A DNA stretch of 64,000 nt from Mangrovimonas xylaniphaga (GTDB lineage: Bacteria; Bacteroidota; Bacteroidia; Flavobacteriales; Flavobacteriaceae): positions 558,001 through 622,000 of the forward strand of contig NZ_LBIP01000013.1 of NCBI RefSeq assembly GCF_001280435.1, given 5' to 3'. Position numbers and translations under genes: made by a program. Shown piece after piece: positions 1 to 64,000 of the stretch (the first letter of the stretch is position 1; each line of letters starts with the position of its first letter). Below the pieces are notes generated by a model, which did not search any database, had not been told where the DNA came from, and was given only the letters and a program-made list of their open reading frames with translations.

Positions 1-1029
1 TCCGCTATAGCCATTCGCATCGTTATCCGATATGTTATAGCGCACAGTGATGTTGGACATTGGTCGCGCCCCGTTGAACTGCCCCACCTGAAATCCAGCT
101 CCATCGTTGTCATGAGAGTAATTGTACTGCATGATTCCATTCACCACACCTCCATCCAAATCGAATCCTGCAGCATCACAGCCTTGTGTTTCGATATTAT
201 AAGCCTCGCAGTATTCAATAGCCACATCTTTGGCATCCCAATACCAAATACCGCAATTACCCCCACAATGTGTATTATTGTAACCACTATCATAAACCAC
301 ACAGTTGCTTATGGATGAAAATTGCACGTCTGATAATACAATACCATTCCCTGAATGACTCCACTGATTATCCCAGCCACTGATATTGTAAACCGTACAC
401 CCCTGAACATAAATATGCTCATGCGAATACCCTGCTTTATTTTGATTGAAATACCCCTTGGATATTATGCCGCTATCCATGCAATTGAAAATCGTACAGT
501 TAAGAATGCTCACATCGGAGAAGCCTGAAGTATCGTTAACACCTTCTATTGCAATCCCGCCATAGCCTCCGCTGACATTTAAATTGGAAAATTGAAACCC
601 TTGCAGTTTGGTAGCTTCATCCAAAGTACTATATAGATTTACACCATTCCGAGGAAACTCTCCTTCTGGCACTTGTGGAATGACGACATCAACATCAGTC
701 ACGTTAAAACCAGACGTGTTCACAAAATCCATCCCTTCAAAAACAGCCACACCTTCTCCATAGGATGAAATCGTTATTCTATTATTGGAATCCCCTCCAT
801 CATTAGCATCGAAAGCAATACTTTGATAGGTATATCCGCCATCAAACAGAATTGTATATCCCGGAAGAAAATCGTCACTATTCACCTTAGCACTAGTCTG
901 CCAGGCTGTTTCCGGCGAAAGTCCATCATTGGAATCGTTACCGTTTGGAGATACGTAGAAGATATTCGTATTTTCAATTGAGTAAGACTGTTCTTCGGCT
1001 GTGGAGCATCCCAGCACCAAAAACAGCAT
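1..1029 (-). CDS. Beta-helix lipoprotein, 3' end beyond window (partial)
   Basis: This reading frame is open from an ATG at 1029 to the left edge, about 343 codons without a stop, so the C-terminus is missing. The N-terminus has a lipobox (LVLGC) directly after a short hydrophobic run, then a motif close to YVSPNGNDSNDGLSPETAW, which is typical of the first turn of right-handed parallel beta-helix (pectate-lyase-like or DUF1565) proteins. The rest is rich in Asn, Gly, Ser and short repeats such as 'NCTIFNCMDSGI' and 'YNYSHDNDGAGF', as expected for beta-helix coils. The start is uncertain: the ATG leaves no basic residues before the hydrophobic run, and the frame stays open to a TTG at 1068, which would give a fuller lipoprotein signal peptide. 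Probably a surface polysaccharide lyase or glycan-binding protein; the substrate cannot be read. Confidence 0.75.
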   Translation of the reverse strand, partial: MLFLVLGCSTAEEQSYSIENTNIFYVSPNGNDSNDGLSPETAWQTSAKVNSDDFLPGYTILFDGGYTYQSIAFDANDGGDSNNRITISSYGEGVAVFEGMDFVNTSGFNVTDVDVVIPQVPEGEFPRNGVNLYSTLDEATKLQGFQFSNLNVSGGYGGIAIEGVNDTSGFSDVSILNCTIFNCMDSGIISKGYFNQNKAGYSHEHIYVQGCTVYNISGWDNQWSHSGNGIVLSDVQFSSISNCVVYDSGYNNTHCGGNCGIWYWDAKDVAIEYCEAYNIETQGCDAAGFDLDGGVVNGIMQYNYSHDNDGAGFQVGQFNGARPMSNITVRYNISDNDANGYSG

Positions 1030-1614
1030 GGCTAATATTCCAAATCCTTTCCCACTACACAAAAACAACTTTGATTTTGATAGTAGAAATCTGTGAATTT
1101 GAAAACGGTTTAATTTGGGGCAAATCGTATTCACTTTCGTTTAGTTATGTCTGCTTTGTCCAAACGCAACAATCCAAACACGCAAAACTGTTCTGTAGGT
1201 TAATTAAAACAGTAGTATTGTAAAGGCACAAAAGAATGGCTCTAAGCTGAAAATTCTTTTCGAATTCCTACAACTTTTCACTTCATCTCATACTCCAATA
1301 AATGACAGGAAATTGCTATTTAAAACAAATAATTCGAGCAAATATATTATTCTTTTTCAATCTAAAAACATCTGAAGAAAGACCTTACTTTTAGATTAAT
1401 AATTAACAAATTATACCATACAAAATTCAAAAAATTCGTACTAAAATACTTATTAAACTTACTGAATAATTGTAACTCAATTAGATTTACAAGAACACCA
1501 AAGACTCATGAAAGCTCCGTCACTATCCTACAAAAAATAAGATTCAAAAAATATCTTTCAAACCAAAAAGAGAGAACTTTTAAACTAGATTTAGGGTGAT
1601 TCCCAATTCTTATC
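1030..1614. other. AT-rich intergenic region
   Basis: This 585-base stretch separates two minus-strand genes. I see no convincing ORF, RNA gene or strong terminator hairpin. The promoter of the truncated beta-helix gene should lie in its left part. The ORFs that run through it in other frames have no recognisable protein character. Confidence 0.6.
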
Positions 1615-2253
1615 TCAAATAAGATTTGCTGCATTCTCAATATATCCATTTAAATAACTTTGTGGCTTGTGATATTCCCTTACCAAATTAAAAGTACGCT
1701 CAATAAGAATCTTACCCGCTTGGTTAAAGGCCACATCAATTTCTGAAAAGGTAGTATTTGCAGGAATTCTTACAGCTTCTTGATCGAGGATATATCCCTC
1801 GTCAATATTCTCATCAATAATGTGTGTTGTGATTCCCGAAATTTTCACCCCCAATTCCAAGGCTTCGTGTATTGCCCTTTGCGTATTTTTAAATGAAGGC
1901 AAAAGGGAAGGATGAATATTTAATATTCTATTTTTAAAAGTATGTAGAAGAATTGACCTTATCCGATATTTATAGCCAATAAGAAATAGATAATCAACTT
2001 GCATATCGACAAGGATATTGGCGAGCCATACTTGATAGTCAGAAATGGTAGCAAACTCACTTGGCGATTTATCAATTACTTTGATATTCCTATCTAAGAA
2101 ACTCTTGATGTTATCTGCATTTTGCCCAGCAGTAACCACGCAATTAATTTGATGCACACTTAAACATCCATCCACCCAAAGATCTAAACAATCTTTTGCA
2201 CTACGCCCTCCTCCACTAAAGAAAATAGCCCAAGTAATTTTCTCTCCACACAT
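1615..2253 (-). CDS. PurN-like formyltransferase domain protein, orphan
   Basis: A 212-residue protein of the formyltransferase fold (PF00551). The core motif NIHPSLLPSF, followed by AIHEALELGVKISGITTHIID and DEGYIL, carries the catalytic Asn-His-Asp triad of glycinamide ribonucleotide formyltransferase (PurN) and methionyl-tRNA formyltransferase. Length matches PurN (about 190-215 residues), not Fmt (about 310). The N-terminal loop reads FFSGGGRSAKD, whereas PurN usually has a G-x-G-S-N type phosphate loop, so substrate specificity may differ. It stands alone, away from other purine genes, and AT-rich DNA flanks it on both sides. A role in formylating an amino sugar or another small molecule is as likely as purine synthesis. 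Confidence 0.6.
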   Translation of the reverse strand: MCGEKITWAIFFSGGGRSAKDCLDLWVDGCLSVHQINCVVTAGQNADNIKSFLDRNIKVIDKSPSEFATISDYQVWLANILVDMQVDYLFLIGYKYRIRSILLHTFKNRILNIHPSLLPSFKNTQRAIHEALELGVKISGITTHIIDENIDEGYILDQEAVRIPANTTFSEIDVAFNQAGKILIERTFNLVREYHKPQSYLNGYIENAANLI

Positions 2254-2599
2254 AACCCAAAACCAAAAAAAATTAAGAACTCAACAATAATTCCATTATA
2301 AAAACACAATATAATAATTGTTAGAACATTTAGATTAAAATATCATAATTTAATCCCCATTAAAGTTAATTCTATTTAATGAATTAAAGAAGCTATTTGA
2401 ACGAATTCTATATCGCAAATCAACACCAAAAATCTCTCCATAAATAAATTACCAACTCTTTAAAAACAAAAAAAGCATGACCAACAATTTTGACCATGCT
2501 TAAAAAATTGGCCCACACGTAACAGGACACTTTTTGGATTCAAAAAACTAAATTAAACTCAACCAAAAGTTTTTTTAATAACAACAAATCACCAAACCA
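2254..2599. other. Intergenic region with terminator
   Basis: About 346 bases of AT-rich DNA. It holds the terminator hairpin of the metalloprotease gene on the right and presumably the promoter of the formyltransferase gene on the left. No ORF of note. Confidence 0.5.
2461..2501 (-). terminator. Rho-independent terminator of the M43 protease gene
   Basis: Inverted repeat AAGCATG (2473-2479) / CATGCTT (2495-2501). On the minus strand it is followed by a run of T residues, interrupted by one G. It lies about 100 bases past the stop codon of the metalloprotease gene. Confidence 0.7.
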
Positions 2600-4546
2600 T
2601 TAGTTTTTCAAAAATTGAACATATATGGTTTCATTTCCTTTATTCAATTTTAAAAAATATAATCCTCGAGCACAAGAACTGACATTGATATTTAAATCTT
2701 CGTCTAAACTTATTTCTCTCCCATTTATTTTTTGACCAAGCGCATTGTATATTTCATAACTATCAGGCAAATTATTGTTGCTCATCTTAACCTTCAAGAT
2801 ATCTGTAGCAGGATTTGGATAGACTTTCAAATCTGCGTCCATAAAATAATCCTCAGTACCAAGTGTGGCATAATGAATGGTTACAGATTCTGCATTTTGA
2901 AATTCTCCCCCTTCTACTAAAATATTTCCTTCTCCATCTGCTAGTTGATAAGATCCTTTTCCTAAGTCACAACAAATACCATCTCCATAAGTATCATTAA
3001 TGGTGAAAAGATAGCAATCCTCACCAGACAAGTTAAAGATCTCACTAAATACAGTTCCTAAATTCCCATCGGTATAAGGACCACCCGAATACAGCATATT
3101 TCCTTCACTGTCCTGAAGAGACCAAGTAGTTTCAGAACCATAAATATCCAAAGTCAAAGTCAAATTTATTTGTGAAGCAGCTATCTGCAATGCATCATTA
3201 ACACTAAAGCAGGTACTATCACCATCATTACATGTCCGCGCATTAAGGCTATTGGCCAACGACACATTAAAGGTGTGATCTCCCGCTGTTGTTTCCATAG
3301 CCTCCAAAACAACTTGAACACTAGATTGAGCATCCAAGGTCCCAGACCAATTATAAGTTATTGGAGTTCCACTGTCTATATCATATTGAAAGGTTACAGC
3401 CGTTAATGGCTGGGTTCCCCAATTGGAAAGTGTTACTACGGGAGTAATGGACGTTCCACAACCAATTTGCAGTTCTTCAATTGCCACAGCAGGATCGGAA
3501 GTGACTTCCGTTGGAGCATTCAAGGCAAAAGAATCTTCCAAGGAATCTCTATTTGTTGACGTACTGAGTACCGCAAGAATTCTCGCTTTTTGGTCGTTAG
3601 TAAAAACATTCATACACTCGTCATTAGTGTAGTCCATAAAGTTTTCCACCATGTCATAAGTTCCGCAGGATAAATTACTCGTTGGACACCCATAATTAGC
3701 TTCTTCCACCGCAGGTGTATCATCGCAATAATCCTCATCATCGCAACCTCCTTGGAAGGTGTGGTAAAGACCTAAAAAGTGCCCAACCTCATGGGTCATT
3801 GTTCTCCCCTTATCGTACGGAGCGGAAAGACTGAAGGTTCCGTCATCATAATCGGAGCTCCCAAAGGTGATGTAATTGGAAGCAACCCCATCCGTACTGG
3901 CAGTGCCTCCTGGAAATTGCGCATAGCCCAAGATGCCCTCCAAATCATCTATAAATTTGGCTGACCACATGTTTAAATAGTTTGCAGGATCCCAATAGGT
4001 TTGCGTCTTTTGACTTTGCATTTCACTATAACCTACGCCATCCATACAAATATTCACCCTATCTATTCCATTAGTTGGACAACCCTCTGGTGTTTGTTGC
4101 GCCAAAACAAATTCCACCTCCACATCAGCACCATCTTCATTGGTATTATATCCAGGTGTGCCCATCATACGTCTATAATCTTCATTAAGCACTGTAATTT
4201 GCGACAGAACTTGAGCTTCCGTGATATTGGGTCCTACACCGATAACCTCTCCATTGTGCAACACATGAACTACCACAGGAATGACTATAACATCGTCCAT
4301 TGTTTCGTTACTTCTTTGGGATTTTATGCCTTCCAAAGTCTGCTTAAGGTCATTTTCAAAGCTTTTGCTCCCCATCATATTGGGATGTTCATTACGGATG
4401 ATGGTATTGTACTCATCCGAATAACATCGTACTGCTGAATCAAGATTCGTTTGCTTCGACTTTTTTACTGTTGAATTATTTTGAGCCCACCCCTGCATAC
4501 TCAAGGCAAAGAAAATACTCAATGACGCTACATAAAGTTTGTTCAT
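2600..4546 (-). CDS. Secreted M43 (cytophagalysin-like) zinc metalloprotease with T9SS sorting domain
   Basis: 648 residues. The N-terminal signal peptide is hydrophobic and ends near GWAQ. The catalytic signature HEVGHFLGLYH (about residues 250-260) is the metzincin HExxHxxGxxH zinc site, and MDYTNDEC near residue 303 is the Met-turn, typical of MEROPS family M43. A Cys/Asp-rich insert (GGCDDEDYCDD) just after the zinc site probably binds calcium or forms disulfides. Beta-sandwich regions follow. The last 75 residues, starting VYPNPATDILKV, match the type A T9SS C-terminal sorting domain, so the protein should pass the outer membrane by type IX secretion and be released or anchored. Monocistronic, with its own terminator. 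Confidence 0.9.
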   Translation of the reverse strand: MNKLYVASLSIFFALSMQGWAQNNSTVKKSKQTNLDSAVRCYSDEYNTIIRNEHPNMMGSKSFENDLKQTLEGIKSQRSNETMDDVIVIPVVVHVLHNGEVIGVGPNITEAQVLSQITVLNEDYRRMMGTPGYNTNEDGADVEVEFVLAQQTPEGCPTNGIDRVNICMDGVGYSEMQSQKTQTYWDPANYLNMWSAKFIDDLEGILGYAQFPGGTASTDGVASNYITFGSSDYDDGTFSLSAPYDKGRTMTHEVGHFLGLYHTFQGGCDDEDYCDDTPAVEEANYGCPTSNLSCGTYDMVENFMDYTNDECMNVFTNDQKARILAVLSTSTNRDSLEDSFALNAPTEVTSDPAVAIEELQIGCGTSITPVVTLSNWGTQPLTAVTFQYDIDSGTPITYNWSGTLDAQSSVQVVLEAMETTAGDHTFNVSLANSLNARTCNDGDSTCFSVNDALQIAASQINLTLTLDIYGSETTWSLQDSEGNMLYSGGPYTDGNLGTVFSEIFNLSGEDCYLFTINDTYGDGICCDLGKGSYQLADGEGNILVEGGEFQNAESVTIHYATLGTEDYFMDADLKVYPNPATDILKVKMSNNNLPDSYEIYNALGQKINGREISLDEDLNINVSSCARGLYFLKLNKGNETIYVQFLKN

Positions 4547-4596
4547 AATATTGATGATGTGTTAAAAATTAAACTTGACAAAAACCTAAGCCTCCC

Positions 4597-5856
4597 CTAT
4601 TTGTACTTCAGCTTTTGATACCAAATATCTGATAGGGACAACCCTATATTGATGGTATTTAAGTTCTCCTGAATTACAGAGCTACTAGCCGCTCCAGAGG
4701 TAAAACGCCTAGAATAGGAAATGTTCAATGAAGAAAAATTACGGCCCAAAGGAATCCCCACACCCACGGTAGCTTCAAAGTTTTCCGTTCGCATATCATC
4801 AATCATCAAATAACCGGAATCGTATTTCACACTAGACCTAAAACTGAAATACTCCCAATACTTATTGGGATTGGAGTTTTTATACTGCATACCCAAACTA
4901 TAAATGCTTTGGTCCACAAAGGTTCCAAGATTATCCTTTTGGTCTGTGGCGTCCCAAAACTTATGGTTGAAATCCAGATTAAACAAAAAGTCCGATTTTA
5001 AGGAATACGTTAGCCCTGTTCCAACATGCAATGGCATATAAAAATTATCGGCTCCCACATCATTTTCATCCTCTACTATGCTCGAAATTCCATCGGTGGT
5101 TTTATAGACGTCAATGTTTTTCTTTGCGTTGACCTTCGTAGGAAGGTTGACAATGGCCCCAAAAGTTACATCCTTACTGATATTGGCCGTTCCTCCAAAT
5201 CCCAACTTGACGCCATTGTAATAATAGTCTTCTTCAATAGCCAATTCCGATACAGATGTTGCCGAATATCTGGATTGCTCAATCTTTCCGAACAGATAAG
5301 AAGTTGTAATCCCTAAATTAATATTAGTCCCTATTTGATAGCCATAACTCAACTTAAGTTCATTAATTCCTCCGGAACCCATAAACACATTCCGATATTC
5401 TTCGTTAGCCCCTTCAACCGCTAGTGGTTCACTAATAAACGAGTAACCCACAGAAGTTGCCGGAAGCAATGACAAACTAATCCCTGATTTCTTATTCAAC
5501 TTGGTAGCCAATGCAAAATGCGACAAATTAGACTGAAGAAAGGTTTTGCTATTTCCTGAATTAGACAACTCATTGATGGACACATTCACCCCAGCATCCA
5601 AAATAAATATATCGGAATACAAACCACTAAGCGTTGCCGGATTCAAATCGTTTATAAAATAAGGATTGTTCCAAGCCAACCCGCTTTGCGACATACTTGG
5701 TGCCAGCCCAATGCTATTGGGGTTGTAGTATCCCAATCCATATAAAGAATAAGGAGACCCGTTGGAAGTGGCCGATTGCGAATACAAAGACATGGATGCT
5801 AAAAACACTAGCAAAAATGCCCCATACAACTTATAGGTTTTAATTTTCAACATCAT
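4597..5856 (-). CDS. Outer-membrane beta-barrel protein of unknown function
   Basis: About 420 residues with a signal peptide (MMLKIKTYKLYGAFLLVFLA...) and many alternating hydrophobic/aromatic strands, as in outer-membrane porin-like barrels of Bacteroidota. The early motif SPYSLYGLGYYNP is a recurrent start of such proteins in flavobacteria, sometimes compared with FadL/OmpP1-type barrels. I chose the ATG at 5856. An in-frame ATG at 5871 is possible, but both overlap the end of the upstream DUF4270 gene, which points to translational coupling. The pair probably works together at the outer membrane; ligand unknown. Confidence 0.7.
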   Translation of the reverse strand: MMLKIKTYKLYGAFLLVFLASMSLYSQSATSNGSPYSLYGLGYYNPNSIGLAPSMSQSGLAWNNPYFINDLNPATLSGLYSDIFILDAGVNVSINELSNSGNSKTFLQSNLSHFALATKLNKKSGISLSLLPATSVGYSFISEPLAVEGANEEYRNVFMGSGGINELKLSYGYQIGTNINLGITTSYLFGKIEQSRYSATSVSELAIEEDYYYNGVKLGFGGTANISKDVTFGAIVNLPTKVNAKKNIDVYKTTDGISSIVEDENDVGADNFYMPLHVGTGLTYSLKSDFLFNLDFNHKFWDATDQKDNLGTFVDQSIYSLGMQYKNSNPNKYWEYFSFRSSVKYDSGYLMIDDMRTENFEATVGVGIPLGRNFSSLNISYSRRFTSGAASSSVIQENLNTINIGLSLSDIWYQKLKYK

Positions 5857-7153
5857 AAATGGCATAAACAATTTTTAATTTGGGACGGTATTCAGAATCT
5901 GGATCATCATCAATAATCATCCTGTCCACCATAGCATTGAACAGCTCCGGATAAAAGGTCAAGCCCTCATTGGTATCTTGGGTATCTGGATCGAGCAAAT
6001 CATCCACATAACCATCCAAAGCCACTTTATAGGAAGTCAGCTCAAATTCCGATGCGCCTTCCACTCGGTTGGCATAGATATAATCTTCGCCATTATCCAA
6101 TTGACCGGTAATGTTATTCTTCCCTCTAATTTTTGAAACAATCAAAGAATCCTGCAGATGGAATGGTTCATTATAGGTTCCCCAATCGGGTGTAAACGTT
6201 AAATCGGCACTCAACACAGTTCCTTTTACCGGCCAATCATAAAGGTTTTTCAAGGTTGGAAAATCGATTCTAAAGGTATACCCCGTTCCCGACTGCATCA
6301 CTCCCCGAAAATCGCATTCGGAAGTCGCAATACTCAAGTCTTGGTCTATCATTTGCGATAGACATTCGCTACCATTGGTAGAGAAAATTTTATTGTAAGA
6401 AGACACATCTCCCTGGCTCAATTTAAGATCGAACGTATAGGAATCCTCACCTACCTCACCACCTAGCGAATAATAAAACCGCAAATAGGTATCGTCTGTA
6501 CTTTTGGAAATTCCCAAAATAGAGGTATTACTCTCCAATTCAGGCTGAATTGTAAGCCCCTTGAAGACTTCCTCAAAATCGGAGAACTCATCAATTTGAT
6601 TTGCTTCAATAGCATTAAAAATAGCAGCACCAAAACTATTTGGCAGAGTCACATGAATAGAATCGCCAGATAGTGGTCTTGGAGCCACCGTTACCTGCGT
6701 TATTGGCGTTTGGTTGTAAGCAATGGAACTGGTATTGTAAAAGTCATCATTTGCCGGTTTTACTTTTTCAATGACTTTATGAATGTTTAGCGTAACCGGT
6801 TGAAGCGTATCCCCGTAATAATATTTATCGTAACCCAAAATCAAAGCCACACTGTCCAAGGTTGCTCCATCTGTAATGGAATAGCTAGAAGGGTACATTT
6901 GAAAGAAAGATTCGGCGCGAACCCTTCCAAAATATTCATCTTCATATTGTCCAAACAACAAACGATCGGTTCCAGAGGTGACAATGCTGTCAATCTTAAA
7001 ATTGGACAGTTTTACCGTAAACGTATCAATGACCATAATTTTGGTCCCCGATTCCAAATAATCACCATCCACCAGAAAATAATCCCCCTCATAAGGTGAG
7101 GAACAGGCCCCCAATGTCAATGCTACAATAAGTATGCACAGAAATGACTTCAT
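5840..7153 (-). CDS. DUF4270 family lipoprotein
   Basis: 437 residues. The signal peptide ends in lipobox LGAC (Cys17), so it should be a lipoprotein. The region after it (DTFTVKLSNFKIDSIVTSG, then RLLFGQYEDEYFGRVRAESFFQ) is the typical opening of DUF4270 proteins, a Bacteroidota family of unknown function with a beta-rich fold. The gene overlaps the downstream barrel gene by roughly 15 bases, so the two are one transcription unit. It is divergent from the outer-membrane protein/Kelch/DUF4907/LytTR cluster across a 219-base spacer, so both units could share control. Confidence 0.8.
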   Translation of the reverse strand: MKSFLCILIVALTLGACSSPYEGDYFLVDGDYLESGTKIMVIDTFTVKLSNFKIDSIVTSGTDRLLFGQYEDEYFGRVRAESFFQMYPSSYSITDGATLDSVALILGYDKYYYGDTLQPVTLNIHKVIEKVKPANDDFYNTSSIAYNQTPITQVTVAPRPLSGDSIHVTLPNSFGAAIFNAIEANQIDEFSDFEEVFKGLTIQPELESNTSILGISKSTDDTYLRFYYSLGGEVGEDSYTFDLKLSQGDVSSYNKIFSTNGSECLSQMIDQDLSIATSECDFRGVMQSGTGYTFRIDFPTLKNLYDWPVKGTVLSADLTFTPDWGTYNEPFHLQDSLIVSKIRGKNNITGQLDNGEDYIYANRVEGASEFELTSYKVALDGYVDDLLDPDTQDTNEGLTFYPELFNAMVDRMIIDDDPDSEYRPKLKIVYAIYDVEN

Positions 7154-7372
7154 AGCTACATTTTTTTAGATATGAAGCAAATAAAAGAGGTTTTGAAAGT
7201 GCAAATAGTCAAGACTATACACACGGACGGTTTTTATCTATATAAGCCTAAATTCTCACTACGATTGTCCAAAACTTTGTTTGTAGATGAAATACTAGGC
7301 TTTAACCGTATGATTCCATTGTTTGTATATTAAATATGAAAGGATAGAAAGTTGCAATCTACGTTTGCGACG

Positions 7373-8293
7373 ATGAAAAGGAGAATCTTACTTATGCTGT
7401 GCGCATTTTGGTGCCTCAGCAACCTATACAGCCAAACAACGGAAGGCCCCCCAAACAGTCAATTGAAGGGAGATTTCAGCTATGAAATTGTTCCAAGTTT
7501 AGGTGAGCAACAACTAACCATCATTGGAGGTGAAGTTGAGCAGACTATTGGAATTGGTGCATCGTCCCTGAATTTTGGCTTGGGATATTACAATTACGGT
7601 GTCATCTTTAACAGTTTTGCAGAAGATGAGCCCCTAGTAAATGCCTTTGAACAAAACCACCTGATTACACTAAACGCAGGCTACGGTTTAACATTTGGCA
7701 ACCAATGGCAATGGCAAATATCCCTAAGCCCAACCCTTTCCAGCACCTTAAATGCCTCCCCTTCATTGGAAGATGTGATTTTCAATACCAAAAGTACATT
7801 CTCAAAAAAACTGACATCTATTGGAGGTCAAGTGAATTTAGGTTTAGGCTACGGAACCCTTTTTGGCGCTCCCAACCTCTATCCAATCATTTCATACAAA
7901 AGTACTCTTGGGACAAAATGGAGCTATCAGATTGGTTTTCCGAAAAGCTTCATCAAGTATAAGCCTTCTTGGAAAAACGAATGGTCGTTTATAGCACAGC
8001 AGGATGGGGATTATATAAACAATCCAAGCCACGCTTATCTTTCTAGTAACGGACAAGCAATAACGAATAGCAAACTGGAATATCGAAGTACAAAATTTGA
8101 ACTGAACTATTCAACCGCTTTACACGAATATTACCGTGCCTACATAGGTGCAGGATATCATACAAATACCAGCCTGGAGATAAACTCCCCAAACGGGAAG
8201 TCATTGTATCCACTCAACAGCAACAACTCCTTTTCCATACATTTTGGGATAAAGTTTCAATTGGACAATAACATAAAAACAACAGAAAAATGA
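7373..8293 (+). CDS. Outer-membrane protein, DUF6268-like
   Basis: About 306 residues. I take the ATG at 7373 (MKRRILLMLCAFW...) because it starts a clean signal peptide ending near LYSQ; the longer frame would need a TTG at 7352. The mature protein alternates hydrophobic and polar residues with many Gly/Tyr/Asn turns, as in an outer-membrane barrel. The pattern resembles DUF6268 proteins, but I recognise this only weakly. Its stop overlaps the next gene's start (ATGA), so it is co-translated with the Kelch lipoprotein. Confidence 0.65.
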   Translation: MKRRILLMLCAFWCLSNLYSQTTEGPPNSQLKGDFSYEIVPSLGEQQLTIIGGEVEQTIGIGASSLNFGLGYYNYGVIFNSFAEDEPLVNAFEQNHLITLNAGYGLTFGNQWQWQISLSPTLSSTLNASPSLEDVIFNTKSTFSKKLTSIGGQVNLGLGYGTLFGAPNLYPIISYKSTLGTKWSYQIGFPKSFIKYKPSWKNEWSFIAQQDGDYINNPSHAYLSSNGQAITNSKLEYRSTKFELNYSTALHEYYRAYIGAGYHTNTSLEINSPNGKSLYPLNSNNSFSIHFGIKFQLDNNIKTTEK

Positions 8294-9309
8294 CAGATTT
8301 ATTTAGATTAAAATTCCGCTTTGAGGCCATCAAAATACTAGCCATTTCAATGGCCTGCCTCACCATGTCCTGTAGCTCCGACGATGAAGATGACGACGAT
8401 TACGGAGATTGGATAGAAGTTTCCGTTTTTGACGGTGTCCCAAGAAGCAATGCCGTGGCTTTCACTATAGACAACATTGGCTATATGGGAACTGGGTACG
8501 ATGGCGATGATTACCTGAACGATTTTTGGGCTTATGATTTTGACGGCAATTATTGGTATCAATTGTCTGACCTTCCTGGAGTAGCCAGAAGTTATGCCGT
8601 GGCATTCAATGTCAACAACAAAGGATATGTTGGTTTGGGATATGACGGCGAGACCAATGACGAACTGGGTGATTTTTACAGCTACGACCCACAAGCAAAT
8701 ACCTGGGCTAACATTGCCGATTTTGGTGGAGGAACCAGACGTGGCGCCGTGGCCTTCAGCTCTGAAACTGCTGGATACGTAGGTACAGGATACGATGGAC
8801 AAAACGATAAAAAAGACTTTTGGAAATATGAGCCTTCTACAGACACTTGGAGTCTTCAAACTGGGTTTGGAGGCGAAAAACGTCGCGAAGCTTCAACCTT
8901 CAAAATAGACAATACCGTGTATTTAGGAACTGGGGTTTCCAACGGAATCAACCAAACCGACTTTTGGGCTTTCAACCTAGATACTGAAACATGGACCCAA
9001 CTTGAGGACCTGGACGAAGATGACGATTACAGCATTATTAGAAACAACGGCGTAGGATTTTCAATGAATGGTAAAGGCTATTTCGGATTGGGAGTATACA
9101 GTTCTTATGTAGACAACTCCATTTGGGAATACGATCCTTCAAAAGACAGTTGGGAAGAAAAAGCCAACTTTGAAGGTGTTTCAAGACAAGGTTCCATCGC
9201 ATTTAGTAATGGCAGCAGAGCCTTTATCGCTTTAGGAAAAAGCGGCAGTCTGTATTTGGATGACAACTACGAATACTTCCCTACAGAGGTTCAAGATACC
9301 GATGATTAA
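8290..9309 (+). CDS. Kelch-repeat lipoprotein
   Basis: 339 residues. The lipoprotein signal (MACLTMSC) is followed by a very acidic linker (SSDDEDDDDYGDW). At least five repeats of about 47 residues follow, each with the pattern R-x-A-V-A-F...GY-G-GYDG...DFW-Y-P...W, the Kelch beta-propeller blade; a six-bladed propeller is plausible. Acidic D-x-D-D loops may bind calcium. It overlaps the preceding outer-membrane protein gene by four bases and is followed by a perfect 12-bp hairpin before the DUF4907 gene. Probably a cell-surface binding protein; the ligand is unknown. Confidence 0.85.
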   Translation: MTDLFRLKFRFEAIKILAISMACLTMSCSSDDEDDDDYGDWIEVSVFDGVPRSNAVAFTIDNIGYMGTGYDGDDYLNDFWAYDFDGNYWYQLSDLPGVARSYAVAFNVNNKGYVGLGYDGETNDELGDFYSYDPQANTWANIADFGGGTRRGAVAFSSETAGYVGTGYDGQNDKKDFWKYEPSTDTWSLQTGFGGEKRREASTFKIDNTVYLGTGVSNGINQTDFWAFNLDTETWTQLEDLDEDDDYSIIRNNGVGFSMNGKGYFGLGVYSSYVDNSIWEYDPSKDSWEEKANFEGVSRQGSIAFSNGSRAFIALGKSGSLYLDDNYEYFPTEVQDTDD

Positions 9310-9329
9310 TAAAATGTGATAACTCCCAT

Positions 9330-9367
9330 AAAGGTTTAAAGTGATTGGTTTATTGCTTTAAACCTTT
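9330..9367 (+). repeat. Intercistronic hairpin between Kelch and DUF4907 genes
   Basis: Perfect inverted repeat AAAGGTTTAAAG (9330-9341) / CTTTAAACCTTT (9356-9367), nearly extended by CCC/GGG outside. No T-run follows, so it is more likely an mRNA-stabilising or partial-attenuation structure than a full terminator. Confidence 0.6.
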
Positions 9368-9388
9368 GGGGATTTAATAAGAAAAGAG

Positions 9389-9748
9389 ATGAAGCATCTA
9401 AATATCAAAACCATTGGGATAGGTTTAGTTTTGGCAACAATTCTAAGCCTTTTGGTCATTTATTCAATTGGCCAACAACAAGATTCTTTCATAGAAAAAG
9501 AAGGGTACCATGTGGTTACTCAAAAAAGTGAGCAAGGCGGATGGATTTACAACATCTACCATTCGCAACAACTGCTTATCAAACAAGAATACGTGCCTGC
9601 CTTAGATGGGAAGTTTCAGTTTTCAACCCAAAAGGATGCCAAAAAAGCAGGTACAAAAGTAATGGAACGCCTAAGCAAAGGCCATAATCCTTCGCTGAGC
9701 CCAAAGGACTTTAACGAGAACAATATCCAATTAGTAAAGGTCCCGTAA
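9389..9748 (+). CDS. DUF4907 family protein
   Basis: 119 residues with one N-terminal membrane segment or uncleaved signal (residues 9-28). The rest, with GGWIYNIYHSQQLLIKQEYVPAL, FSTQKDAKKAGTKVMERL and NPSLSPKDF, matches the small Bacteroidota family DUF4907. Function unknown. Its position between the Kelch lipoprotein and the LytTR protein suggests a membrane-linked accessory of this surface cluster. Confidence 0.75.
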   Translation: MKHLNIKTIGIGLVLATILSLLVIYSIGQQQDSFIEKEGYHVVTQKSEQGGWIYNIYHSQQLLIKQEYVPALDGKFQFSTQKDAKKAGTKVMERLSKGHNPSLSPKDFNENNIQLVKVP

Positions 9749-9785
9749 ATATTCATTTTAATACAAATCAGAAGTACGTTGAAAA

Positions 9786-10517
9786 ATGAAAATCAATTGC
9801 ATCATCATAGAAAACAACCCCAAGTATTTAAATATCCTTCAGCGCTATTGCTACGAAAATGACGATTTAAACTGGATGGGGAGTTACAAAAATCCTCTAG
9901 AAGCTATCGATACTATAAATTCGTTTAAAACTGTATTGGTATTTTGCAACATAGGGCTTCTGGAAGAGGACCCAATGAAGTTCACACAACACTTAAAGGG
10001 CAATCCAATGTTTGTGTTCCGTACCAAGGCCAATGCATCCCAAACTCGCATTAAAGGATTAAAAACAATAGAATCGATACAAGATCCCATCACAGCCCAA
10101 ACTGTGAAAAACATTACAAAAAGAGCCTTAAAAATTTTGGACTTCAGTGCCTTGATGGAAACTAACATCTTCCCCACCGATGGCACCTCCCTTACTTCAT
10201 CAAAAGCTATTATGGTGAAATATGGCCATGAAGCCTACCAAGTAAGCATTGACGACATCACTTATATACAGGGCATGCAAGGCGCTTTAAGAATTCATAT
10301 GGTAAATACACCTCCCGTGAGAACCCTAATGAAAATCACCTCTCTTGAAGAAAAGCTGGATACGGCAAAATTTGTCAGGATACACCCAAGTTATTTGGTA
10401 AATATTACAAGAATAACTGGCATACAGAAAAAGAAGGTCAAATTAAATGACATCTACCTTCCTGTAAGCGACAATTTTAAACCCTCTTTACTGGACAGAA
10501 TAGGTCAATTTGAGTAA
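9786..10517 (+). CDS. LytTR-family regulator with degenerate receiver domain
   Basis: 243 residues. Residues about 1-120 have the size and hydrophobic pattern of a CheY receiver, but the key acids are gone: the usual Asp-Asp pair is Glu9-Asn10 and the phospho-acceptor position is Asn55 (LVFCNIGLLEE instead of a LxFLDIxMP pattern). Residues about 140-243 are a good LytTR DNA-binding domain (MVKYGHEAYQVSIDDITYIQG, FVRIHPSYLVNI). It should bind DNA but not be switched by classic phosphorylation. It ends the outer-membrane protein/Kelch/DUF4907 cluster and precedes the efflux operon, which has its own intact LytTR regulator. Confidence 0.85.
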   Translation: MKINCIIIENNPKYLNILQRYCYENDDLNWMGSYKNPLEAIDTINSFKTVLVFCNIGLLEEDPMKFTQHLKGNPMFVFRTKANASQTRIKGLKTIESIQDPITAQTVKNITKRALKILDFSALMETNIFPTDGTSLTSSKAIMVKYGHEAYQVSIDDITYIQGMQGALRIHMVNTPPVRTLMKITSLEEKLDTAKFVRIHPSYLVNITRITGIQKKKVKLNDIYLPVSDNFKPSLLDRIGQFE

Positions 10518-10644
10518 CATCCTACAAAAACTTCTTAGTCCTTAAATACCATGGAAACGTCTAGTAAAACTTCGGGTATATCTATTTGGTTTTTAAAACA
10601 TTATAATTCTATTGAATTTTACACTCAAGAAAGCATCTCATAAA

Positions 10645-11973
10645 ATGAAAATATATTTTTCAATACTAATCGCACTCCTTACAACTATTGGTCAGGCTCA
10701 GGAACATGCTCAAGAAATAGTAAAAAAATGGAGCCTCGAAGAATGTATAGCCTATGCAACCACCCATAATATAACGGTGAAGGATGCTCTATACAGCCAG
10801 GATAAAGCACAATTGAACTACGACCAGTCCAAATACAACAAACTTCCCAATGTAACAGGAAGCGCTTCCCAAACCCTATCCAACGGGAATAGCATCGACC
10901 CTATTACCAGTGATTATGTCACGAAGCAAATCCACTCCTCGAGTTTTGGAATCAACTCCTCCCTGACAGTTTATGAAGGTAGCAAACTCAATAAACAGCA
11001 AAAGCAACAACAATTGATTTTTGAGCAAAACACCCTGTATGTGGAAGAAACCCAAAACAATATTACCCTTCAGGTTACCGAAGCTTATTTACAGGCACTG
11101 TACATGCAGGAAGGCATTGCCATAGCCGAAAACAATCTAGAGGCTTCACAACAAGAAGCCACAATGGCCAAGGCCAAACTTGATGCAGGAAGCATTCCTA
11201 TGCAAGATTACACCGATGCCACTTCCCAAGCGGCTACCAAAAAATACGATTTGATTACGGCAAAAAACAACTATGCCCAACAAATTACAACCCTGAAACA
11301 GCTTTTGGAACTGGACCCTGAAACTGAATTTGCCATAGAAACGCCAGACCATATCAACGAGATGGTAGAAACACAATTGGACAAAATAGAAGTCTATAAA
11401 AAAGCTTTAAGCATCCTTCCCGAAATAAAAGCCACGGAATTAAATAAAGCCATAAGCGAAAAGGATATTGAGATTGCCAAAAGTGATAACCTCCCATCGC
11501 TCTACCTAAATGGAAGTTTGGGGTCTGGATTTACCAGCACCCAAGAATTGAATTTCGTTGACCAAATAAATGTCAACTTTAACCAAAGAATTGGGCTGTC
11601 ACTTAACATTCCCATATTCAATAAAAACCAAACCAAAACCGAAATTAAATTGGCCAAAATCAATGCCGAGCAAACCGACTTGGAATTGCAAAATGTCAAA
11701 AAGGATTTGTACAAAAAAGTAGACACCGCTTGGCAGAATTCAATAGCCTCTCAGGAACAATTATTGGCGGCAGGTGCCGCAAAGGATGCCGCCGAGGAAT
11801 CCTATAAACTGGCCAAAAAGAAGTTTGAATTGAATGCTCTAAACACGTCAGACCTCGTGGTTAGCCAAAATAACTACACCAATGCCCAGCTCGATTATAT
11901 CAAAGCCAAGTATCTAAACATTTTGTATTACCAACTCCTTCAATTTTACCAAGGAAACGCCATTGAAATTTAA
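10645..11973 (+). CDS. TolC-family outer-membrane efflux protein
   Basis: About 442 residues. I place the start at the ATG at 10645 (MKIYFSILIALLTTIGQAQ, a clear signal peptide); the longer frame needs a TTG at 10612. The mature protein begins WSLEECIAYATTHNITV, the classic N-terminal motif of outer-membrane efflux proteins (PF02321). Two repeats of long alpha-helical coiled-coil rich in Ala, Gln, Lys and Glu follow, giving the periplasmic tunnel of a trimer. It heads a six-gene operon and is separated from the MacA-like adaptor by five bases, so it should be the outer-membrane exit of that exporter. Confidence 0.92.
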   Translation: MKIYFSILIALLTTIGQAQEHAQEIVKKWSLEECIAYATTHNITVKDALYSQDKAQLNYDQSKYNKLPNVTGSASQTLSNGNSIDPITSDYVTKQIHSSSFGINSSLTVYEGSKLNKQQKQQQLIFEQNTLYVEETQNNITLQVTEAYLQALYMQEGIAIAENNLEASQQEATMAKAKLDAGSIPMQDYTDATSQAATKKYDLITAKNNYAQQITTLKQLLELDPETEFAIETPDHINEMVETQLDKIEVYKKALSILPEIKATELNKAISEKDIEIAKSDNLPSLYLNGSLGSGFTSTQELNFVDQINVNFNQRIGLSLNIPIFNKNQTKTEIKLAKINAEQTDLELQNVKKDLYKKVDTAWQNSIASQEQLLAAGAAKDAAEESYKLAKKKFELNALNTSDLVVSQNNYTNAQLDYIKAKYLNILYYQLLQFYQGNAIEI

Positions 11974-11978
11974 GAACA

Positions 11979-13199
11979 ATGAAAAGTAAAACTTTAAAAA
12001 TAATCGCAATCACTATAGGAATTCTAGGAGTCTCCGCTCTAGGCTATAGTTTTTTAAGCAGCAGCAAAACCTCTAAGGTAGAGGTTAAAACAGTGGCTAT
12101 TTCCAAAGGAGATGTCATTACCACGGTCACAGCCACTGGAACCGTAGCCCCTATCACCCAAGTGGAAGTGGGAACCCAAGTTTCGGGAGTTGTAGAGAAG
12201 ATTTATGTAGATTATAACAGTGAAGTAACCGAAGGACAGCTCATTGCCGAATTGGACAAGACCAACCTAAAAGCTGCCGTGGTACAGAGCAGAGCACTTT
12301 ATGACAATGCCCTTAATGAAAAGAATTATTTACAGACCATCTTTGACCGTCAAAAGCAACTCTACGACAGCAAGGTGATAAGTAAATCCGATTACGATGA
12401 AGCCCTTTACAAACTCAACACGGCAAACAGTACAGTAACACAACGTCAATCTGAGTTGAACCGCGCACAAACCGATCTTGGTTTCGCCAACATCTATTCG
12501 CCTATTGATGGCGTGGTTTTGTCCCGCGATGTGGACGAAGGACAAACCGTAGCGGCAAGTTATAGCACCCCAACCCTATTCACCATTGCCAAGAACTTGG
12601 AAGAAATGCAGGTAGAAGCTAATGTAGATGAAGCCGACATAGGACAGGTAAAAGAAGGCCAAAGCGTGACTTTTACAGTCGATGCCTACCAAGATGACAT
12701 CTTCAAGGGCGTAGTGACACAGGTGCGCTTAAACCCAACCACCACTTCAAACGTGGTTACCTATACCGTGGTTATCAGGGCCAACAACCCTGATCTTAAA
12801 TTGAAACCAGGACTAACGGCTTCGGTGTCCATTTACACCTTGGAACTTAAAGATGTGCTCACTGCCGAAGCAAAAGCTATCAACTTCAAGCCCAACATGG
12901 AAACCCTTCACCGTTTTCTAGAAGAAAACAACATTGAGAAGCCAGCGCCTCAGGGACCACCACCAGCTGACACCGAAGGCACCATTGTTTGGGTCTATAA
13001 ACCCAATGGAGATATAGTGCCTACCGCAATAACCTTGGGAGCCAGTGACGGCATACATGTTCAAATCTTGGAAGGGCTTGAGCCTGGAGACAATTTGGTA
13101 TACAGTTTAAAAGCCACCGGGTTGACAGAAGAAGCGGCTCCTATGCCAGAAGAAAACAGCAGCCCATTTATGCCGAAACCTCCGGGAAAGAAAAAATAA
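11979..13199 (+). CDS. MacA-like periplasmic adaptor (membrane fusion protein)
   Basis: 406 residues. One N-terminal membrane segment is followed by the biotinyl-lipoyl-like motif TGTVAPITQVEVGTQVSGVVEKI and a coiled-coil hairpin (about residues 95-165). The second lipoyl half (IYSPIDGVVLSRDVDEGQTVAA) and beta-barrel domains come next. The C-terminal tail is rich in Pro and Lys. This order is that of HlyD/MacA adaptors, and the ABC ATPase and MacB-type permease next to it favour a MacA role over RND export. It joins the inner-membrane ABC transporter to the TolC-like channel. Confidence 0.9.
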   Translation: MKSKTLKIIAITIGILGVSALGYSFLSSSKTSKVEVKTVAISKGDVITTVTATGTVAPITQVEVGTQVSGVVEKIYVDYNSEVTEGQLIAELDKTNLKAAVVQSRALYDNALNEKNYLQTIFDRQKQLYDSKVISKSDYDEALYKLNTANSTVTQRQSELNRAQTDLGFANIYSPIDGVVLSRDVDEGQTVAASYSTPTLFTIAKNLEEMQVEANVDEADIGQVKEGQSVTFTVDAYQDDIFKGVVTQVRLNPTTTSNVVTYTVVIRANNPDLKLKPGLTASVSIYTLELKDVLTAEAKAINFKPNMETLHRFLEENNIEKPAPQGPPPADTEGTIVWVYKPNGDIVPTAITLGASDGIHVQILEGLEPGDNLVYSLKATGLTEEAAPMPEENSSPFMPKPPGKKK

Positions 13200-13211
13200 A
13201 TACCCAATGAC

Positions 13212-14009
13212 ATGGAAACATTTGTAGAAACCAAGGTTAAAACCAATACCCGTAACATGCAGAAAAGAATCATTGAAATAGAAGACTTGAAGAGAAGTTT
13301 TGTGATGGGTAACGAGGTAGTTCATGCCTTAAAAGGCATCTCTTTCGATATTAAAGAAGGGGAATTTGTGACCATTATGGGTTCCAGTGGATCTGGCAAA
13401 AGTACCATGTTAAATATTTTGGGCTGTTTAGATAAACCATCAGCAGGGGACTACGGGCTAGATGGCATGCTCACAAACGAAATGAGCAAAAACCAATTGG
13501 CCAAAATCAGGAACCACAAGATTGGATTTATATTTCAATCCTATAATTTATTGGCTCGAACCACTGCCTTGGAAAATGTGGAATTACCCCTAATGTACAA
13601 CAGTTCGGTTTCCAGTACAGAACGAAAAGAAAGTGCCATTTCGGCTTTAAACAAAGTAGGATTACAAGAGCGCATGTACCATACCCCGGCCCAATTGTCG
13701 GGAGGGCAACAACAGCGGGTAGCCATTGCACGAGCTTTAGTGAACAATCCTGTTGTGATATTGGCGGACGAAGCTACCGGCAATTTAGACACAAGAACGT
13801 CCTATGAAATCATGGCCCTTTTTCAAGACCTGAACCGTCAAGGAAAAACCATCGTTTTTGTAACCCACGAACCAGATATTGCAGAGTTCAGTCAACGTAC
13901 CATCGTCTTAAAAGACGGAAAAATTATAAAGGACGCCCTAAACAGTAATGTGAAGGACGCCAGTGAAATGTTATCGCTTTTGCCAAAAGAAGACCATGAA
14001 ACAGAGTGA
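13212..14009 (+). CDS. ABC transporter ATPase, MacB/LolD type
   Basis: 265 residues. Walker A GSSGSGKS (about 57-64), Q-loop in IFQSYNLL, signature [15 protein letters not shown], Walker [13 protein letters not shown] and the H-loop VTHE are all present and intact. The sequence matches the MacB/LolD/FtsE class that drives mechanotransmission transporters. An alternative start at 13257 ([11 protein letters not shown]) would remove a 15-residue leader not usual in the family. In contrast to E. coli MacB, where ATPase and permease are fused, here they are two genes. Confidence 0.93.
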
Positions 14010-14062
14010 AACAGTTAGAGGCATGAGTAAGAAGACAATTCGTAACCAAAAAAACTTGTAAG

Positions 14063-15283
14063 GTGAAGCTATTTAATTTATTAAAAATTGCATGGAAAGC
14101 AATCATCCTAAATAAGGTTAGAACCTTTTTAACCATGCTAGGAATTGTTATTGGCGTAGCCTCTGTAATTGCCATGTTGGCCATTGGGGAAGGCTCCAGT
14201 CAAAGCATTAAAAGTCAAATTGCAAAAATGGGTTCAAACATGATTACCATCAGACCAGGATCGGAAATGCGCGGAGGGGTGCGAATGGATCCCGGCCAAA
14301 TGCAAACCCTGACCTTAAAAGACTTTCAGAATCTAAAAGACAACAGCACACTCCTCACCTATCTAACCCCCATGGTAGAAGGTAGCGGACAATCCATAAA
14401 CGGCACCAACAACTGGCCCACATCCATTTACGGCGTTTTACCAGATTATTTAGCTGTGAAGTCCTGGGAAGTAAAAACAGGAAGCATCTTTACAGAAGCC
14501 GAAGTTAAAGCAGCCGCCAAAGTGGTGGTATTGGGGCAAACCGTGGTAGACAATTTATTTAGTGAAGGTGTAGACCCTATTGGAAAAGTCATTAGGTTCA
14601 ACAACATCCCCATGAAAGTAATCGGCGTATTGACTAAAAAAGGAGAAAACACGTTTGGGCAAGATCAGGATAACGTCATCATAGCGCCCTATACCACGGT
14701 ACAAAAACGTATATTAGCCATAGATTACTTACATTCCATTAGCGCGTCTGCCCTAAGTGAAGAACAGGCTCAAGATGCTGTAGAGGAAATTACAAGCATT
14801 TTGAGAAGTTCCCACCAAATAGGCCCTAATGATGAGGATGATTTTAACGTATTTTCTATGGAAGAATTGGTTTCCATGTTCAGCTCAACAAACGACATAC
14901 TTACCATCCTGTTGGTAGCCATTGCAGGCATATCCCTTTTGGTGGGTGGCATTGGCATTATGAATATTATGTACGTATCGGTAAAAGAACGCACCCGCGA
15001 AATTGGATTACGAATGGCCGTAGGTGGACAAGGGAGGGACATCCTTACTCAATTTCTAATTGAGGCTGTCATGATCAGTATTTCCGGAGGCCTTTTGGGA
15101 GTGCTTTTAGGCTTGGCCGCTTCGTTTTTTATTGAAAATATTTTAAGTTGGCCAACAGTGATCACCTCTTATTCCGTCGTCATTTCATTTGTGGTATGTG
15201 CCGTTACCGGAATATTTTTTGGATGGTACCCCGCAAAAAAAGCAGCCGCTTTAGACCCTATAACAGCTTTGAGATATGAATGA
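14063..15283 (+). CDS. MacB-type ABC transporter permease
   Basis: 406 residues beginning at a GTG (MKLFNLLKIAWKAI). One N-terminal membrane helix is followed by a MacB periplasmic core domain (about residues 45-250) and three C-terminal helices with the FtsX-like motif (GGIGIMNIMYVSVKERTREIGLRMAVG). This topology is shared by MacB-type exporters of macrolides, peptides and lipoproteins. The sequence GSEMRGGVRMDPGQM early in the periplasmic part is Met/Gly-rich. It ends eight bases inside the kinase gene, so signalling and transport are tightly coupled. Confidence 0.93.
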   Translation: MKLFNLLKIAWKAIILNKVRTFLTMLGIVIGVASVIAMLAIGEGSSQSIKSQIAKMGSNMITIRPGSEMRGGVRMDPGQMQTLTLKDFQNLKDNSTLLTYLTPMVEGSGQSINGTNNWPTSIYGVLPDYLAVKSWEVKTGSIFTEAEVKAAAKVVVLGQTVVDNLFSEGVDPIGKVIRFNNIPMKVIGVLTKKGENTFGQDQDNVIIAPYTTVQKRILAIDYLHSISASALSEEQAQDAVEEITSILRSSHQIGPNDEDDFNVFSMEELVSMFSSTNDILTILLVAIAGISLLVGGIGIMNIMYVSVKERTREIGLRMAVGGQGRDILTQFLIEAVMISISGGLLGVLLGLAASFFIENILSWPTVITSYSVVISFVVCAVTGIFFGWYPAKKAAALDPITALRYE

Positions 15284-16349
15284 TTTCTTTAAAAAATATA
15301 AAAACCGAAAAGCTATAAGCATTATCTCACATATATTGGTATGGGGGTTCATCTTCAGCACCCCTTACCTGCTATCGAACTCTTCGGGCCAAAATCAATT
15401 TGACAGGGCCATCATGGTTAGGACTTGGCTGCAATTATCAGTCTTTGCTTCTATTTTCTACCTAAATTATATTTGGCTGATCGATAGATTACTTTTTAAA
15501 AAGAAGGTTTGGCTATTCAGTATGATCAACCTGATTTGCATCATAGCCCTTATTTCCCTTCAATTTCAATTAAATCATTTGGTTTTTGATGGCATGCGGG
15601 AGATGCCTCCTATGAAAATGGAGAACATGAAAAATCCTCCTCCAAAGGATTTGTTCTTCTACCTTCAGTTTATCACCTATTTGCTGCCTTTGGCATTCGC
15701 AATAGCTATAAAGACTACTGAGCGTTGGATGAAAATAGAATTTGAAAAAACCGAAGCCGACAATGTAAAGCTCCATTCCGAACTTCAGCATTTGCAATAC
15801 CAGTTGCAGCCCCATTTTTTCTTCAATAGCCTAAACAATATCTATGCCTTGGTAGACACCGCTCCAGAAACGGCAAAAACCAGCCTTCATGGATTGGCTA
15901 AACTAATGAGATACCTACTATATGATACGAAAACCGAATCTGTAAGCCTCTCGCATGAAATTGATTTTATAAAGCGTTATATTGAATTGGGGAAAATTAG
16001 GATTCCAGAAACTACCCAGGTAAATTACACCTTCCCTGTGGTGTCCCAAAACATCAAAATTGCCCCGCTATTGTTCATCTCATTGATAGAAAACGCCTTT
16101 AAGCATGGGGTTTCCGCTAATAAGGAAGGGGACATATCTTTTAACATGGATATTAACAATAATAAGGTTTTGTTTGTCTCAAAAAACCCTAACTTTCCTA
16201 AAGAAAAAAGCGATAAAAGTGGTTCTGGTATTGGCTTGGAAAACCTCAAAAAACGTCTGGAACTACTCTATCCAGGAAAGCATAGCTTAACCACAGAATT
16301 AAAAGACAATACATACACCACAGTTTTGGAGATTGATTTAAACCACTAG
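15276..16349 (+). CDS. LytS/YehU-type sensor histidine kinase
   Basis: 357 residues. Four predicted membrane helices fill residues about 12-145, with a Met/Pro-rich extracytoplasmic loop (MREMPPMKMENMKNPPPKD) between helices three and four. The His_kinase motif (PF06580) QPHFFFNSLNNIYAL has the phospho-accepting His180, and an ATP-binding domain follows with ENAFKHG and SGIGLENLKKRL. It overlaps the permease gene and precedes a LytTR regulator by three bases, so the pair probably senses a signal related to the exporter and controls the operon. Confidence 0.93.
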   Translation: MNDFFKKYKNRKAISIISHILVWGFIFSTPYLLSNSSGQNQFDRAIMVRTWLQLSVFASIFYLNYIWLIDRLLFKKKVWLFSMINLICIIALISLQFQLNHLVFDGMREMPPMKMENMKNPPPKDLFFYLQFITYLLPLAFAIAIKTTERWMKIEFEKTEADNVKLHSELQHLQYQLQPHFFFNSLNNIYALVDTAPETAKTSLHGLAKLMRYLLYDTKTESVSLSHEIDFIKRYIELGKIRIPETTQVNYTFPVVSQNIKIAPLLFISLIENAFKHGVSANKEGDISFNMDINNNKVLFVSKNPNFPKEKSDKSGSGIGLENLKKRLELLYPGKHSLTTELKDNTYTTVLEIDLNH

Positions 16350-16352
16350 GAA

Positions 16353-17096
16353 ATGAGCAGCAACAAACTTACTTGTATTACCGTTGATGACGAACCAATG
16401 GCCTTGGGATTGGTAGAAGACTACATTAAAAAAACACCCTTTTTGGAATTACAAGGCAAGTTTGGAAATGCCATCGATGCTCTGGAATTCTTAAACCAAA
16501 CGACAGTCGACCTTATCTTTCTGGACATCCAAATGCCTGACCTGTCCGGCATGGAACTTTCCAAATTGCTTCCCAAAGAAACGGGGATTATTTTTACCAC
16601 TGCTTTCGACCAGTATGCTTTGGAAGGTTTTAAAGTAAATGCCATTGACTATCTCCTAAAACCCTTTGATTATGCCGAATTTTTAACGGCAGCCAATAAG
16701 GCCAGACTAAGGTTGCAACCTTCAAAAGGACATGATACCCCTAATACTCCAATTGAGACTTTACCTCCTCAAAAGGAATTTATTTTTGTAAAATCTGAAT
16801 ACCGCCAGTTGCGTATTGAGCTAAAAAATGTCTTGTATTTTGAAGGTTTAAAGGATTATGTGAAAATTTGGATAAAAGACACTCCCAAACCCATCCTCAC
16901 CCTAATGAGTTTAAAATCCTTAGAGGAGGAACTGCCGCAAGAAGACTTTATGAGAGTACACAGATCATATATTGTTTCCTTAAAAAATATTGAAACCATC
17001 GAACGTAGCCAAATTATTATCAACAACCAACGCATTACCGTTTCGGAACAGTACAAAACAAAATTCCACGATTTCATCAATAAGAATTCACTTTAA
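16353..17096 (+). CDS. LytTR-family response regulator, intact receiver
   Basis: 247 residues. The receiver has acidic residues in VDDEP (11-15), phospho-acceptor Asp58 in IFLDIQMP, the switch Thr in FTTAFDQYAL and the conserved Lys of LLKPFDY. A LytTR domain occupies about residues 145-247 (FIFVKSEYRQLRIELKNVLY, FMRVHRSYIVSL). It is the cognate partner of the preceding kinase. The operon ends at a bidirectional terminator directly downstream. Confidence 0.94.
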   Translation: MSSNKLTCITVDDEPMALGLVEDYIKKTPFLELQGKFGNAIDALEFLNQTTVDLIFLDIQMPDLSGMELSKLLPKETGIIFTTAFDQYALEGFKVNAIDYLLKPFDYAEFLTAANKARLRLQPSKGHDTPNTPIETLPPQKEFIFVKSEYRQLRIELKNVLYFEGLKDYVKIWIKDTPKPILTLMSLKSLEEELPQEDFMRVHRSYIVSLKNIETIERSQIIINNQRITVSEQYKTKFHDFINKNSL

Positions 17097-17114
17097 ACCT
17101 CAACCTTTTCATAA

Positions 17115-17170
17115 AAAAACAAGTGCTTAAAAATCCTAAATTGGACTTCTAAGCACCTGCTTTTATTTTA
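17115..17170. terminator. Bidirectional terminator between response regulator and alkaline phosphatase
   Basis: GTGCTTAAAAATCC (17123-17136) and GGACTTCTAAGCAC (17143-17156) form a 14-bp stem. The two mismatches are A·C on the plus strand but G·U on the minus strand. A run of A residues lies left (T-run on the minus strand) and a T-rich stretch right, so it can serve both convergent genes and should be stronger for the phosphatase. Confidence 0.8.
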
Positions 17171-17184
17171 TCTCTATTGATTAT

Positions 17185-18285
17185 TTACTCCACAATTCTG
17201 TCTTGTTGGATCAAGGCCAAAATTTTATGGTACAACTCATTGTTTTCATAAATACCACCAAAGTTTTCAGCGCCTTTTCCATAAGCCAACACAGGCACCA
17301 TAGTTCCAGAATGCCCTCCCGTGGAGAAGGTTGGTGTTACCTCATTATAATCGCCTTCTTTTGATGCTAGTGTGAATCCTCCCGTTTCATGGTCGGCAGT
17401 CATTAACACCAATGTATTTCCATCCTTCTTGGCAAAATCAAGTACAGCGCCAATCACATTGTCAAAATCCTTCATTTCTTCAATCAGGTACTGCGCCTCA
17501 TTGTCATGGCCTCCCCAATCAATTTGTGAACCTTCTACCATTAAAAAGAACCCTCCAGAAGTCTGTGATAAATAACTCAAGGCCTTTTCTGTACCTTCCT
17601 GTAAAAAGTCCCCTCTTCCTTCGGTCATTTTAGGCATGCCATCTTCAGCCAACAAATACCCGTATTTTCGGTTCTTTTTAAGTTTTTTATCTCCTAATTG
17701 CACGGTATCCATTTCAAAACCCTTCTTTTCCAACGCAGCTATATAATCCGCTCCGTCTTTTCTCTTGTTGAAGAACTTCAAACCTCCCGCTGCAAAAAAG
17801 TCAATATTAGAAGTTGGCAATTGCGCCGCAATGGCCTCATCAAATTTTCTGCTTGCCACGTGGGCAAAGAAAGACGCTGGTGTAGCATGGGTAATTGAAG
17901 ACGTGGCTACCAAACCATTTTTATAGCCCATTTTAGAAAGTACTTCGGTCATATTTTCAACAGCAGTGGTATCCTGCAATACTCCAATAGCACCGTTATA
18001 GGTTTTCACCCCACATGCATAAGCCGTAGCCCCAGCAGCAGAATCGGTAATTAAATGCGAACTAGACGAGGTCTTTAACAAACCTACATGCTCAAAATTT
18101 GGAAGGTTGATACTGTCCTGTTTGAAATAAAACACTGATGACATTTGGGACAGCCCCATACCATCTCCTATCAGCAAAATGACATTTAAAGGTTTATTGT
18201 TTTCCTTTACTGCTTTTTTTTCTGACTGTTGGCTATATCCAAAACCAATTGTCAAGAAAGCCATAACACTTAAAATTAACTTCAT
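17185..18285 (-). CDS. Alkaline phosphatase (PhoA family)
   Basis: 366 residues with a signal peptide ending near FGYSQ. IGDGMG (metal Asp41), the nucleophile motif ITDSAAGATAYACG (Ser82) and the metal-site motifs TADHETGG and GGHSGTMVP are those of classic alkaline phosphatases (PF00245), which hydrolyse phosphomonoesters in the periplasm. Length is slightly short of E. coli PhoA (about 470) but normal for the Bacteroidota type. A Bacteroidota -7 element (TACTTTTG) lies at 18393-18400 upstream. It is separate from the SusC/SusD locus but next to it and could use the phosphate released there. Confidence 0.94.
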   Translation of the reverse strand: MKLILSVMAFLTIGFGYSQQSEKKAVKENNKPLNVILLIGDGMGLSQMSSVFYFKQDSINLPNFEHVGLLKTSSSSHLITDSAAGATAYACGVKTYNGAIGVLQDTTAVENMTEVLSKMGYKNGLVATSSITHATPASFFAHVASRKFDEAIAAQLPTSNIDFFAAGGLKFFNKRKDGADYIAALEKKGFEMDTVQLGDKKLKKNRKYGYLLAEDGMPKMTEGRGDFLQEGTEKALSYLSQTSGGFFLMVEGSQIDWGGHDNEAQYLIEEMKDFDNVIGAVLDFAKKDGNTLVLMTADHETGGFTLASKEGDYNEVTPTFSTGGHSGTMVPVLAYGKGAENFGGIYENNELYHKILALIQQDRIVE

Positions 18286-18680
18286 TCTATGTTTTTGTAT
18301 TTAGGTTTAATGTTTACGGTTTGTAATTCAATTTCAAAAGCATTATTAGGTTTCTCTCCATCCTAATCTTTTTACTTTGACTTACGAAGATGCAAAAGTA
18401 AGAAAAACCTAAGCTCCCGTATTTTAAGAAAATGTAAAGCATAGTTAAAGAAATCCCAAAACCTTACTTTGTCGCCCCAGTTACCCAAGCCTAACCAAAA
18501 TTTCAAAAAAAACTCATTACCAGCCACCTACATATCAAACAACAAAAAAAAACAGCAATTGTTTGATGTAACCACTGGTTAACATTGATAAGAAAAATCT
18601 TTTAACTCTTTGGCTGTATTTATAGATTCAATATTCCATGAGATGGAATTAAAATTTATTCAATTTGCTGTGCTTCATTC
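18286..18680. other. Intergenic region upstream of alkaline phosphatase
   Basis: 395 bases without a gene. It holds the likely phosphatase promoter at 18393-18400 and, at 18313-18327, a weak TTTAC-N5-GTAAT dyad. Near 18534-18574 an imperfect dyad with arms ATCAAACAA and TTGTTTGAT surrounds a run of A. No clear T-run terminator for the GH5 gene is visible. Confidence 0.5.
18393..18400 (-). promoter_or_regulatory. Putative -7 element of the alkaline phosphatase promoter
   Basis: TACTTTTG on the minus strand matches the Bacteroidota -7 consensus TAnnTTTG and is followed by CATC, a common start context. No clear TTG -33 element is present at the usual distance, so support is moderate. It lies about 108 bases upstream of the start codon. 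Confidence 0.45.
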
Positions 18681-20261
18681 TTATTTCATACTGATTCCTA
18701 AACGTCTACTTTTTTCTCCTGTTGGAAAAACAACCAGATAACCAGCATTGGATTGATCTATATTCTCAATTCGATACTTATAGGTTACCGATTCAAAATT
18801 CCACTTATTGATATTAGGCAAATAAAAAACAGTAGGTGATTTAGAATCTAAACTTTCATTCCATTCGCAAACAAATTCGCCTGTTTTAGAATTATAGTTA
18901 TTAGAAATTAGAGTCCCCGAAACCACATAAGGCTGTGGACGCACAAGCGCCTCTTTAAAATATAAAAGATCCTCAACACCTTGGCTATATGCCCAGTAGG
19001 TTTCGCTAAAAAAGTACTTATCAATATATCCCAGATTTGCTTCAGCCAGATTTTTCATCCCTGCTGAATTACCTGAAAGCGCCCCCCATTCCCCTATAAT
19101 AACAGGCACATTCATACGCCGACTACTTTTGTGAACATTTTCATAAATAACCTCTAACCGAGCATGGCTTGAATTTTCTAAATTTTCGGTATCCACTAAC
19201 AAATCGTAAACATGTGCCGCGTAAGCAATTAACGAATCTTTCTCATGACCTGCTAAATGCATGGGTTCCAGTGCCGTTTCAATTCCACTATTACAAAAGT
19301 AACTGTGGTTTATAAACAAGAGCTTCTCTTGGTCTATGGAGCGTATACTATCTGCTACTTTTTGGTAAAATGGCTGTAATGCTGTTTTTTCAAAGACACT
19401 GTTTAATTCGTACAACGCTCCAATTAAATCAGAAAAAAGTTCCTTGTCATTTAAATTCTTTAAAGCTTCGTATCGACCAGTGGTTGTCGACCATTGTGAA
19501 ATCAAACCCTCAATAGCAACGTATTCTCCCGTTTGCTCTTCCAATATGTTAGCATAGGCACCAAACAACACAGGCATAAACGATTGAGCTACCGAACCCG
19601 GAAATGGTTCATTCATTAAATCATATCCAATAACAGTATTATTCCCTTTATAGCGTTGAGCCAATACCTTCCATGCATTTACATAATAATCCTGTACTCC
19701 AATGCCATTCTTTACCGGTGTGTTTTTCCAAAAATTATCAAAGGCTGTTTGTACTGCAGGACTGATTAAATACGAATCGCTCCAGACTTCACCTTCATAG
19801 TGAGGTTGTCCGCCATCAAGAGTAGCCCACTTGGGTGCACCATCACTATATTTTACACTAAATAAATCCTGATGCATATCAAGATACACAAATAAACTTG
19901 CCGCTTCTGCCCATTTAATTTGCTGATCAATTTTCTTTAAATACACTTCATTGTATTTGCCTGGTTCAGTTTCCAAACCATCCCAAATAACTCCCAAACG
20001 TACCACATTAAATCCCCACTTTTTAAAGTTCTTGAAGGTGATGGAGTCTTCAGTGCCTATATAACCAACTTCAGGATTTTTATTAACCAGGTTCACCCCG
20101 TTTAATATCACTTTTCTACCTAACTGATCCACAAAGGAAGTGCCTGATATACTAATTTTGGTTGGCAATAAATTTTCTGAGGTTTCCGTAATGCCTTGAA
20201 CACAAGAAAGCATAAAGGCCACTAAAAGTGTAAAAATTATAAATGCTATTTTACTTCTCAT
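18681..20261 (-). CDS. GH5 glycosidase, endoglycoceramidase-like lipoprotein
   Basis: 526 residues. The signal peptide carries lipobox MLSC. The catalytic (beta/alpha)8 domain shows acid/base Glu218 in YDLMNEPFPG and nucleophile Glu391 in VIIGEWGA. The sequences YLDMHQDLFS, GAPKWATLDGG, AFDNFWKNT and YYVNAWKVLAQRY match microbial endoglycoceramidases far better than cellulases. A C-terminal beta-sandwich (last 80 residues) fits that family too. Endoglycoceramidase splits the bond between an oligosaccharide and ceramide in glycosphingolipids. Its ATG overlaps the stop of the EEP phosphodiesterase gene, so the two are expressed together. Surface anchoring suits action on extracellular lipids. 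Confidence 0.8.
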   Translation of the reverse strand: MRSKIAFIIFTLLVAFMLSCVQGITETSENLLPTKISISGTSFVDQLGRKVILNGVNLVNKNPEVGYIGTEDSITFKNFKKWGFNVVRLGVIWDGLETEPGKYNEVYLKKIDQQIKWAEAASLFVYLDMHQDLFSVKYSDGAPKWATLDGGQPHYEGEVWSDSYLISPAVQTAFDNFWKNTPVKNGIGVQDYYVNAWKVLAQRYKGNNTVIGYDLMNEPFPGSVAQSFMPVLFGAYANILEEQTGEYVAIEGLISQWSTTTGRYEALKNLNDKELFSDLIGALYELNSVFEKTALQPFYQKVADSIRSIDQEKLLFINHSYFCNSGIETALEPMHLAGHEKDSLIAYAAHVYDLLVDTENLENSSHARLEVIYENVHKSSRRMNVPVIIGEWGALSGNSAGMKNLAEANLGYIDKYFFSETYWAYSQGVEDLLYFKEALVRPQPYVVSGTLISNNYNSKTGEFVCEWNESLDSKSPTVFYLPNINKWNFESVTYKYRIENIDQSNAGYLVVFPTGEKSRRLGISMK

Positions 20262-21166
20262 TATTTTCTAAATTGAGCCATCACCGGATAGTGATCAGAT
20301 AGCAAATCATTATCCACTCCATTTAACGCCTGAGCGACAAGACTATTAATATACAATGCCCGTGAAACAAGCATATAATCTATTCGTTCACCACAACTAT
20401 CTACCTGGCTTTCTGTCTCAAAATATCTAGGTATTAATGCAGGCGTAGGAAAGCTGATTCTTTGCTCCAGAGCCTGTGAATACGGTAACAATACATCATA
20501 TAAGTTCATTGACAAAAACCCGGAAATCACAGAATAATCCAACTGGCCATTATCTAAATTTCCGTTAAGTCCGGTTTTCTTATTATCTTCCTTTTCCATG
20601 CGTTTTATAAGTTCTCCATTAAGATCATAAAGATGTTGATCGAACGGTGAATTGGAATTAAAATCACCGAGCACTATAAGTTTGTCTGTCGTCTTTAAAA
20701 TGTCTTCAATTTTACGAAACAACACCTTCATTTCATTTCTCCGCTTAGCGATGTTTTCCGGATTTAAATGCACTATTATATAATCGACATCCTGAATTTT
20801 ACAATGCAAAGCACCATGATGTAAATCTTTAAGTATTCTTTCTTTAAGCTCTATTGGATATTTAGAAGTAATCCCAACAGAATACCCTGTATTCTTTAAA
20901 AGCAATGTATAATTATGCCCCCATTGTTTGGCTTCCTCCTGTAACCTTTGGTCGGTATAGGAACACAACTCCTGAAGCGCTGCTACATCAACATCCTGTT
21001 GCTTCATCCAGGTCTGGAAATTTTTCAAACGCATCGTATCCTTACCGAAATCAAATCCGTTCCAAATGTTATAAGTAAGTACTTTAAATGTATCTGCTTC
21101 CTGTGAATAGATATTCACAAAAAACAAACCTGTAATGATGTATAATATATATTTCATTTTTATCAT
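20261..21166 (-). CDS. EEP-superfamily phosphodiesterase (endonuclease/exonuclease/phosphatase fold), secreted
   Basis: 301 residues with a signal peptide ending near NIYSQ. Catalytic motifs of the EEP fold are intact: LTYNIWNG (Asn), LQELC (Glu), VHLNPE (His), VLGDFNSNSPFD (Asp/Asn) and SDHYPVMAQF (Asp-His). Families with this fold include neutral sphingomyelinases, inositol phosphatases and nucleases; the motif set alone does not separate these. Tight coupling to an endoglycoceramidase-like gene favours a sphingolipid headgroup phosphodiesterase (sphingomyelinase-like) over a nuclease, but that is inference. It lies downstream of the terminator that closes the SusC/SusD unit. Confidence 0.75.
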   Translation of the reverse strand: MIKMKYILYIITGLFFVNIYSQEADTFKVLTYNIWNGFDFGKDTMRLKNFQTWMKQQDVDVAALQELCSYTDQRLQEEAKQWGHNYTLLLKNTGYSVGITSKYPIELKERILKDLHHGALHCKIQDVDYIIVHLNPENIAKRRNEMKVLFRKIEDILKTTDKLIVLGDFNSNSPFDQHLYDLNGELIKRMEKEDNKKTGLNGNLDNGQLDYSVISGFLSMNLYDVLLPYSQALEQRISFPTPALIPRYFETESQVDSCGERIDYMLVSRALYINSLVAQALNGVDNDLLSDHYPVMAQFRK

Positions 21167-21210
21167 ATTTTCAATATTAATAGAACTAGAAATCGTTGAG
21201 GCTAAACTTC

Positions 21211-21244
21211 AAAAAAACCGGTACCACGACATGTAATACCGGTT
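21211..21244 (-). terminator. Terminator closing the SusC/SusD unit
   Basis: AACCGGTA (21216-21223) and TACCGGTT (21237-21244) form a perfect 8-bp stem followed on the minus strand by seven T residues. It ends transcription after the second AP-superfamily gene, so the EEP-GH5 pair probably has its own promoter or relies on readthrough. Confidence 0.85.
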
Positions 21245-21276
21245 AAAACAATTCAACAATTACATAAAAAAATCAA

Positions 21277-22374
21277 CTAACTCTTTAGCTGTAATTTTAA
21301 AGCTTTTCCTTCCATACCGTCTCCCAACTCTGTCTTGTTTAAAATCTCCAACACGGTTGGAGCAATTTGGTTAGTGAACAAACGCTCTTCCGAAGATACT
21401 TCTCCCAAAGCTTCTACTCCCTGACCAAAAACAATCATCCAAACTTGATCGGCACCGTTTATTTTTCTACCGTGATTTCTCCAATCGTCAACAGGCTTCT
21501 CACCACGACCATGATCTGTAGAAATAATAAATACGGTATTGTCTTTATAAAAGTCATCTTGCTGGGTAAAATCATATAATTTCTTGATCAATCCATCGGT
21601 ATTTCTAGCAGCCTTTAAATAGGAATCATATTCCCCATCATGGGCAAAATCATCGGTTTCCCCAAAAGCCACATACACCACTTCTGGATGCTCCCGCTTC
21701 ATATACTCAACAGCATAACCTGCCGTAAAGGCATCCAACCTTACCGAATCCCATGGCGATGGCACCTCTGGCTGAAGTTCATTCAAAAACAATTCTTTTT
21801 GCGATAAACTATCGCCTTTTGCAGTTTTAAAACCGGCATTTACAGGAATTCCAGAACGCTCTTCATTAATGATATAAGGAAATACATCCCAACTGCCAAA
21901 CGCAGCTATTTTCCCGTTATAGGCAGACGTATTTTGAAGTCTTTCCAAGAAGGTCACATTTGGATTGTTTATTTTCTCGTTACTTGTGATATGCTCGTCA
22001 TCGGCCTTTCCTGTTAAGATTTCATTATAGCCCGGATACGAAAACCACATGTTATTGGTTAAGTTCACATAACTCCCTAAGTTTCTATTGCCATGGATTT
22101 GTCCCATTTTAGCAACTTGCCCCCAAACAAAAGGCATCAAGGTTGCTCTTCTTTCATTAGGATTTTCTCGCCAAAATTCAGTTTTTAATCTTTTGGGATT
22201 ATCTACATATTTTTTGTTTTCCACCAATTTGACATCAGCACCAGAAAACAACTCCTGCCAACGCAATCCGTCCATAGTAATCACAACAACCTTTGGAGTG
22301 TCTGTTTTTGTTTGGGCTTTTACAGTGCTCATTGACAGTAGCAATACCCCTACTGATAATAGTATTCTTTTCAT
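21277..22374 (-). CDS. AP-superfamily phosphatase/phosphodiesterase, secreted
   Basis: About 365 residues. I use the ATG at 22374; a GTG at 22377 is the longer option. A signal peptide ends near VKAQ. ITMDGLRWQELFSG, the nucleophile region WFSYPGYNEILTG, GETDDFAHDGEYD and STDHGRG give the metal-binding Asp/His set of the alkaline phosphatase superfamily (type I phosphodiesterase/sulfatase-like fold, PF01663). It is a different branch from the PhoA gene at 17185. The mix of phosphoesterase families in the same operon suggests one substrate with several phosphate or phosphonate ester bonds. Confidence 0.78.
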   Translation of the reverse strand: MKRILLSVGVLLLSMSTVKAQTKTDTPKVVVITMDGLRWQELFSGADVKLVENKKYVDNPKRLKTEFWRENPNERRATLMPFVWGQVAKMGQIHGNRNLGSYVNLTNNMWFSYPGYNEILTGKADDEHITSNEKINNPNVTFLERLQNTSAYNGKIAAFGSWDVFPYIINEERSGIPVNAGFKTAKGDSLSQKELFLNELQPEVPSPWDSVRLDAFTAGYAVEYMKREHPEVVYVAFGETDDFAHDGEYDSYLKAARNTDGLIKKLYDFTQQDDFYKDNTVFIISTDHGRGEKPVDDWRNHGRKINGADQVWMIVFGQGVEALGEVSSEERLFTNQIAPTVLEILNKTELGDGMEGKALKLQLKS

Positions 22375-22385
22375 CACTTTAATAT

Positions 22386-23975
22386 TTATTGTTTTGTTTC
22401 AAATGATAATACTTGGGACCATTCACTCCAGTTCAGGTTTTGGTCCCTGTACCTTACCCTCCAATAATAGGTCGTGTTAGGTTTTAGCCTATTGGTTTTC
22501 TCATCGGTTAAATCATCCCCCTTCTGGCGGTCTTCCAAATAGTACCAATTCTCAAACTGCTTCCAACTATCAAAAACAGGCTTTTCAAAACTTTGATCTT
22601 CCGACACCTGCCAATGGGAAGCCGCGTGAAACGCATCCTTAAAATCACTTTCAAAAGGACCTGCTTTCAGCATAACCCCTTCAATAGATTCCTGTGCATT
22701 GGGTGAAATCGCCACCGGAGCTTTTGGCTTTCTTTCCTTTTTCCAAACGGTAATACTATCCGTTAGCTCATTATCCTTTGTTCCAACAATATTGTTTCCA
22801 CGACTGATTCTCTTTATGGTGAATTTTGGGTTGTGATGATCCCCATCTACTTCTACCATGACAAACCCATATTCATCCTGGGTTACAGTGAATTCATTGT
22901 AATCGCGACCTTCGTACTCTCCCCAGTTATCAATAGCGCCCCCAGCCGAAGCAACATTGATCCACAAATGCTTGTGCTCTTTGGATTGTCCTCTGGAATA
23001 TCCGTGTGTGTGCCCAAAAAAATGAATACTAGGCTTTCCTGTTTTCGTTGAAAAATCCTCCAGCATTTTCACCACTTTTCCACTAAAATCCGTTTCCCCA
23101 GGAATCCACAATTCGGATTTATGAGGATGGTGCATTTGAGCAAAAACAAAATCGATATCTTCATTGTTTGCTGTGTCTTCCAACAGTTGTCTCAACCACT
23201 CGTATTGGTGTTTGCTATCTCTGTAACCATCGTTGGAATTTAAACCGATAACACGTGTATTTCCATAGTCTTTATACCACCAATGCTCAGCATAGGCAGG
23301 TGTTCCATTTTCCGGAAGGCTGAAATATTTAAAGTAGAACACCGAGTTGTTTTCATGGTTTCCTATAGCAGGATACACAGGCACTTCGGAAAACAACTTT
23401 TCTCCCGGTTTGAAGAAATCGTTTTGCCATTGGCCATATTTCGTACCGTCCTGCACCAAATCACCCGGGATTAAAACCATTGCCAAATTTTCTGGCAATT
23501 CACCTTCAAAAGCCTTATCCAGATATTGTAAAATACCATCGTTAACCACTTCCAAAAACTTATCGGGATGATTGTGATCCTTTTGCATATCGCTCATAGC
23601 CACAATATTGAAAGACTCTTGATCTGAGGCAAAAGGAGGCGTTTTAAACTGATAAATATCCGAGACCAATTTCCCCGTTCTCACACGGTAATAATACTCG
23701 GTAAAACGTTTCAAGCCTTCCAATTTCACGGTATGTAATCTTGACTTTCCGAAGTCTACATTTTCAGCAGTACCTATTGATTTCTTGCCCAGTTTAGGTG
23801 TTGGCCCGTATTCTACAATACTTTCTTCACCTTGACTGGTTTCCCACATAATCTTGATTGAACTTGGTTCTGCATCCTGAAGGTAGGGTTTCACTAAAAA
23901 CTCCATCTTTTCGCTTTGTGAGAAAACTGAATGTAAACTTATAAATGCGATTACCGCTAATCCTATTTTTTTCAT
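22386..23975 (-). CDS. Purple-acid-phosphatase-like metallophosphoesterase with fibronectin-type domain
   Basis: About 529 residues. I choose the ATG at 23975 (MKKIGLAVIAFISLHSVFSQ), one base past the upstream stop; a start at 23990 would overlap that gene. An N-terminal beta-sandwich (PYLQDAEPSSIKIMWETSQGEES...VEYG) is typical of purple acid phosphatases. The metallophosphoesterase motifs follow: SDMQKDH, IPGDLVQDG, GNHEN, MHHPHKS and FFGHTHGYSRG. A C-terminal fibronectin-like domain (NTTYYWRVRYRDQN) closes the protein. It probably removes phosphate from organic esters at the cell surface or in the periplasm. Confidence 0.85.
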   Translation of the reverse strand: MKKIGLAVIAFISLHSVFSQSEKMEFLVKPYLQDAEPSSIKIMWETSQGEESIVEYGPTPKLGKKSIGTAENVDFGKSRLHTVKLEGLKRFTEYYYRVRTGKLVSDIYQFKTPPFASDQESFNIVAMSDMQKDHNHPDKFLEVVNDGILQYLDKAFEGELPENLAMVLIPGDLVQDGTKYGQWQNDFFKPGEKLFSEVPVYPAIGNHENNSVFYFKYFSLPENGTPAYAEHWWYKDYGNTRVIGLNSNDGYRDSKHQYEWLRQLLEDTANNEDIDFVFAQMHHPHKSELWIPGETDFSGKVVKMLEDFSTKTGKPSIHFFGHTHGYSRGQSKEHKHLWINVASAGGAIDNWGEYEGRDYNEFTVTQDEYGFVMVEVDGDHHNPKFTIKRISRGNNIVGTKDNELTDSITVWKKERKPKAPVAISPNAQESIEGVMLKAGPFESDFKDAFHAASHWQVSEDQSFEKPVFDSWKQFENWYYLEDRQKGDDLTDEKTNRLKPNTTYYWRVRYRDQNLNWSEWSQVLSFETKQ

Positions 23976-23976
23976 G

Positions 23977-25338
23977 TTATTGATTTCCATTTACAATGGT
24001 TAAACTTGTATCTAATATGTGCAATGCTTTATCCAAATCTTCTCGTGAAATGGTCAAAGCGGGCGACAACTGCAAGACGTTACCCGAGGACACTTTAAAA
24101 CTCAGTCCTTGTTTTAAACATTCGTACATGACTTGCTCAGCTTCTTCAACAGCTTTTTCTTTGGTGATTCTATCTTTTACCAACTCAATTCCCCAAAGCA
24201 TTCCCAAGCCTCTCACATCACCAATGATATCATGTTTCTTTTTGAGTGATGACAAAGCAGTTTCTAAATATGTTTCGTCTTGATGAACTTTTTCCAAAAG
24301 GCCTCCATTTTGTAAAAGCTCAATAGTGGTCAGACCTGCTACAGAGCCCAAAGGACTTTTTTCATGAGTATAATGACCTAGGGAAATATCTCCAAAGACA
24401 TTGTAATCGTCTCTAGTGATAATGGCCGCCTGAGGGACAATGCCTCCACCCAATCCTTTGCCAATACAAAGAATATCTGGCTCAATGCCATAATGCTCGA
24501 AGGCAAACATCTTCCCTGTTCTACCTAAGGCAATTGGGATTTCATCCAAGACCAGCAGTACGCCATAGGTATCGCAAAGTTTTCGGGCTTCTTGCCAAAA
24601 ATGCTTTGATGGGATTTGCACATCGGTATTTCTGATGGTTTCGGCAATAAACACTCCTATGTCATTCTCTTTTGAAAACACATATTCCAAATACTCCAAG
24701 CATTTGTCTTCGTTGTTTTCAAAAATACCCCGATAGGTCACTGGTGGGGGAATACGTTCCACACCCGGCATTAAAGGCCCCATATATTCTCTAAAAACCG
24801 ATTCCCCCCCTACACTAATGGCATCCAAGGAAGCACCATGGAAGGAATCCCAAAACGAGACCACTTTAAACTTTTTAGTTATGGCGCGTCCCAACTTTAA
24901 AGCAATCCCAACAGCAGAACTTCCATTAGGGGTTAAGAGTACCCTGTTTAAATTGGAAGGTGTCAAGGAGGCTAACTTTTCAGCGAAATTGATGGCGGGC
25001 TCGTTGGTAAATCGTCTAGGTGAAAATGACAGTGTTTGCAGTTGTTTGATCAAATTTTCAACTAGTTTAGGATTTCCATATCCTATTTGATGTACATTAT
25101 TACCGTGAAAATCCAAATAGGTTTTCCCTGAAATATTTTCAAATGAAGGTCCTTCGCAGGCTTGTAAAACATCTAAACATGGCGTAGACATAGACTGATG
25201 CAAAAAATAACGCGCGTCCTTTTCCAACAACTCAGCCGTACTTTCATCCACTTCTGTTTTCAACCAAGATTCTCGAGCGGGAGTCATGTTGATATCCCCC
25301 TCGGTTCTTTTGTTCAGGGAAGTACTATCTTGATTCAT
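23977..25338 (-). CDS. Class III PLP-dependent enzyme, candidate (R)-1-hydroxy-2-aminoethylphosphonate ammonia-lyase (PbfA-like)
   Basis: About 453 residues, fold-type I class III aminotransferase family. The PLP-binding Lys is in CIGKGLGGG (near residue 294), the cofactor Asp is in VLDEIPIALGRTGK, and GSSAVGIALKLGR and WDSFHGASLDAIS line the PLP phosphate site. The N-terminal stretch YFLHQSMSTPCLDVL and the block FHGNNVHQIGYG resemble, as I remember them, PbfA-type ammonia-lyases that turn hydroxy-aminoethylphosphonate into phosphonoacetaldehyde. A general omega-aminotransferase is the alternative. No signal peptide, so it is cytoplasmic, unlike its exported operon neighbours. Its start (25338) overlaps the upstream gene by 14 bases; a TTG at 25347 is the longer option. 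Confidence 0.7.
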   Translation of the reverse strand: MNQDSTSLNKRTEGDINMTPARESWLKTEVDESTAELLEKDARYFLHQSMSTPCLDVLQACEGPSFENISGKTYLDFHGNNVHQIGYGNPKLVENLIKQLQTLSFSPRRFTNEPAINFAEKLASLTPSNLNRVLLTPNGSSAVGIALKLGRAITKKFKVVSFWDSFHGASLDAISVGGESVFREYMGPLMPGVERIPPPVTYRGIFENNEDKCLEYLEYVFSKENDIGVFIAETIRNTDVQIPSKHFWQEARKLCDTYGVLLVLDEIPIALGRTGKMFAFEHYGIEPDILCIGKGLGGGIVPQAAIITRDDYNVFGDISLGHYTHEKSPLGSVAGLTTIELLQNGGLLEKVHQDETYLETALSSLKKKHDIIGDVRGLGMLWGIELVKDRITKEKAVEEAEQVMYECLKQGLSFKVSSGNVLQLSPALTISREDLDKALHILDTSLTIVNGNQ

Positions 25339-26593
25339 ATGGTCCAAATTGTTTTAGCAACTCACGTGTTTGGGTAGTATCATTCAACACAAAAACTTTG
25401 TAAGCATCTCCACCCTTTTCCACTCGCACTACCACATGTCCGTTTTGACTTTTGTATTGATCCAGCTTTCCTCCAATAACATCTCTATTGGCCTGGAGCA
25501 TAGTGGTAGAAAACACATCTCTTTCACCAGGATATATTTTTTCGGATAAAATTCTTCGCAATACATCATCCCCTGGATGATCAGAGGACCAATTTTGCTG
25601 CACCCAAACTCTTGGGCGAATCGTTCTTACATAATAGGCATTTTGCGAATCCCTGTTCCCGTGATGGTTCAAGGCAGCTACATCTACAGCTCCAACCACC
25701 GGTGCAATATTAGATTCCAAACTATTGAAATTCGTACCACCCAATTCATCAATTCCATTCACATCGCCTCCTGTGAAATAATCGAATTTTCCATAGGTAA
25801 TTTTAATACAGGTACTTAACGGATTTTCACCTGGATAGTCGCCTTCCTTGAATAAATCAAAAGTAAAATTCTTCTCTCCCGTCCAGATTTGACCATTTAC
25901 GGCCACATTCTGGATATGAAATTCAGGATAATTCTCAGGTGCATATAACAATTGAATTTGATACTTCTCTCCGGCCTTTAGCGTTTCGTGAACCAATCCG
26001 TTGGTTTTATTCTGAAAATCTATAAACTTCCAGTATTCCCTTAAGGTAGCCATCATTTTATAGGAATCATTGATGAAACGCTCCTGCGACTGCACCTTTT
26101 TATCTTTTAGATTGATAGGAAACTCACTCCCTCGATCAATGAGTGTTTTTATGGGCATCAAGGTTCCCACTTCCATAATCCCCGTAAGCTGATAGCCCCC
26201 AGGAGCCAGTGTTCTCACTGAATCGGCTTCCCCAAAATGGTCATCGTGATAATGAGTAATCAGGGCATAGTCCAAATTCACGGGTTTGCTTTTAGGAGCA
26301 AACTGACGGATATAATCTACAATCCATTCCGGTGCCGATTTGGTATTATTAGGTTTCAGCACTTCATTCCTTGCAGACAAGGTCCTTGGATGGGTTTCGG
26401 AAGTATCCCCAGCATCGATCAGTAAGGTGGTACCATCGGGCATTATGACGAAGCAAGCATCACCACGCCCTGTGTTAATGTGGTGAATTTCCATTACTCC
26501 TTCTTCCCAAGAAGGAAATTCTTCCTGGGAGAAAAGAAGTAAACTAGACAAAAAACCACACAATAAAAGCTTGTATTTCTTCTTAAAAATCAT
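25325..26593 (-). CDS. Secreted metallo-beta-lactamase-fold hydrolase
   Basis: About 422 residues. The ATG at 26593 (MIFKKKYKLLLCGFLSSLLLFSQ) gives a proper signal peptide and a two-base gap to the upstream gene; the longer frame would overlap it by 70 bases. The metal-binding motif THYHDDHFGE has His114, His116, Asp118 and His119; INTGRGDACFVIMPDGTTLLIDAGD before it is the usual ComEC-like MBL opening, and LNHHGN gives a later His. Exported MBL hydrolases include phosphorylcholine esterases, and the phosphonate pathway has the MBL phosphodiesterase PhnP, so a headgroup diesterase role is possible but not shown. Confidence 0.8.
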   Translation of the reverse strand: MIFKKKYKLLLCGFLSSLLLFSQEEFPSWEEGVMEIHHINTGRGDACFVIMPDGTTLLIDAGDTSETHPRTLSARNEVLKPNNTKSAPEWIVDYIRQFAPKSKPVNLDYALITHYHDDHFGEADSVRTLAPGGYQLTGIMEVGTLMPIKTLIDRGSEFPINLKDKKVQSQERFINDSYKMMATLREYWKFIDFQNKTNGLVHETLKAGEKYQIQLLYAPENYPEFHIQNVAVNGQIWTGEKNFTFDLFKEGDYPGENPLSTCIKITYGKFDYFTGGDVNGIDELGGTNFNSLESNIAPVVGAVDVAALNHHGNRDSQNAYYVRTIRPRVWVQQNWSSDHPGDDVLRRILSEKIYPGERDVFSTTMLQANRDVIGGKLDQYKSQNGHVVVRVEKGGDAYKVFVLNDTTQTRELLKQFGPYESR

Positions 26594-26595
26594 GT

Positions 26596-28224
26596 TTATT
26601 TTAAAATTGTAGCAGGAATGATTTGTTTGGTCATGGTTTTGGTTTGGTAGGACACATCCAACCAACTTCCGCCACCACCGTTAAACCAAACTACCTCTAA
26701 AGGATATACCCCTGGTTTAAGCGTTATTTTTCCGCCTTTTTCTTTGACACCGTGGTCGCCATCATTATCAACCACCATTTCATTGTTTACCTTTAAATAA
26801 CTTCCGTCATCAGATCTTGTGTAAAAACTGTACTCATCCTCCGTTTCAACAACAATTTGAGTAGAGAATCTCACCACGGTATTTTCCTTGATTTTAGCCT
26901 CAATTTCATCTGAAGTAATTTCAAAACAAAGCCCAGTTTCATTAGCCTTTTGATTCCCTAAGAACGGAATGCTCGTCAAGTCATTCATATAAAATATGTC
27001 ATAGGAAACCGTAGGCTTTGCATTGGCAGGAATGATTCTAAAAAACGCTTCGGTTACTGTACTGGCCACAGCTCCTTCTTTAAAAACCGCACTTTTCACC
27101 ACGGTATTTTCAGTAACTTTAAAAGGTTCTTTGTAAAGCTCTGAAGATGCATTTGGCATGCTGCCATCCAATGTGTATCTAAGTTCTCCGCTTCCGTTAA
27201 TAACAACTTCAGCATCATCCTTGAACATACCTCCCGCTCTTTTATACGTATCGAAATTTGGCAAAATAACAGGCGCTGCAAATCGTTTTGCAATAGGATA
27301 GGCATCTGCTTCATCAAAACCAACAAAGGCATTTTTTACAGGGCGCCCAATACAGGCCATTGGCAATTTTACGCCCAGAGCAAAGGCCACCGTAGCCGCA
27401 TTGTCATATTGGTACACAGGGTATTCAAGGGTTACGCCCTTTTTTACAGATTTCCCCCAAACGATAAACGGAATTTCCATTTCCTGCAGCGTTTCTCCTC
27501 CATGACCATTCCCCAAACCACCATGGTCCGAACTGATAACAACTACCGTATCGTCTGCCATTGGAGACGATTTGATAGCCTCCATAACTTGTCCCAATAA
27601 AGCATCGGCTTTCTCTACAGATTTGTAATACTCCGCAGTACCATGCCCATATTCATGCCCCGCATGGTCTACGTGGTCAAAATGAACGAAGGTAAATGTG
27701 GGCTGTTTTTCTGAAATATATTGTATTGCCGTCTTAGCGGTCTCATCTTCACCTTTAGGGTTGACATCAAAGTCTACAGCATCTTTTTCAAACAAACGCC
27801 CGAAACCTCCCCAATCGTAAATGGCACCGATTTCGGCATTTGGTATTTGCTTGTTGATATCATTAAATATGGTTGGAAAAAGGAAGTCTTCACTTTTAAC
27901 AACCGTAGGCATCACAAAATTGTTCTTTTCCCAATTGTTGGATGTTATACCGTGTTGCTCCGGACCGGCCGCCATAATCATAGACGCCCAATTGGTACTA
28001 GAACTGGAAGGCAGTACAGACCTTGCCTGCATGGAAGAAGCGCCTTCGCTTATAATTTTATCAAAATTTGGGGTTTGTGCATTTTCAATCCCATCTGGAC
28101 TTAAGCCATCAAAACCAATTACCACTACATGCTTTACAGGTACAAACTCCTGTGTCTTTTCTGAAACACAAGACCATAGGGAACAAATCCCTATGGTCAT
28201 GCTTAAAATTTTAGTAAACTTCAT
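26596..28224 (-). CDS. AP-superfamily phosphodiesterase lipoprotein with PA14-like C-terminus
   Basis: 542 residues. Lipobox LWSC (Cys19). The nucleotide pyrophosphatase/phosphodiesterase fold shows FDGLSPDG (metal Asp39), nucleophile Thr77 in SSSSTNWASM, HVDHAGHEYG and SSDHGGLGNGHG. After residue about 330 a short beta domain of the chitobiase C-terminal type (LRYTLDGSMPN) is followed by a PA14-like module (about 410-540; YSFYTRSDDGSYLKVN and GVYPLEVVWFNGGGGSW). PA14 usually binds carbohydrate, so the enzyme may act on a phosphodiester or phosphonate ester linked to sugar. It directly follows the SusD gene. Confidence 0.82.
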   Translation of the reverse strand: MKFTKILSMTIGICSLWSCVSEKTQEFVPVKHVVVIGFDGLSPDGIENAQTPNFDKIISEGASSMQARSVLPSSSSTNWASMIMAAGPEQHGITSNNWEKNNFVMPTVVKSEDFLFPTIFNDINKQIPNAEIGAIYDWGGFGRLFEKDAVDFDVNPKGEDETAKTAIQYISEKQPTFTFVHFDHVDHAGHEYGHGTAEYYKSVEKADALLGQVMEAIKSSPMADDTVVVISSDHGGLGNGHGGETLQEMEIPFIVWGKSVKKGVTLEYPVYQYDNAATVAFALGVKLPMACIGRPVKNAFVGFDEADAYPIAKRFAAPVILPNFDTYKRAGGMFKDDAEVVINGSGELRYTLDGSMPNASSELYKEPFKVTENTVVKSAVFKEGAVASTVTEAFFRIIPANAKPTVSYDIFYMNDLTSIPFLGNQKANETGLCFEITSDEIEAKIKENTVVRFSTQIVVETEDEYSFYTRSDDGSYLKVNNEMVVDNDGDHGVKEKGGKITLKPGVYPLEVVWFNGGGGSWLDVSYQTKTMTKQIIPATILK

Positions 28225-28237
28225 GCTGTTCTAAAAC

Positions 28238-29818
28238 CTAGTTATTATCAGCAACATCCCACCAAAGGCGGATATTGATATCATCACCTCCCATATGGTT
28301 AACCGCCTCTTGATAATTGGCATTATTAGTAGATTTCACATCGTTTGGATACATAAAGCGTACTGGAACTTTACCACTATTGGCAGCACCAGGCCCTGGA
28401 ACCACTTCTGGCATCCCTGTACGTCTCCAGTCTGACCAACCTTCAAAACCAGTGTAGAACAAACCAATCCACTTTTGCAAAGCAATCAACTCCAATTTCT
28501 CTTGTGTAGATCCTGTGTAAAGAACTCCTGCTTGATCTAAATAAGCCTCAAGATCTGTATTGGCCATTGCATTTGCAATATCTGTCCACTCTGCCACTCT
28601 TTCCGTGTAATATTCAAAAGATGCCACAATCCCATTTTCGTAGTAGTTTTGTGCAGTATCACCCGAAGAAATCAAGCCTCTTTCTTTAGCTTCCGCCAAA
28701 ATGAAAGCCAATTCAGAATAGCTCATCAAAATAGTTTGGGAAGCGGTAGCCGAAGCCAATTCTGTATTACAAGCTCTACAAGCCAATAGGATTCCCATTC
28801 TAGAAATATAGTTGGAACCAGACTCCTCTGGATTTCCAGAAGGGCTGTAAGACAAGGCAGCTTCGTCATCCAAACCATTAGGCATCCCTACGTAATCGTC
28901 CCAGTTATCTGAGTAAATTCCTGCTCCAGAAGCCGATGTTGGTTGTGCAAATACTTTTAAACGGGTATCGTTGAATGCTTTCAAACGCGTTTCCAAGGTT
29001 TGACTTAAACGCACCTCATCGAAACTCCCCGAACGCGTAGTATATTTAGGCTGTGGGTTATCGGTATTCCATTGGATAACGGCCATGTCTTCATTCCCTC
29101 CAAAAACAGGATATTGAGAAGGGTTAGACACAATCTGCTGCATTTCCTGCTGTGCTCTTGCCTGATCTACATCGCTAATACGCATTAGCAAACGCAAACG
29201 CAAGGAGTTGGCAAATTTCCGCCACATGCCCACATTTCCTCCGTAAATAATATCTCCAGAAATGTTTGTAGCATTGGCAAGGACTTCATTGGCAAGTGCC
29301 AAGTCGTTCAACAACCCTTCATAAATTTCACTTTGATATGAAAAATCTGGCGTAATGTTATTGTCCCTAAGCCCCATGATGGCATTGGCATAAGGGATAT
29401 CTCCATAGGCATCTGTAGCATAGGAGTAAATGAAGGATTTCAATACCAAACCAACACCATAGTACCCTTGCATATTTTCGTTATCCCGAGATACGTTGAT
29501 CACGTTCATGACATCTCTCATATTGTCATATGTAAAGTTGTAAGGATTGGAAGCTGGATTCCAGATATAACGATCTTGATCTGTAAACTGTAAACGGGCT
29601 GCGTACTGAACGGTTGTAAAGCCTTCTTCCCAAGCTTCACCTCCCCAGTAATATCCCACTTCGCGCATAATTCCAGGAATTAAGTATTCCGGTGAGGCAG
29701 ACCCTGGATAATTGGGGTTTGTGTTTACTTCTTCAAAGTCCTTTGTGCAAGACAGTGCTGTAGCCAACACGCCTCCTAGGAGCACTAATTTTTTGGTTTT
29801 ATATAAATTTAATTTCAT
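28238..29818 (-). CDS. SusD/RagB-family lipoprotein
   Basis: About 526 residues. The ATG at 29818 (MKLNLYKTKKLVLLGGVLATALSC) gives a lipoprotein signal; the longer frame begins at a TTG. CTKDFEEVNTNPNYPG followed by helical TPR-like segments and a C-terminal GWSDWRRTGMPEV motif are typical of the SusD-like_2 group (PF12771). As the partner of the SusC barrel it should bind the substrate outside the cell. That no canonical glycoside hydrolase except the GH5 follows, while many phosphoesterases do, argues that the ligand is not a plain polysaccharide. Confidence 0.93.
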   Translation of the reverse strand: MKLNLYKTKKLVLLGGVLATALSCTKDFEEVNTNPNYPGSASPEYLIPGIMREVGYYWGGEAWEEGFTTVQYAARLQFTDQDRYIWNPASNPYNFTYDNMRDVMNVINVSRDNENMQGYYGVGLVLKSFIYSYATDAYGDIPYANAIMGLRDNNITPDFSYQSEIYEGLLNDLALANEVLANATNISGDIIYGGNVGMWRKFANSLRLRLLMRISDVDQARAQQEMQQIVSNPSQYPVFGGNEDMAVIQWNTDNPQPKYTTRSGSFDEVRLSQTLETRLKAFNDTRLKVFAQPTSASGAGIYSDNWDDYVGMPNGLDDEAALSYSPSGNPEESGSNYISRMGILLACRACNTELASATASQTILMSYSELAFILAEAKERGLISSGDTAQNYYENGIVASFEYYTERVAEWTDIANAMANTDLEAYLDQAGVLYTGSTQEKLELIALQKWIGLFYTGFEGWSDWRRTGMPEVVPGPGAANSGKVPVRFMYPNDVKSTNNANYQEAVNHMGGDDINIRLWWDVADNN

Positions 29819-29831
29819 GAGTAACAATTTT

Positions 29832-32800
29832 TTAGAAATCGATATTAATGTTGAATGTAAAAGTTCTGGTACTTGGCAAAGACATGTTCTCTATACCAGG
29901 CTGTAAAGTTCCTCCAGCAACAGCAACGGTTTCTGGATCAAAGTGCGGGTTGTCTGTCCATAACACCAAGTTGCGCCCAGTTAGGGAGAAGCGTACGTTT
30001 TCAGCAAAGATTTTATCAGTAAAAGAGTTTGGTAAGCTATACCCTAAAGTCACTTCTCTCAATTTGGTGTAAGATGCGTCGTATTTTGCGGCTTCCACAT
30101 TATTACGATCGTAGTAGCTGTAGTTCCAAGTTCTCGCGTTTACGTTAACGCTATTGGGCTCATACACTCCTGGAGATACCTCTACCACACCATCACCTAC
30201 AATACCAGTTTCTCTACCTACCAAAGTTTCCTTCAACTGACCTGCTGTACTTGCAATGGTTTTAGTTCTAGACACTACGATACCTCCTTCTCTAATGTCA
30301 AACAAGAAACCAAAATCGAAGTTTTTGTATTTGAAGGAGTTTTGGATACCCAATGTAAAGTCTGGAGCATAATCTCCTTGGTATTCCAAATCACCTGTTT
30401 TTAGTGGCAATCCGTCAGAACCGTAAATGATTTCACCGTAATAAGGACTGTTTTTATCTTCTACTCTTTGGAATCCGATACCATAAATAGCACTTACAGA
30501 ACCGCCTTCACGTGCTTGGATATAAGCGCCGTTTCTGCTGGTCAAGGTGTAGTTTACACCACCCAAATCGGTAACTTCACTTTTGTTTTTCGCAAAATTG
30601 AACATGGCATTCCAGGTGAAATCATTGGTCACCACTGGCTTGATGTTCAACATCGCCTCAATACCGTAATTTTTCACCTCTCCGGCATTGATCAGCTTAC
30701 TTGTATAGCCACTAGCAATATCGGTATCAATTCCAATAATCTGGTTTTTGGTCGTACTGCTGTAGTAAGTGGCATCAAGATTCAATCTACCACCGAAGAA
30801 ACGCAAATCGGCACCAAATTCATAAGAAGAGGTCAACTCCGGCTTTAAGTTGGCATTTGGAAGTGCAGAAGACTCCGTTAACACAGGATATGATCCAAAA
30901 GCAGATTCATTGTTGAAGTAACTGGTCAATTTATATGGATTGGTATCGTTACCAACCTCGGCATAAGCGGCACGCACTTTTGCAAAAGTTACAAACTTAG
31001 GCATGTTCACCATTTCGCTAAGAATCGCACTTAAGGTAGCCGATGGGTAGAAATAAGAATTGTTGCTTGTTGGCAAAGTACTAGACCAGTCATTTCTACC
31101 AGTAATATCCAAGAACAATTTATCATCGTAAGCAAAACGGGCAAAGCCATACAAACTGTTGATTCGCTTCTCATAATCAGAAACTGTAACGGCCAAAGGC
31201 GACCTTGCATTATTGAACGAATACACTCCAGGGTTGATCAACTGGTCTGCTACTGTTTGTTGGTAATCCTGTTTTTGTTTCATTTGGTTTCCACCTACAG
31301 AAAGGCTGAAATCCCATTTATCGTTAAATGTTTTGTTGTAGCTCAACAAGAAATCGGAGTTGATTTCTTCAAAAAACACATTGTCTTCTCTGTAGTACCC
31401 CAAGGGGAAACGCTGCGTACTAAACGCTCTTTTCTTCATACGAAGGTCACGGTAAAAATCTCTACCTGTACGCACCATCAAGCTAAGTGCATCGGTGATT
31501 TGGTAGTTCAAATTGATATTACCATATACTCTGTCCTTATCCTGGGCGTTGGTGTTTTCATATACATTGAAATATGGGTTGTCATGGTAGTTGTAGTTGT
31601 AATTGAATTGTTGGATTCCTTCCAAGCCATCCATCCAATAATCTCTTAAACTGGCAGTATTGATCTGACGTCCGTACCATGTCCATAAATACATTACGTT
31701 TTCAGTACCGTAACTTAAAGAAGGACGGTTACCACTGTCGCTCTTCACATAGTTTACGTTTGAATTCAAGGTAATTTCATCTGTCAAGTTGATAGATGCC
31801 GCCATGTTCACCGTATGTCTTTTCAAATCGGTGTTAGGCACTACTCCTGTTTGATCGAAGTTTTGGTAAGAGAAACGTACGCTTCCCATATCTCCCGACT
31901 TTGACACAGACAAGCTGTTGGTGTAGGTATATCCTGTTTCGAAGAAATCCTTAACGTTATCTGGATGAGACACCCAAGCCGTAGGAATGATAGGTGAAGA
32001 ACTATTCAAGTCACCACCGCGAGTTCCGTCCTCTCTAGGAGAATCAAACTGAGCGATCATTAAACCAGAATCCAATCTTGGCCCCCAGCTTTCATCTACT
32101 CCATCCGCAATACCACTACCAGCACCATCAACAAAAGAGAACATCATGTTATTACCTTGTCCGTATTCATTTTGAAAATCAGGCAACGTAAAAATGTTAT
32201 CAATACTCACAGCACTGTTTACATTCACTTTAAGTTTTCCTTTTTTCCCTTTTTTGGTCGTAATAATGATAGCACCGTTCGCCGCTCTCGATCCATACAA
32301 TGCCGCTGCGGCAGGCCCTTTTAATATATTGATAGACTCAATGTTATCTGGGTTAATCTCCGCAGCTCCGTTACCGTAATCTACATCCTGAGTACCAGAA
32401 CCTGTAGATCCTACAATTTGGTTACTAACAGGTGTACCATCCACAACAAATAGTGGAGAGTTGGCATTCATATTTAAAGAGGCATTCCCTCTAATGGTAA
32501 TATTGGCAGAACCACCAATACCAGAAGACCCATTAGTAATGGTCATACCGGCAACCTTACCGGACATGCTGTTTAAAAAGTTAGGCTCTTTTGATTGGGT
32601 AAGCTCTTCTGAATCTACTTCCTGAGAGGCATATCCTAATGATTTTTTCTCCCTTTCAATCCCTAAAGCTGTTACCACGACTTCATCCAACATTGCCGCA
32701 TCCGGCTCCAATACAAAGATGGTTTCTGTGGAGTCGTCGATATTCACCTCCATTTTTTTGTATCCCATATAGGAAATCACCATCACCTTGTGTCCCTCTG

Positions 32801-32987
32801 GCAATACAATAGAAAATTCCCCATCAAAATTGGTGGAACTTCCTATATTAGTTCCTTTAACCTGCACGGTAGCTCCCGGCAAAGGCATTTGATTTTCGTC
32901 CTGCACCACCCCATTAAATGATGTTTGTGCAAAACCTAATACACTCATAAAAAGCGTAAAGATTAATACTAGCTGTGTCTTGTTCAT
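29832..32987 (-). CDS. SusC/RagA-family TonB-dependent outer-membrane transporter
   Basis: 1051 residues. The signal peptide is followed by a carboxypeptidase-like regulatory domain (FNGVVQDENQMPLPGATVQVKGTN), the SusC motif VVVTALGIEREKKSLGYA, the plug domain with GPAAAALYGSRAANGAIIITTKKG, and a long beta-barrel ending in a terminal aromatic residue (FTFNINIDF). It heads the operon and precedes susD by a 13-base gap. It is the energised outer-membrane importer of the locus. A dyad TTTACAAATATTAAA lies about 24 bases before its start codon. Confidence 0.96.
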   Translation of the reverse strand: MNKTQLVLIFTLFMSVLGFAQTSFNGVVQDENQMPLPGATVQVKGTNIGSSTNFDGEFSIVLPEGHKVMVISYMGYKKMEVNIDDSTETIFVLEPDAAMLDEVVVTALGIEREKKSLGYASQEVDSEELTQSKEPNFLNSMSGKVAGMTITNGSSGIGGSANITIRGNASLNMNANSPLFVVDGTPVSNQIVGSTGSGTQDVDYGNGAAEINPDNIESINILKGPAAAALYGSRAANGAIIITTKKGKKGKLKVNVNSAVSIDNIFTLPDFQNEYGQGNNMMFSFVDGAGSGIADGVDESWGPRLDSGLMIAQFDSPREDGTRGGDLNSSSPIIPTAWVSHPDNVKDFFETGYTYTNSLSVSKSGDMGSVRFSYQNFDQTGVVPNTDLKRHTVNMAASINLTDEITLNSNVNYVKSDSGNRPSLSYGTENVMYLWTWYGRQINTASLRDYWMDGLEGIQQFNYNYNYHDNPYFNVYENTNAQDKDRVYGNINLNYQITDALSLMVRTGRDFYRDLRMKKRAFSTQRFPLGYYREDNVFFEEINSDFLLSYNKTFNDKWDFSLSVGGNQMKQKQDYQQTVADQLINPGVYSFNNARSPLAVTVSDYEKRINSLYGFARFAYDDKLFLDITGRNDWSSTLPTSNNSYFYPSATLSAILSEMVNMPKFVTFAKVRAAYAEVGNDTNPYKLTSYFNNESAFGSYPVLTESSALPNANLKPELTSSYEFGADLRFFGGRLNLDATYYSSTTKNQIIGIDTDIASGYTSKLINAGEVKNYGIEAMLNIKPVVTNDFTWNAMFNFAKNKSEVTDLGGVNYTLTSRNGAYIQAREGGSVSAIYGIGFQRVEDKNSPYYGEIIYGSDGLPLKTGDLEYQGDYAPDFTLGIQNSFKYKNFDFGFLFDIREGGIVVSRTKTIASTAGQLKETLVGRETGIVGDGVVEVSPGVYEPNSVNVNARTWNYSYYDRNNVEAAKYDASYTKLREVTLGYSLPNSFTDKIFAENVRFSLTGRNLVLWTDNPHFDPETVAVAGGTLQPGIENMSLPSTRTFTFNINIDF

Positions 32988-33010
32988 TTTAGATAGTTTA
33001 ATTTTATTTG

Positions 33011-33025
33011 TTTACAAATATTAAA
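33011..33025. promoter_or_regulatory. Operator-like dyad in susC promoter region
   Basis: TTTACAAATATTAAA. The left arm TTTAC and spacing match the palindrome found upstream of the DUF5690 operon; the right arm is imperfect (TTAAA for GTAAA). It shares the exact 10-mer TTTACAAATA with the site at 33111, 100 bases away. Candidate binding site of the XRE-cupin regulator. Confidence 0.45.
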
Positions 33026-33110
33026 CTACCAAGTAAACTTAACCGCTTTTCAAAATGAACAAAACATTTATAAATCCTTAATTTTGTTAAACAATTGTTA
33101 AGGCCTTTAT

Positions 33111-33125
33111 TTTACAAATAGTAAA
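33111..33125. promoter_or_regulatory. Operator-like dyad between susC and the XRE-cupin gene
   Basis: TTTACAAATAGTAAA has perfect outer arms TTTAC/GTAAA and the right arm TAGTAAA identical to the sites at 36909 and 36949. It lies 58 bases upstream of the regulator start and 124 bases upstream of susC, so it could serve autoregulation and susC control. Confidence 0.55.
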
Positions 33126-33182
33126 AAACACAAGGCAACTATTCTATTAAATAAAAATGTATTTTTAGCCAAAAAGAACGAA

Positions 33183-33749
33183 ATGACAGATTACTTAGTT
33201 GGTATAGGCAAACATATTAAGGAGGTAAGAAAATCCAACAATCAGAATATTAGCGACATAGCGCAATTGGCAGAAGTAAGCAACGGTCTTATTTCCAGAA
33301 TTGAAAATGGAAGAACCATTCCTTCCCTGCCCGTTTTATTGAATATCATCAACGCTCTCAATGTGGAAATTGCCGAATTTTTCAAGGGCATCCCCCAAAC
33401 TAGCAATTCCAATTTTATAATTTCCAGAAAGGAAGACAACACAAATATTGAAAAGGAAGATGAAGCCGTTGGGTTCACTTACAAACATATTTTTAGTAAA
33501 CAGATTTCTTCCCTAGGGTTTGAAACCGTACTCTTGGAAATAGCTCCCAATTCAAAACGGGAAAAAGTAACCACAGATGCTTTTGAGTTTAAATATATTC
33601 TATCTGGTGAGTGTTCCTACATTATAGGTGAAGAAGAAGTGCTGCTTAAAGAAGGGGATTCTTTATTTTTTGATGGAAGAATTCCGCACGTACCCATCAA
33701 CAGAGGGACTGAATCATCAAAAATGTTGGTTATTTACTTTTTTATGTAA
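33183..33749 (+). CDS. XRE-family regulator with C-terminal cupin domain
   Basis: 188 residues. Residues 8-65 are a Xre helix-turn-helix (IKEVRKSNNQNISDIAQLAEVSNGLISRIENGRTIPSLPVLL is the recognisable region; key parts SNGLISRIENG). Residues about 110-185 form a small cupin (FKYILSGECSYIIG, EGDSLFFDGRIPHVPIN). Such regulators commonly respond to the small-molecule substrate of adjacent catabolic genes. It is divergent from susC and convergent with the phosphonatase-like operon, so it sits between its two likely target units. The palindromes around both promoters fit a dimeric binder. Confidence 0.9.
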   Translation: MTDYLVGIGKHIKEVRKSNNQNISDIAQLAEVSNGLISRIENGRTIPSLPVLLNIINALNVEIAEFFKGIPQTSNSNFIISRKEDNTNIEKEDEAVGFTYKHIFSKQISSLGFETVLLEIAPNSKREKVTTDAFEFKYILSGECSYIIGEEEVLLKEGDSLFFDGRIPHVPINRGTESSKMLVIYFFM

Positions 33750-33766
33750 TAGCAAATAACCAACAT
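33723..33766. terminator. Long hairpin at the convergent ends of the regulator and phosphonatase-like genes
   Basis: ATGTTGGTTATTT (33723-33735) and AAATAACCAACAT (33754-33766) form a perfect 13-bp stem, partly inside the regulator's last codons and just before the convergent gene's stop. No T-run follows, so it may act as a bidirectional pause or mRNA 3' end rather than a textbook terminator. Confidence 0.5.
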
Positions 33767-33772
33767 CGATTA

Positions 33773-34453
33773 CTATTTTAGAAGAATACCTCTGAGTTCT
33801 GATAGAGATTCCAACACAAAATCAGGATTGGCCGATGCCAATTGTTTTGCCGTGTGAGCCCCAGTGGTCACACCAACCGTTAAACCACAAGCTGCATTTT
33901 TACCTTCCTCAATATCGATAATGGAATCTCCAGCTTTCAATACTTTTGAAGGTTCAGTGATATTGGTTTGTTTCATGGCTTCAAAAATCATATCTGGATT
34001 TGGCCTACCATTTTCCACATCATCGGCCGTAAACAAGGCATCGTAATGCACTCCCAAATCCCATTTCATTTTACCCAACAACAACTGAGCTGTTGCTTTA
34101 TCATACCCTGTATTCAAGACCACCTTAATATTGGCATGCTTTAAATCCTGAATTAATTCCTCCACACCATGATAACTTGTCACTTCTAAAGCTTTATAGG
34201 CTTCCGCCAACAACACTTTGAATTTCTCAAAGATTCCATTAGACTTTGCCTCAAAATCCTCTATCCCGATTTCTTCCAAAATATCTTTAATAGCGTGATG
34301 CTTCTCTTTCCCAGCTCCAAATTCTAAAACAAAATCCAAAGTCACATCAAACCCTTCATTATTGATAACTTGCTGCAATGTTTTGTACACCAAATTACCC
34401 TCATCTACCACAGTTCCAGCCATATCAAAAATGACCAATTCTATATTATGCAT
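33773..34453 (-). CDS. Phosphonatase-like HAD hydrolase (TIGR03351 type)
   Basis: 226 residues. The HAD motif I is FDMAGTVVDE: nucleophile Asp10 is followed at +2 by Ala12, not the Asp of ordinary HAD phosphatases. That D-x-A signature is the mark of phosphonatases (PhnX and relatives), which use a Lys of the cap domain instead; Lys49 and Lys51 in AGKEKHH are candidates. Motif II Thr lies in VVLNTGYD, Lys-like region in ENGRPNPDMIFEAM, and motif III in GDSIIDIEEGKNA. It should cleave the C-P bond of phosphonoacetaldehyde or a hydroxylated relative, giving phosphate. It is last in an operon with an FAD oxidoreductase two bases away. Confidence 0.85.
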   Translation of the reverse strand: MHNIELVIFDMAGTVVDEGNLVYKTLQQVINNEGFDVTLDFVLEFGAGKEKHHAIKDILEEIGIEDFEAKSNGIFEKFKVLLAEAYKALEVTSYHGVEELIQDLKHANIKVVLNTGYDKATAQLLLGKMKWDLGVHYDALFTADDVENGRPNPDMIFEAMKQTNITEPSKVLKAGDSIIDIEEGKNAACGLTVGVTTGAHTAKQLASANPDFVLESLSELRGILLK

Positions 34454-34455
34454 AT

Positions 34456-35610
34456 TTAAAAATTAAAAATTGTATTAATATTATGTTTTGAAAACCCAGC
34501 GCTACCGGTCATTCCCTTACCTCCAATACCTGTGACAATATGAATGTTTTCTCCAATGGTATTTTGATAGATATCTGAGGTTTTGCATTGGGAGTACATC
34601 CCAAACCAACGGTGCTGGATTTCATAATTTGGCAGGCCCATAATTTTCTTTGCTTCCTGGATAATGAAGTTGTCTATATCCATGTTCAAATCAAACCCAA
34701 GATCATCCATATTGGCAGCATCGGCATATTCATGGGAATCCCCAATTATCACCGATCCATCCATAGCCTGTTTGAACAAAATATGAACGCCCCATTTCTT
34801 TTCCAAAGCACCTTTATCCTCTTTGGCCTTTATTTCTTTATAAGATTTACATTCCTCAAAGGCTTCATAACGTCTAATGGAAAGCCCTGTTAACACAGAA
34901 CCTTTCAATGTGTAATTGGCTTGCGGCTTGGTTGACATCATTTGCAATTTAGAGACTACCAAATCACTTTCTGCAAACATTTTAGGATACAAGGTTTGAA
35001 AATCGCTCCCGTTACAAATAATTACTTTTGAAGTCATAAAAATTTCATTTGTAGACGTCCTCAATTTAACTTCCCCATTGACTTCTTCACAGGTAACTAC
35101 CTTCGACTTAAAAAAAATGTCCATGCCCTCAGATTTCAAAAAGGCATGAAGTTTATTGATCATCGTCAATGGCTCTACGGTAACTTCTTCCGGAAAGAAC
35201 AATCCTGCTTGCACATAATCGCTTCTAAGTCCACTGTAATTGGTCAAGCACTGCCCCTTTGTCAAAAGTTTTGAGTTGTATTGATTGGCTTTATTAATTT
35301 CCGACAGCTCTTCAATAAGGGTTGCTTCTTCATAATTTGAAGCCAGGTATACCGAACCATTTTGACGTATGGATATATCAAACTTCGATTGGATATCCTT
35401 GTAAATCTCCAGACTTTCCCTTCCAAAGTTTTGCCATTTTGTATTCATTCCAGATGGCACCACCTGGCCAAAATTTCTAACCGTGGCCCCTTGTGGAAAT
35501 TGATCTTTTTCAAGTATGGCAACCTTTAATCCTTTTTGTTTTGCATGGTAAGCATGGAATGTTCCCAACACACCGCCACCTACAATAATTACATCGTATT
35601 TAGTATCCAT
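34456..35610 (-). CDS. FAD-dependent oxidoreductase, TIGR03364 (HpnW-proposed) type
   Basis: 384 residues of the DAO fold (PF01266). The Rossmann motif DVIIVGGGVLGTFHAYHA (about 5-22) binds FAD; GATVRNFGQVVPSG (about 42-55) is the hallmark of TIGR03364 proteins. The C-terminus GIGGKGMTGSAGFSK closes the FAD site. That family was described as travelling with TIGR03351 phosphonatase-like hydrolases, with a suggested role in oxidative deamination of an aminophosphonate such as 1-hydroxy-2-aminoethylphosphonate; related enzymes act on N-alkylated aminophosphonates. The gene order here is exactly that pair. Confidence 0.85.
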   Translation of the reverse strand: MDTKYDVIIVGGGVLGTFHAYHAKQKGLKVAILEKDQFPQGATVRNFGQVVPSGMNTKWQNFGRESLEIYKDIQSKFDISIRQNGSVYLASNYEEATLIEELSEINKANQYNSKLLTKGQCLTNYSGLRSDYVQAGLFFPEEVTVEPLTMINKLHAFLKSEGMDIFFKSKVVTCEEVNGEVKLRTSTNEIFMTSKVIICNGSDFQTLYPKMFAESDLVVSKLQMMSTKPQANYTLKGSVLTGLSIRRYEAFEECKSYKEIKAKEDKGALEKKWGVHILFKQAMDGSVIIGDSHEYADAANMDDLGFDLNMDIDNFIIQEAKKIMGLPNYEIQHRWFGMYSQCKTSDIYQNTIGENIHIVTGIGGKGMTGSAGFSKHNINTIFNF

Positions 35611-35613
35611 GAT

Positions 35614-36900
35614 TTATAGTACAGCTTGTAATTCCGCTTGAGAACTACTTTGGTTTCTTTTATATTTTTTTCTGAAGTATACCAGGGAAGCAATAGAAAT
35701 GACACCTCCCAAAACAGCTATGAAATAGGTTCCTTTAATGAAAAAGTCGAGCCAAGAAATGGAGCTCTGACCAAAATTCTTATAAAGCAAAACGCTCATA
35801 CTTCCCAAATAACCAAAGGCATCGGCGATGTAAATTAAAAAGCCCGCATTTCCCTTAATGCGAAAGGTAGCAATCATCCTATCAAAGAAAATACAGTTAA
35901 AAGGCACATAGCAAATGTAAAGTCCAAATCCAACGGCCACCATCCAAAAGACGGGAGAAAGCAAGTTCATTTGAAATAAAAAGGTGGCAAGCCCAATGGA
36001 AATGGCACCAAAAATCAAAGCGTAATGATAAGATACAAATGCCTTAAAATTATGTTTCATGACACCTATCCTTCCCATAATTACCAATACCAAAATGGCT
36101 ATAGGAATCTCACTGACGGTATACACCGAAGTATTGTTTTCAAACCCTAAGGCATCCCAAATTTCCCGTGAAAAATTGTCTCTAAAATCTCTGAAAGCTG
36201 TTAGAAACACATAGAACAGCACCAATAGAATGATAGGCAGTAAAAACGTCCTGAATACCCTTTTTCGGTCATCGGACGTCATGATAAAGCGCTCCGACCT
36301 CAACTCCTTATCTTCCTCAATTGGACTTGGCAACCCATTCAACAACACGGCAAACAAGCTAAACGGCACCACAAAAATTGCCCCGGTTATGGCCGGCATC
36401 CAAAATTGGGACACCTGAAGATGATCCATCACCAACAACCCAATAGATTTTACCGCCCCACTGGACACAATAAAGCTGGAACACAGAATAACGCCAAGTA
36501 GTTCAGACAACTTTCGACCTTCCAAATATGAAAAGACAACGCCCCAAACCATCCCCAAGGAGAGGCCATTCAAAAACATAAAAATGAAATTATAAGGCGC
36601 TGCTACCAATCCAAAACAAAGCAAAGAGGCTTCGGCAAACAAGATCATCCCCAACAGATAGAAAATACGCTTATCGGTTTTGAGTTCAGAGATTAATTTA
36701 ATCCCCAAAAACTTGGCAATCATATACCCCAGCACCTGAGCGATGATCAAAATAATTTTATAATCCACACCCCATAATGAAAGGCCTTCAAAAGTAGCCA
36801 CTGTAAAAGGCTTCCTAAACGCATACATACAAAAATAGGCCCCGAACGAAGCAAAGGAACCATTTAATAAAAACCGAAAATCCGTTTTGGATAACCTCAC
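35614..36900 (-). CDS. DUF5690 / MFS-fold membrane protein, probable transporter
   Basis: 428 residues with about twelve hydrophobic helices. The opening GSFASFGAYFCMYAFRKPF and the loop SYLEGRKLSELLG resemble the DUF5690 family, an MFS-like group in Bacteroidota. It is the first gene of the minus-strand operon with the FAD oxidoreductase and phosphonatase-like hydrolase (gaps of three and two bases), so the likely job is inner-membrane uptake of the aminophosphonate they degrade. Two copies of the TTACTATTAGTAA palindrome lie immediately upstream. Confidence 0.8.
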   Translation of the reverse strand: MRLSKTDFRFLLNGSFASFGAYFCMYAFRKPFTVATFEGLSLWGVDYKIILIIAQVLGYMIAKFLGIKLISELKTDKRIFYLLGMILFAEASLLCFGLVAAPYNFIFMFLNGLSLGMVWGVVFSYLEGRKLSELLGVILCSSFIVSSGAVKSIGLLVMDHLQVSQFWMPAITGAIFVVPFSLFAVLLNGLPSPIEEDKELRSERFIMTSDDRKRVFRTFLLPIILLVLFYVFLTAFRDFRDNFSREIWDALGFENNTSVYTVSEIPIAILVLVIMGRIGVMKHNFKAFVSYHYALIFGAISIGLATFLFQMNLLSPVFWMVAVGFGLYICYVPFNCIFFDRMIATFRIKGNAGFLIYIADAFGYLGSMSVLLYKNFGQSSISWLDFFIKGTYFIAVLGGVISIASLVYFRKKYKRNQSSSQAELQAVL

Positions 36901-36908
36901 AACAAAAA

Positions 36909-36922
36909 TTACTATTAGTAAA
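36909..36922. promoter_or_regulatory. Operator-like palindrome, copy 1, upstream of DUF5690 operon
   Basis: TTACTATTAGTAA (36909-36921, then A) is a 13-base palindrome centred 15 bases from the start codon. Same core as copy 2, 40 bases further upstream, close to four helical turns. Probably bound by the XRE-cupin regulator. Confidence 0.6.
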
Positions 36923-36948
36923 TATTACACAGCAATAGTATCCAAATA

Positions 36949-36963
36949 TTTACTATTAGTAAA
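36949..36963. promoter_or_regulatory. Operator-like palindrome, copy 2, upstream of DUF5690 operon
   Basis: TTTACTATTAGTAAA is a perfect 7-1-7 palindrome. The outer arms TTTAC/GTAAA recur in the susC-regulator intergenic region. Confidence 0.65.
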
Positions 36964-37011
36964 CTTTCAAAGGTTATATGATTGTTACGTAAAATTTAAG
37001 AAACCGAAGAA

Positions 37012-37056
37012 GTCCCCATAAAAAAGCTCCTTAAATCTTGAGATTCAAGGAGCTTT
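37012..37056 (-). terminator. Terminator downstream of focA-like gene
   Basis: AAAGCTCCTT (37023-37032) and AAGGAGCTTT (37047-37056) form a 10-bp stem; a T-rich run follows on the minus strand. It separates the pyruvate formate-lyase unit from the phosphonate unit. Confidence 0.85.
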
Positions 37057-37089
37057 CCAATAGTTACAACAACACTATTTCTATATTTT

Positions 37090-37872
37090 TTAATCTTCTG
37101 CTTTTCCGAAGAGGTATCCGTAAGGCGTCCCCACAAATAAAGCACCGCCAACAATATTACCTAAGGTGGCCGGAATTAAATTGGACGTAAAAAAAGTACT
37201 CCACGTAATATCGGCGCCTTCAAAAATAGCCAATGGAATGAAATACATATTGGCAATACTGTGCTCAAATCCCATAGTAACAAAGGCCATGACAGGAATC
37301 CAAATAGCGACAATTTTTCCAATGGTATGTTTTGCCGCAATCCCTTGCCAAATGGCTAGACACACCAACCAATTGGCTCCAATACCCTTAATAAAAGTGA
37401 CCAAAAAGGAATGGCTGGTTTTGCCCTCCGCAATTTTACGAACCATATCTATATACGGCGTATCACTTACCAAATGGGTTAAATGTGTGATAACATACGC
37501 TAGAAAAAGGGCACCCACAAAATTCCCAATGTAAACTAATCCCCAATTCTTCAACATGGCATAAACCCGCTGGCGTTTAGTTAAAATATTCGGAATAAAA
37601 TAGGCATTGTTACCTGTAAAAAGTTCAGCACCAACAATTACCACAAGGATGAGCCCTATTGGAAATGCTGCCCCAAACAGGAATCTCGCCAATCCAGGAT
37701 TGCTAGCGGCTATTCCCGGAGAACCTCCAGAAACAATAATGGACAACAGGCCTCCAAAAGCCACATAGGCCCCTGCCAAGAATGCCAAAATCAATGTTTT
37801 GCTTACCGTATAGCCTTCTTTGTTCAAGGCTATTTCATTTATGATTTTTATCCCTTCTTTAGGTGAATTCAT
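37090..37872 (-). CDS. focA: Formate/nitrite channel, FocA-like
   Basis: 260 residues with six hydrophobic helices. GGSPGIAASNPGLARFLFGAAFPIGLI, GNNAYFIPNI and GFEHSIANMYFIPLAIF are typical FNT-family motifs; the last holds the conserved His used in proton-coupled formate passage. It sits downstream of pflA and pflB, so export or reuptake of formate made by pyruvate formate-lyase is the natural role. Confidence 0.9.
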   Translation of the reverse strand: MNSPKEGIKIINEIALNKEGYTVSKTLILAFLAGAYVAFGGLLSIIVSGGSPGIAASNPGLARFLFGAAFPIGLILVVIVGAELFTGNNAYFIPNILTKRQRVYAMLKNWGLVYIGNFVGALFLAYVITHLTHLVSDTPYIDMVRKIAEGKTSHSFLVTFIKGIGANWLVCLAIWQGIAAKHTIGKIVAIWIPVMAFVTMGFEHSIANMYFIPLAIFEGADITWSTFFTSNLIPATLGNIVGGALFVGTPYGYLFGKAED

Positions 37873-37915
37873 AATAACATATTCAATAATGGTTAGTTAA
37901 TCAGTTCGTTTTGGT

Positions 37916-38668
37916 TTAGTTCACTTTAACTTCTTTAAAGTAGTCCTTCAGAATAGCTACAGCTGCGTCAATCTCTTCTTGGGTATTCTCTCTGGCATCT
38001 TTAAGCTCATACACCCAACCTAAAGCTTCCCATTTGTGGATTCCCAATTTATGGTAAGGCTGCAGTTCTATTTTCTCGATGGTTTTATACGCTTTAAAAT
38101 AGTCTCCCAAAGCGTGAAGTAATTCAGGAGTATTGGTAATTCCAGGAATCAATACATAGCGCAACCACATAGCTTTGCCTGATTGCTCCCGGTGTTTCGC
38201 AAAGTTAAAAGTGGTTTCCTTGTTTTTGGCTCCCGCCAAGGTTCGAAAGCCTTCTTCGGTCATGTGCTTGATATCGAGCATCACCAAATCGGCATAATCA
38301 TCTAGAAGTTCCATAGTAGGATGATTCAGCAATCTTCCATTGGTATCCACATTGGTATGGATGCCCTCTTCTTTTAAGCGCTTAAAAAACGGAATTAAGG
38401 CTTTGGCCTGTAGAAGCGGTTCTCCACCCGAAACGGTCACACCTCCAAGATCCCCAAAATAGGGTTTCATACGAATGGCACGTTGTACTAAATCTTCAAT
38501 TAGATATTCTGTACCACCTTGTGTATCTATGGTATCAGGATTGTGGCAGTATTGACATTTCAGTTTACACCCCTGCAGGAAGATTACCAATCGTATTCCT
38601 GGTCCATCATGAGTTCCAAAAGACTCTATAGAATGTACACTTAAGGTAGTATCCGGAGTTTTCATCAT
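37916..38668 (-). CDS. pflA: Pyruvate formate-lyase activating enzyme
   Basis: 250 residues, a radical-SAM enzyme. The CxxxCxxC cluster motif is GCKLKCQYC (Cys34, Cys38, Cys41), and VSGGEPLLQ is the SAM-binding GGE. SFGTHDGPGIRLVIFLQG before it is typical of glycyl-radical activases. It makes the glycyl radical on PflB under anoxic conditions. Length agrees with PflA (about 245). Two start ATGs are adjacent (38668, 38665). A strong hairpin with a T-run lies between it and pflB. Confidence 0.95.
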   Translation of the reverse strand: MMKTPDTTLSVHSIESFGTHDGPGIRLVIFLQGCKLKCQYCHNPDTIDTQGGTEYLIEDLVQRAIRMKPYFGDLGGVTVSGGEPLLQAKALIPFFKRLKEEGIHTNVDTNGRLLNHPTMELLDDYADLVMLDIKHMTEEGFRTLAGAKNKETTFNFAKHREQSGKAMWLRYVLIPGITNTPELLHALGDYFKAYKTIEKIELQPYHKLGIHKWEALGWVYELKDARENTQEEIDAAVAILKDYFKEVKVN

Positions 38669-38686
38669 CGATAGGATTTAAGAATT

Positions 38687-38753
38687 AAAAAAAGAGGCAT
38701 CCAAAAAATGTATCACACCTTTTAGAATGTTCGTATCATTTTTTGAACACCTC
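38687..38753 (-). terminator. Hairpin with T-run between pflB and pflA
   Basis: On the minus strand the arms at 38753-38737 and 38710-38694 pair over 17 positions, three of them G·U wobbles, and are followed by seven T residues. It is a strong intrinsic terminator placed inside the operon, which would let PflB be made in excess over its activase and FocA. Confidence 0.8.
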
Positions 38754-38777
38754 AGAACTTAATCAGCAGAGTTATTG

Positions 38778-41033
38778 TTACATAGATTGGTGGAACGAAC
38801 GGGAAATGACTTCCATCTGTTGTTCTCTTGTCAATCTAATAAAGTTTACCGCGTATCCAGAAACACGAATGGTTAATTGAGGGTGATTTTCTGGATGTTC
38901 CATTGCGTCTAGCAATGTGTCTTTATCTAAAACATTCACATTTAAATGCTGCGCTCCGTTGGAGAAATATCCCGTAAGGGTTGCTACCAAGTTGTTGATG
39001 CGCTCTTCTTCAGTAGCCCCTAAAGATTTAGGTACTATGGAGAAGGTATTGGACACACCATCTTGTGAATCTTTATAATCTATTTTTGCTACGGAATTCA
39101 ATGATGCAATCGCTCCATTGGTATCGCGACCGTGCATTGGGTTGGCTCCTGGTGCAAATGCTACACCTGCTGCTCTACCGTCCGGTGTTGCCCCAGTTTT
39201 TTTACCGTACACTACGTTAGAAGTAATGGTCAATACAGACATTGTAGATTCCGCATTTTTGTATACTTCCAATTGTTTCAACTCATCGTTAAAGTCTTGT
39301 ACCGCATCGTGTGCAAACACATCTACTCTATCATCGTCGTTTCCATATTTAGGGAACTCCCCTTCAATTTCGAAATCAACAGTCAAGCCTTCTTCGTTTC
39401 TAATTGGTTTTACTTTGGCATATTTAATAGCCGATAATGAATCTGCCACAATTGATAGTCCTGCAATACCATAAGCGATATTGATATCTGGGTTGGTATC
39501 AATTAAGGCCATTTGCGCTTTTTCATAATAGTATTTGTCGTGCATATAGTGAATAATGTTCATGGAATCATTATATACACGTGCTACTTCTTTCATGGCT
39601 ATTTTGAAGTTGGCCATTACTTTATCGATGTTCAAATACTCATCTGCATCTTGCTCGATGCCATCCACCATCAAGGTTCCGGTTTCCTCGCAACGACCAC
39701 CATTTAAGGCCAACAATAAAGTTTTAGCCAAGTTGGTACGTGCTCCAAAGAACTGGATTTGTTTTCCTAATTCTTGGTAAGACACACAACAAGCGATACC
39801 GTAATCGTCAGACCCACGTAGATCACGCATTAAATCGTCATTTTCAAATTGAATTGAAGAAGTATCGATAGCTACCTTAGCACAGAATTTTCTAAAGTTC
39901 TCTGGCAATTCTGGGGACCATAACACGGTAATATTCGGTTCAGGTGATGGACCTAAGTTGTATAGGGTATGCAAGAAACGGAAGGCTGTTTTGGTTACCT
40001 TAGTACGTCCGTCTTGCAACATTCCTCCAATGGCTTCAGTTACCCAAGTTGGATCTCCTGCGAAAATTTCGTCATAGGCCGACATTCTTAAGTGACGTAC
40101 CATGCGTAATTTCATCACGAATTGGTCGATATACTCTTGAGCTTCAGTTTCTGTAATAAATCCCGCATTCAAATCTCTTTCAATGTATATGTCCAAGAAG
40201 GTAGATACATTCCCCAAAGACATGGCAGCACCATCCTGCTCTTTTACAGCTGCTAGGTAAGCCATATAGGTCCATTGCACAGCTTCACGAGCAGTTGCAG
40301 CAGGACGACTCAAATCCAAATCGTACGCCTGTCCCATAGCAATCATATCCTTTAAGGCTCTGATTTGCTCAGAAACTTCTTCTCTCAGGCGAATTTTGGC
40401 ATCGGTCATTGGACCATTGATATTGGCTAAATCTTCTTTTTTAGCCGCTATTAAGGCATCAATTCCGTATAAGGCTACTCTACGGTAATCCCCAATAATT
40501 CTACCACGGGCATAATTATCTGGCAATCCTGTTAAAAGCCCTAAGGATCTATATTTTCTAATTTCATCGTTATAGGCATCAAAAACACCATCATTATGGG
40601 TTTTCACATACTTAGAAAACAATTCGTCAATTTGATTTGCTGGTTGTAAACCATGCTCTTCCAACGCTTTTTGCACCACTTTATACCCTCCGAAAGGCTT
40701 CATGGCGCGTTTCAATAGGGCGTCCGTTTGCAAACCAACGATTACCTCATTATCCTTATCTATATATCCAGCTCCAAAGTTTGCAATCCCCGAAATGGTA
40801 TCTACATCTACGGAGTGTAATCCATTTTTTTCTCTTTCAATTTTAGTAGCGTCCTTACAAATTTCCCAAAGCTTCTGGGTACGCTCACTCGGGCCTACCA
40901 AAAATTCACTGGTTCCATAATAAGGAGTAAGATTTTTAATTACGAAATCACGTACGTTAATCGCCTTAGTCCAAGCTCCGTTTTGGAATTCTTTAATTCC
41001 TAGGTCTTCTTTTTTTAACTCTGCTACATTCAT
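38778..41033 (-). CDS. pflB: Formate C-acetyltransferase (pyruvate formate-lyase)
   Basis: 751 residues. The catalytic Cys pair is in [12 protein letters not shown] (about Cys415-Cys416), and the glycyl-radical site is Gly726 in [13 protein letters not shown] near the C-terminus. Both features and the length match PflB rather than other glycyl-radical enzymes such as glycerol or choline lyases, which have a single Cys and a Glu. It converts pyruvate and CoA into acetyl-CoA and formate. Presence with pflA and focA indicates fermentative or microoxic capability. Confidence 0.96.
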
Positions 41034-41439
41034 ATGATATCTGTTTAAACTGTTTTTGTCTTAACTGATTTGTTATGAGGCAAATTTCGTGACATAGCAG
41101 AGCTTAAAATATGATAAAAAGCAGTTTTTAAAGAATTGACAAGAATGCAATTTTACCCCCTAAAAACTACTATTCCTGCACAAAAAAGGCACTCCTACCT
41201 CAACTTTGTCAACACTCTCATTTCCGTATTGACATTATTGAAAATAAACCCTATTTCATTTAAGAAAATTTAAGAGCGCTTTAAGGTTTCCTTTTCAATA
41301 CAAACAATTCAAAACTAGTCATCTACATTAAAAAACCACCAAAAAAGCATAGAATCATGCATTTAGTATTTTTAGATTTTCTTACAGAAAAATAAAAGTC
41401 AGATTACACTAAAATATGCTACCTCAAAATTAAACATAA

Positions 41440-41465
41440 AAAATGCGACCTATTATAGTCGCATT
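41440..41465 (-). terminator. Terminator of the serine protease gene
   Basis: AATGCGAC (41442-41449) and GTCGCATT (41458-41465) form a perfect 8-bp stem, followed on the minus strand by a run of T. It lies about 43 bases past the stop codon. Confidence 0.8.
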
Positions 41466-41483
41466 ATTATTATTATTATTATT
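41463..41483. repeat. (ATT)7 simple repeat
   Basis: Seven perfect ATT units between the protease stop and its terminator, overlapping the terminator stem by three bases. Copy number may vary by slippage. Confidence 0.85.
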
Positions 41484-41507
41484 ATATAGAGGTTATTCCT
41501 CTTACCC

Positions 41508-42410
41508 TTAATTTCCTTCTTTAATTAACTTTAAAAGAACTGACGAAGGAATGATTGCTTTCAATACCATTTGTGTTTTACTATCGTCATCGGAGTGTTG
41601 CAAAGTTTTGGTATACGTTACAGTCCCCATCACATTGCCATATTGATCGATAATCGCCGCACCACTGGATCCAGCTGCAAAGTCAGCTGAAATGGCCATC
41701 AAATTCCTATATTGCCCAAAATTGATTTCACTAAATTTATCGGTAACCATCCCGGAAGAAAATGCATAAAAATACCCTTTAGGATGGCTTACTATATACA
41801 CTGGATCTCCAATTTCTGCATCTTCGGTTGCAACTCTTAGTGCGGGAAGTTCCACACCCCTAGGATCAATTTTTATAATGGCCAAATCATTAGATTTGTC
41901 TGCAAGCAAAACCTCTTTTACAGGAAAAACTGTCCCATCCTTCAACATTACCACTAGAACATCTCTGGAAGTCGTATTGTACTTTGTAACATATCCATTC
42001 ACAACGTGATAATTTGTCACTATGATACCTTTTGAATCGATGATATATCCAGAAGCAGGATACGTATGTATACGTTTACACTCAGCCCCACCTTCATTTA
42101 CCTCTCCACATCTACCCGCTGAAGACACTATTACAGTAGATTCAGACACTTGATCATATATATTACCTGGACTCATTTTTTTCTTTTTCATCGATTTAAG
42201 GTTTACGTCCACGGAACCATAACCTTTTGCCTTAAAGGTAGTATTCATTGAATCTGCCGACACCACATCTCCTAAATCAATCAGTTTCTCAGACCGGCCT
42301 TTCAATTTTACCTTATATTGAGTAATATTATTTTTATAATTCTGACCTTGTAGCGGTTTTGCAATGAAAATTGTTATTAAAATGATAAATGTTTTAAAAA
42401 AATACTTCAT
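41508..42410 (-). CDS. Secreted trypsin-like serine protease (HtrA-like catalytic domain)
   Basis: 300 residues with a signal peptide ending near KPLQG. The catalytic triad is visible: His in VTNYHVVNG, Asp in SNDLAIIKI, Ser in ADFAAGSSGAAIID. No PDZ domain follows, so it differs from DegP/HtrA, which have one or two. Two Cys near residue 100 (AGRCGEVNEGGAECKR) may form a disulfide. The N-terminal 90 residues have no family I recognise. Single-gene unit with its own terminator. Confidence 0.85.
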   Translation of the reverse strand: MKYFFKTFIILITIFIAKPLQGQNYKNNITQYKVKLKGRSEKLIDLGDVVSADSMNTTFKAKGYGSVDVNLKSMKKKKMSPGNIYDQVSESTVIVSSAGRCGEVNEGGAECKRIHTYPASGYIIDSKGIIVTNYHVVNGYVTKYNTTSRDVLVVMLKDGTVFPVKEVLLADKSNDLAIIKIDPRGVELPALRVATEDAEIGDPVYIVSHPKGYFYAFSSGMVTDKFSEINFGQYRNLMAISADFAAGSSGAAIIDQYGNVMGTVTYTKTLQHSDDDSKTQMVLKAIIPSSVLLKLIKEGN

Positions 42411-42913
42411 AATTATTGGATTAATACCTGTCTAAATTATAGACAATTTAATACTGTTACTCGTTTAGGCCCGCAAGTTACATTTTTATTAAAAAAAGCT
42501 TTAGCTATCAAATGAAAATAAACATCCAATTCATTTTTAAAATTATCACTTCGATGTTTTTATGATAAAAAAATTATTCCTTTAGGGCCTGATCCATTAG
42601 CCTCCTCATCCAATTAAGACATCTGAAAATATGATTAATAAAAGAACAATTGTAAGCTTCCCTAACAATCTATATGAATCATGAGGCAAGGTTCCCAAAG
42701 CATTATCTCCCCTAACCATACTATTCACATTTTCAACTATTCAAAACAATCAAATTGACAATGTCAGCCTTTAAATTTAGAACTGAATTACTAATTATTT
42801 AATGATAAAAAAATAATCTTTTTTTTCCTACAAAACTTATAATAAAACCCTTATTTTTAGCCGCAATAACAAACATAATACTACAAACATTAACTTTTTT
42901 AACTTAATTTTTT
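42411..42913. other. Intergenic region with probable divergent promoters and a gene remnant
   Basis: 503 bases between divergent genes. It holds a decayed GH2 fragment (see next entry), two AATGATAAAAAAAT-like repeats, and TTATTTTTAGCC just before the plus-strand gene, a stretch that recurs before the XRE-cupin gene and could be promoter-related. Confidence 0.5.
42630..42716 (-). pseudogene. Decayed 3' fragment of a GH2 beta-galactosidase gene
   Basis: Read on the minus strand, this stretch encodes RGDNALGTLPHDSYRLLGK, which lines up with [19 protein letters not shown] at the C-terminus of the intact GH2 gene at 51726-54815. The DNA is also alike over this block, differing mainly at third positions. 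Past the Lys codon the frames diverge through small indels, and upstream the frame is closed by stops. It is a remnant of a paralogous gene, not a functional ORF. Confidence 0.75.
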
Positions 42914-45811
42914 ATGAGAAAAACTCTACTTTTTCTGAGCTTTGTCTTGTTATCTTTTCAATTCAAAGCACAAACAAACTATGTTTCATTTACACTATCA
43001 GGTCTCAATGAAGATGTTGTGGCCGAAACCAGCAGTCTAGATGAAACAACTACATCTAGTGTAGACATCTTAACAGGCAACTACTGCTTTATAACTCAAG
43101 ATGTAGGAAGCACCTATGGCCTTCCTGTTGACGGGGCAATCACTTATGGTGATATTCCTTATCAATTAGCACCTTACACAGGCAACAACTCCCTTAGACT
43201 AATTGGCTCCAATAATCCTCAAGCAGGAGCCGGACAACCAGAAGAGGGCAATCCTATTAGTGGCTCAGTTACTTTTTCTGAAACTGAAAAACTAGAGGTT
43301 GCTTATTTAGCGGTAACTTCAGGTAGTGGTGCCAGCCCAGTTAGTGGAACCATTAATTTTGATGATGCTAGTACACAAGCTTTCTCTTTTACTGCGCCAG
43401 ATTGGTATGGAAGCGGCACCAGAATTGTCACTAACCTTGGTCGAGGAAACAGAAGTGACAATACTCTCTCTGGAACACCCTCTGGAGGGCCCTATATCTT
43501 CCAATTTGCAATCGCAATTGATATTGCAAATCAATCTAAGAATGTTACTGGAATCTCTTTCCAAAATGACACTACAAGCCAAACTATTTTTAATTTATTT
43601 GCTGTTAGTGGAAAAAAAGCAGCGCCATGTCCTTCCCCTTCAAATATTTCATTGACAGCTGTAACAGCTTATGATGCAGACCTAACTTGGGACGCTTATG
43701 ATGTTAATGACACTTTTGAGGTTGCTATTGTTCCTGCTGGTGATGCTGAACCTACAGAGGGTATTGATGCAGCAACAAACACTTATAATTTTACCGATTT
43801 AACTCCTGATACTTCTTATGATGTTTACGTAAGAACGGTTTGTTCCCCAGAAGGCTATAGCTATTGGACAGGTCCTTTTAATTTTTCCACTCCTGTTTCT
43901 TGTGTTGCTCCAACAGGACTTACAGTTTCTTCCATTACTACCTCTACAGCAGAAGTGTCTTGGGATGCTGGTACAGCTACGGACTGGGAATTTACCTATG
44001 TCCCAGCAGGAGATCCAGAACCTAGCTCAGGAACACCCTTAACAACTAATTCTTCAAGTCTTTCTGAATTAACAGATAATACTTCTTACGATGTATATGT
44101 TAGAGCTAATTGTGGCACTGTTGATGGCTATAGTACATGGACCACAACTACTTTTACAACTACATGTCTTCCTGCTTCTGGAATTAATGAAGGATTTGAA
44201 GACACTAACGGAGGCTTCCCTAACTGTTGGTCTGTAATTAACGGAGGTTCCGCAAATACTTGGACTGTTGAAAACACTTCTTATTACTACCCTTCCCGTA
44301 GTGGCTCCAAATATGCTAGGATAAAATACGGCTATGATGGAGCGCATAATGATTATCTAATTACACCGGCTTTTACTGTAACAGCCAATGTAAGCGATAT
44401 TATTAGCTTTTGGGTTAGAAATTATAACGCAACTTATAAAGACCAATTTGATGTTTTGGTTTCTTCAACAGGAAACCAAGAAACCGATTTCACGGATACT
44501 TTAGCCTCTAATGTAGAACCTTCGACCACCTATACAGAATATAGTTATGATCTTTCAGCATACATTGGACAGACAATTTATTTTGCCATTAGAGCAACTT
44601 CTTACAATAAATATTATTTATTTGTGGACGATTTTGCTACTTCAGGAGCGCCACTTTGTGAGGTTACCGCATCTGATTTAACAGCTAGCACAACACCAAC
44701 CACGGCTACTTTATCTTGGACTGATGCTACTGCTTCTAGCTGGGAAATATTAGTTCAAAATGCGAACCTGGATGCTCCTGATGGAGCAACAAATGGTGTT
44801 ACGGTAACGGAAACCACTTATGAAGCTACAAATTCAACAACAGATCTTCAAGAGTTTTATGTACGTTCACTTTGTCCTGATGGCACAAACTATAGCCCTT
44901 GGGTAGGACCTGTTGCTTTTGGAGGAGGTTATGCACCTATAGATCTTGCAGGATTCAATGCCGACGTTATAGCCAACGGCATTGGAGACTCATCAGTATC
45001 TGCTCCTCAAGATATCGATGGATCCAATTATGCGTTTTTTAGCAAGGATTTTAAAGCAACAGAAGGCAGCAGCGATTTAACCTATGGTCTTCCTATTAAT
45101 GGAACTGCATCCAGTCAAAATACAGCAAACCTTACTTATAAGTTTAATTCCTACAGTGAGAATAATTCCTTAAGAATGGTAGCCACTGGTGTCGCACAGA
45201 CTCTGACCGTTTCAAATGCTTATCCCGCAGAAAAGGTTTTCCTTTTGGTTACTGCTGGTTCAGGTTCAGGTATGATCTCAGGAACCATCCATTTTGATGA
45301 TAACTCAACGCAAACATTTTCTTCTTCAACTGTCCCTGATTGGTTTAATTCAAACACGCTCCCTGTTGCTTTATCTGGATTTGGAAGAATCAATACGTCT
45401 AACAACAACACCGAAAACCCAAGTGGCAACCCGCGATTGTATGAATTAGGAATAGACCTGGAAGCTGCAAACCAAAGTAAGACCATTTCATCAATAGATA
45501 TCACAAAAGATTCAGGAGGAGGTATAGTTAACATCTTTGCCGCTAGTATTAAATACTCTTCTGCGACCTTATCTGTCGAAGACATTAACAATCTTCCTCA
45601 ACTTAGTGTATATCCTAATCCAGTTAAAGACAATTTATATATAAATGCCCCTGAACAATCTAGCATTAAAGTATATAACATCCTAGGTAAAGAAATGTTT
45701 TTAAGCTTTCAGAATAATACGATTAATATGTCTTCTTTAAGCAATGGCATTTATTTAGTAGAAATAACCCATTTAAATCAAGTAAAAACATTTAAGGTAA
45801 TTAAAGATTAA
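42914..45811 (+). CDS. Large secreted protein with duplicated beta domain, fibronectin III repeats and T9SS sorting domain
   Basis: 965 residues. Signal peptide to about residue 19. A beta domain (about 22-240) is followed by two fibronectin type III modules (about 240-410), a MAM-like/choice-of-anchor jelly roll (about 420-580, starting INEGFEDTNGGFPNCWSVI), another FnIII-like module, and a second copy of the first domain (about 675-880). Paired motifs of the two copies are GLPVDGAITY/GLPINGTASS, NNSLRL/NNSLRM and ISGSVTF...SGTINFDD / ISGTIHFDD. The last 75 residues (LSVYPNPVKDNLYINA) are a T9SS sorting domain. No catalytic motif was seen; adhesion or glycan binding is the likely role. Confidence 0.85.
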   Translation: MRKTLLFLSFVLLSFQFKAQTNYVSFTLSGLNEDVVAETSSLDETTTSSVDILTGNYCFITQDVGSTYGLPVDGAITYGDIPYQLAPYTGNNSLRLIGSNNPQAGAGQPEEGNPISGSVTFSETEKLEVAYLAVTSGSGASPVSGTINFDDASTQAFSFTAPDWYGSGTRIVTNLGRGNRSDNTLSGTPSGGPYIFQFAIAIDIANQSKNVTGISFQNDTTSQTIFNLFAVSGKKAAPCPSPSNISLTAVTAYDADLTWDAYDVNDTFEVAIVPAGDAEPTEGIDAATNTYNFTDLTPDTSYDVYVRTVCSPEGYSYWTGPFNFSTPVSCVAPTGLTVSSITTSTAEVSWDAGTATDWEFTYVPAGDPEPSSGTPLTTNSSSLSELTDNTSYDVYVRANCGTVDGYSTWTTTTFTTTCLPASGINEGFEDTNGGFPNCWSVINGGSANTWTVENTSYYYPSRSGSKYARIKYGYDGAHNDYLITPAFTVTANVSDIISFWVRNYNATYKDQFDVLVSSTGNQETDFTDTLASNVEPSTTYTEYSYDLSAYIGQTIYFAIRATSYNKYYLFVDDFATSGAPLCEVTASDLTASTTPTTATLSWTDATASSWEILVQNANLDAPDGATNGVTVTETTYEATNSTTDLQEFYVRSLCPDGTNYSPWVGPVAFGGGYAPIDLAGFNADVIANGIGDSSVSAPQDIDGSNYAFFSKDFKATEGSSDLTYGLPINGTASSQNTANLTYKFNSYSENNSLRMVATGVAQTLTVSNAYPAEKVFLLVTAGSGSGMISGTIHFDDNSTQTFSSSTVPDWFNSNTLPVALSGFGRINTSNNNTENPSGNPRLYELGIDLEAANQSKTISSIDITKDSGGGIVNIFAASIKYSSATLSVEDINNLPQLSVYPNPVKDNLYINAPEQSSIKVYNILGKEMFLSFQNNTINMSSLSNGIYLVEITHLNQVKTFKVIKD

Positions 45812-45834
45812 TTACACAATTGTTTAATTTCGAA

Positions 45835-45872
45835 AAAGGACGCCAATCTAGATTGGCGTCCTTTTTTTTTAC
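45835..45872 (+). terminator. Strong terminator after the T9SS protein gene
   Basis: AAAGGACGCCAATC and GATTGGCGTCCTTT form a near-perfect stem of about 14 bp with almost no loop, followed by a T-run on the plus strand. Confidence 0.9.
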
Positions 45873-46059
45873 CCCCCTATCTAATAGCCTAACAAAATTC
45901 AGTTTCACAAAACAAATTCCACCATCCGAGCTCAAATAGAATCCATGGCGAAATAAATTTTTGCTATTACCAAATAGTTAATTGAAATAGAAAACCAAAT
46001 GATTCTCCTATAAAATCATTAATTTTAAGGGTGTTACATAAACCCTACAGACATTATAA

Positions 46060-48249
<2,190 letters not shown>

Positions 48250-48277
48250 ACCCAAAACCATTCCATTTATAAATATG

Positions 48278-48312
48278 AAAGCCGCTTTCTTTAGAAAGTG
48301 GCTTTTTATTTT
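48278..48312 (+). terminator. Terminator of katG
   Basis: AAAGCCGCTTTC (48278-48289) and GAAAGTGGCTTT (about 48294-48305) pair over 12 positions with one G·U, followed by T-rich sequence. Confidence 0.85.
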
Positions 48313-48447
48313 AATCGAATAAACTTGAGGATGTTAAAATTTATGGTTCAAGAATCTCCAGTATATGACTTACCAAAACATTTAGCAAAACCGCACAATT
48401 TATCCCAACCTAATGGAGACAAACCATAGGCTTTTAAACACTACTTA

Positions 48448-48693
48448 CTAAGCGATATTTTTTGGTCCCCAATGAGAACACAACATGTCCGGCGCAGCTT
48501 TTGTTGGATTTGGGCAACTTGGCGTTGAAAATCGCAAACAGGTTGCACAACTGGTATCGTCTTTTAAGGCCAGCTTCATATCGAAAGAATCACAAGTATA
48601 GTCATGATTTACCTTAACATGATGCACTGCACACATATGAGTTGCTTCCATATTGGCGCAATGGTCGCAGCTATGAGAGAATCTAATTGCCAT
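48448..48693 (-). CDS. Small Cys/His-rich protein, likely zinc- or iron-binding
   Basis: 81 residues with nine Cys and several His in CxxC-like pairs: SCDHC, MCAVHH, YTCDSF, TSCATC, PSCPNP and LCSHW. The pattern suggests one or two metal-binding knuckles; I do not recognise a named family. No signal peptide, so it is cytoplasmic. It is convergent with katG, 142 bases past the katG terminator region, but a functional link to oxidative stress is only suggested by position. Confidence 0.65.
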   Translation of the reverse strand: MAIRFSHSCDHCANMEATHMCAVHHVKVNHDYTCDSFDMKLALKDDTSCATCLRFSTPSCPNPTKAAPDMLCSHWGPKNIA

Positions 48694-48842
48694 GATTTCA
48701 AGTGTTTAAATTATATACAAATATACAATTCGATCACACTAAAAACAATCTAAACAATTAATTTACAATCATTTACATTTAAACTAATTTTAAATAAATT
48801 ATCAATATCAAAAAATTGAATAGTTAATCAGGAGTTATAAAA

Positions 48843-49478
48843 TCAGTTTTCCTTCAACTCACTTCCTCTTTTTGCACCATATTCATCTCTTATGACCTCT
48901 GCAAGGTATTCAAGTTGTGCTTTTTCCCCATAATTTTGAGCAATGAGTTTTTCTACAAAATCCAGAAGAGTTTCTTTTTTTCCATCAACTATTTCATAGG
49001 AATTGAAATCAACTCCACCTTCTTCATATTCGAAGAAAATTTTATCAAAAATACTGAAAATTCCCAGTTGGGCTGTTTGTTTTAAAAAATAACCCGCACG
49101 AATATTTCGTTGTTTATTTTCTGGACAAATAAAATGATCGGAGTATTTTTTTAAGAATTCTGGGAAGAAAACTTTGAATTCTTCTTTTGTTCCATTGAAG
49201 ACACCAATCTTAGTAAGATCTTCTTGATATCTATCTTTATTGATTCCGGTTAATTCAACTATATAATTCATATTACAAAGAACTTTTTTTGCTTTTTGAA
49301 GTTGCTCTTCATTTAATGAATCAAGTTCTACAGGCCCACCAGAGACTGTTCCGTTTTCAATCAAGTTTTCAACACTACTTTTGGCATCCCAAACAGGATT
49401 GGTTGTTACTGTCTCAACCGGGAGTAATTTTGTAGATGTTAAGCTTAAAAGGACAATAAAACTAATGATGTATTTCAT
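48843..49478 (-). CDS. Exported protein of unknown function
   Basis: 211 residues. Signal peptide MKYIISFIVLLSLTSTKLLP, then a mostly helical, charged protein with two Cys (VLCNMNY, FICPENK) about 100 residues apart in the sequence. No family recognised. ORF length, strong signal peptide and stop-free frame support a real gene. Confidence 0.6.
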   Translation of the reverse strand: MKYIISFIVLLSLTSTKLLPVETVTTNPVWDAKSSVENLIENGTVSGGPVELDSLNEEQLQKAKKVLCNMNYIVELTGINKDRYQEDLTKIGVFNGTKEEFKVFFPEFLKKYSDHFICPENKQRNIRAGYFLKQTAQLGIFSIFDKIFFEYEEGGVDFNSYEIVDGKKETLLDFVEKLIAQNYGEKAQLEYLAEVIRDEYGAKRGSELKEN

Positions 49479-49811
49479 AATTTTCCTTTATTAATGGTAG
49501 ACGTCACTGAATTATGTTGTGCAACTTAATTCTTTTTTTTGTTCAAACGCAAATTATATTTCTTTGTTACAGCTTTCCTTAAAAATGTTTCAATAATTGC
49601 GTTCTGTAAGGGTAATGCGCTTATCCTTTACCTTAAAACTGTTAGAAATTTAGTGTAGGGCATAAAATTTAGGATTTTGCTTTCACGAGTTAGCTTTGCC
49701 TACACATTTCCAGAAAACCACTCGAAAATGCAAAAGTTGGTTTCCTTTAGCTATCTTTAAACATACAATGTGGTAACGGCAAAGTTTCACCAACCTTTCA
49801 GCAATATAGCA
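49479..49811. other. Intergenic region between divergent genes
   Basis: 333 bases, AT-rich, presumably with divergent promoters. No clear hairpin or ORF. A GTG at 49770 extends the CHAD frame upstream but lacks homology-like character. Confidence 0.5.
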
Positions 49812-50648
49812 ATGAATAAAAGTAAGCTCATTCAATATTACAACAACCAATCGGACACTTTTCAAAGGTATTTTAATCAAGCGCAGGAAAGTATGGAAAT
49901 GGAGGCCATACACCAAATGAGAGTGGCTATAAAAAAACTCAAAGCCATTTGGTGTTTACTCGAGATGCTAAGTGATAAAAAATGGAAGAAAACCAAGCAT
50001 TTTTCATTGGTTAAAAATTTATTTAAATCTGCTGGAAAGTTGCGAGAAACACAGTTAAACCTACTGATGACAGAGCAATTTGAGGATATTAATTTACCGG
50101 AATACACGGAGGACTTGATAAAACAGGAAAAAAACTACAGCAAGAAACTAACCCTGTCCCTCGAAAAATTTGAGCTCCAAAAACTGGAAAGATTGAATGC
50201 GAAGTTGCTTAAAGCGATTATAAACATTCCAGACGACATTGTTTTAAAACAAGCTTTGGCCAATGTTAAAAAAAGGAACAAAAAAATCGCGAAAACCAAG
50301 GGGTTGCTTTTCAACGAACATAAACTTCATAAAATTCGGATTCAATTAAAAGCCATGCAGGAAATATTGGCTGTTATAGAAGAATTAAATACCAACAACG
50401 CAATGGTTACCCTGCGAAGTCAAATAAAGTCACTCAATGAACACATAGGCCAATGGCATGATTATAAAATACTAAGCAAATCCTTAAAGCAGTTCCTTTC
50501 CAAAAACCCACATAACCAAAATACTTCCTTGATAAAAAATGTAATTAAAGACATAAACTCTGAACAAAAAGAACGGCAACAGGAAATATTTGGGCTTATA
50601 GAGATGTACGTTGCTGAACACAACCCTAAACTGAACCGTTATATATAA
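49812..50648 (+). CDS. CHAD-domain protein
   Basis: About 278 residues from the ATG at 49812 (MNKSKLIQYY). The CHAD signature is clear: AIHQMRVAIKKLKAIWCLLEML near the start, LRETQLNLLM, and HKIRIQLKAMQEIL plus EHIGQWHDYKILSKSL near the end, with conserved His and many Lys/Arg on helices. CHAD proteins bind polyphosphate through basic residues. No CYTH partner is adjacent. A role in polyphosphate storage would fit a phosphate-focused genome region, but that link is weak. Confidence 0.85.
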   Translation: MNKSKLIQYYNNQSDTFQRYFNQAQESMEMEAIHQMRVAIKKLKAIWCLLEMLSDKKWKKTKHFSLVKNLFKSAGKLRETQLNLLMTEQFEDINLPEYTEDLIKQEKNYSKKLTLSLEKFELQKLERLNAKLLKAIINIPDDIVLKQALANVKKRNKKIAKTKGLLFNEHKLHKIRIQLKAMQEILAVIEELNTNNAMVTLRSQIKSLNEHIGQWHDYKILSKSLKQFLSKNPHNQNTSLIKNVIKDINSEQKERQQEIFGLIEMYVAEHNPKLNRYI

Positions 50649-50720
50649 ATCTTCCCAAATCTAAAGTTGCTATGTAGCATTAGTCACCAAAGAAATGGAT
50701 TAAGGTTCTTAAATTTATAT

Positions 50721-51311
50721 ATGAAAACGTTTGTACTACTTTTTGTCATTGGGGTTTCATTTCTTACGTCTTGTGAAAAGGATGAAGCTCCTTATTTAAG
50801 CGACCAAGAAAAGGCCGATTTGCTATTTTTGAGGGAAGAAGAAAAGTTAGCAAGGGATGTGTATCTCTATTCCTATAACATATACAATCTGAGTATATTT
50901 TCCAACATTTCCAACAGCGAGCAATCCCACATGAATGGCGTTTTATCCTTATTAAACAAGTATGAACTTGTCGATCCTGTAACCAATAATGCCGTAGGCA
51001 TCTTTTCAAATAGCGAACTACAGTCACTTTACAATCAATTAACCGCTATCTCCGATATTTCCTTAAGCAAAGCCATTGAAGTAGGCGCCAATATTGAAGA
51101 CTTGGACATCAATGACATCAATACCTTTGCCAATCATACTTCAAAAACCGACTTACTGGAAGTTTATGACAATTTAGCCTGTGGATCCCGCAATCATCTC
51201 CGAAGCTTTGTAGCCCAATTAGGAACTTATACACCCATTTATACCAGCCAATCGGAGTATGATGACATTATTAGTTCTTCGCAAGAGCAATGTGGTAACT
51301 TGGGAAACTGA
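50721..51311 (+). CDS. DUF2202 ferritin-like lipoprotein
   Basis: About 196 residues from the ATG at 50721 (MKTFVLLFVIGVSFLTSC), giving lipobox LTSC. LSDQEKADLLFLREEEKLARDVYLY with NSEQSHMNGVLSLL and CGSRNHLRSFVAQL are the Glu/His helices of DUF2202, a ferritin-like four-helix bundle of unknown function. The spaced Glu and His residues are suited to a di-metal site. A frame reaching back to 50667 begins at a TTG and is less likely. Confidence 0.8.
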   Translation: MKTFVLLFVIGVSFLTSCEKDEAPYLSDQEKADLLFLREEEKLARDVYLYSYNIYNLSIFSNISNSEQSHMNGVLSLLNKYELVDPVTNNAVGIFSNSELQSLYNQLTAISDISLSKAIEVGANIEDLDINDINTFANHTSKTDLLEVYDNLACGSRNHLRSFVAQLGTYTPIYTSQSEYDDIISSSQEQCGNLGN

Positions 51312-51341
51312 ATTGAATAGTGCAGAAAATATCTTTAGGGA

Positions 51342-51554
51342 ATGGTATCTCAGCAGCTCCCTACACATTTAAAAACCTCTTCCACTCAAGATTCTTTTCA
51401 ATATTGGATTGTTTTGTTCATGAGTTTGAACCCAGCACTACAAGCTTTGGAAGCTCACCCGGAGTATGAATCTGTCATGAAAAAGATTGACGAGCGATTT
51501 TGGAAAAACCATGACGAGTTGCAAGAAACCTTGGAGGCAAAAGGGCCGCTTTAA
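51342..51554 (+). pseudogene. Short ORF, possible gene-end remnant
   Basis: 70 codons. The C-terminal half (NPALQALEAHPEYESVMKKI) resembles the last TPR-like helix of bacterial adenylate-cyclase or TPR regulator proteins, where 'xxLRxxPEFxxLLxK' endings are common. The N-terminal half has no such character. It may be what remains of a longer gene, or a chance ORF. Function not assigned. Confidence 0.35.
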
Positions 51555-51662
51555 GCATTTCCATTTTTCTTCAGAAATACTCTTCCAATATGCAAAAATA
51601 GATTAATTGATACCAATACAATGGTTATACCCTTTTATCAAATTTCGAAGAATTAAACCATA

Positions 51663-51694
51663 AAAAAAGCAGCTTGATACCAAACTGCTTTTTT
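51663..51694. terminator. Bidirectional terminator of the PUL's last gene
   Basis: AAAAAAGCAG (51663-51672) and CTGCTTTTTT (51685-51694) form a 10-bp stem with A-run and T-run on the two sides. It closes the minus-strand GH2 gene. Confidence 0.85.
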
Positions 51695-51725
51695 ATTTCT
51701 CATGAATTTTAAATCCAGAGATTCA

Positions 51726-54836
<3,111 letters not shown>

Positions 54837-54874
54837 TTAATTGAATTCTTTATTTCTATTCTATTTCCGCTTTG

Positions 54875-54900
54875 AAGACCGTTTTACAAAAAACGGTCTT
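54875..54900. terminator. Hairpin between the two GH2 genes
   Basis: AAGACCGTTTT (54875-54885) and AAAACGGTCTT (54890-54900) form an 11-bp perfect stem. The T-rich tail is on the plus strand; on the minus strand, where the genes lie, there is no T-run after it. It may act as an RNA stability element or partial terminator. Confidence 0.55.
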
Positions 54901-54904
54901 TTAT

Positions 54905-57373
54905 TTATTGGACACTAATTCTAGCCTCTCCGGATTGTAGCCACGGTGAAGAAAATTTCACTACTACATCGCCGTTGGTATTTCCCAACTGAACATAAGC
55001 TATCAATCTTCCGTGGTAAACCCTATGTTTATTATCGGTATAATCAGACATATCGGAATTATTACTAGCTTCAAGTCCTAACAACTTAGCATCTCCAGTA
55101 ATTTGACATGTAAGTTCCTCGTCTGATAACATTACAGGAATTCCATTTTTATCCACTACCTGCACTACCAATTGGGCAAGCTCTCCCTTTTTATAGTTTC
55201 CTTCACCAGAAATTAACTTGATAGCATCAGGTCGACTAGAAGACTGAACTCTATACTGGCTTACTTGATTTCCATTGTTATCCAATCCCAATACTTCAAG
55301 GGTTCCTTTTTGAAAAGGAACATCCCAAAATATAATACCCGTCTCGTTGTTGTATGTTTTTCTTTCTCCTACGATTTTGCCATTCAAATGAAGTTCTGCC
55401 TGAGCAGCATTGGTATAGCAAACCACACGTATCATTTGGCCCTCTTCATAATTCCATACAGACCAGGCATCCATGGATGGGCTTCTTTCTCTATTCCCTG
55501 GAGAAGGATAAGTGCCCAAATAAGCCATTGGCCTATCAGACCACAACGACTGTCTAAAATAACCTCTTGGCTTGATGAAACCTCCAAAATCCAAAAGACC
55601 AGAATAAAACCCTCGGGAAGGCCAAGCGCCAGATTCCCCTAAATAATCAATTCCCGTCCACAAAAATTGCCCAAACACAAAATCCCTTGAGGTAACTTCC
55701 TTCCAAGCCAAAAAATCATGACGGTTTTCACTACCATACAAAACTCTGTTTGGGTATTCGGCATGGTCATGGTCATATAAGCTTTCGGTATAATTATACC
55801 CTGCAATATCCAAAGCAAAAGGATATTCTGTTTGATTGGACATGGCTACTCCGGCCAAACCAGCTGTGGTTGGTCTTGAAGGATCATATTCTTTTACAAC
55901 CTTTACCAATTGTTGGGCTATGGCTCCTAAACGCTTGGCATCTGGCGCGTCCTTTCTATAACCTCCAAAAATAGGCTGGGTAAAACCTGTATCCCTTCCG
56001 CCATCCAAAACAGGGTGCGAGTAAGGATCGTTAGGATAATCTACCTCGTTGCCAATACTCCAAGCAAAAACAGACACATGATTACGATCGCGCTTCACCA
56101 TATCTGCCAAATCCCGCTCTCCCCATTCCTTGAAAAAATCATAGGAACCTTGAAAACCTGGCTCTCCTTTATTCCATCCCTTTAACCATTTACGTTTAGG
56201 GAATTCCCATTCATCAAAGGCTTCGTTTAAGACCAAAAGTCCCAACTCATCACATAAGTTATACAGGTCCGGGGCCTGAGGGTTATGACTTGTTCTAATG
56301 GCATTGACACCTATTTCTTTTAAGGTCAACAATCTTCGTTTCCAAACCGCCTTAGGGACTGCAGCCCCAAGCACACCTCCATCATGATGTAAACAAACAC
56401 CTTTCACCTTCATCCAGTTCCCATTTAGAGCAAATCCTTTATTGGAATCAAAGGTAAAATCGCGAAAACCTGTTTTTGTAAGACTCTCATCCACCACCTT
56501 TCCATTACTGTAAACAATAGTTTTTAAGGTATATAAATTTGGGGTATCTACCGACCAAAGATTTGGCCGCTTTACCTTCAAGGAAGTTGTAAGCTTTTCG
56601 GTTTGATTTGGCTGGACCTTTAATTTTCCAGTACTTTTCGCTACTAGATTATTCTTAGAATCGAATAGTTGATTTTCTACTATCAAACTTTGAGATGTTC
56701 CCAATCCATTTTCCAAGTCTACTTCGACATTTAAACGATAGCCTGAATTTAATTTTTCAGGATAGGCATACACCCCCCATTGTGAAACATGAACTGGATT
56801 GGCATATACCAACCAGGCATCCCTGTAAATCCCAGACCCCGTGTACCAGCGGGAATCGGCAGATTGACTGTGATCAACCCTAACGGCAATAACATTATCT
56901 CCCCCATATTTAATAAAAGGTGTGGCATCGTACATAAAAGACACATAACCATTAGGACGTTTCCCCAATGAGTGGCCATTTATAAATACTTCACTACGAT
57001 TATAAACCCCTTCAAAATATAGATAGACTTTTTCGCCTTTTTTATCTAAAGGAATTTCCAAATGCTTTCTGTACCATCCCGCACCACCAGGCAAATACCC
57101 CGTTGCACTGGCCAACGTTGGACTCAACTGTCCTTTTACACTCCAATCGTGCGGTACAGATATCGTTTGCCAATGACTATCATCAAAATCATTTGTGGCA
57201 TTTTCAGTAGCATCCTTTAAAGTAAATTTCCAGCCCTCTTTTAATTTTTCCGATTGCCCAAAAGACACTTGAGCCACCATGACTGCAGCTTGACAAAAGA
57301 CCATTAATAGGACCATTATATTTTTGAATGCTTGGAACCTCTTTCCAATTACATTGACTCTTTCATCTATCAT
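54905..57373 (-). CDS. GH2 glycoside hydrolase, probable beta-galactosidase
   Basis: 822 residues with a signal peptide or N-terminal anchor. FTLKDATENATNDFDDSHWQTISVPHDW is the GH2 opening, VKGVCLHHDGG and IRTSHNPQAPDLYNLCDELG lie in the barrel, acid/base Glu is in FAWSIGNEVDYP and the nucleophile Glu in LYGSENRHDF. The C-terminal domains, with WSVWNYEEGQMIRVVCYTNAAQAELHLNGK, are those of the shorter GH2 group (DUF4982-type), distinct from the LacZ-like neighbour. Confidence 0.9.
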   Translation of the reverse strand: MIDERVNVIGKRFQAFKNIMVLLMVFCQAAVMVAQVSFGQSEKLKEGWKFTLKDATENATNDFDDSHWQTISVPHDWSVKGQLSPTLASATGYLPGGAGWYRKHLEIPLDKKGEKVYLYFEGVYNRSEVFINGHSLGKRPNGYVSFMYDATPFIKYGGDNVIAVRVDHSQSADSRWYTGSGIYRDAWLVYANPVHVSQWGVYAYPEKLNSGYRLNVEVDLENGLGTSQSLIVENQLFDSKNNLVAKSTGKLKVQPNQTEKLTTSLKVKRPNLWSVDTPNLYTLKTIVYSNGKVVDESLTKTGFRDFTFDSNKGFALNGNWMKVKGVCLHHDGGVLGAAVPKAVWKRRLLTLKEIGVNAIRTSHNPQAPDLYNLCDELGLLVLNEAFDEWEFPKRKWLKGWNKGEPGFQGSYDFFKEWGERDLADMVKRDRNHVSVFAWSIGNEVDYPNDPYSHPVLDGGRDTGFTQPIFGGYRKDAPDAKRLGAIAQQLVKVVKEYDPSRPTTAGLAGVAMSNQTEYPFALDIAGYNYTESLYDHDHAEYPNRVLYGSENRHDFLAWKEVTSRDFVFGQFLWTGIDYLGESGAWPSRGFYSGLLDFGGFIKPRGYFRQSLWSDRPMAYLGTYPSPGNRERSPSMDAWSVWNYEEGQMIRVVCYTNAAQAELHLNGKIVGERKTYNNETGIIFWDVPFQKGTLEVLGLDNNGNQVSQYRVQSSSRPDAIKLISGEGNYKKGELAQLVVQVVDKNGIPVMLSDEELTCQITGDAKLLGLEASNNSDMSDYTDNKHRVYHGRLIAYVQLGNTNGDVVVKFSSPWLQSGEARISVQ

Positions 57374-57381
57374 TTCTCGTT

Positions 57382-58401
57382 TTATTTAAAAGGTTTTACT
57401 ACAACTAGCTTATCGCCTGAATCATCTACTTCAAACAAGCGAGGAATCCGAACATACTCTCCATCTTTATCTACCCAGTGGCTATGTAAAGCCATTAATA
57501 ACTTTCCTTCAAAAGTTCTGAACAACATACCATGTCCATAGTTTGGAGGCGTAATTGGTCTAGGTTCCTGCACCCATGGGCCATCTAGAGTTCCACTTTC
57601 GGAATAGGCCACTCCTTGGGTATAGTCACCAAAAATCCAACTAGTCCATAACATGCCTAATTTCCCTGTTTGTGTTCTAAACAACCAAGGGCCATCCGTT
57701 ACTTTATTAGGCACTAGATTCCCTTTCTCATCGAGCTCTTTACTCCAAGGACTATCACTCGCCTTAAATAAGATTTTAGCCTTCCCTTTGGTTCCGCTTA
57801 AATCAGATTTCAATTGTTTTTTTTCAATGGTTCCATCCCAATTCTGAAGCCATTCATGGCAATACACTAGATATGGCTTCCCATTATCAACCCAAAGCGT
57901 TCCATCCAAGGTTGGCATATTGGCCGGCAAGTAAACATCATCCTTCATAGGTTTGTATGGACCATTAGGTTTGTCGCTTACTAAAACATGGCAAGCCCGA
58001 CGTTCAATAACATTATTCCGAAAAGTATCAATCTTCACTTCTTTGTTTGTAAACGTGGCGAAGTAGTAATATTTGTTTTTATATTCATGCAACTCAGCTG
58101 CCCAAATCATGGGGTTTGGCCCCATCCAAGACTCCTGATCTATTTCGGCTAGGTCATAAGGTCCAGACCATAAGTTCAAATCGTTACTCTTCCACAACTT
58201 TCCTCCTGTTCCAGTCATGTAATAGGTTTGAGTTTTTTGATCGGCTAGAATAGCAGGGTCACTTAAACGAATACTATCCAATGGGATATCATGGCGGGTA
58301 GTCCTCTCTATTCCTTGACCAAAACTTTTAAAAACAGAGAATACCATCACCAAAATCACTAATTGGCTTTTATAAAAACTTATTTCAGTAGGCTTGTTCA
58401 T
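57382..58401 (-). CDS. GH43-family five-bladed propeller hydrolase
   Basis: 339 residues with a signal peptide ending near SFGQ. RLSDPAILADQKTQTYYMTGT has the first catalytic Asp, IWAAELHEYKNKYYYFATF is the WAPxxh-like motif, and DGTLWVDNGKPYLVYCHEW and TDGPWLFRTQTGKLGMLWTSW give the pKa-modulating Asp and the acid Glu-like region. GH43 enzymes are mostly arabinofuranosidases, xylosidases or exo-galactanases; the exact activity is open. Confidence 0.85.
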   Translation of the reverse strand: MNKPTEISFYKSQLVILVMVFSVFKSFGQGIERTTRHDIPLDSIRLSDPAILADQKTQTYYMTGTGGKLWKSNDLNLWSGPYDLAEIDQESWMGPNPMIWAAELHEYKNKYYYFATFTNKEVKIDTFRNNVIERRACHVLVSDKPNGPYKPMKDDVYLPANMPTLDGTLWVDNGKPYLVYCHEWLQNWDGTIEKKQLKSDLSGTKGKAKILFKASDSPWSKELDEKGNLVPNKVTDGPWLFRTQTGKLGMLWTSWIFGDYTQGVAYSESGTLDGPWVQEPRPITPPNYGHGMLFRTFEGKLLMALHSHWVDKDGEYVRIPRLFEVDDSGDKLVVVKPFK

Positions 58402-58407
58402 TTCAAA

Positions 58408-60561
58408 TTAATTAATAGGATCAATTCCATTAAACGTTGGCTTCACTTCAACAATAAGTCCGTCCTCGTCAAACACCATTTTGTCGATACATACTTCACG
58501 ATGAAAGCCTCCTTTTCCTCCCATAGCCACTCCTTTTGGGTAGGTAAAACGGTGATACACCAAGTACCATTCATCTTTTCCTGGAATTTGAATGGCCGAA
58601 TTATGTCCAGTAGCAAAAATGTTGGTTTCAGCATCGCGCTGAATCACAATGTTATTTTCAGGAATTTGAAGTTCACCTAAAGGTGAGTCACTTATGCCGT
58701 AGCGAACTTTGTAATTAGGGCTACGGGTATCATCTTCAGACCACATAAAATAATAGGTGCCATTTCGATAGATGACATATGTTCCTTCTCTATAAGTATT
58801 ATCGACTTTAAAGGTTTTATGCGTCTCTTTTTTAATGGACACCATATCCTCATTCAATTCCACTCCTGCCATATAGCCATTACCCCAATACAAATAGCTC
58901 TTTCCAGTTTTTGGATCTGTAAATACATCAGGATCTATTTCCTGCCCGTGCTCCACACCCTCTGGCTTGAAATCAATCAATGGTTTTCCGCTATCTACAA
59001 AAGGACCGGTAGGATTATCTGCAACCGCCACACCTATTTTTTGTGCTGCCGTGAAGTAGTAGAAATATTTGTATTCACCATCTATTTTCTTTTCAACAAT
59101 ACAAGGTGCCCATGCATTACGGTCCGCCCAGCTCACATCTTCCTTTAAATCCAGAATGGTTCCCTCATCTTTCCAATCCACCAAATTATCTGAGGAAAAG
59201 GTTTTGAAATACCAACCCGACCATCCATCAAACCCATCGGTTGTTGGATAGATATAATATTTTCCAGTTTTTTCTGAATACAGCACATCTGGATCGGCAT
59301 AATAGCCTTCCAACACAGGATTATGATCTTCTGAAGCCGTCACTTTATAAGTTATATCATCATGCCCCTCAATAGAAATGTTATAATCTACAGCACCCTT
59401 TGAAAAATCCTGAGGACCTTGTGGACTTACCGAAAATCCCGGCCACATTTTAAATCCTGGATCAAAAGCAGTAAGATTAACACCTCTTTTCACAGGCAAA
59501 TGAATGCTCGCTTTTTTACCATTTATATCCACATTTAGAGCCTTCAAGTCGGAAGAGGTCACCTCCATCAAAGGATCATCTTGTCTCCCCCATTTTTTTA
59601 TCAAACTTTGATACTCATTCATTGTAATTGGCATCACGGTACCATGACGAGGATGAAAGTTCATGGTGACATCTTCATCAATCACCTCAAAATGCTCCAG
59701 GTCTTTGCTTTTGGTAAATTGATACCTTCCCGAACCATATACATCATACATCAAGATCCATTCATCGGAATCATTCAGCTTAAAAACTCCAGAACCTTCT
59801 ACCCTGTCAGTCTCTTTATCTACACGATCCATGTTTGGATAGGAATACCCCTCTGTTAGCTTATCGGAAACTGCCAATTTAATACCAGGGGCACCGCTTT
59901 CCGATTTATGGAACAGATAGAATTTATTGTCCTTTTTTATGATATCACCATCAATACAAGCATTCCCATCTGGGTTAAAAAGCAATTGTTTTGGAGCCGA
60001 TTCAAGAACCGAAAAATCTTGATTGACATAGGCATAATAAATGATGTCTGGATGATTTCCTTTCTCTTTCATGGAGAAATACACCATGTATTTTCCATTG
60101 GTTTCGTCATAAATCGTTTGAGGTGCCCATACGCGATCTACATTTCCAAATTCAGTTGGATGTGTCTCAGGGATGTTAATAATGGAACTTTCCCAATGAA
60201 TCAAGTCTGTTGATTTCATTAAAATCAAAGCATAATTGTTCCACCCCATTTCTGGCACATACAAATCGGTTACCACCATATAAAAGGTTTTGCCATCTGC
60301 ACCCCTTAAAATGTGTGGATCCCGAACACCGCCTGTAGAACTGATTTTTTTGGAATCTACAATAGGTTCGTTATTGTTTAAGGCACGATAATGATATCCA
60401 TCCAAGCTCACCGCATAGCGAATGGCCTCTTCTCCCGGACCATTTCCTGTGAAATAGGTGAATAGGTAAGCTTCATTTTCAGGAGCCTTCTCATTACAAG
60501 CTAAAACGCTGGCCAAGAAAATCAATGACATGAATCTCCAAAAGCTAAGTTTACTTTTCAT
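58408..60561 (-). CDS. Lipoprotein with two GH43-like domains
   Basis: About 717 residues. I take the ATG at 60561 (MKSKLSFWRFMSLIFLASVLAC), which gives lipobox VLAC; a start at 60579 overlaps the GH27 stop. The first propeller (about 25-330) has VRDPHILRGADGKTFYMVVT and VWAPQTIYDE. A linker beta domain (about 330-430) follows, then a second propeller (about 435-717) with GYYADPDVLYSEKTGKYYIY, RNAWAPCIVEK and EIDPDVFTDPKTGKSYLYWG. Two catalytic modules in one chain may attack two linkages of a branched side chain. Confidence 0.88.
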   Translation of the reverse strand: MKSKLSFWRFMSLIFLASVLACNEKAPENEAYLFTYFTGNGPGEEAIRYAVSLDGYHYRALNNNEPIVDSKKISSTGGVRDPHILRGADGKTFYMVVTDLYVPEMGWNNYALILMKSTDLIHWESSIINIPETHPTEFGNVDRVWAPQTIYDETNGKYMVYFSMKEKGNHPDIIYYAYVNQDFSVLESAPKQLLFNPDGNACIDGDIIKKDNKFYLFHKSESGAPGIKLAVSDKLTEGYSYPNMDRVDKETDRVEGSGVFKLNDSDEWILMYDVYGSGRYQFTKSKDLEHFEVIDEDVTMNFHPRHGTVMPITMNEYQSLIKKWGRQDDPLMEVTSSDLKALNVDINGKKASIHLPVKRGVNLTAFDPGFKMWPGFSVSPQGPQDFSKGAVDYNISIEGHDDITYKVTASEDHNPVLEGYYADPDVLYSEKTGKYYIYPTTDGFDGWSGWYFKTFSSDNLVDWKDEGTILDLKEDVSWADRNAWAPCIVEKKIDGEYKYFYYFTAAQKIGVAVADNPTGPFVDSGKPLIDFKPEGVEHGQEIDPDVFTDPKTGKSYLYWGNGYMAGVELNEDMVSIKKETHKTFKVDNTYREGTYVIYRNGTYYFMWSEDDTRSPNYKVRYGISDSPLGELQIPENNIVIQRDAETNIFATGHNSAIQIPGKDEWYLVYHRFTYPKGVAMGGKGGFHREVCIDKMVFDEDGLIVEVKPTFNGIDPIN

Positions 60562-60578
60562 AACATTTAAAATCATCA

Positions 60579-61952
60579 TTAATTACTTTTAATACTGAAC
60601 AACCCACAGGCATGAGCCTTTAAATTTTGACTGAATTCGCCTTTGAAACTTCCAAGATTCTCATCTGTCCACATATTTGTTACTACACATTCATCTACCA
60701 ACCCCAAATCTTCCAAACCAACCTTAAGTTCCCTTGGGTTTTCGTCATCAGAGATATTAAAAAGCGCCAAATAAGTCTCCCACGTTTTAGGGTTCTTTGA
60801 AGTAATAGCTACTGTACCATCTTGCTGAAAAACCTCTTTTACATCTACACTCTCACGATGCATTTTCAGCACCTCTTTATTGGTTAATAGTGATAAGGTG
60901 AACTCGTCATTACTTGGCAAATCACCACCAAACATTAAGGGCGATTTAAAGATAGAAAACAGGGTCATTAGAGAATATTGTTCCTCTTTGCTAAGCCGCG
61001 TCATGCGATCTTCGCCTCGTTCTCCTCTAATGGAAATCCTTCCAAGGGGTATCATATCACAATCTGGCCAAGTACCATTCCCTATATAGGGGTACCACTT
61101 TTGAGCTACCTCCATTAAATGGGTAAGATGCCCCCAAGTATCCCAAACATCATCCACCATACGCCACATGTTGGCATGGTTTTGAACATGTTGAGCAGCC
61201 TCTACAGGTGTTTCTCCCGGAGATGTGCTCAATACCATGGGGCGTCCACATTGGTCTATGGCGTTTCTTATAAGTTCTATTTCCCCATCATGATATGGGC
61301 GCGATAAGTCATCTACTTTCACAAAATCAACACCCCATTCTGCATACATATCAAAAATGGAATTATAATATTCCTGCGCCCCGGGTTTATCTGCCAAAAT
61401 AGTGTAATTATCCCTTAACCATTGACATTGCAATTCTGTAGAATAAATTTGATCTGCAGTAATTCCGTTTGTGCCAAGTATTGGCAACTTTTGCTCTACA
61501 GCTACTTTTGGAATCCCTCGCATAATATGGATTCCAAACTTCAAACCTTTATTATGGACATATTCTGCTAAATCCTTAAAGCCTTTTCCATCCTTTGCCG
61601 AAGGAAATCGGTTCTCGGCGGGTTGATATCTTCCATACTCATCAATTACATATCTTGGATCTGTTTGATTGTAACCGCCTGCTTTATCATTTTCCACAAA
61701 CCAACGGATATCAACCACGATATATTCCCAACCATAATCTTTAAGGTTTTCTGCCATATAATCGGCATTGGCTTTCACTTCATGCTCTTCCACAGTTGGC
61801 CCATAACAGTCCCAGCTATTCCATCCCATAGGAGGGGTTTGTGACCACATCTTGAATTCCCCCTTGGTAAATTCTGTTTTCTTGTTTTCTTTTGAACAGG
61901 ACAACATCATCCCCAAAAACAATAATGATATGATGATATAATTCTTTTTCAC
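60579..61952 (-). CDS. GH27 family alpha-galactosidase (or beta-L-arabinopyranosidase) lipoprotein
   Basis: 457 residues with lipobox MLSC. TPPMGWNSWDCYGP is the GH27 opening, the nucleophile Asp (about 214) is in DFVKVDDLSRP, and WRMVDDVWDTW carries the acid/base region. GH27 enzymes remove alpha-galactose or beta-L-arabinopyranose; both are found on arabinogalactan-type glycans. It overlaps the double-GH43 gene region at the start of that frame and is 26 bases from the GH30 gene. Confidence 0.92.
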   Translation of the reverse strand: MKKNYIIISLLFLGMMLSCSKENKKTEFTKGEFKMWSQTPPMGWNSWDCYGPTVEEHEVKANADYMAENLKDYGWEYIVVDIRWFVENDKAGGYNQTDPRYVIDEYGRYQPAENRFPSAKDGKGFKDLAEYVHNKGLKFGIHIMRGIPKVAVEQKLPILGTNGITADQIYSTELQCQWLRDNYTILADKPGAQEYYNSIFDMYAEWGVDFVKVDDLSRPYHDGEIELIRNAIDQCGRPMVLSTSPGETPVEAAQHVQNHANMWRMVDDVWDTWGHLTHLMEVAQKWYPYIGNGTWPDCDMIPLGRISIRGERGEDRMTRLSKEEQYSLMTLFSIFKSPLMFGGDLPSNDEFTLSLLTNKEVLKMHRESVDVKEVFQQDGTVAITSKNPKTWETYLALFNISDDENPRELKVGLEDLGLVDECVVTNMWTDENLGSFKGEFSQNLKAHACGLFSIKSN

Positions 61953-61978
61953 TACTTTTTAGTTTTTATATTTTTATC

Positions 61979-63511
61979 TTATTTCGTTACCTGAAAAGTA
62001 TTTAAGGAATGTGGTGCTAATACCGTATTCAAAAAACGCTTTCCTATTTTTACAGTAACTTCCTTGCTTTCATCATTAAAGTTCCCTGCAAAAACAACTT
62101 TATCTTGTTCTGGAGTTTCAATAATCATTATTGGTAACTTATCCTCCTTACCTTCTTTAGCCGAAATGATTTTACTTCCCGGAGTTACATAATGGGAATA
62201 ATGTTTTACGGCATAATATTCTGGTGTGTAGGTAGCCGTTCTGGTGTTTGAATCTACACGAATCAAGGCATTTTGCTTCCATCCCCAACCACTAACCCCA
62301 TCATCAGCTAAAATGGCATTCCAAAAGGTGTATTCTTCACATCCATTTCCCAAATAATGATTGATTAAATTAAAGGTGTGTTCAGCAGCCCCCCAATCGA
62401 AAGATCCCCAACCACATTCACTTTCTGTCTGTACATATTTATAATTTGGGTATTTCTCTCTAAGCTTCGGCATTATTTGCCCACCTTCCCATTGAAAGCC
62501 CAAACCTTTGATAGTTTCTGGCATACGAGGGTCTGAAAGCACCTCATCAACTACCTCAAAATGGTTTGTATTAATAGTTCCCAAATAAATCTCAATCTCT
62601 GGATGTTGCTCTTTAAGTGCAGGAGCCAAGTATTCTGTATTAAAGCGAATGATTCCCTCGGGGGTCCAAGCACATCCGGGATAAGGCGTGTAACTCCAAG
62701 CCTCATTTTGAAACATGACCATATTAATTGGAATACCTTCTCCCTGATAAGCCGAAATAAATTTGCAGAAGTAATTGGCGTAGGTGCTTAGGTACCTTGG
62801 ATCCTGAATGAAATAATCGTTGACGGCCAATTTCCTTGGAAACAGGTTATCATAGGTAGTTTCCTGACCTTCAAAAAGCAATGCGTCCAATTTAGGATCC
62901 AATTCATTAAATTCTGAATTGCTCACCACCGAATAATAATGGTTAATTTTCATCCATGAAGGCGGTGACCAAGGAGATATCCAAAATGTAAGGTCTGGAT
63001 TGAATTCTTGAGCAGCCTTGATAAACGGAATCAAAGTTGTTTTATCCCTATCTATATTGAAATACTGCAGTTGAAAATCTCCACTCACCTCATCACAGCT
63101 ATACCAATCCCTGGCATAGTCATTGGCATTCATGGAAAAGCGCCCCATGGTAAATTGCAAATCATCATTTGGACCAAACAATTGGCTCAAAATGGTTTTC
63201 TGTTTTTGTTCTGTCAACAAATTCAATGCATCCCACCCTCGTTCGTTAAAACAAGTTCCCCATGCTTTAAAAGTTGTGATACTATCTGTTTTATCCACCG
63301 AGAGCAAAGGCTCCACCAAGGGGTTTCGTTCCAATTTCAACTTGGATTGGTTCCAAGTTTGATTTTCGGTACTGGTTGTCATAATAACTGACTGCCCATT
63401 GACCTTCGGAGTCAAAGACCCCAAAACAAGGATTGCCAAATAAACCCTCTTATAACTATTTAAACGGGATGAAAATAGCCTCCCAACAATAGCCTTGTAA
63501 TTCATTTTCAT
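61979..63511 (-). CDS. GH30 family glycosidase
   Basis: 510 residues with an N-terminal signal segment. WGTCFNERGWDAL and GRFSMNANDYARDWYS are the GH30 (beta/alpha)8 opening; acid/base Glu270 lies in MFQNEAWSY and the nucleophile is Glu363 or Glu365 in QTESECGWG. A C-terminal beta domain closes the chain. GH30 members include beta-glucosylceramidases, xylanases and endo-beta-1,6-galactanases. Next to GH2, GH43 and GH27 a galactanase role is attractive. It starts a unit after a strong terminator. Confidence 0.9.
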   Translation of the reverse strand: MKMNYKAIVGRLFSSRLNSYKRVYLAILVLGSLTPKVNGQSVIMTTSTENQTWNQSKLKLERNPLVEPLLSVDKTDSITTFKAWGTCFNERGWDALNLLTEQKQKTILSQLFGPNDDLQFTMGRFSMNANDYARDWYSCDEVSGDFQLQYFNIDRDKTTLIPFIKAAQEFNPDLTFWISPWSPPSWMKINHYYSVVSNSEFNELDPKLDALLFEGQETTYDNLFPRKLAVNDYFIQDPRYLSTYANYFCKFISAYQGEGIPINMVMFQNEAWSYTPYPGCAWTPEGIIRFNTEYLAPALKEQHPEIEIYLGTINTNHFEVVDEVLSDPRMPETIKGLGFQWEGGQIMPKLREKYPNYKYVQTESECGWGSFDWGAAEHTFNLINHYLGNGCEEYTFWNAILADDGVSGWGWKQNALIRVDSNTRTATYTPEYYAVKHYSHYVTPGSKIISAKEGKEDKLPIMIIETPEQDKVVFAGNFNDESKEVTVKIGKRFLNTVLAPHSLNTFQVTK

Positions 63512-63534
63512 TTTAAAAACGGTTCTAAAACTTG

Positions 63535-63579
63535 AAAAAAATGCGCAAACCAGATATTATTTAGTAAGCGCATTTTTTT
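63535..63579 (-). terminator. Terminator upstream of the GH30 gene
   Basis: AAAAATGCGC (ending 63546) and GCGCATTTTT (from 63568) pair on both strands; A-run and T-run flank the stem. It ends the truncated gene at 63638 and separates it from the GH30 unit. Confidence 0.8.
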
Positions 63580-63637
63580 AGTTATTCAAAAATTTCTATT
63601 TCTAACAATTGCACATCTCCTCTTCAACAACAACTTA

Positions 63638-64000
63638 TTATAGTTGTACAAAAGCCAAATTGTTATATGTTAAATCATAAGGTTGGTTGGAACCACTCTT
63701 GATGACGATATAAAAGGTCTCAGGAGCATCGAAGGTATAGATTCCATCTACAGGATATTCTCCACCTGCATTGGCATCCCCTAAACTATAAGTTCCAGCA
63801 TCTGTAGGACTTCCATTCCAAGTACTATAAATTACCTGATATGGAACCCCAGGTGTATAATCTTGACCATTTTGAGGTTCAATGTCACTAAATATTAGCT
63901 CCGCCCAAGTTTCATCGATTACAGAATTCACCGTTATTGTACCGCTCAATTGGTAAGTACCGGCCTCAACCGATACTTCTTGATAAATATGGGATCCTGA
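63638..64000 (-). CDS. C-terminus of a beta-rich, probable glycan-binding protein (5' end outside window)
   Basis: The frame is open from the right edge to a stop at 63638, about 120 codons. The apparent start at 63949 is a TTG inside the frame, so the gene continues beyond 64000. EVSVEAGTYQLSGTITV, WAELIFSDIEPQNGQDY and FYIVIKSGS look like a carbohydrate-binding beta-sandwich of the type found in SusE/SusF-like proteins, which in PULs lie next to SusD. Family assignment is tentative. Confidence 0.6.
   Translation of the reverse strand, partial: SGSHIYQEVSVEAGTYQLSGTITVNSVIDETWAELIFSDIEPQNGQDYTPGVPYQVIYSTWNGSPTDAGTYSLGDANAGGEYPVDGIYTFDAPETFYIVIKSGSNQPYDLTYNNLAFVQL

Follow-up and report, generated by a model that had tools for sequence, protein, structure and literature searches.

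In living organisms, most aminophosphonates occur as part of lipids and glycans. The catabolic enzymes covered by excerpts of two reports have AEP, N-methyl-AEP or HAEP in free form as substrates, and the corresponding genes lie in phnWX-pbfA and phnWAY-pbfA clusters (PMC8154272) or in clusters with a PbfD-type oxidase (PMC10590968). According to the latter excerpt, a Vibrio N-methyl-AEP oxidase was suggested to degrade marine-invertebrate sphingophosphonolipids. Six Pi-responsive SusCD complexes have been described in Flavobacterium, where their genes lie beside those for phosphomonoesterases, phosphodiesterases and enzymes that degrade phosphonates (Lidbury 2020, PMC8115612, in excerpt).

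Here we analyzed a locus within 64,000 nt of Mangrovimonas xylaniphaga contig NZ_LBIP01000013.1; this whole stretch is the window, and all coordinates are window positions. Gene identities were assigned by model. On the minus strand lie a SusC-like TonB-dependent transporter (29832..32987; TIGR04056 680.7 bits, cut-off 368.25), a SusD-like predicted lipoprotein (28238..29827; PF12771 297.8 bits), the ENPP-like phosphodiesterase AP2, a predicted lipoprotein with CHB_HEX_C and PA14 domains (26596..28224; PF01663, PF13290 and PF07691), a predicted exported ComEC/Pce-like MBL-fold hydrolase (25325..26665; named from PDB sequence relatives and fold match), the class III PLP enzyme PbfA (23977..25347; NF049939 718.3 bits, cut-off 525), and two further predicted exported enzymes, the purple-acid-phosphatase-like metallophosphoesterase PAP (22386..23990; PF16656 and PF00149) and AP1 of the alkaline phosphatase superfamily (21277..22377; PF01676 33.3 bits). 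An XRE-cupin regulator is divergent from SusC on the plus strand (33183..33749; PF01381 and PF07883), followed on the minus strand by a PhnX-like (phosphonatase-like) HAD enzyme (33773..34453), a PbfD-type FAD oxidoreductase (34456..35610; TIGR03364 416.9 bits, cut-off 285.1) and an organophosphate-antiporter-like MFS transporter of the DUF5690 family (35614..36900; PF18943 554.4 bits). All genes listed in an earlier note on this DNA are intact ORFs at the positions it gave, with family searches in agreement; PbfA is a sharper identity for what it had called a class III PLP enzyme. A PhoA-type gene adjoins the locus.

With its SusCD pair and linked phosphoesterases the locus resembles the Flavobacterium PUS (PusCD) loci. 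These were defined by induction at low phosphate, and the excerpted PUS text names no PbfA, PbfD, DUF5690, MBL or XRE-cupin (PMC8115612). The phnWX-pbfA, phnWAY-pbfA and PbfD-type clusters, as excerpted, resemble it in pairing PbfA or TIGR03364/PbfD with an enzyme that cleaves the C-P bond (PMC8154272, PMC10590968), but the Mangrovimonas locus has no PhnW over cut-off and is headed by SusCD and predicted exported esterases. Polysaccharide utilisation loci have in common with it the SusC-SusD pair, lipoprotein enzymes and a linked regulator; they differ in that the conserved core here lacks a glycoside hydrolase and the presumed product is an aminophosphonate. We rejected an assignment to this class, as the conserved set among the best 80 of 271 AP2 relatives contains no linked glycan-degrading enzymes and GH5 occurs only in the window. 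The locus is a variant of the known Pi-regulated SusCD and phosphonate-enzyme loci, with a possible glycolipid part, and the earlier statement that no SusCD system of this kind had been described was too strong, given the excerpts of PMC8115612 and PMC10590968.

To assess conservation we scanned genomes for AP2 and named the genes in the best 80 of 271 related loci. Because PbfA loci supplied the query alignment and relatives beyond the best 80 were dropped, these counts are biased toward PbfA linkage. PbfA was present in 75 of the 80 loci, SusD in 72, SusC in 70 and DUF5690 in 67; XRE-cupin and AP1 were each found in 57, the PhnX-like HAD in 56, PbfD and PAP each in 55, and the MBL-fold enzyme in 44. 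SusD, AP2 and PbfA were contiguous in 68 of these loci, and DUF5690, PbfD and PhnX-like in 55. This co-occurrence of the core is far beyond chance, although one locus (L162, 21.6 kb) contained AP2 without any other locus gene. The earlier note had made co-occurrence in other genomes a check of its reading; the core does co-occur, but GH5 and EEP are in 0 of the best 80 of 271. In an independent search, 21 of 299 host-family genomes had PbfA, and the 21 PbfA loci from the other 20 genomes contained SusC in 18 cases and AP2 in 17. Outside the host family, none of 11 fetched PbfA loci had a SusC or SusD relative, and five lacked both AP2 and DUF5690. The core spans of the best 80 of 271 loci contained 11 further ORFs of at least 150 aa, which formed no cluster spanning more than three loci, and no recurrent glycosidase or lipase that would name the carrier. 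The SusC–SusD cassette was swapped among five classes, with the neighbouring genes left in place; since the cassette is exchanged, the carrier probably differs between strains. AP2 also remained beside PbfA where the C-P end consists of PhnA/PhnY/PhnW (L028, L079). The C-P cleavage end of the locus is exchangeable, like SusCD.

The HAD enzyme scored below the cut-off for true PhnX (TIGR01422, 120.5 vs 220) and above that of TIGR03351 (224.9 vs 218.9 bits), a model ranked as 'hypothetical equivalog', and was therefore filed as PhnX-like. It aligns to PhnX, including a lysine that is Arg in 2ioh, and D10, A12 and K49 are identical in 57 of 57 alignment rows; we take this D-x-A nucleophile and Schiff-base lysine to be catalytic. 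PhnW over cut-off was found in none of seven locus-bearing host-family genomes tested, and in the window's genome neither PhnW nor PEP mutase scored over cut-off and PhnJ was not found. This would leave PbfA and PbfD as entry points. Oxidation of N-methyl-AEP and AEP by PbfD enzymes yields phosphonoacetaldehyde (PMC10590968, in excerpt).

The closest fold to the predicted DUF5690 structure was SLC37A4 (Z 33.7, rmsd 3.2, 362 residues aligned, 17% identity). Other MFS families came within 1–3 Z of this match, and some, such as DgoT (Z 32.2), scored above GlpT (28.7). A PDB profile search returned SLC37A4 as the sole match, at a weak E of 0.01, with R29-K30 aligned. The aligned helix 1 arginine presumably corresponds to the substrate-binding residue of organophosphate:phosphate antiporters, and R29, R237 and R240 are identical in 68 of 68 alignment rows. 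DUF5690 has a predicted MFS fold for which SLC37A4 is the best match, but forms a separate Pfam family with a profile E of only 0.01. Phosphonate genes were located near 27 of 36 Bacteroidota DUF5690 copies, and the remaining nine had none nearby.

Among the predicted exported esterases, AP2 retains D39, S75, D183, D233 and H234 in all 81 alignment rows and H187 in 79. The only PDB sequence relatives of the MBL-fold enzyme were the phosphorylcholine esterases Pce/CbpE (E 2.1e-7). In the fold comparison ComEC ranked first (Z 21.4), followed by Pce (Z 16.8; next 12.5); the MBL fold is common to Pce and the locus enzyme, but identity is 14% over 278 aligned residues with an rmsd of 4.0, and such Z-scores indicate fold rather than substrate. 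None of the locus esterases belongs to a curated phosphonate-specific family, and four of them could serve ordinary phosphodiesters equally well.

The operator-like palindrome pointed out previously turned out to be real. Allowing one mismatch, a pattern search for TTTACNANTNGTAAA gave four matches in the 64 kb, where 0.57 were expected and the highest count over 100 shuffles was 3. Each of the four lies in one of the two gaps that hold the locus promoters: at 33011..33025 (one mismatch) and 33111..33125 (exact), and at 36908..36922 (one mismatch) and 36949..36963 (exact). The exact operator occurs at five places genome-wide, compared with one for the reversed-pattern control, and only the two in this locus fall outside ORFs. 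With up to one mismatch, 52 of 68 loci have a site upstream of DUF5690 (2.3 expected), against 15 of 58 upstream of XRE (2.9 expected) and 22 of 71 upstream of SusC (3.55 expected); sites are thus much rarer in the SusC/XRE gap of other genomes than upstream of DUF5690.

Two accessory minus-strand genes lie at the end of the locus. The GH5 predicted lipoprotein (18681..20261) has endoglycoceramidase II 2osw as best PDB relative (E 1e-34); its NEP and GEWG motifs align, including both Glu residues, which we take to be catalytic and the second of which is Ser in 2osx. Its score lies below the NCBIfam EndGlycCerase NF051847 cut-off (143.3 vs 700 bits). The predicted exported EEP-superfamily phosphodiesterase (20261..21166; PF03372 67.4 bits) has no PDB relative at 1e-5. 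In the sister Mangrovimonas sp. TPBH4 the locus lacks both genes and is 89–93% identical in its remaining DNA, and searches of the whole TPBH4 genome found no GH5 at E 1e-60 and no EEP at E 1e-30. GH5 relatives occur in five of 299 host-family genomes including the window's own, and none of the other four lies near PbfA; three of these four have SusCD as neighbours or belong to a blood-group-like glycan gene set, and one neighbourhood also holds an AP1 relative. An EEP relative of 36% identity is located about 9 kb from PbfA in another genome (G129). No PF04734 ceramidase was found in the window's genome. Judged from sequence, glycolipid use is possibly a local addition in the window strain.

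With GH5 and EEP in none of the best 80 of 271 loci, and the core conserved, we read the core as an aminophosphonate utilisation locus. We consider it likely that through it the cell feeds on macromolecules with aminophosphonate headgroups, and infer enzyme activities, localisation, transport, regulator binding and substrate as follows. SusC and SusD would bring the carrier or its fragments across the outer membrane; AP2, the Pce-like MBL enzyme, AP1 and PAP would cut the phosphonate ester; and DUF5690 would import the freed aminophosphonate. In the cytoplasm, phosphonoacetaldehyde would form from R-HAEP through PbfA, with release of ammonia, and from N-methyl-AEP (and AEP) through oxidation by PbfD; the PhnX-like HAD would break the C-P bond, giving acetaldehyde and phosphate. 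The XRE-cupin protein would control both promoters via the TTTACTATTWGTAAA operator. In the window strain, the added GH5 and EEP point to a phosphonate-bearing glycosphingolipid as one possible substrate.

The earlier note had proposed that the whole locus serves to consume an aminophosphonate glycolipid or phosphonosphingolipid: GH5 would split sugar from ceramide, and EEP or AP enzymes would cut the headgroup. Its route from aminophosphonate ester to phosphate linked to SusCD is supported, with conservation in many genomes; the lipid part is not supported as a general feature, given the distribution of GH5 and EEP among the best 80 of 271 loci and in the sister genome. The alignment of both GH5 glutamates with endoglycoceramidase II, the SusCD or glycan setting of three GH5 relatives, the EEP relative near PbfA in G129, and the reports of HAEP, of unspecified stereochemistry, from lipid of Bdellovibrio stolpii and of N-methyl-AEP from sphingophosphonolipids of gastropods (excerpts of PMC8154272 and PMC10590968) are consistent with dedication to such lipids, but the four other GH5 relatives away from PbfA, the sub-threshold GH5 score and the missing ceramidase make it unlikely.

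PA14 and CHB_HEX_C, both carried by AP2, are domains typical of glycan-active proteins. The carrier could then be a zwitterionic glycan, either an N- or O-glycan decorated with AEP or methyl-AEP or a phosphonoglycan like that of Acanthamoeba, from which the locus strips headgroups, GH5 being incidental. The MBL enzyme resembles Pce, whose PDB title names a teichoic acid phosphorylcholine esterase, but ComEC ranks above Pce and the match concerns fold, not substrate. In excerpted reports, snail N-glycans carry AEP and methyl-AEP and jellyfish O-glycans carry AEP (PMC6994554), and an amoeba phosphonoglycan was the first source of R-HAEP. Against this, no glycosidase recurs in the locus among the best 80 of 271 AP2 relatives. 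We hold a glycan carrier to be a real but tentative possibility; it is a special case of feeding on aminophosphonate-bearing macromolecules, so the probabilities of the two overlap. The four phosphoesterase types, the neighbouring PhoA-type gene and the Flavobacterium Pi-responsive SusCD loci (PMC8115612, in excerpt) would also fit general scavenging of organic phosphorus, mainly ordinary phosphodiesters, with the phosphonate genes for minor substrates. This is very unlikely, as PbfA accompanies AP2 more constantly than any other gene in the query-biased best 80 of 271, ahead of PAP, AP1 and MBL, and the dedicated XRE-cupin regulator and an operator with exact sites outside ORFs only here suggest a substrate switch.

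Returning to aminophosphonate utilisation, an evenly balanced proposal is that Bacteroidota 'phosphonate utilisation loci' form a modular class, with a constant core of AP2, PbfA and/or PbfD, a DUF5690 aminophosphonate:phosphate antiporter and an XRE-cupin switch, exchangeable SusCD receptors and C-P ends (PbfD with PhnX-like, or PhnW with PhnA and PhnY), and an extension to glycosphingolipids in this Mangrovimonas. Through such a class, aminophosphonates bound to polymers or lipids would have a route from the outer membrane to C-P bond cleavage, served by dedicated phosphonate headgroup esterases and by transporters of a new family. If feeding on bound aminophosphonates is correct, the locus would be the front end by which marine and soil Bacteroidota capture and release them, and would name candidate enzymes for the release step and give DUF5690 a function. 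The swapped SusCD receptors would be a natural series that could reveal the carriers used, and which organisms recycle phosphonolipids and phosphonoglycans would become testable.

All genes that the earlier note had placed at the locus (18681-36900) are intact ORFs at their stated positions, and profile searches agreed with their families. The enzyme it described as class III PLP, with only a hint at a closer identity, is PbfA (NF049939, 718.3 bits against a cut-off of 525). The HAD enzyme, for which a D-x-A motif had been claimed, aligned to PhnX with this motif and the lysine (Arg in 2ioh), and D-x-A and lysine do not vary across the 57 aligned rows. This PhnX-like protein scored over the TIGR03351 cut-off (224.9 versus 218.9) and below the cut-off of the PhnX model itself (120.5 versus 220), and the FAD enzyme, PbfD, passed TIGR03364 (416.9 versus 285.1). 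The second alkaline-phosphatase-superfamily enzyme, AP2, is ENPP-like, and its alignment holds Ser75, D39, D183, D233 and H234 in 81 of 81 rows and H187 in 79. Ser75 would fall close to where the Xanthomonas enzyme has its active-site Thr. In one genome (L033:9923-11575, G222) AP2 is found as two ORFs, the phosphodiesterase part and the C-terminal part, perhaps by a frameshift or by true separation. PDB sequence searches returned no relative of AP1 at 0.001 and none of EEP at 1e-5. For the MBL enzyme Pce was the sole PDB sequence match. Its predicted fold came nearest to the MBL domain of ComEC (Z 21.4), followed by Pce (16.8) and by others at 12.5 or less, using the best model (pLDDT 80.3) of five runs that lay far apart (mean pLDDT 80.3 to 44.7).

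A profile search found PbfA over the cut-off in 21 of 299 Flavobacteriaceae genomes. At the 21 PbfA loci of the other 20 genomes, SusC was present in 18 (one at 27% identity), AP2 in 17, DUF5690 in 15 and PbfD in 14, and GH5 and EEP were each found in 0 of 21. L040 and L044 carry PbfA without any other core gene, and L036 lacks SusCD. Named genomes were then scanned with the AP2 alignment and the best 80 of 271 relatives kept; as the alignment was made from PbfA loci, these lean to close PbfA-bearing relatives. Neighbouring genes were counted by BLASTP against the window proteins, with identity floors of 40% for PbfA, 45% for PbfD and 35% for the PhnX-like enzyme. Among these best 80 of 271, AP2 is present in 80, PbfA in 75, SusD in 72, SusC in 70, DUF5690 in 67, XRE-cupin and AP1 in 57 each, the PhnX-like enzyme in 56, PAP and PbfD in 55 each and MBL in 44, with 0/80 for both GH5 and EEP. 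Ten of the loci are shorter than 17 kb; in the 70 long ones the counts are 69 for PbfA, 66 each for SusC and SusD and 65 for DUF5690. PbfA is missing from five of the 80, four at contig ends and the full-length L162, which holds AP2 alone. The arrangement is also retained among the 80: SusD-AP2-PbfA form an unbroken same-strand run in 68, DUF5690-PbfD-PhnX-like are contiguous in 55, and XRE is divergent from SusC at 450 bp or less in 44. Hosts include Flavobacterium, Arenibacter, Zobellia, Maribacter, Cellulophaga, Flagellimonas and Leeuwenhoekiella blandensis MED217, and the nearest relative of the window is Mangrovimonas sp. TPBH4 (L086, AP2 97%), its sister below. The co-occurrence that the earlier note had proposed as a check held for SusCD with PbfA, TIGR03351 and TIGR03364 and failed for GH5 (0 of the best 80 of 271). 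Beyond the family, 11 PbfA loci from 10 genomes hold AP2 in four, DUF5690 in four and neither in five, with SusC/SusD relatives in 0 of 11. Immediately downstream of the locus, at 17185-18285, lies a PhoA-type alkaline phosphatase gene that adjoins the locus in the sister too; phoA-like genes stand beside only 4 of the best 80 of 271 relatives.

The operator-like palindrome of the earlier note was borne out: at one mismatch or less it matches four times in 64 kb against 0.57 expected, and none of 100 shuffles reached four. All four matches are confined to two places, the gap between SusC and XRE and the region upstream of DUF5690. In the whole genome the exact palindrome occurs at five places and a reversed control pattern at one. 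Further operator-controlled genes were rejected, as the three exact sites beyond the locus are all inside ORFs. In related loci, a match to TTTACNNNNNGTAAA with at most one mismatch precedes DUF5690 in 52 of 68 rows (2.3 expected), SusC in 22 of 71 (3.55 expected) and XRE in only 15 of 58 (2.9 expected), each row set counting the window too.

The earlier note had read the locus as built for a glycolipid or phosphonosphingolipid. As a general trait this was not upheld, and GH5-EEP was rejected as part of the core: the pair is found in none of the best 80 of 271 relatives and is missing from the sister. Sister and window align over 16.8 kb at 93% and, on the phoA side, over 1.4 kb at 89%; between these two stretches, approximately 2.77 kb of the window containing GH5 and EEP (~18471-21237) corresponds to ~100 bp in the sister. 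Elsewhere in the sister genome there was no GH5 at E 1e-60 and no EEP at E 1e-30. Two genomes do not separate a gain in the window from a loss in the sister; a gain is favoured by the absence of the pair from 80 of 80 named loci (best 80 of 271). As a sign of a foreign insert, base composition was slightly low and not telling, with 1-kb GC of 0.338-0.382 at 18-22 kb versus 0.342-0.433 elsewhere in 15-40 kb.

The nearest relative of GH5 is endoglycoceramidase II (1e-34), with both catalytic Glu aligned, though GH5 scored far under the NCBIfam cut-off. Five of the 299 family genomes, its own among them, carry GH5 relatives. The one in G162 belongs to a SusCD set that also encodes NAGLU, a GH95-like enzyme and an unrelated EEP; G225 has two, in a set that also holds GH95, GH109, a GLAA-B-type protein and a relative of AP1; that in G209 is near SusCD, and that in G250 is in no such set. 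These neighbourhoods and the likeness to endoglycoceramidase II make it plausible that GH5 enzymes of this type cut glycosphingolipids and that in the window one has joined the phosphonate locus. The G225 set (L071) looks made for blood-group-like glycosphingolipids. Of six genomes searched for PF04734 ceramidase, only G225 gave matches, and the window's genome has none. A recurring GH5-EEP pair was rejected, as the EEP beside GH5 in G162 differs (E 0.010 in a two-sequence comparison). EEP relatives occur in 14 of 299 family genomes, again including its own, and are mostly far from PbfA. The reading of EEP as wholly foreign to PbfA loci was not supported, since in G129 a 36% relative, adjoining an XRE-like ORF, lies ~9 kb from PbfA. 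The stretch L257:821-5173, beside the PbfA locus of G129, holds a metallophosphoesterase and an XRE-like ORF together with two EEP enzymes, one of which carries a laminin-G domain.

Next, we compared SusCD with the rest of the locus. SusD at this one position falls into five classes of 19, 18, 15, 11 and 9 rows and one single (linked at 50% identity), and SusC tracks SusD. Flagellimonas aequoris and F. amoyensis share only 52% identity in SusC and 40% in SusD, versus 87% in AP2, 89% in XRE, 84% in DUF5690, 83% in PbfD and 98% in PbfA. Their nucleotide similarity ends ~340 bp into SusC and resumes near the AP2 start, with a 150-bp patch between. L139 versus L161 shows a SusCD cassette replaced between conserved neighbours, with a junction ~340 bp into SusC; PbfA of this pair, at 98% versus 78-89% for its neighbours, may itself have been transferred. 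F. aequoris and the window share 73% in SusC and 65% in SusD, yet 48% in AP2 and 56% in DUF5690. Over 56 rows, pairwise identities of SusD and SusC correlate with those of six other genes at 0.05-0.31 and 0.21-0.42, respectively, versus 0.48-0.77 among the six themselves. A single Flagellimonas clade was rejected by the SusC tree (delta log-likelihood 2199, AU p 0.00065, a low value favoured by picking the Flagellimonas/Muricauda group after the identity tables) and not by the PbfA tree (AU p 0.536). The trees were quick, without a mixture model, and covered 32 rows (the window and 31 of the best 80 of 271 loci). The most likely reason for the SusCD exchange is a changed carrier; evasion of SusC-using phages is a possible alternative.

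The C-P cleavage end of the locus changes too, like the SusCD end. PhnW passed its cut-off in none of seven locus-bearing family genomes, among which G189 gave one weak match, and in all four genomes tested beyond the family. The family exception is G129, where SusCD, AP2 and PbfA occur together with PhnA (474.1, cut-off 407.55), PhnY (642.3, cut-off 635.65) and a PhnW-type transaminase (TIGR03301 406.8, cut-off 360.8; TIGR02326 352.4, under its 400.8). In G545, from another family, AP2 and PbfA accompany PhnA and PhnW over the cut-off and PhnY just below it (632.6). PbfA thus stands beside PhnA, PhnY and PhnW-type genes in Bacteroidota, at L028:14316-18097 (G129) and L079:9068-17061 (G545). 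According to a passage in PMC12366243, the combination of pbfA with phnY and phnA is confined to Proteobacteria; these two loci look like exceptions.

The DUF5690 model (pLDDT 88.8) matched SLC37A4 best (Z 33.7, rmsd 3.2, 362 aligned, 17% identity), with further MFS proteins close behind, among them DgoT (32.2, 12%) and NorA (31.7, 13%), and GlpT lower (28.7, 15%). The fold alone thus leaves the subfamily unsettled. A profile search of the whole PDB sequence set, with an E limit of 10, matched SLC37A4 alone (E 0.01, R29-K30 aligned). DUF5690 occurs in 34 of 345 genomes of the phylum, in 36 copies. Of the 36 neighbourhoods (29 newly fetched and counted without the PbfA, PbfD and PhnX-like identity floors, 7 from earlier locus sets), 27 have TIGR03364-like, TIGR03351-like, PhnW or PbfA relatives within ~5 kb, and nine have none. 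Ten sampled neighbours were run against NCBIfam: five of five FAD enzymes passed TIGR03364, two of two transaminases passed PhnW, and three HADs matched TIGR03351 best, under its cut-off. Eight of the 20 positive loci among those newly fetched, all beyond the family, have a SusC/SusD relative (L221-L225, L228, L239 and L241). In L221 and L228, an ORF that we take from its first residues to be PHP-domain-like separates the DUF5690 and PbfD relatives; it is possibly a further esterase of the pathway. No papers on DUF5690 were found in the open-access literature searched.

PbfA, PbfD and their clusters are already described in parts of PMC8154272 and PMC10590968, the latter reporting the N-methyl-AEP and AEP route for PbfD1 and PbfD2, and Lidbury et al. 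2020 (PMC8115612) describe SusCD loci that serve the use of organic phosphorus and include phosphonate-degrading enzymes. Published excerpts report aminophosphonate headgroups in gastropod sphingolipids and glycolipids and in snail and jellyfish glycans, R-HAEP in an amoeba phosphonoglycan, and HAEP of unspecified stereochemistry in a Bdellovibrio stolpii lipid. Within the open-access literature searched, the conserved locus that joins PbfA and PbfD to SusCD, lacks PhnW and carries an operator is new, as are the link to DUF5690, the Pce-like enzyme and the exchange of cassettes at both ends. Because the window's genome has no PhnJ and neither PhnW nor PEP mutase over the cut-off (one weak match for the latter), the locus would be the only aminophosphonate route seen in this genome within these searches, with R-HAEP entering via PbfA and N-methyl-AEP and AEP via PbfD.
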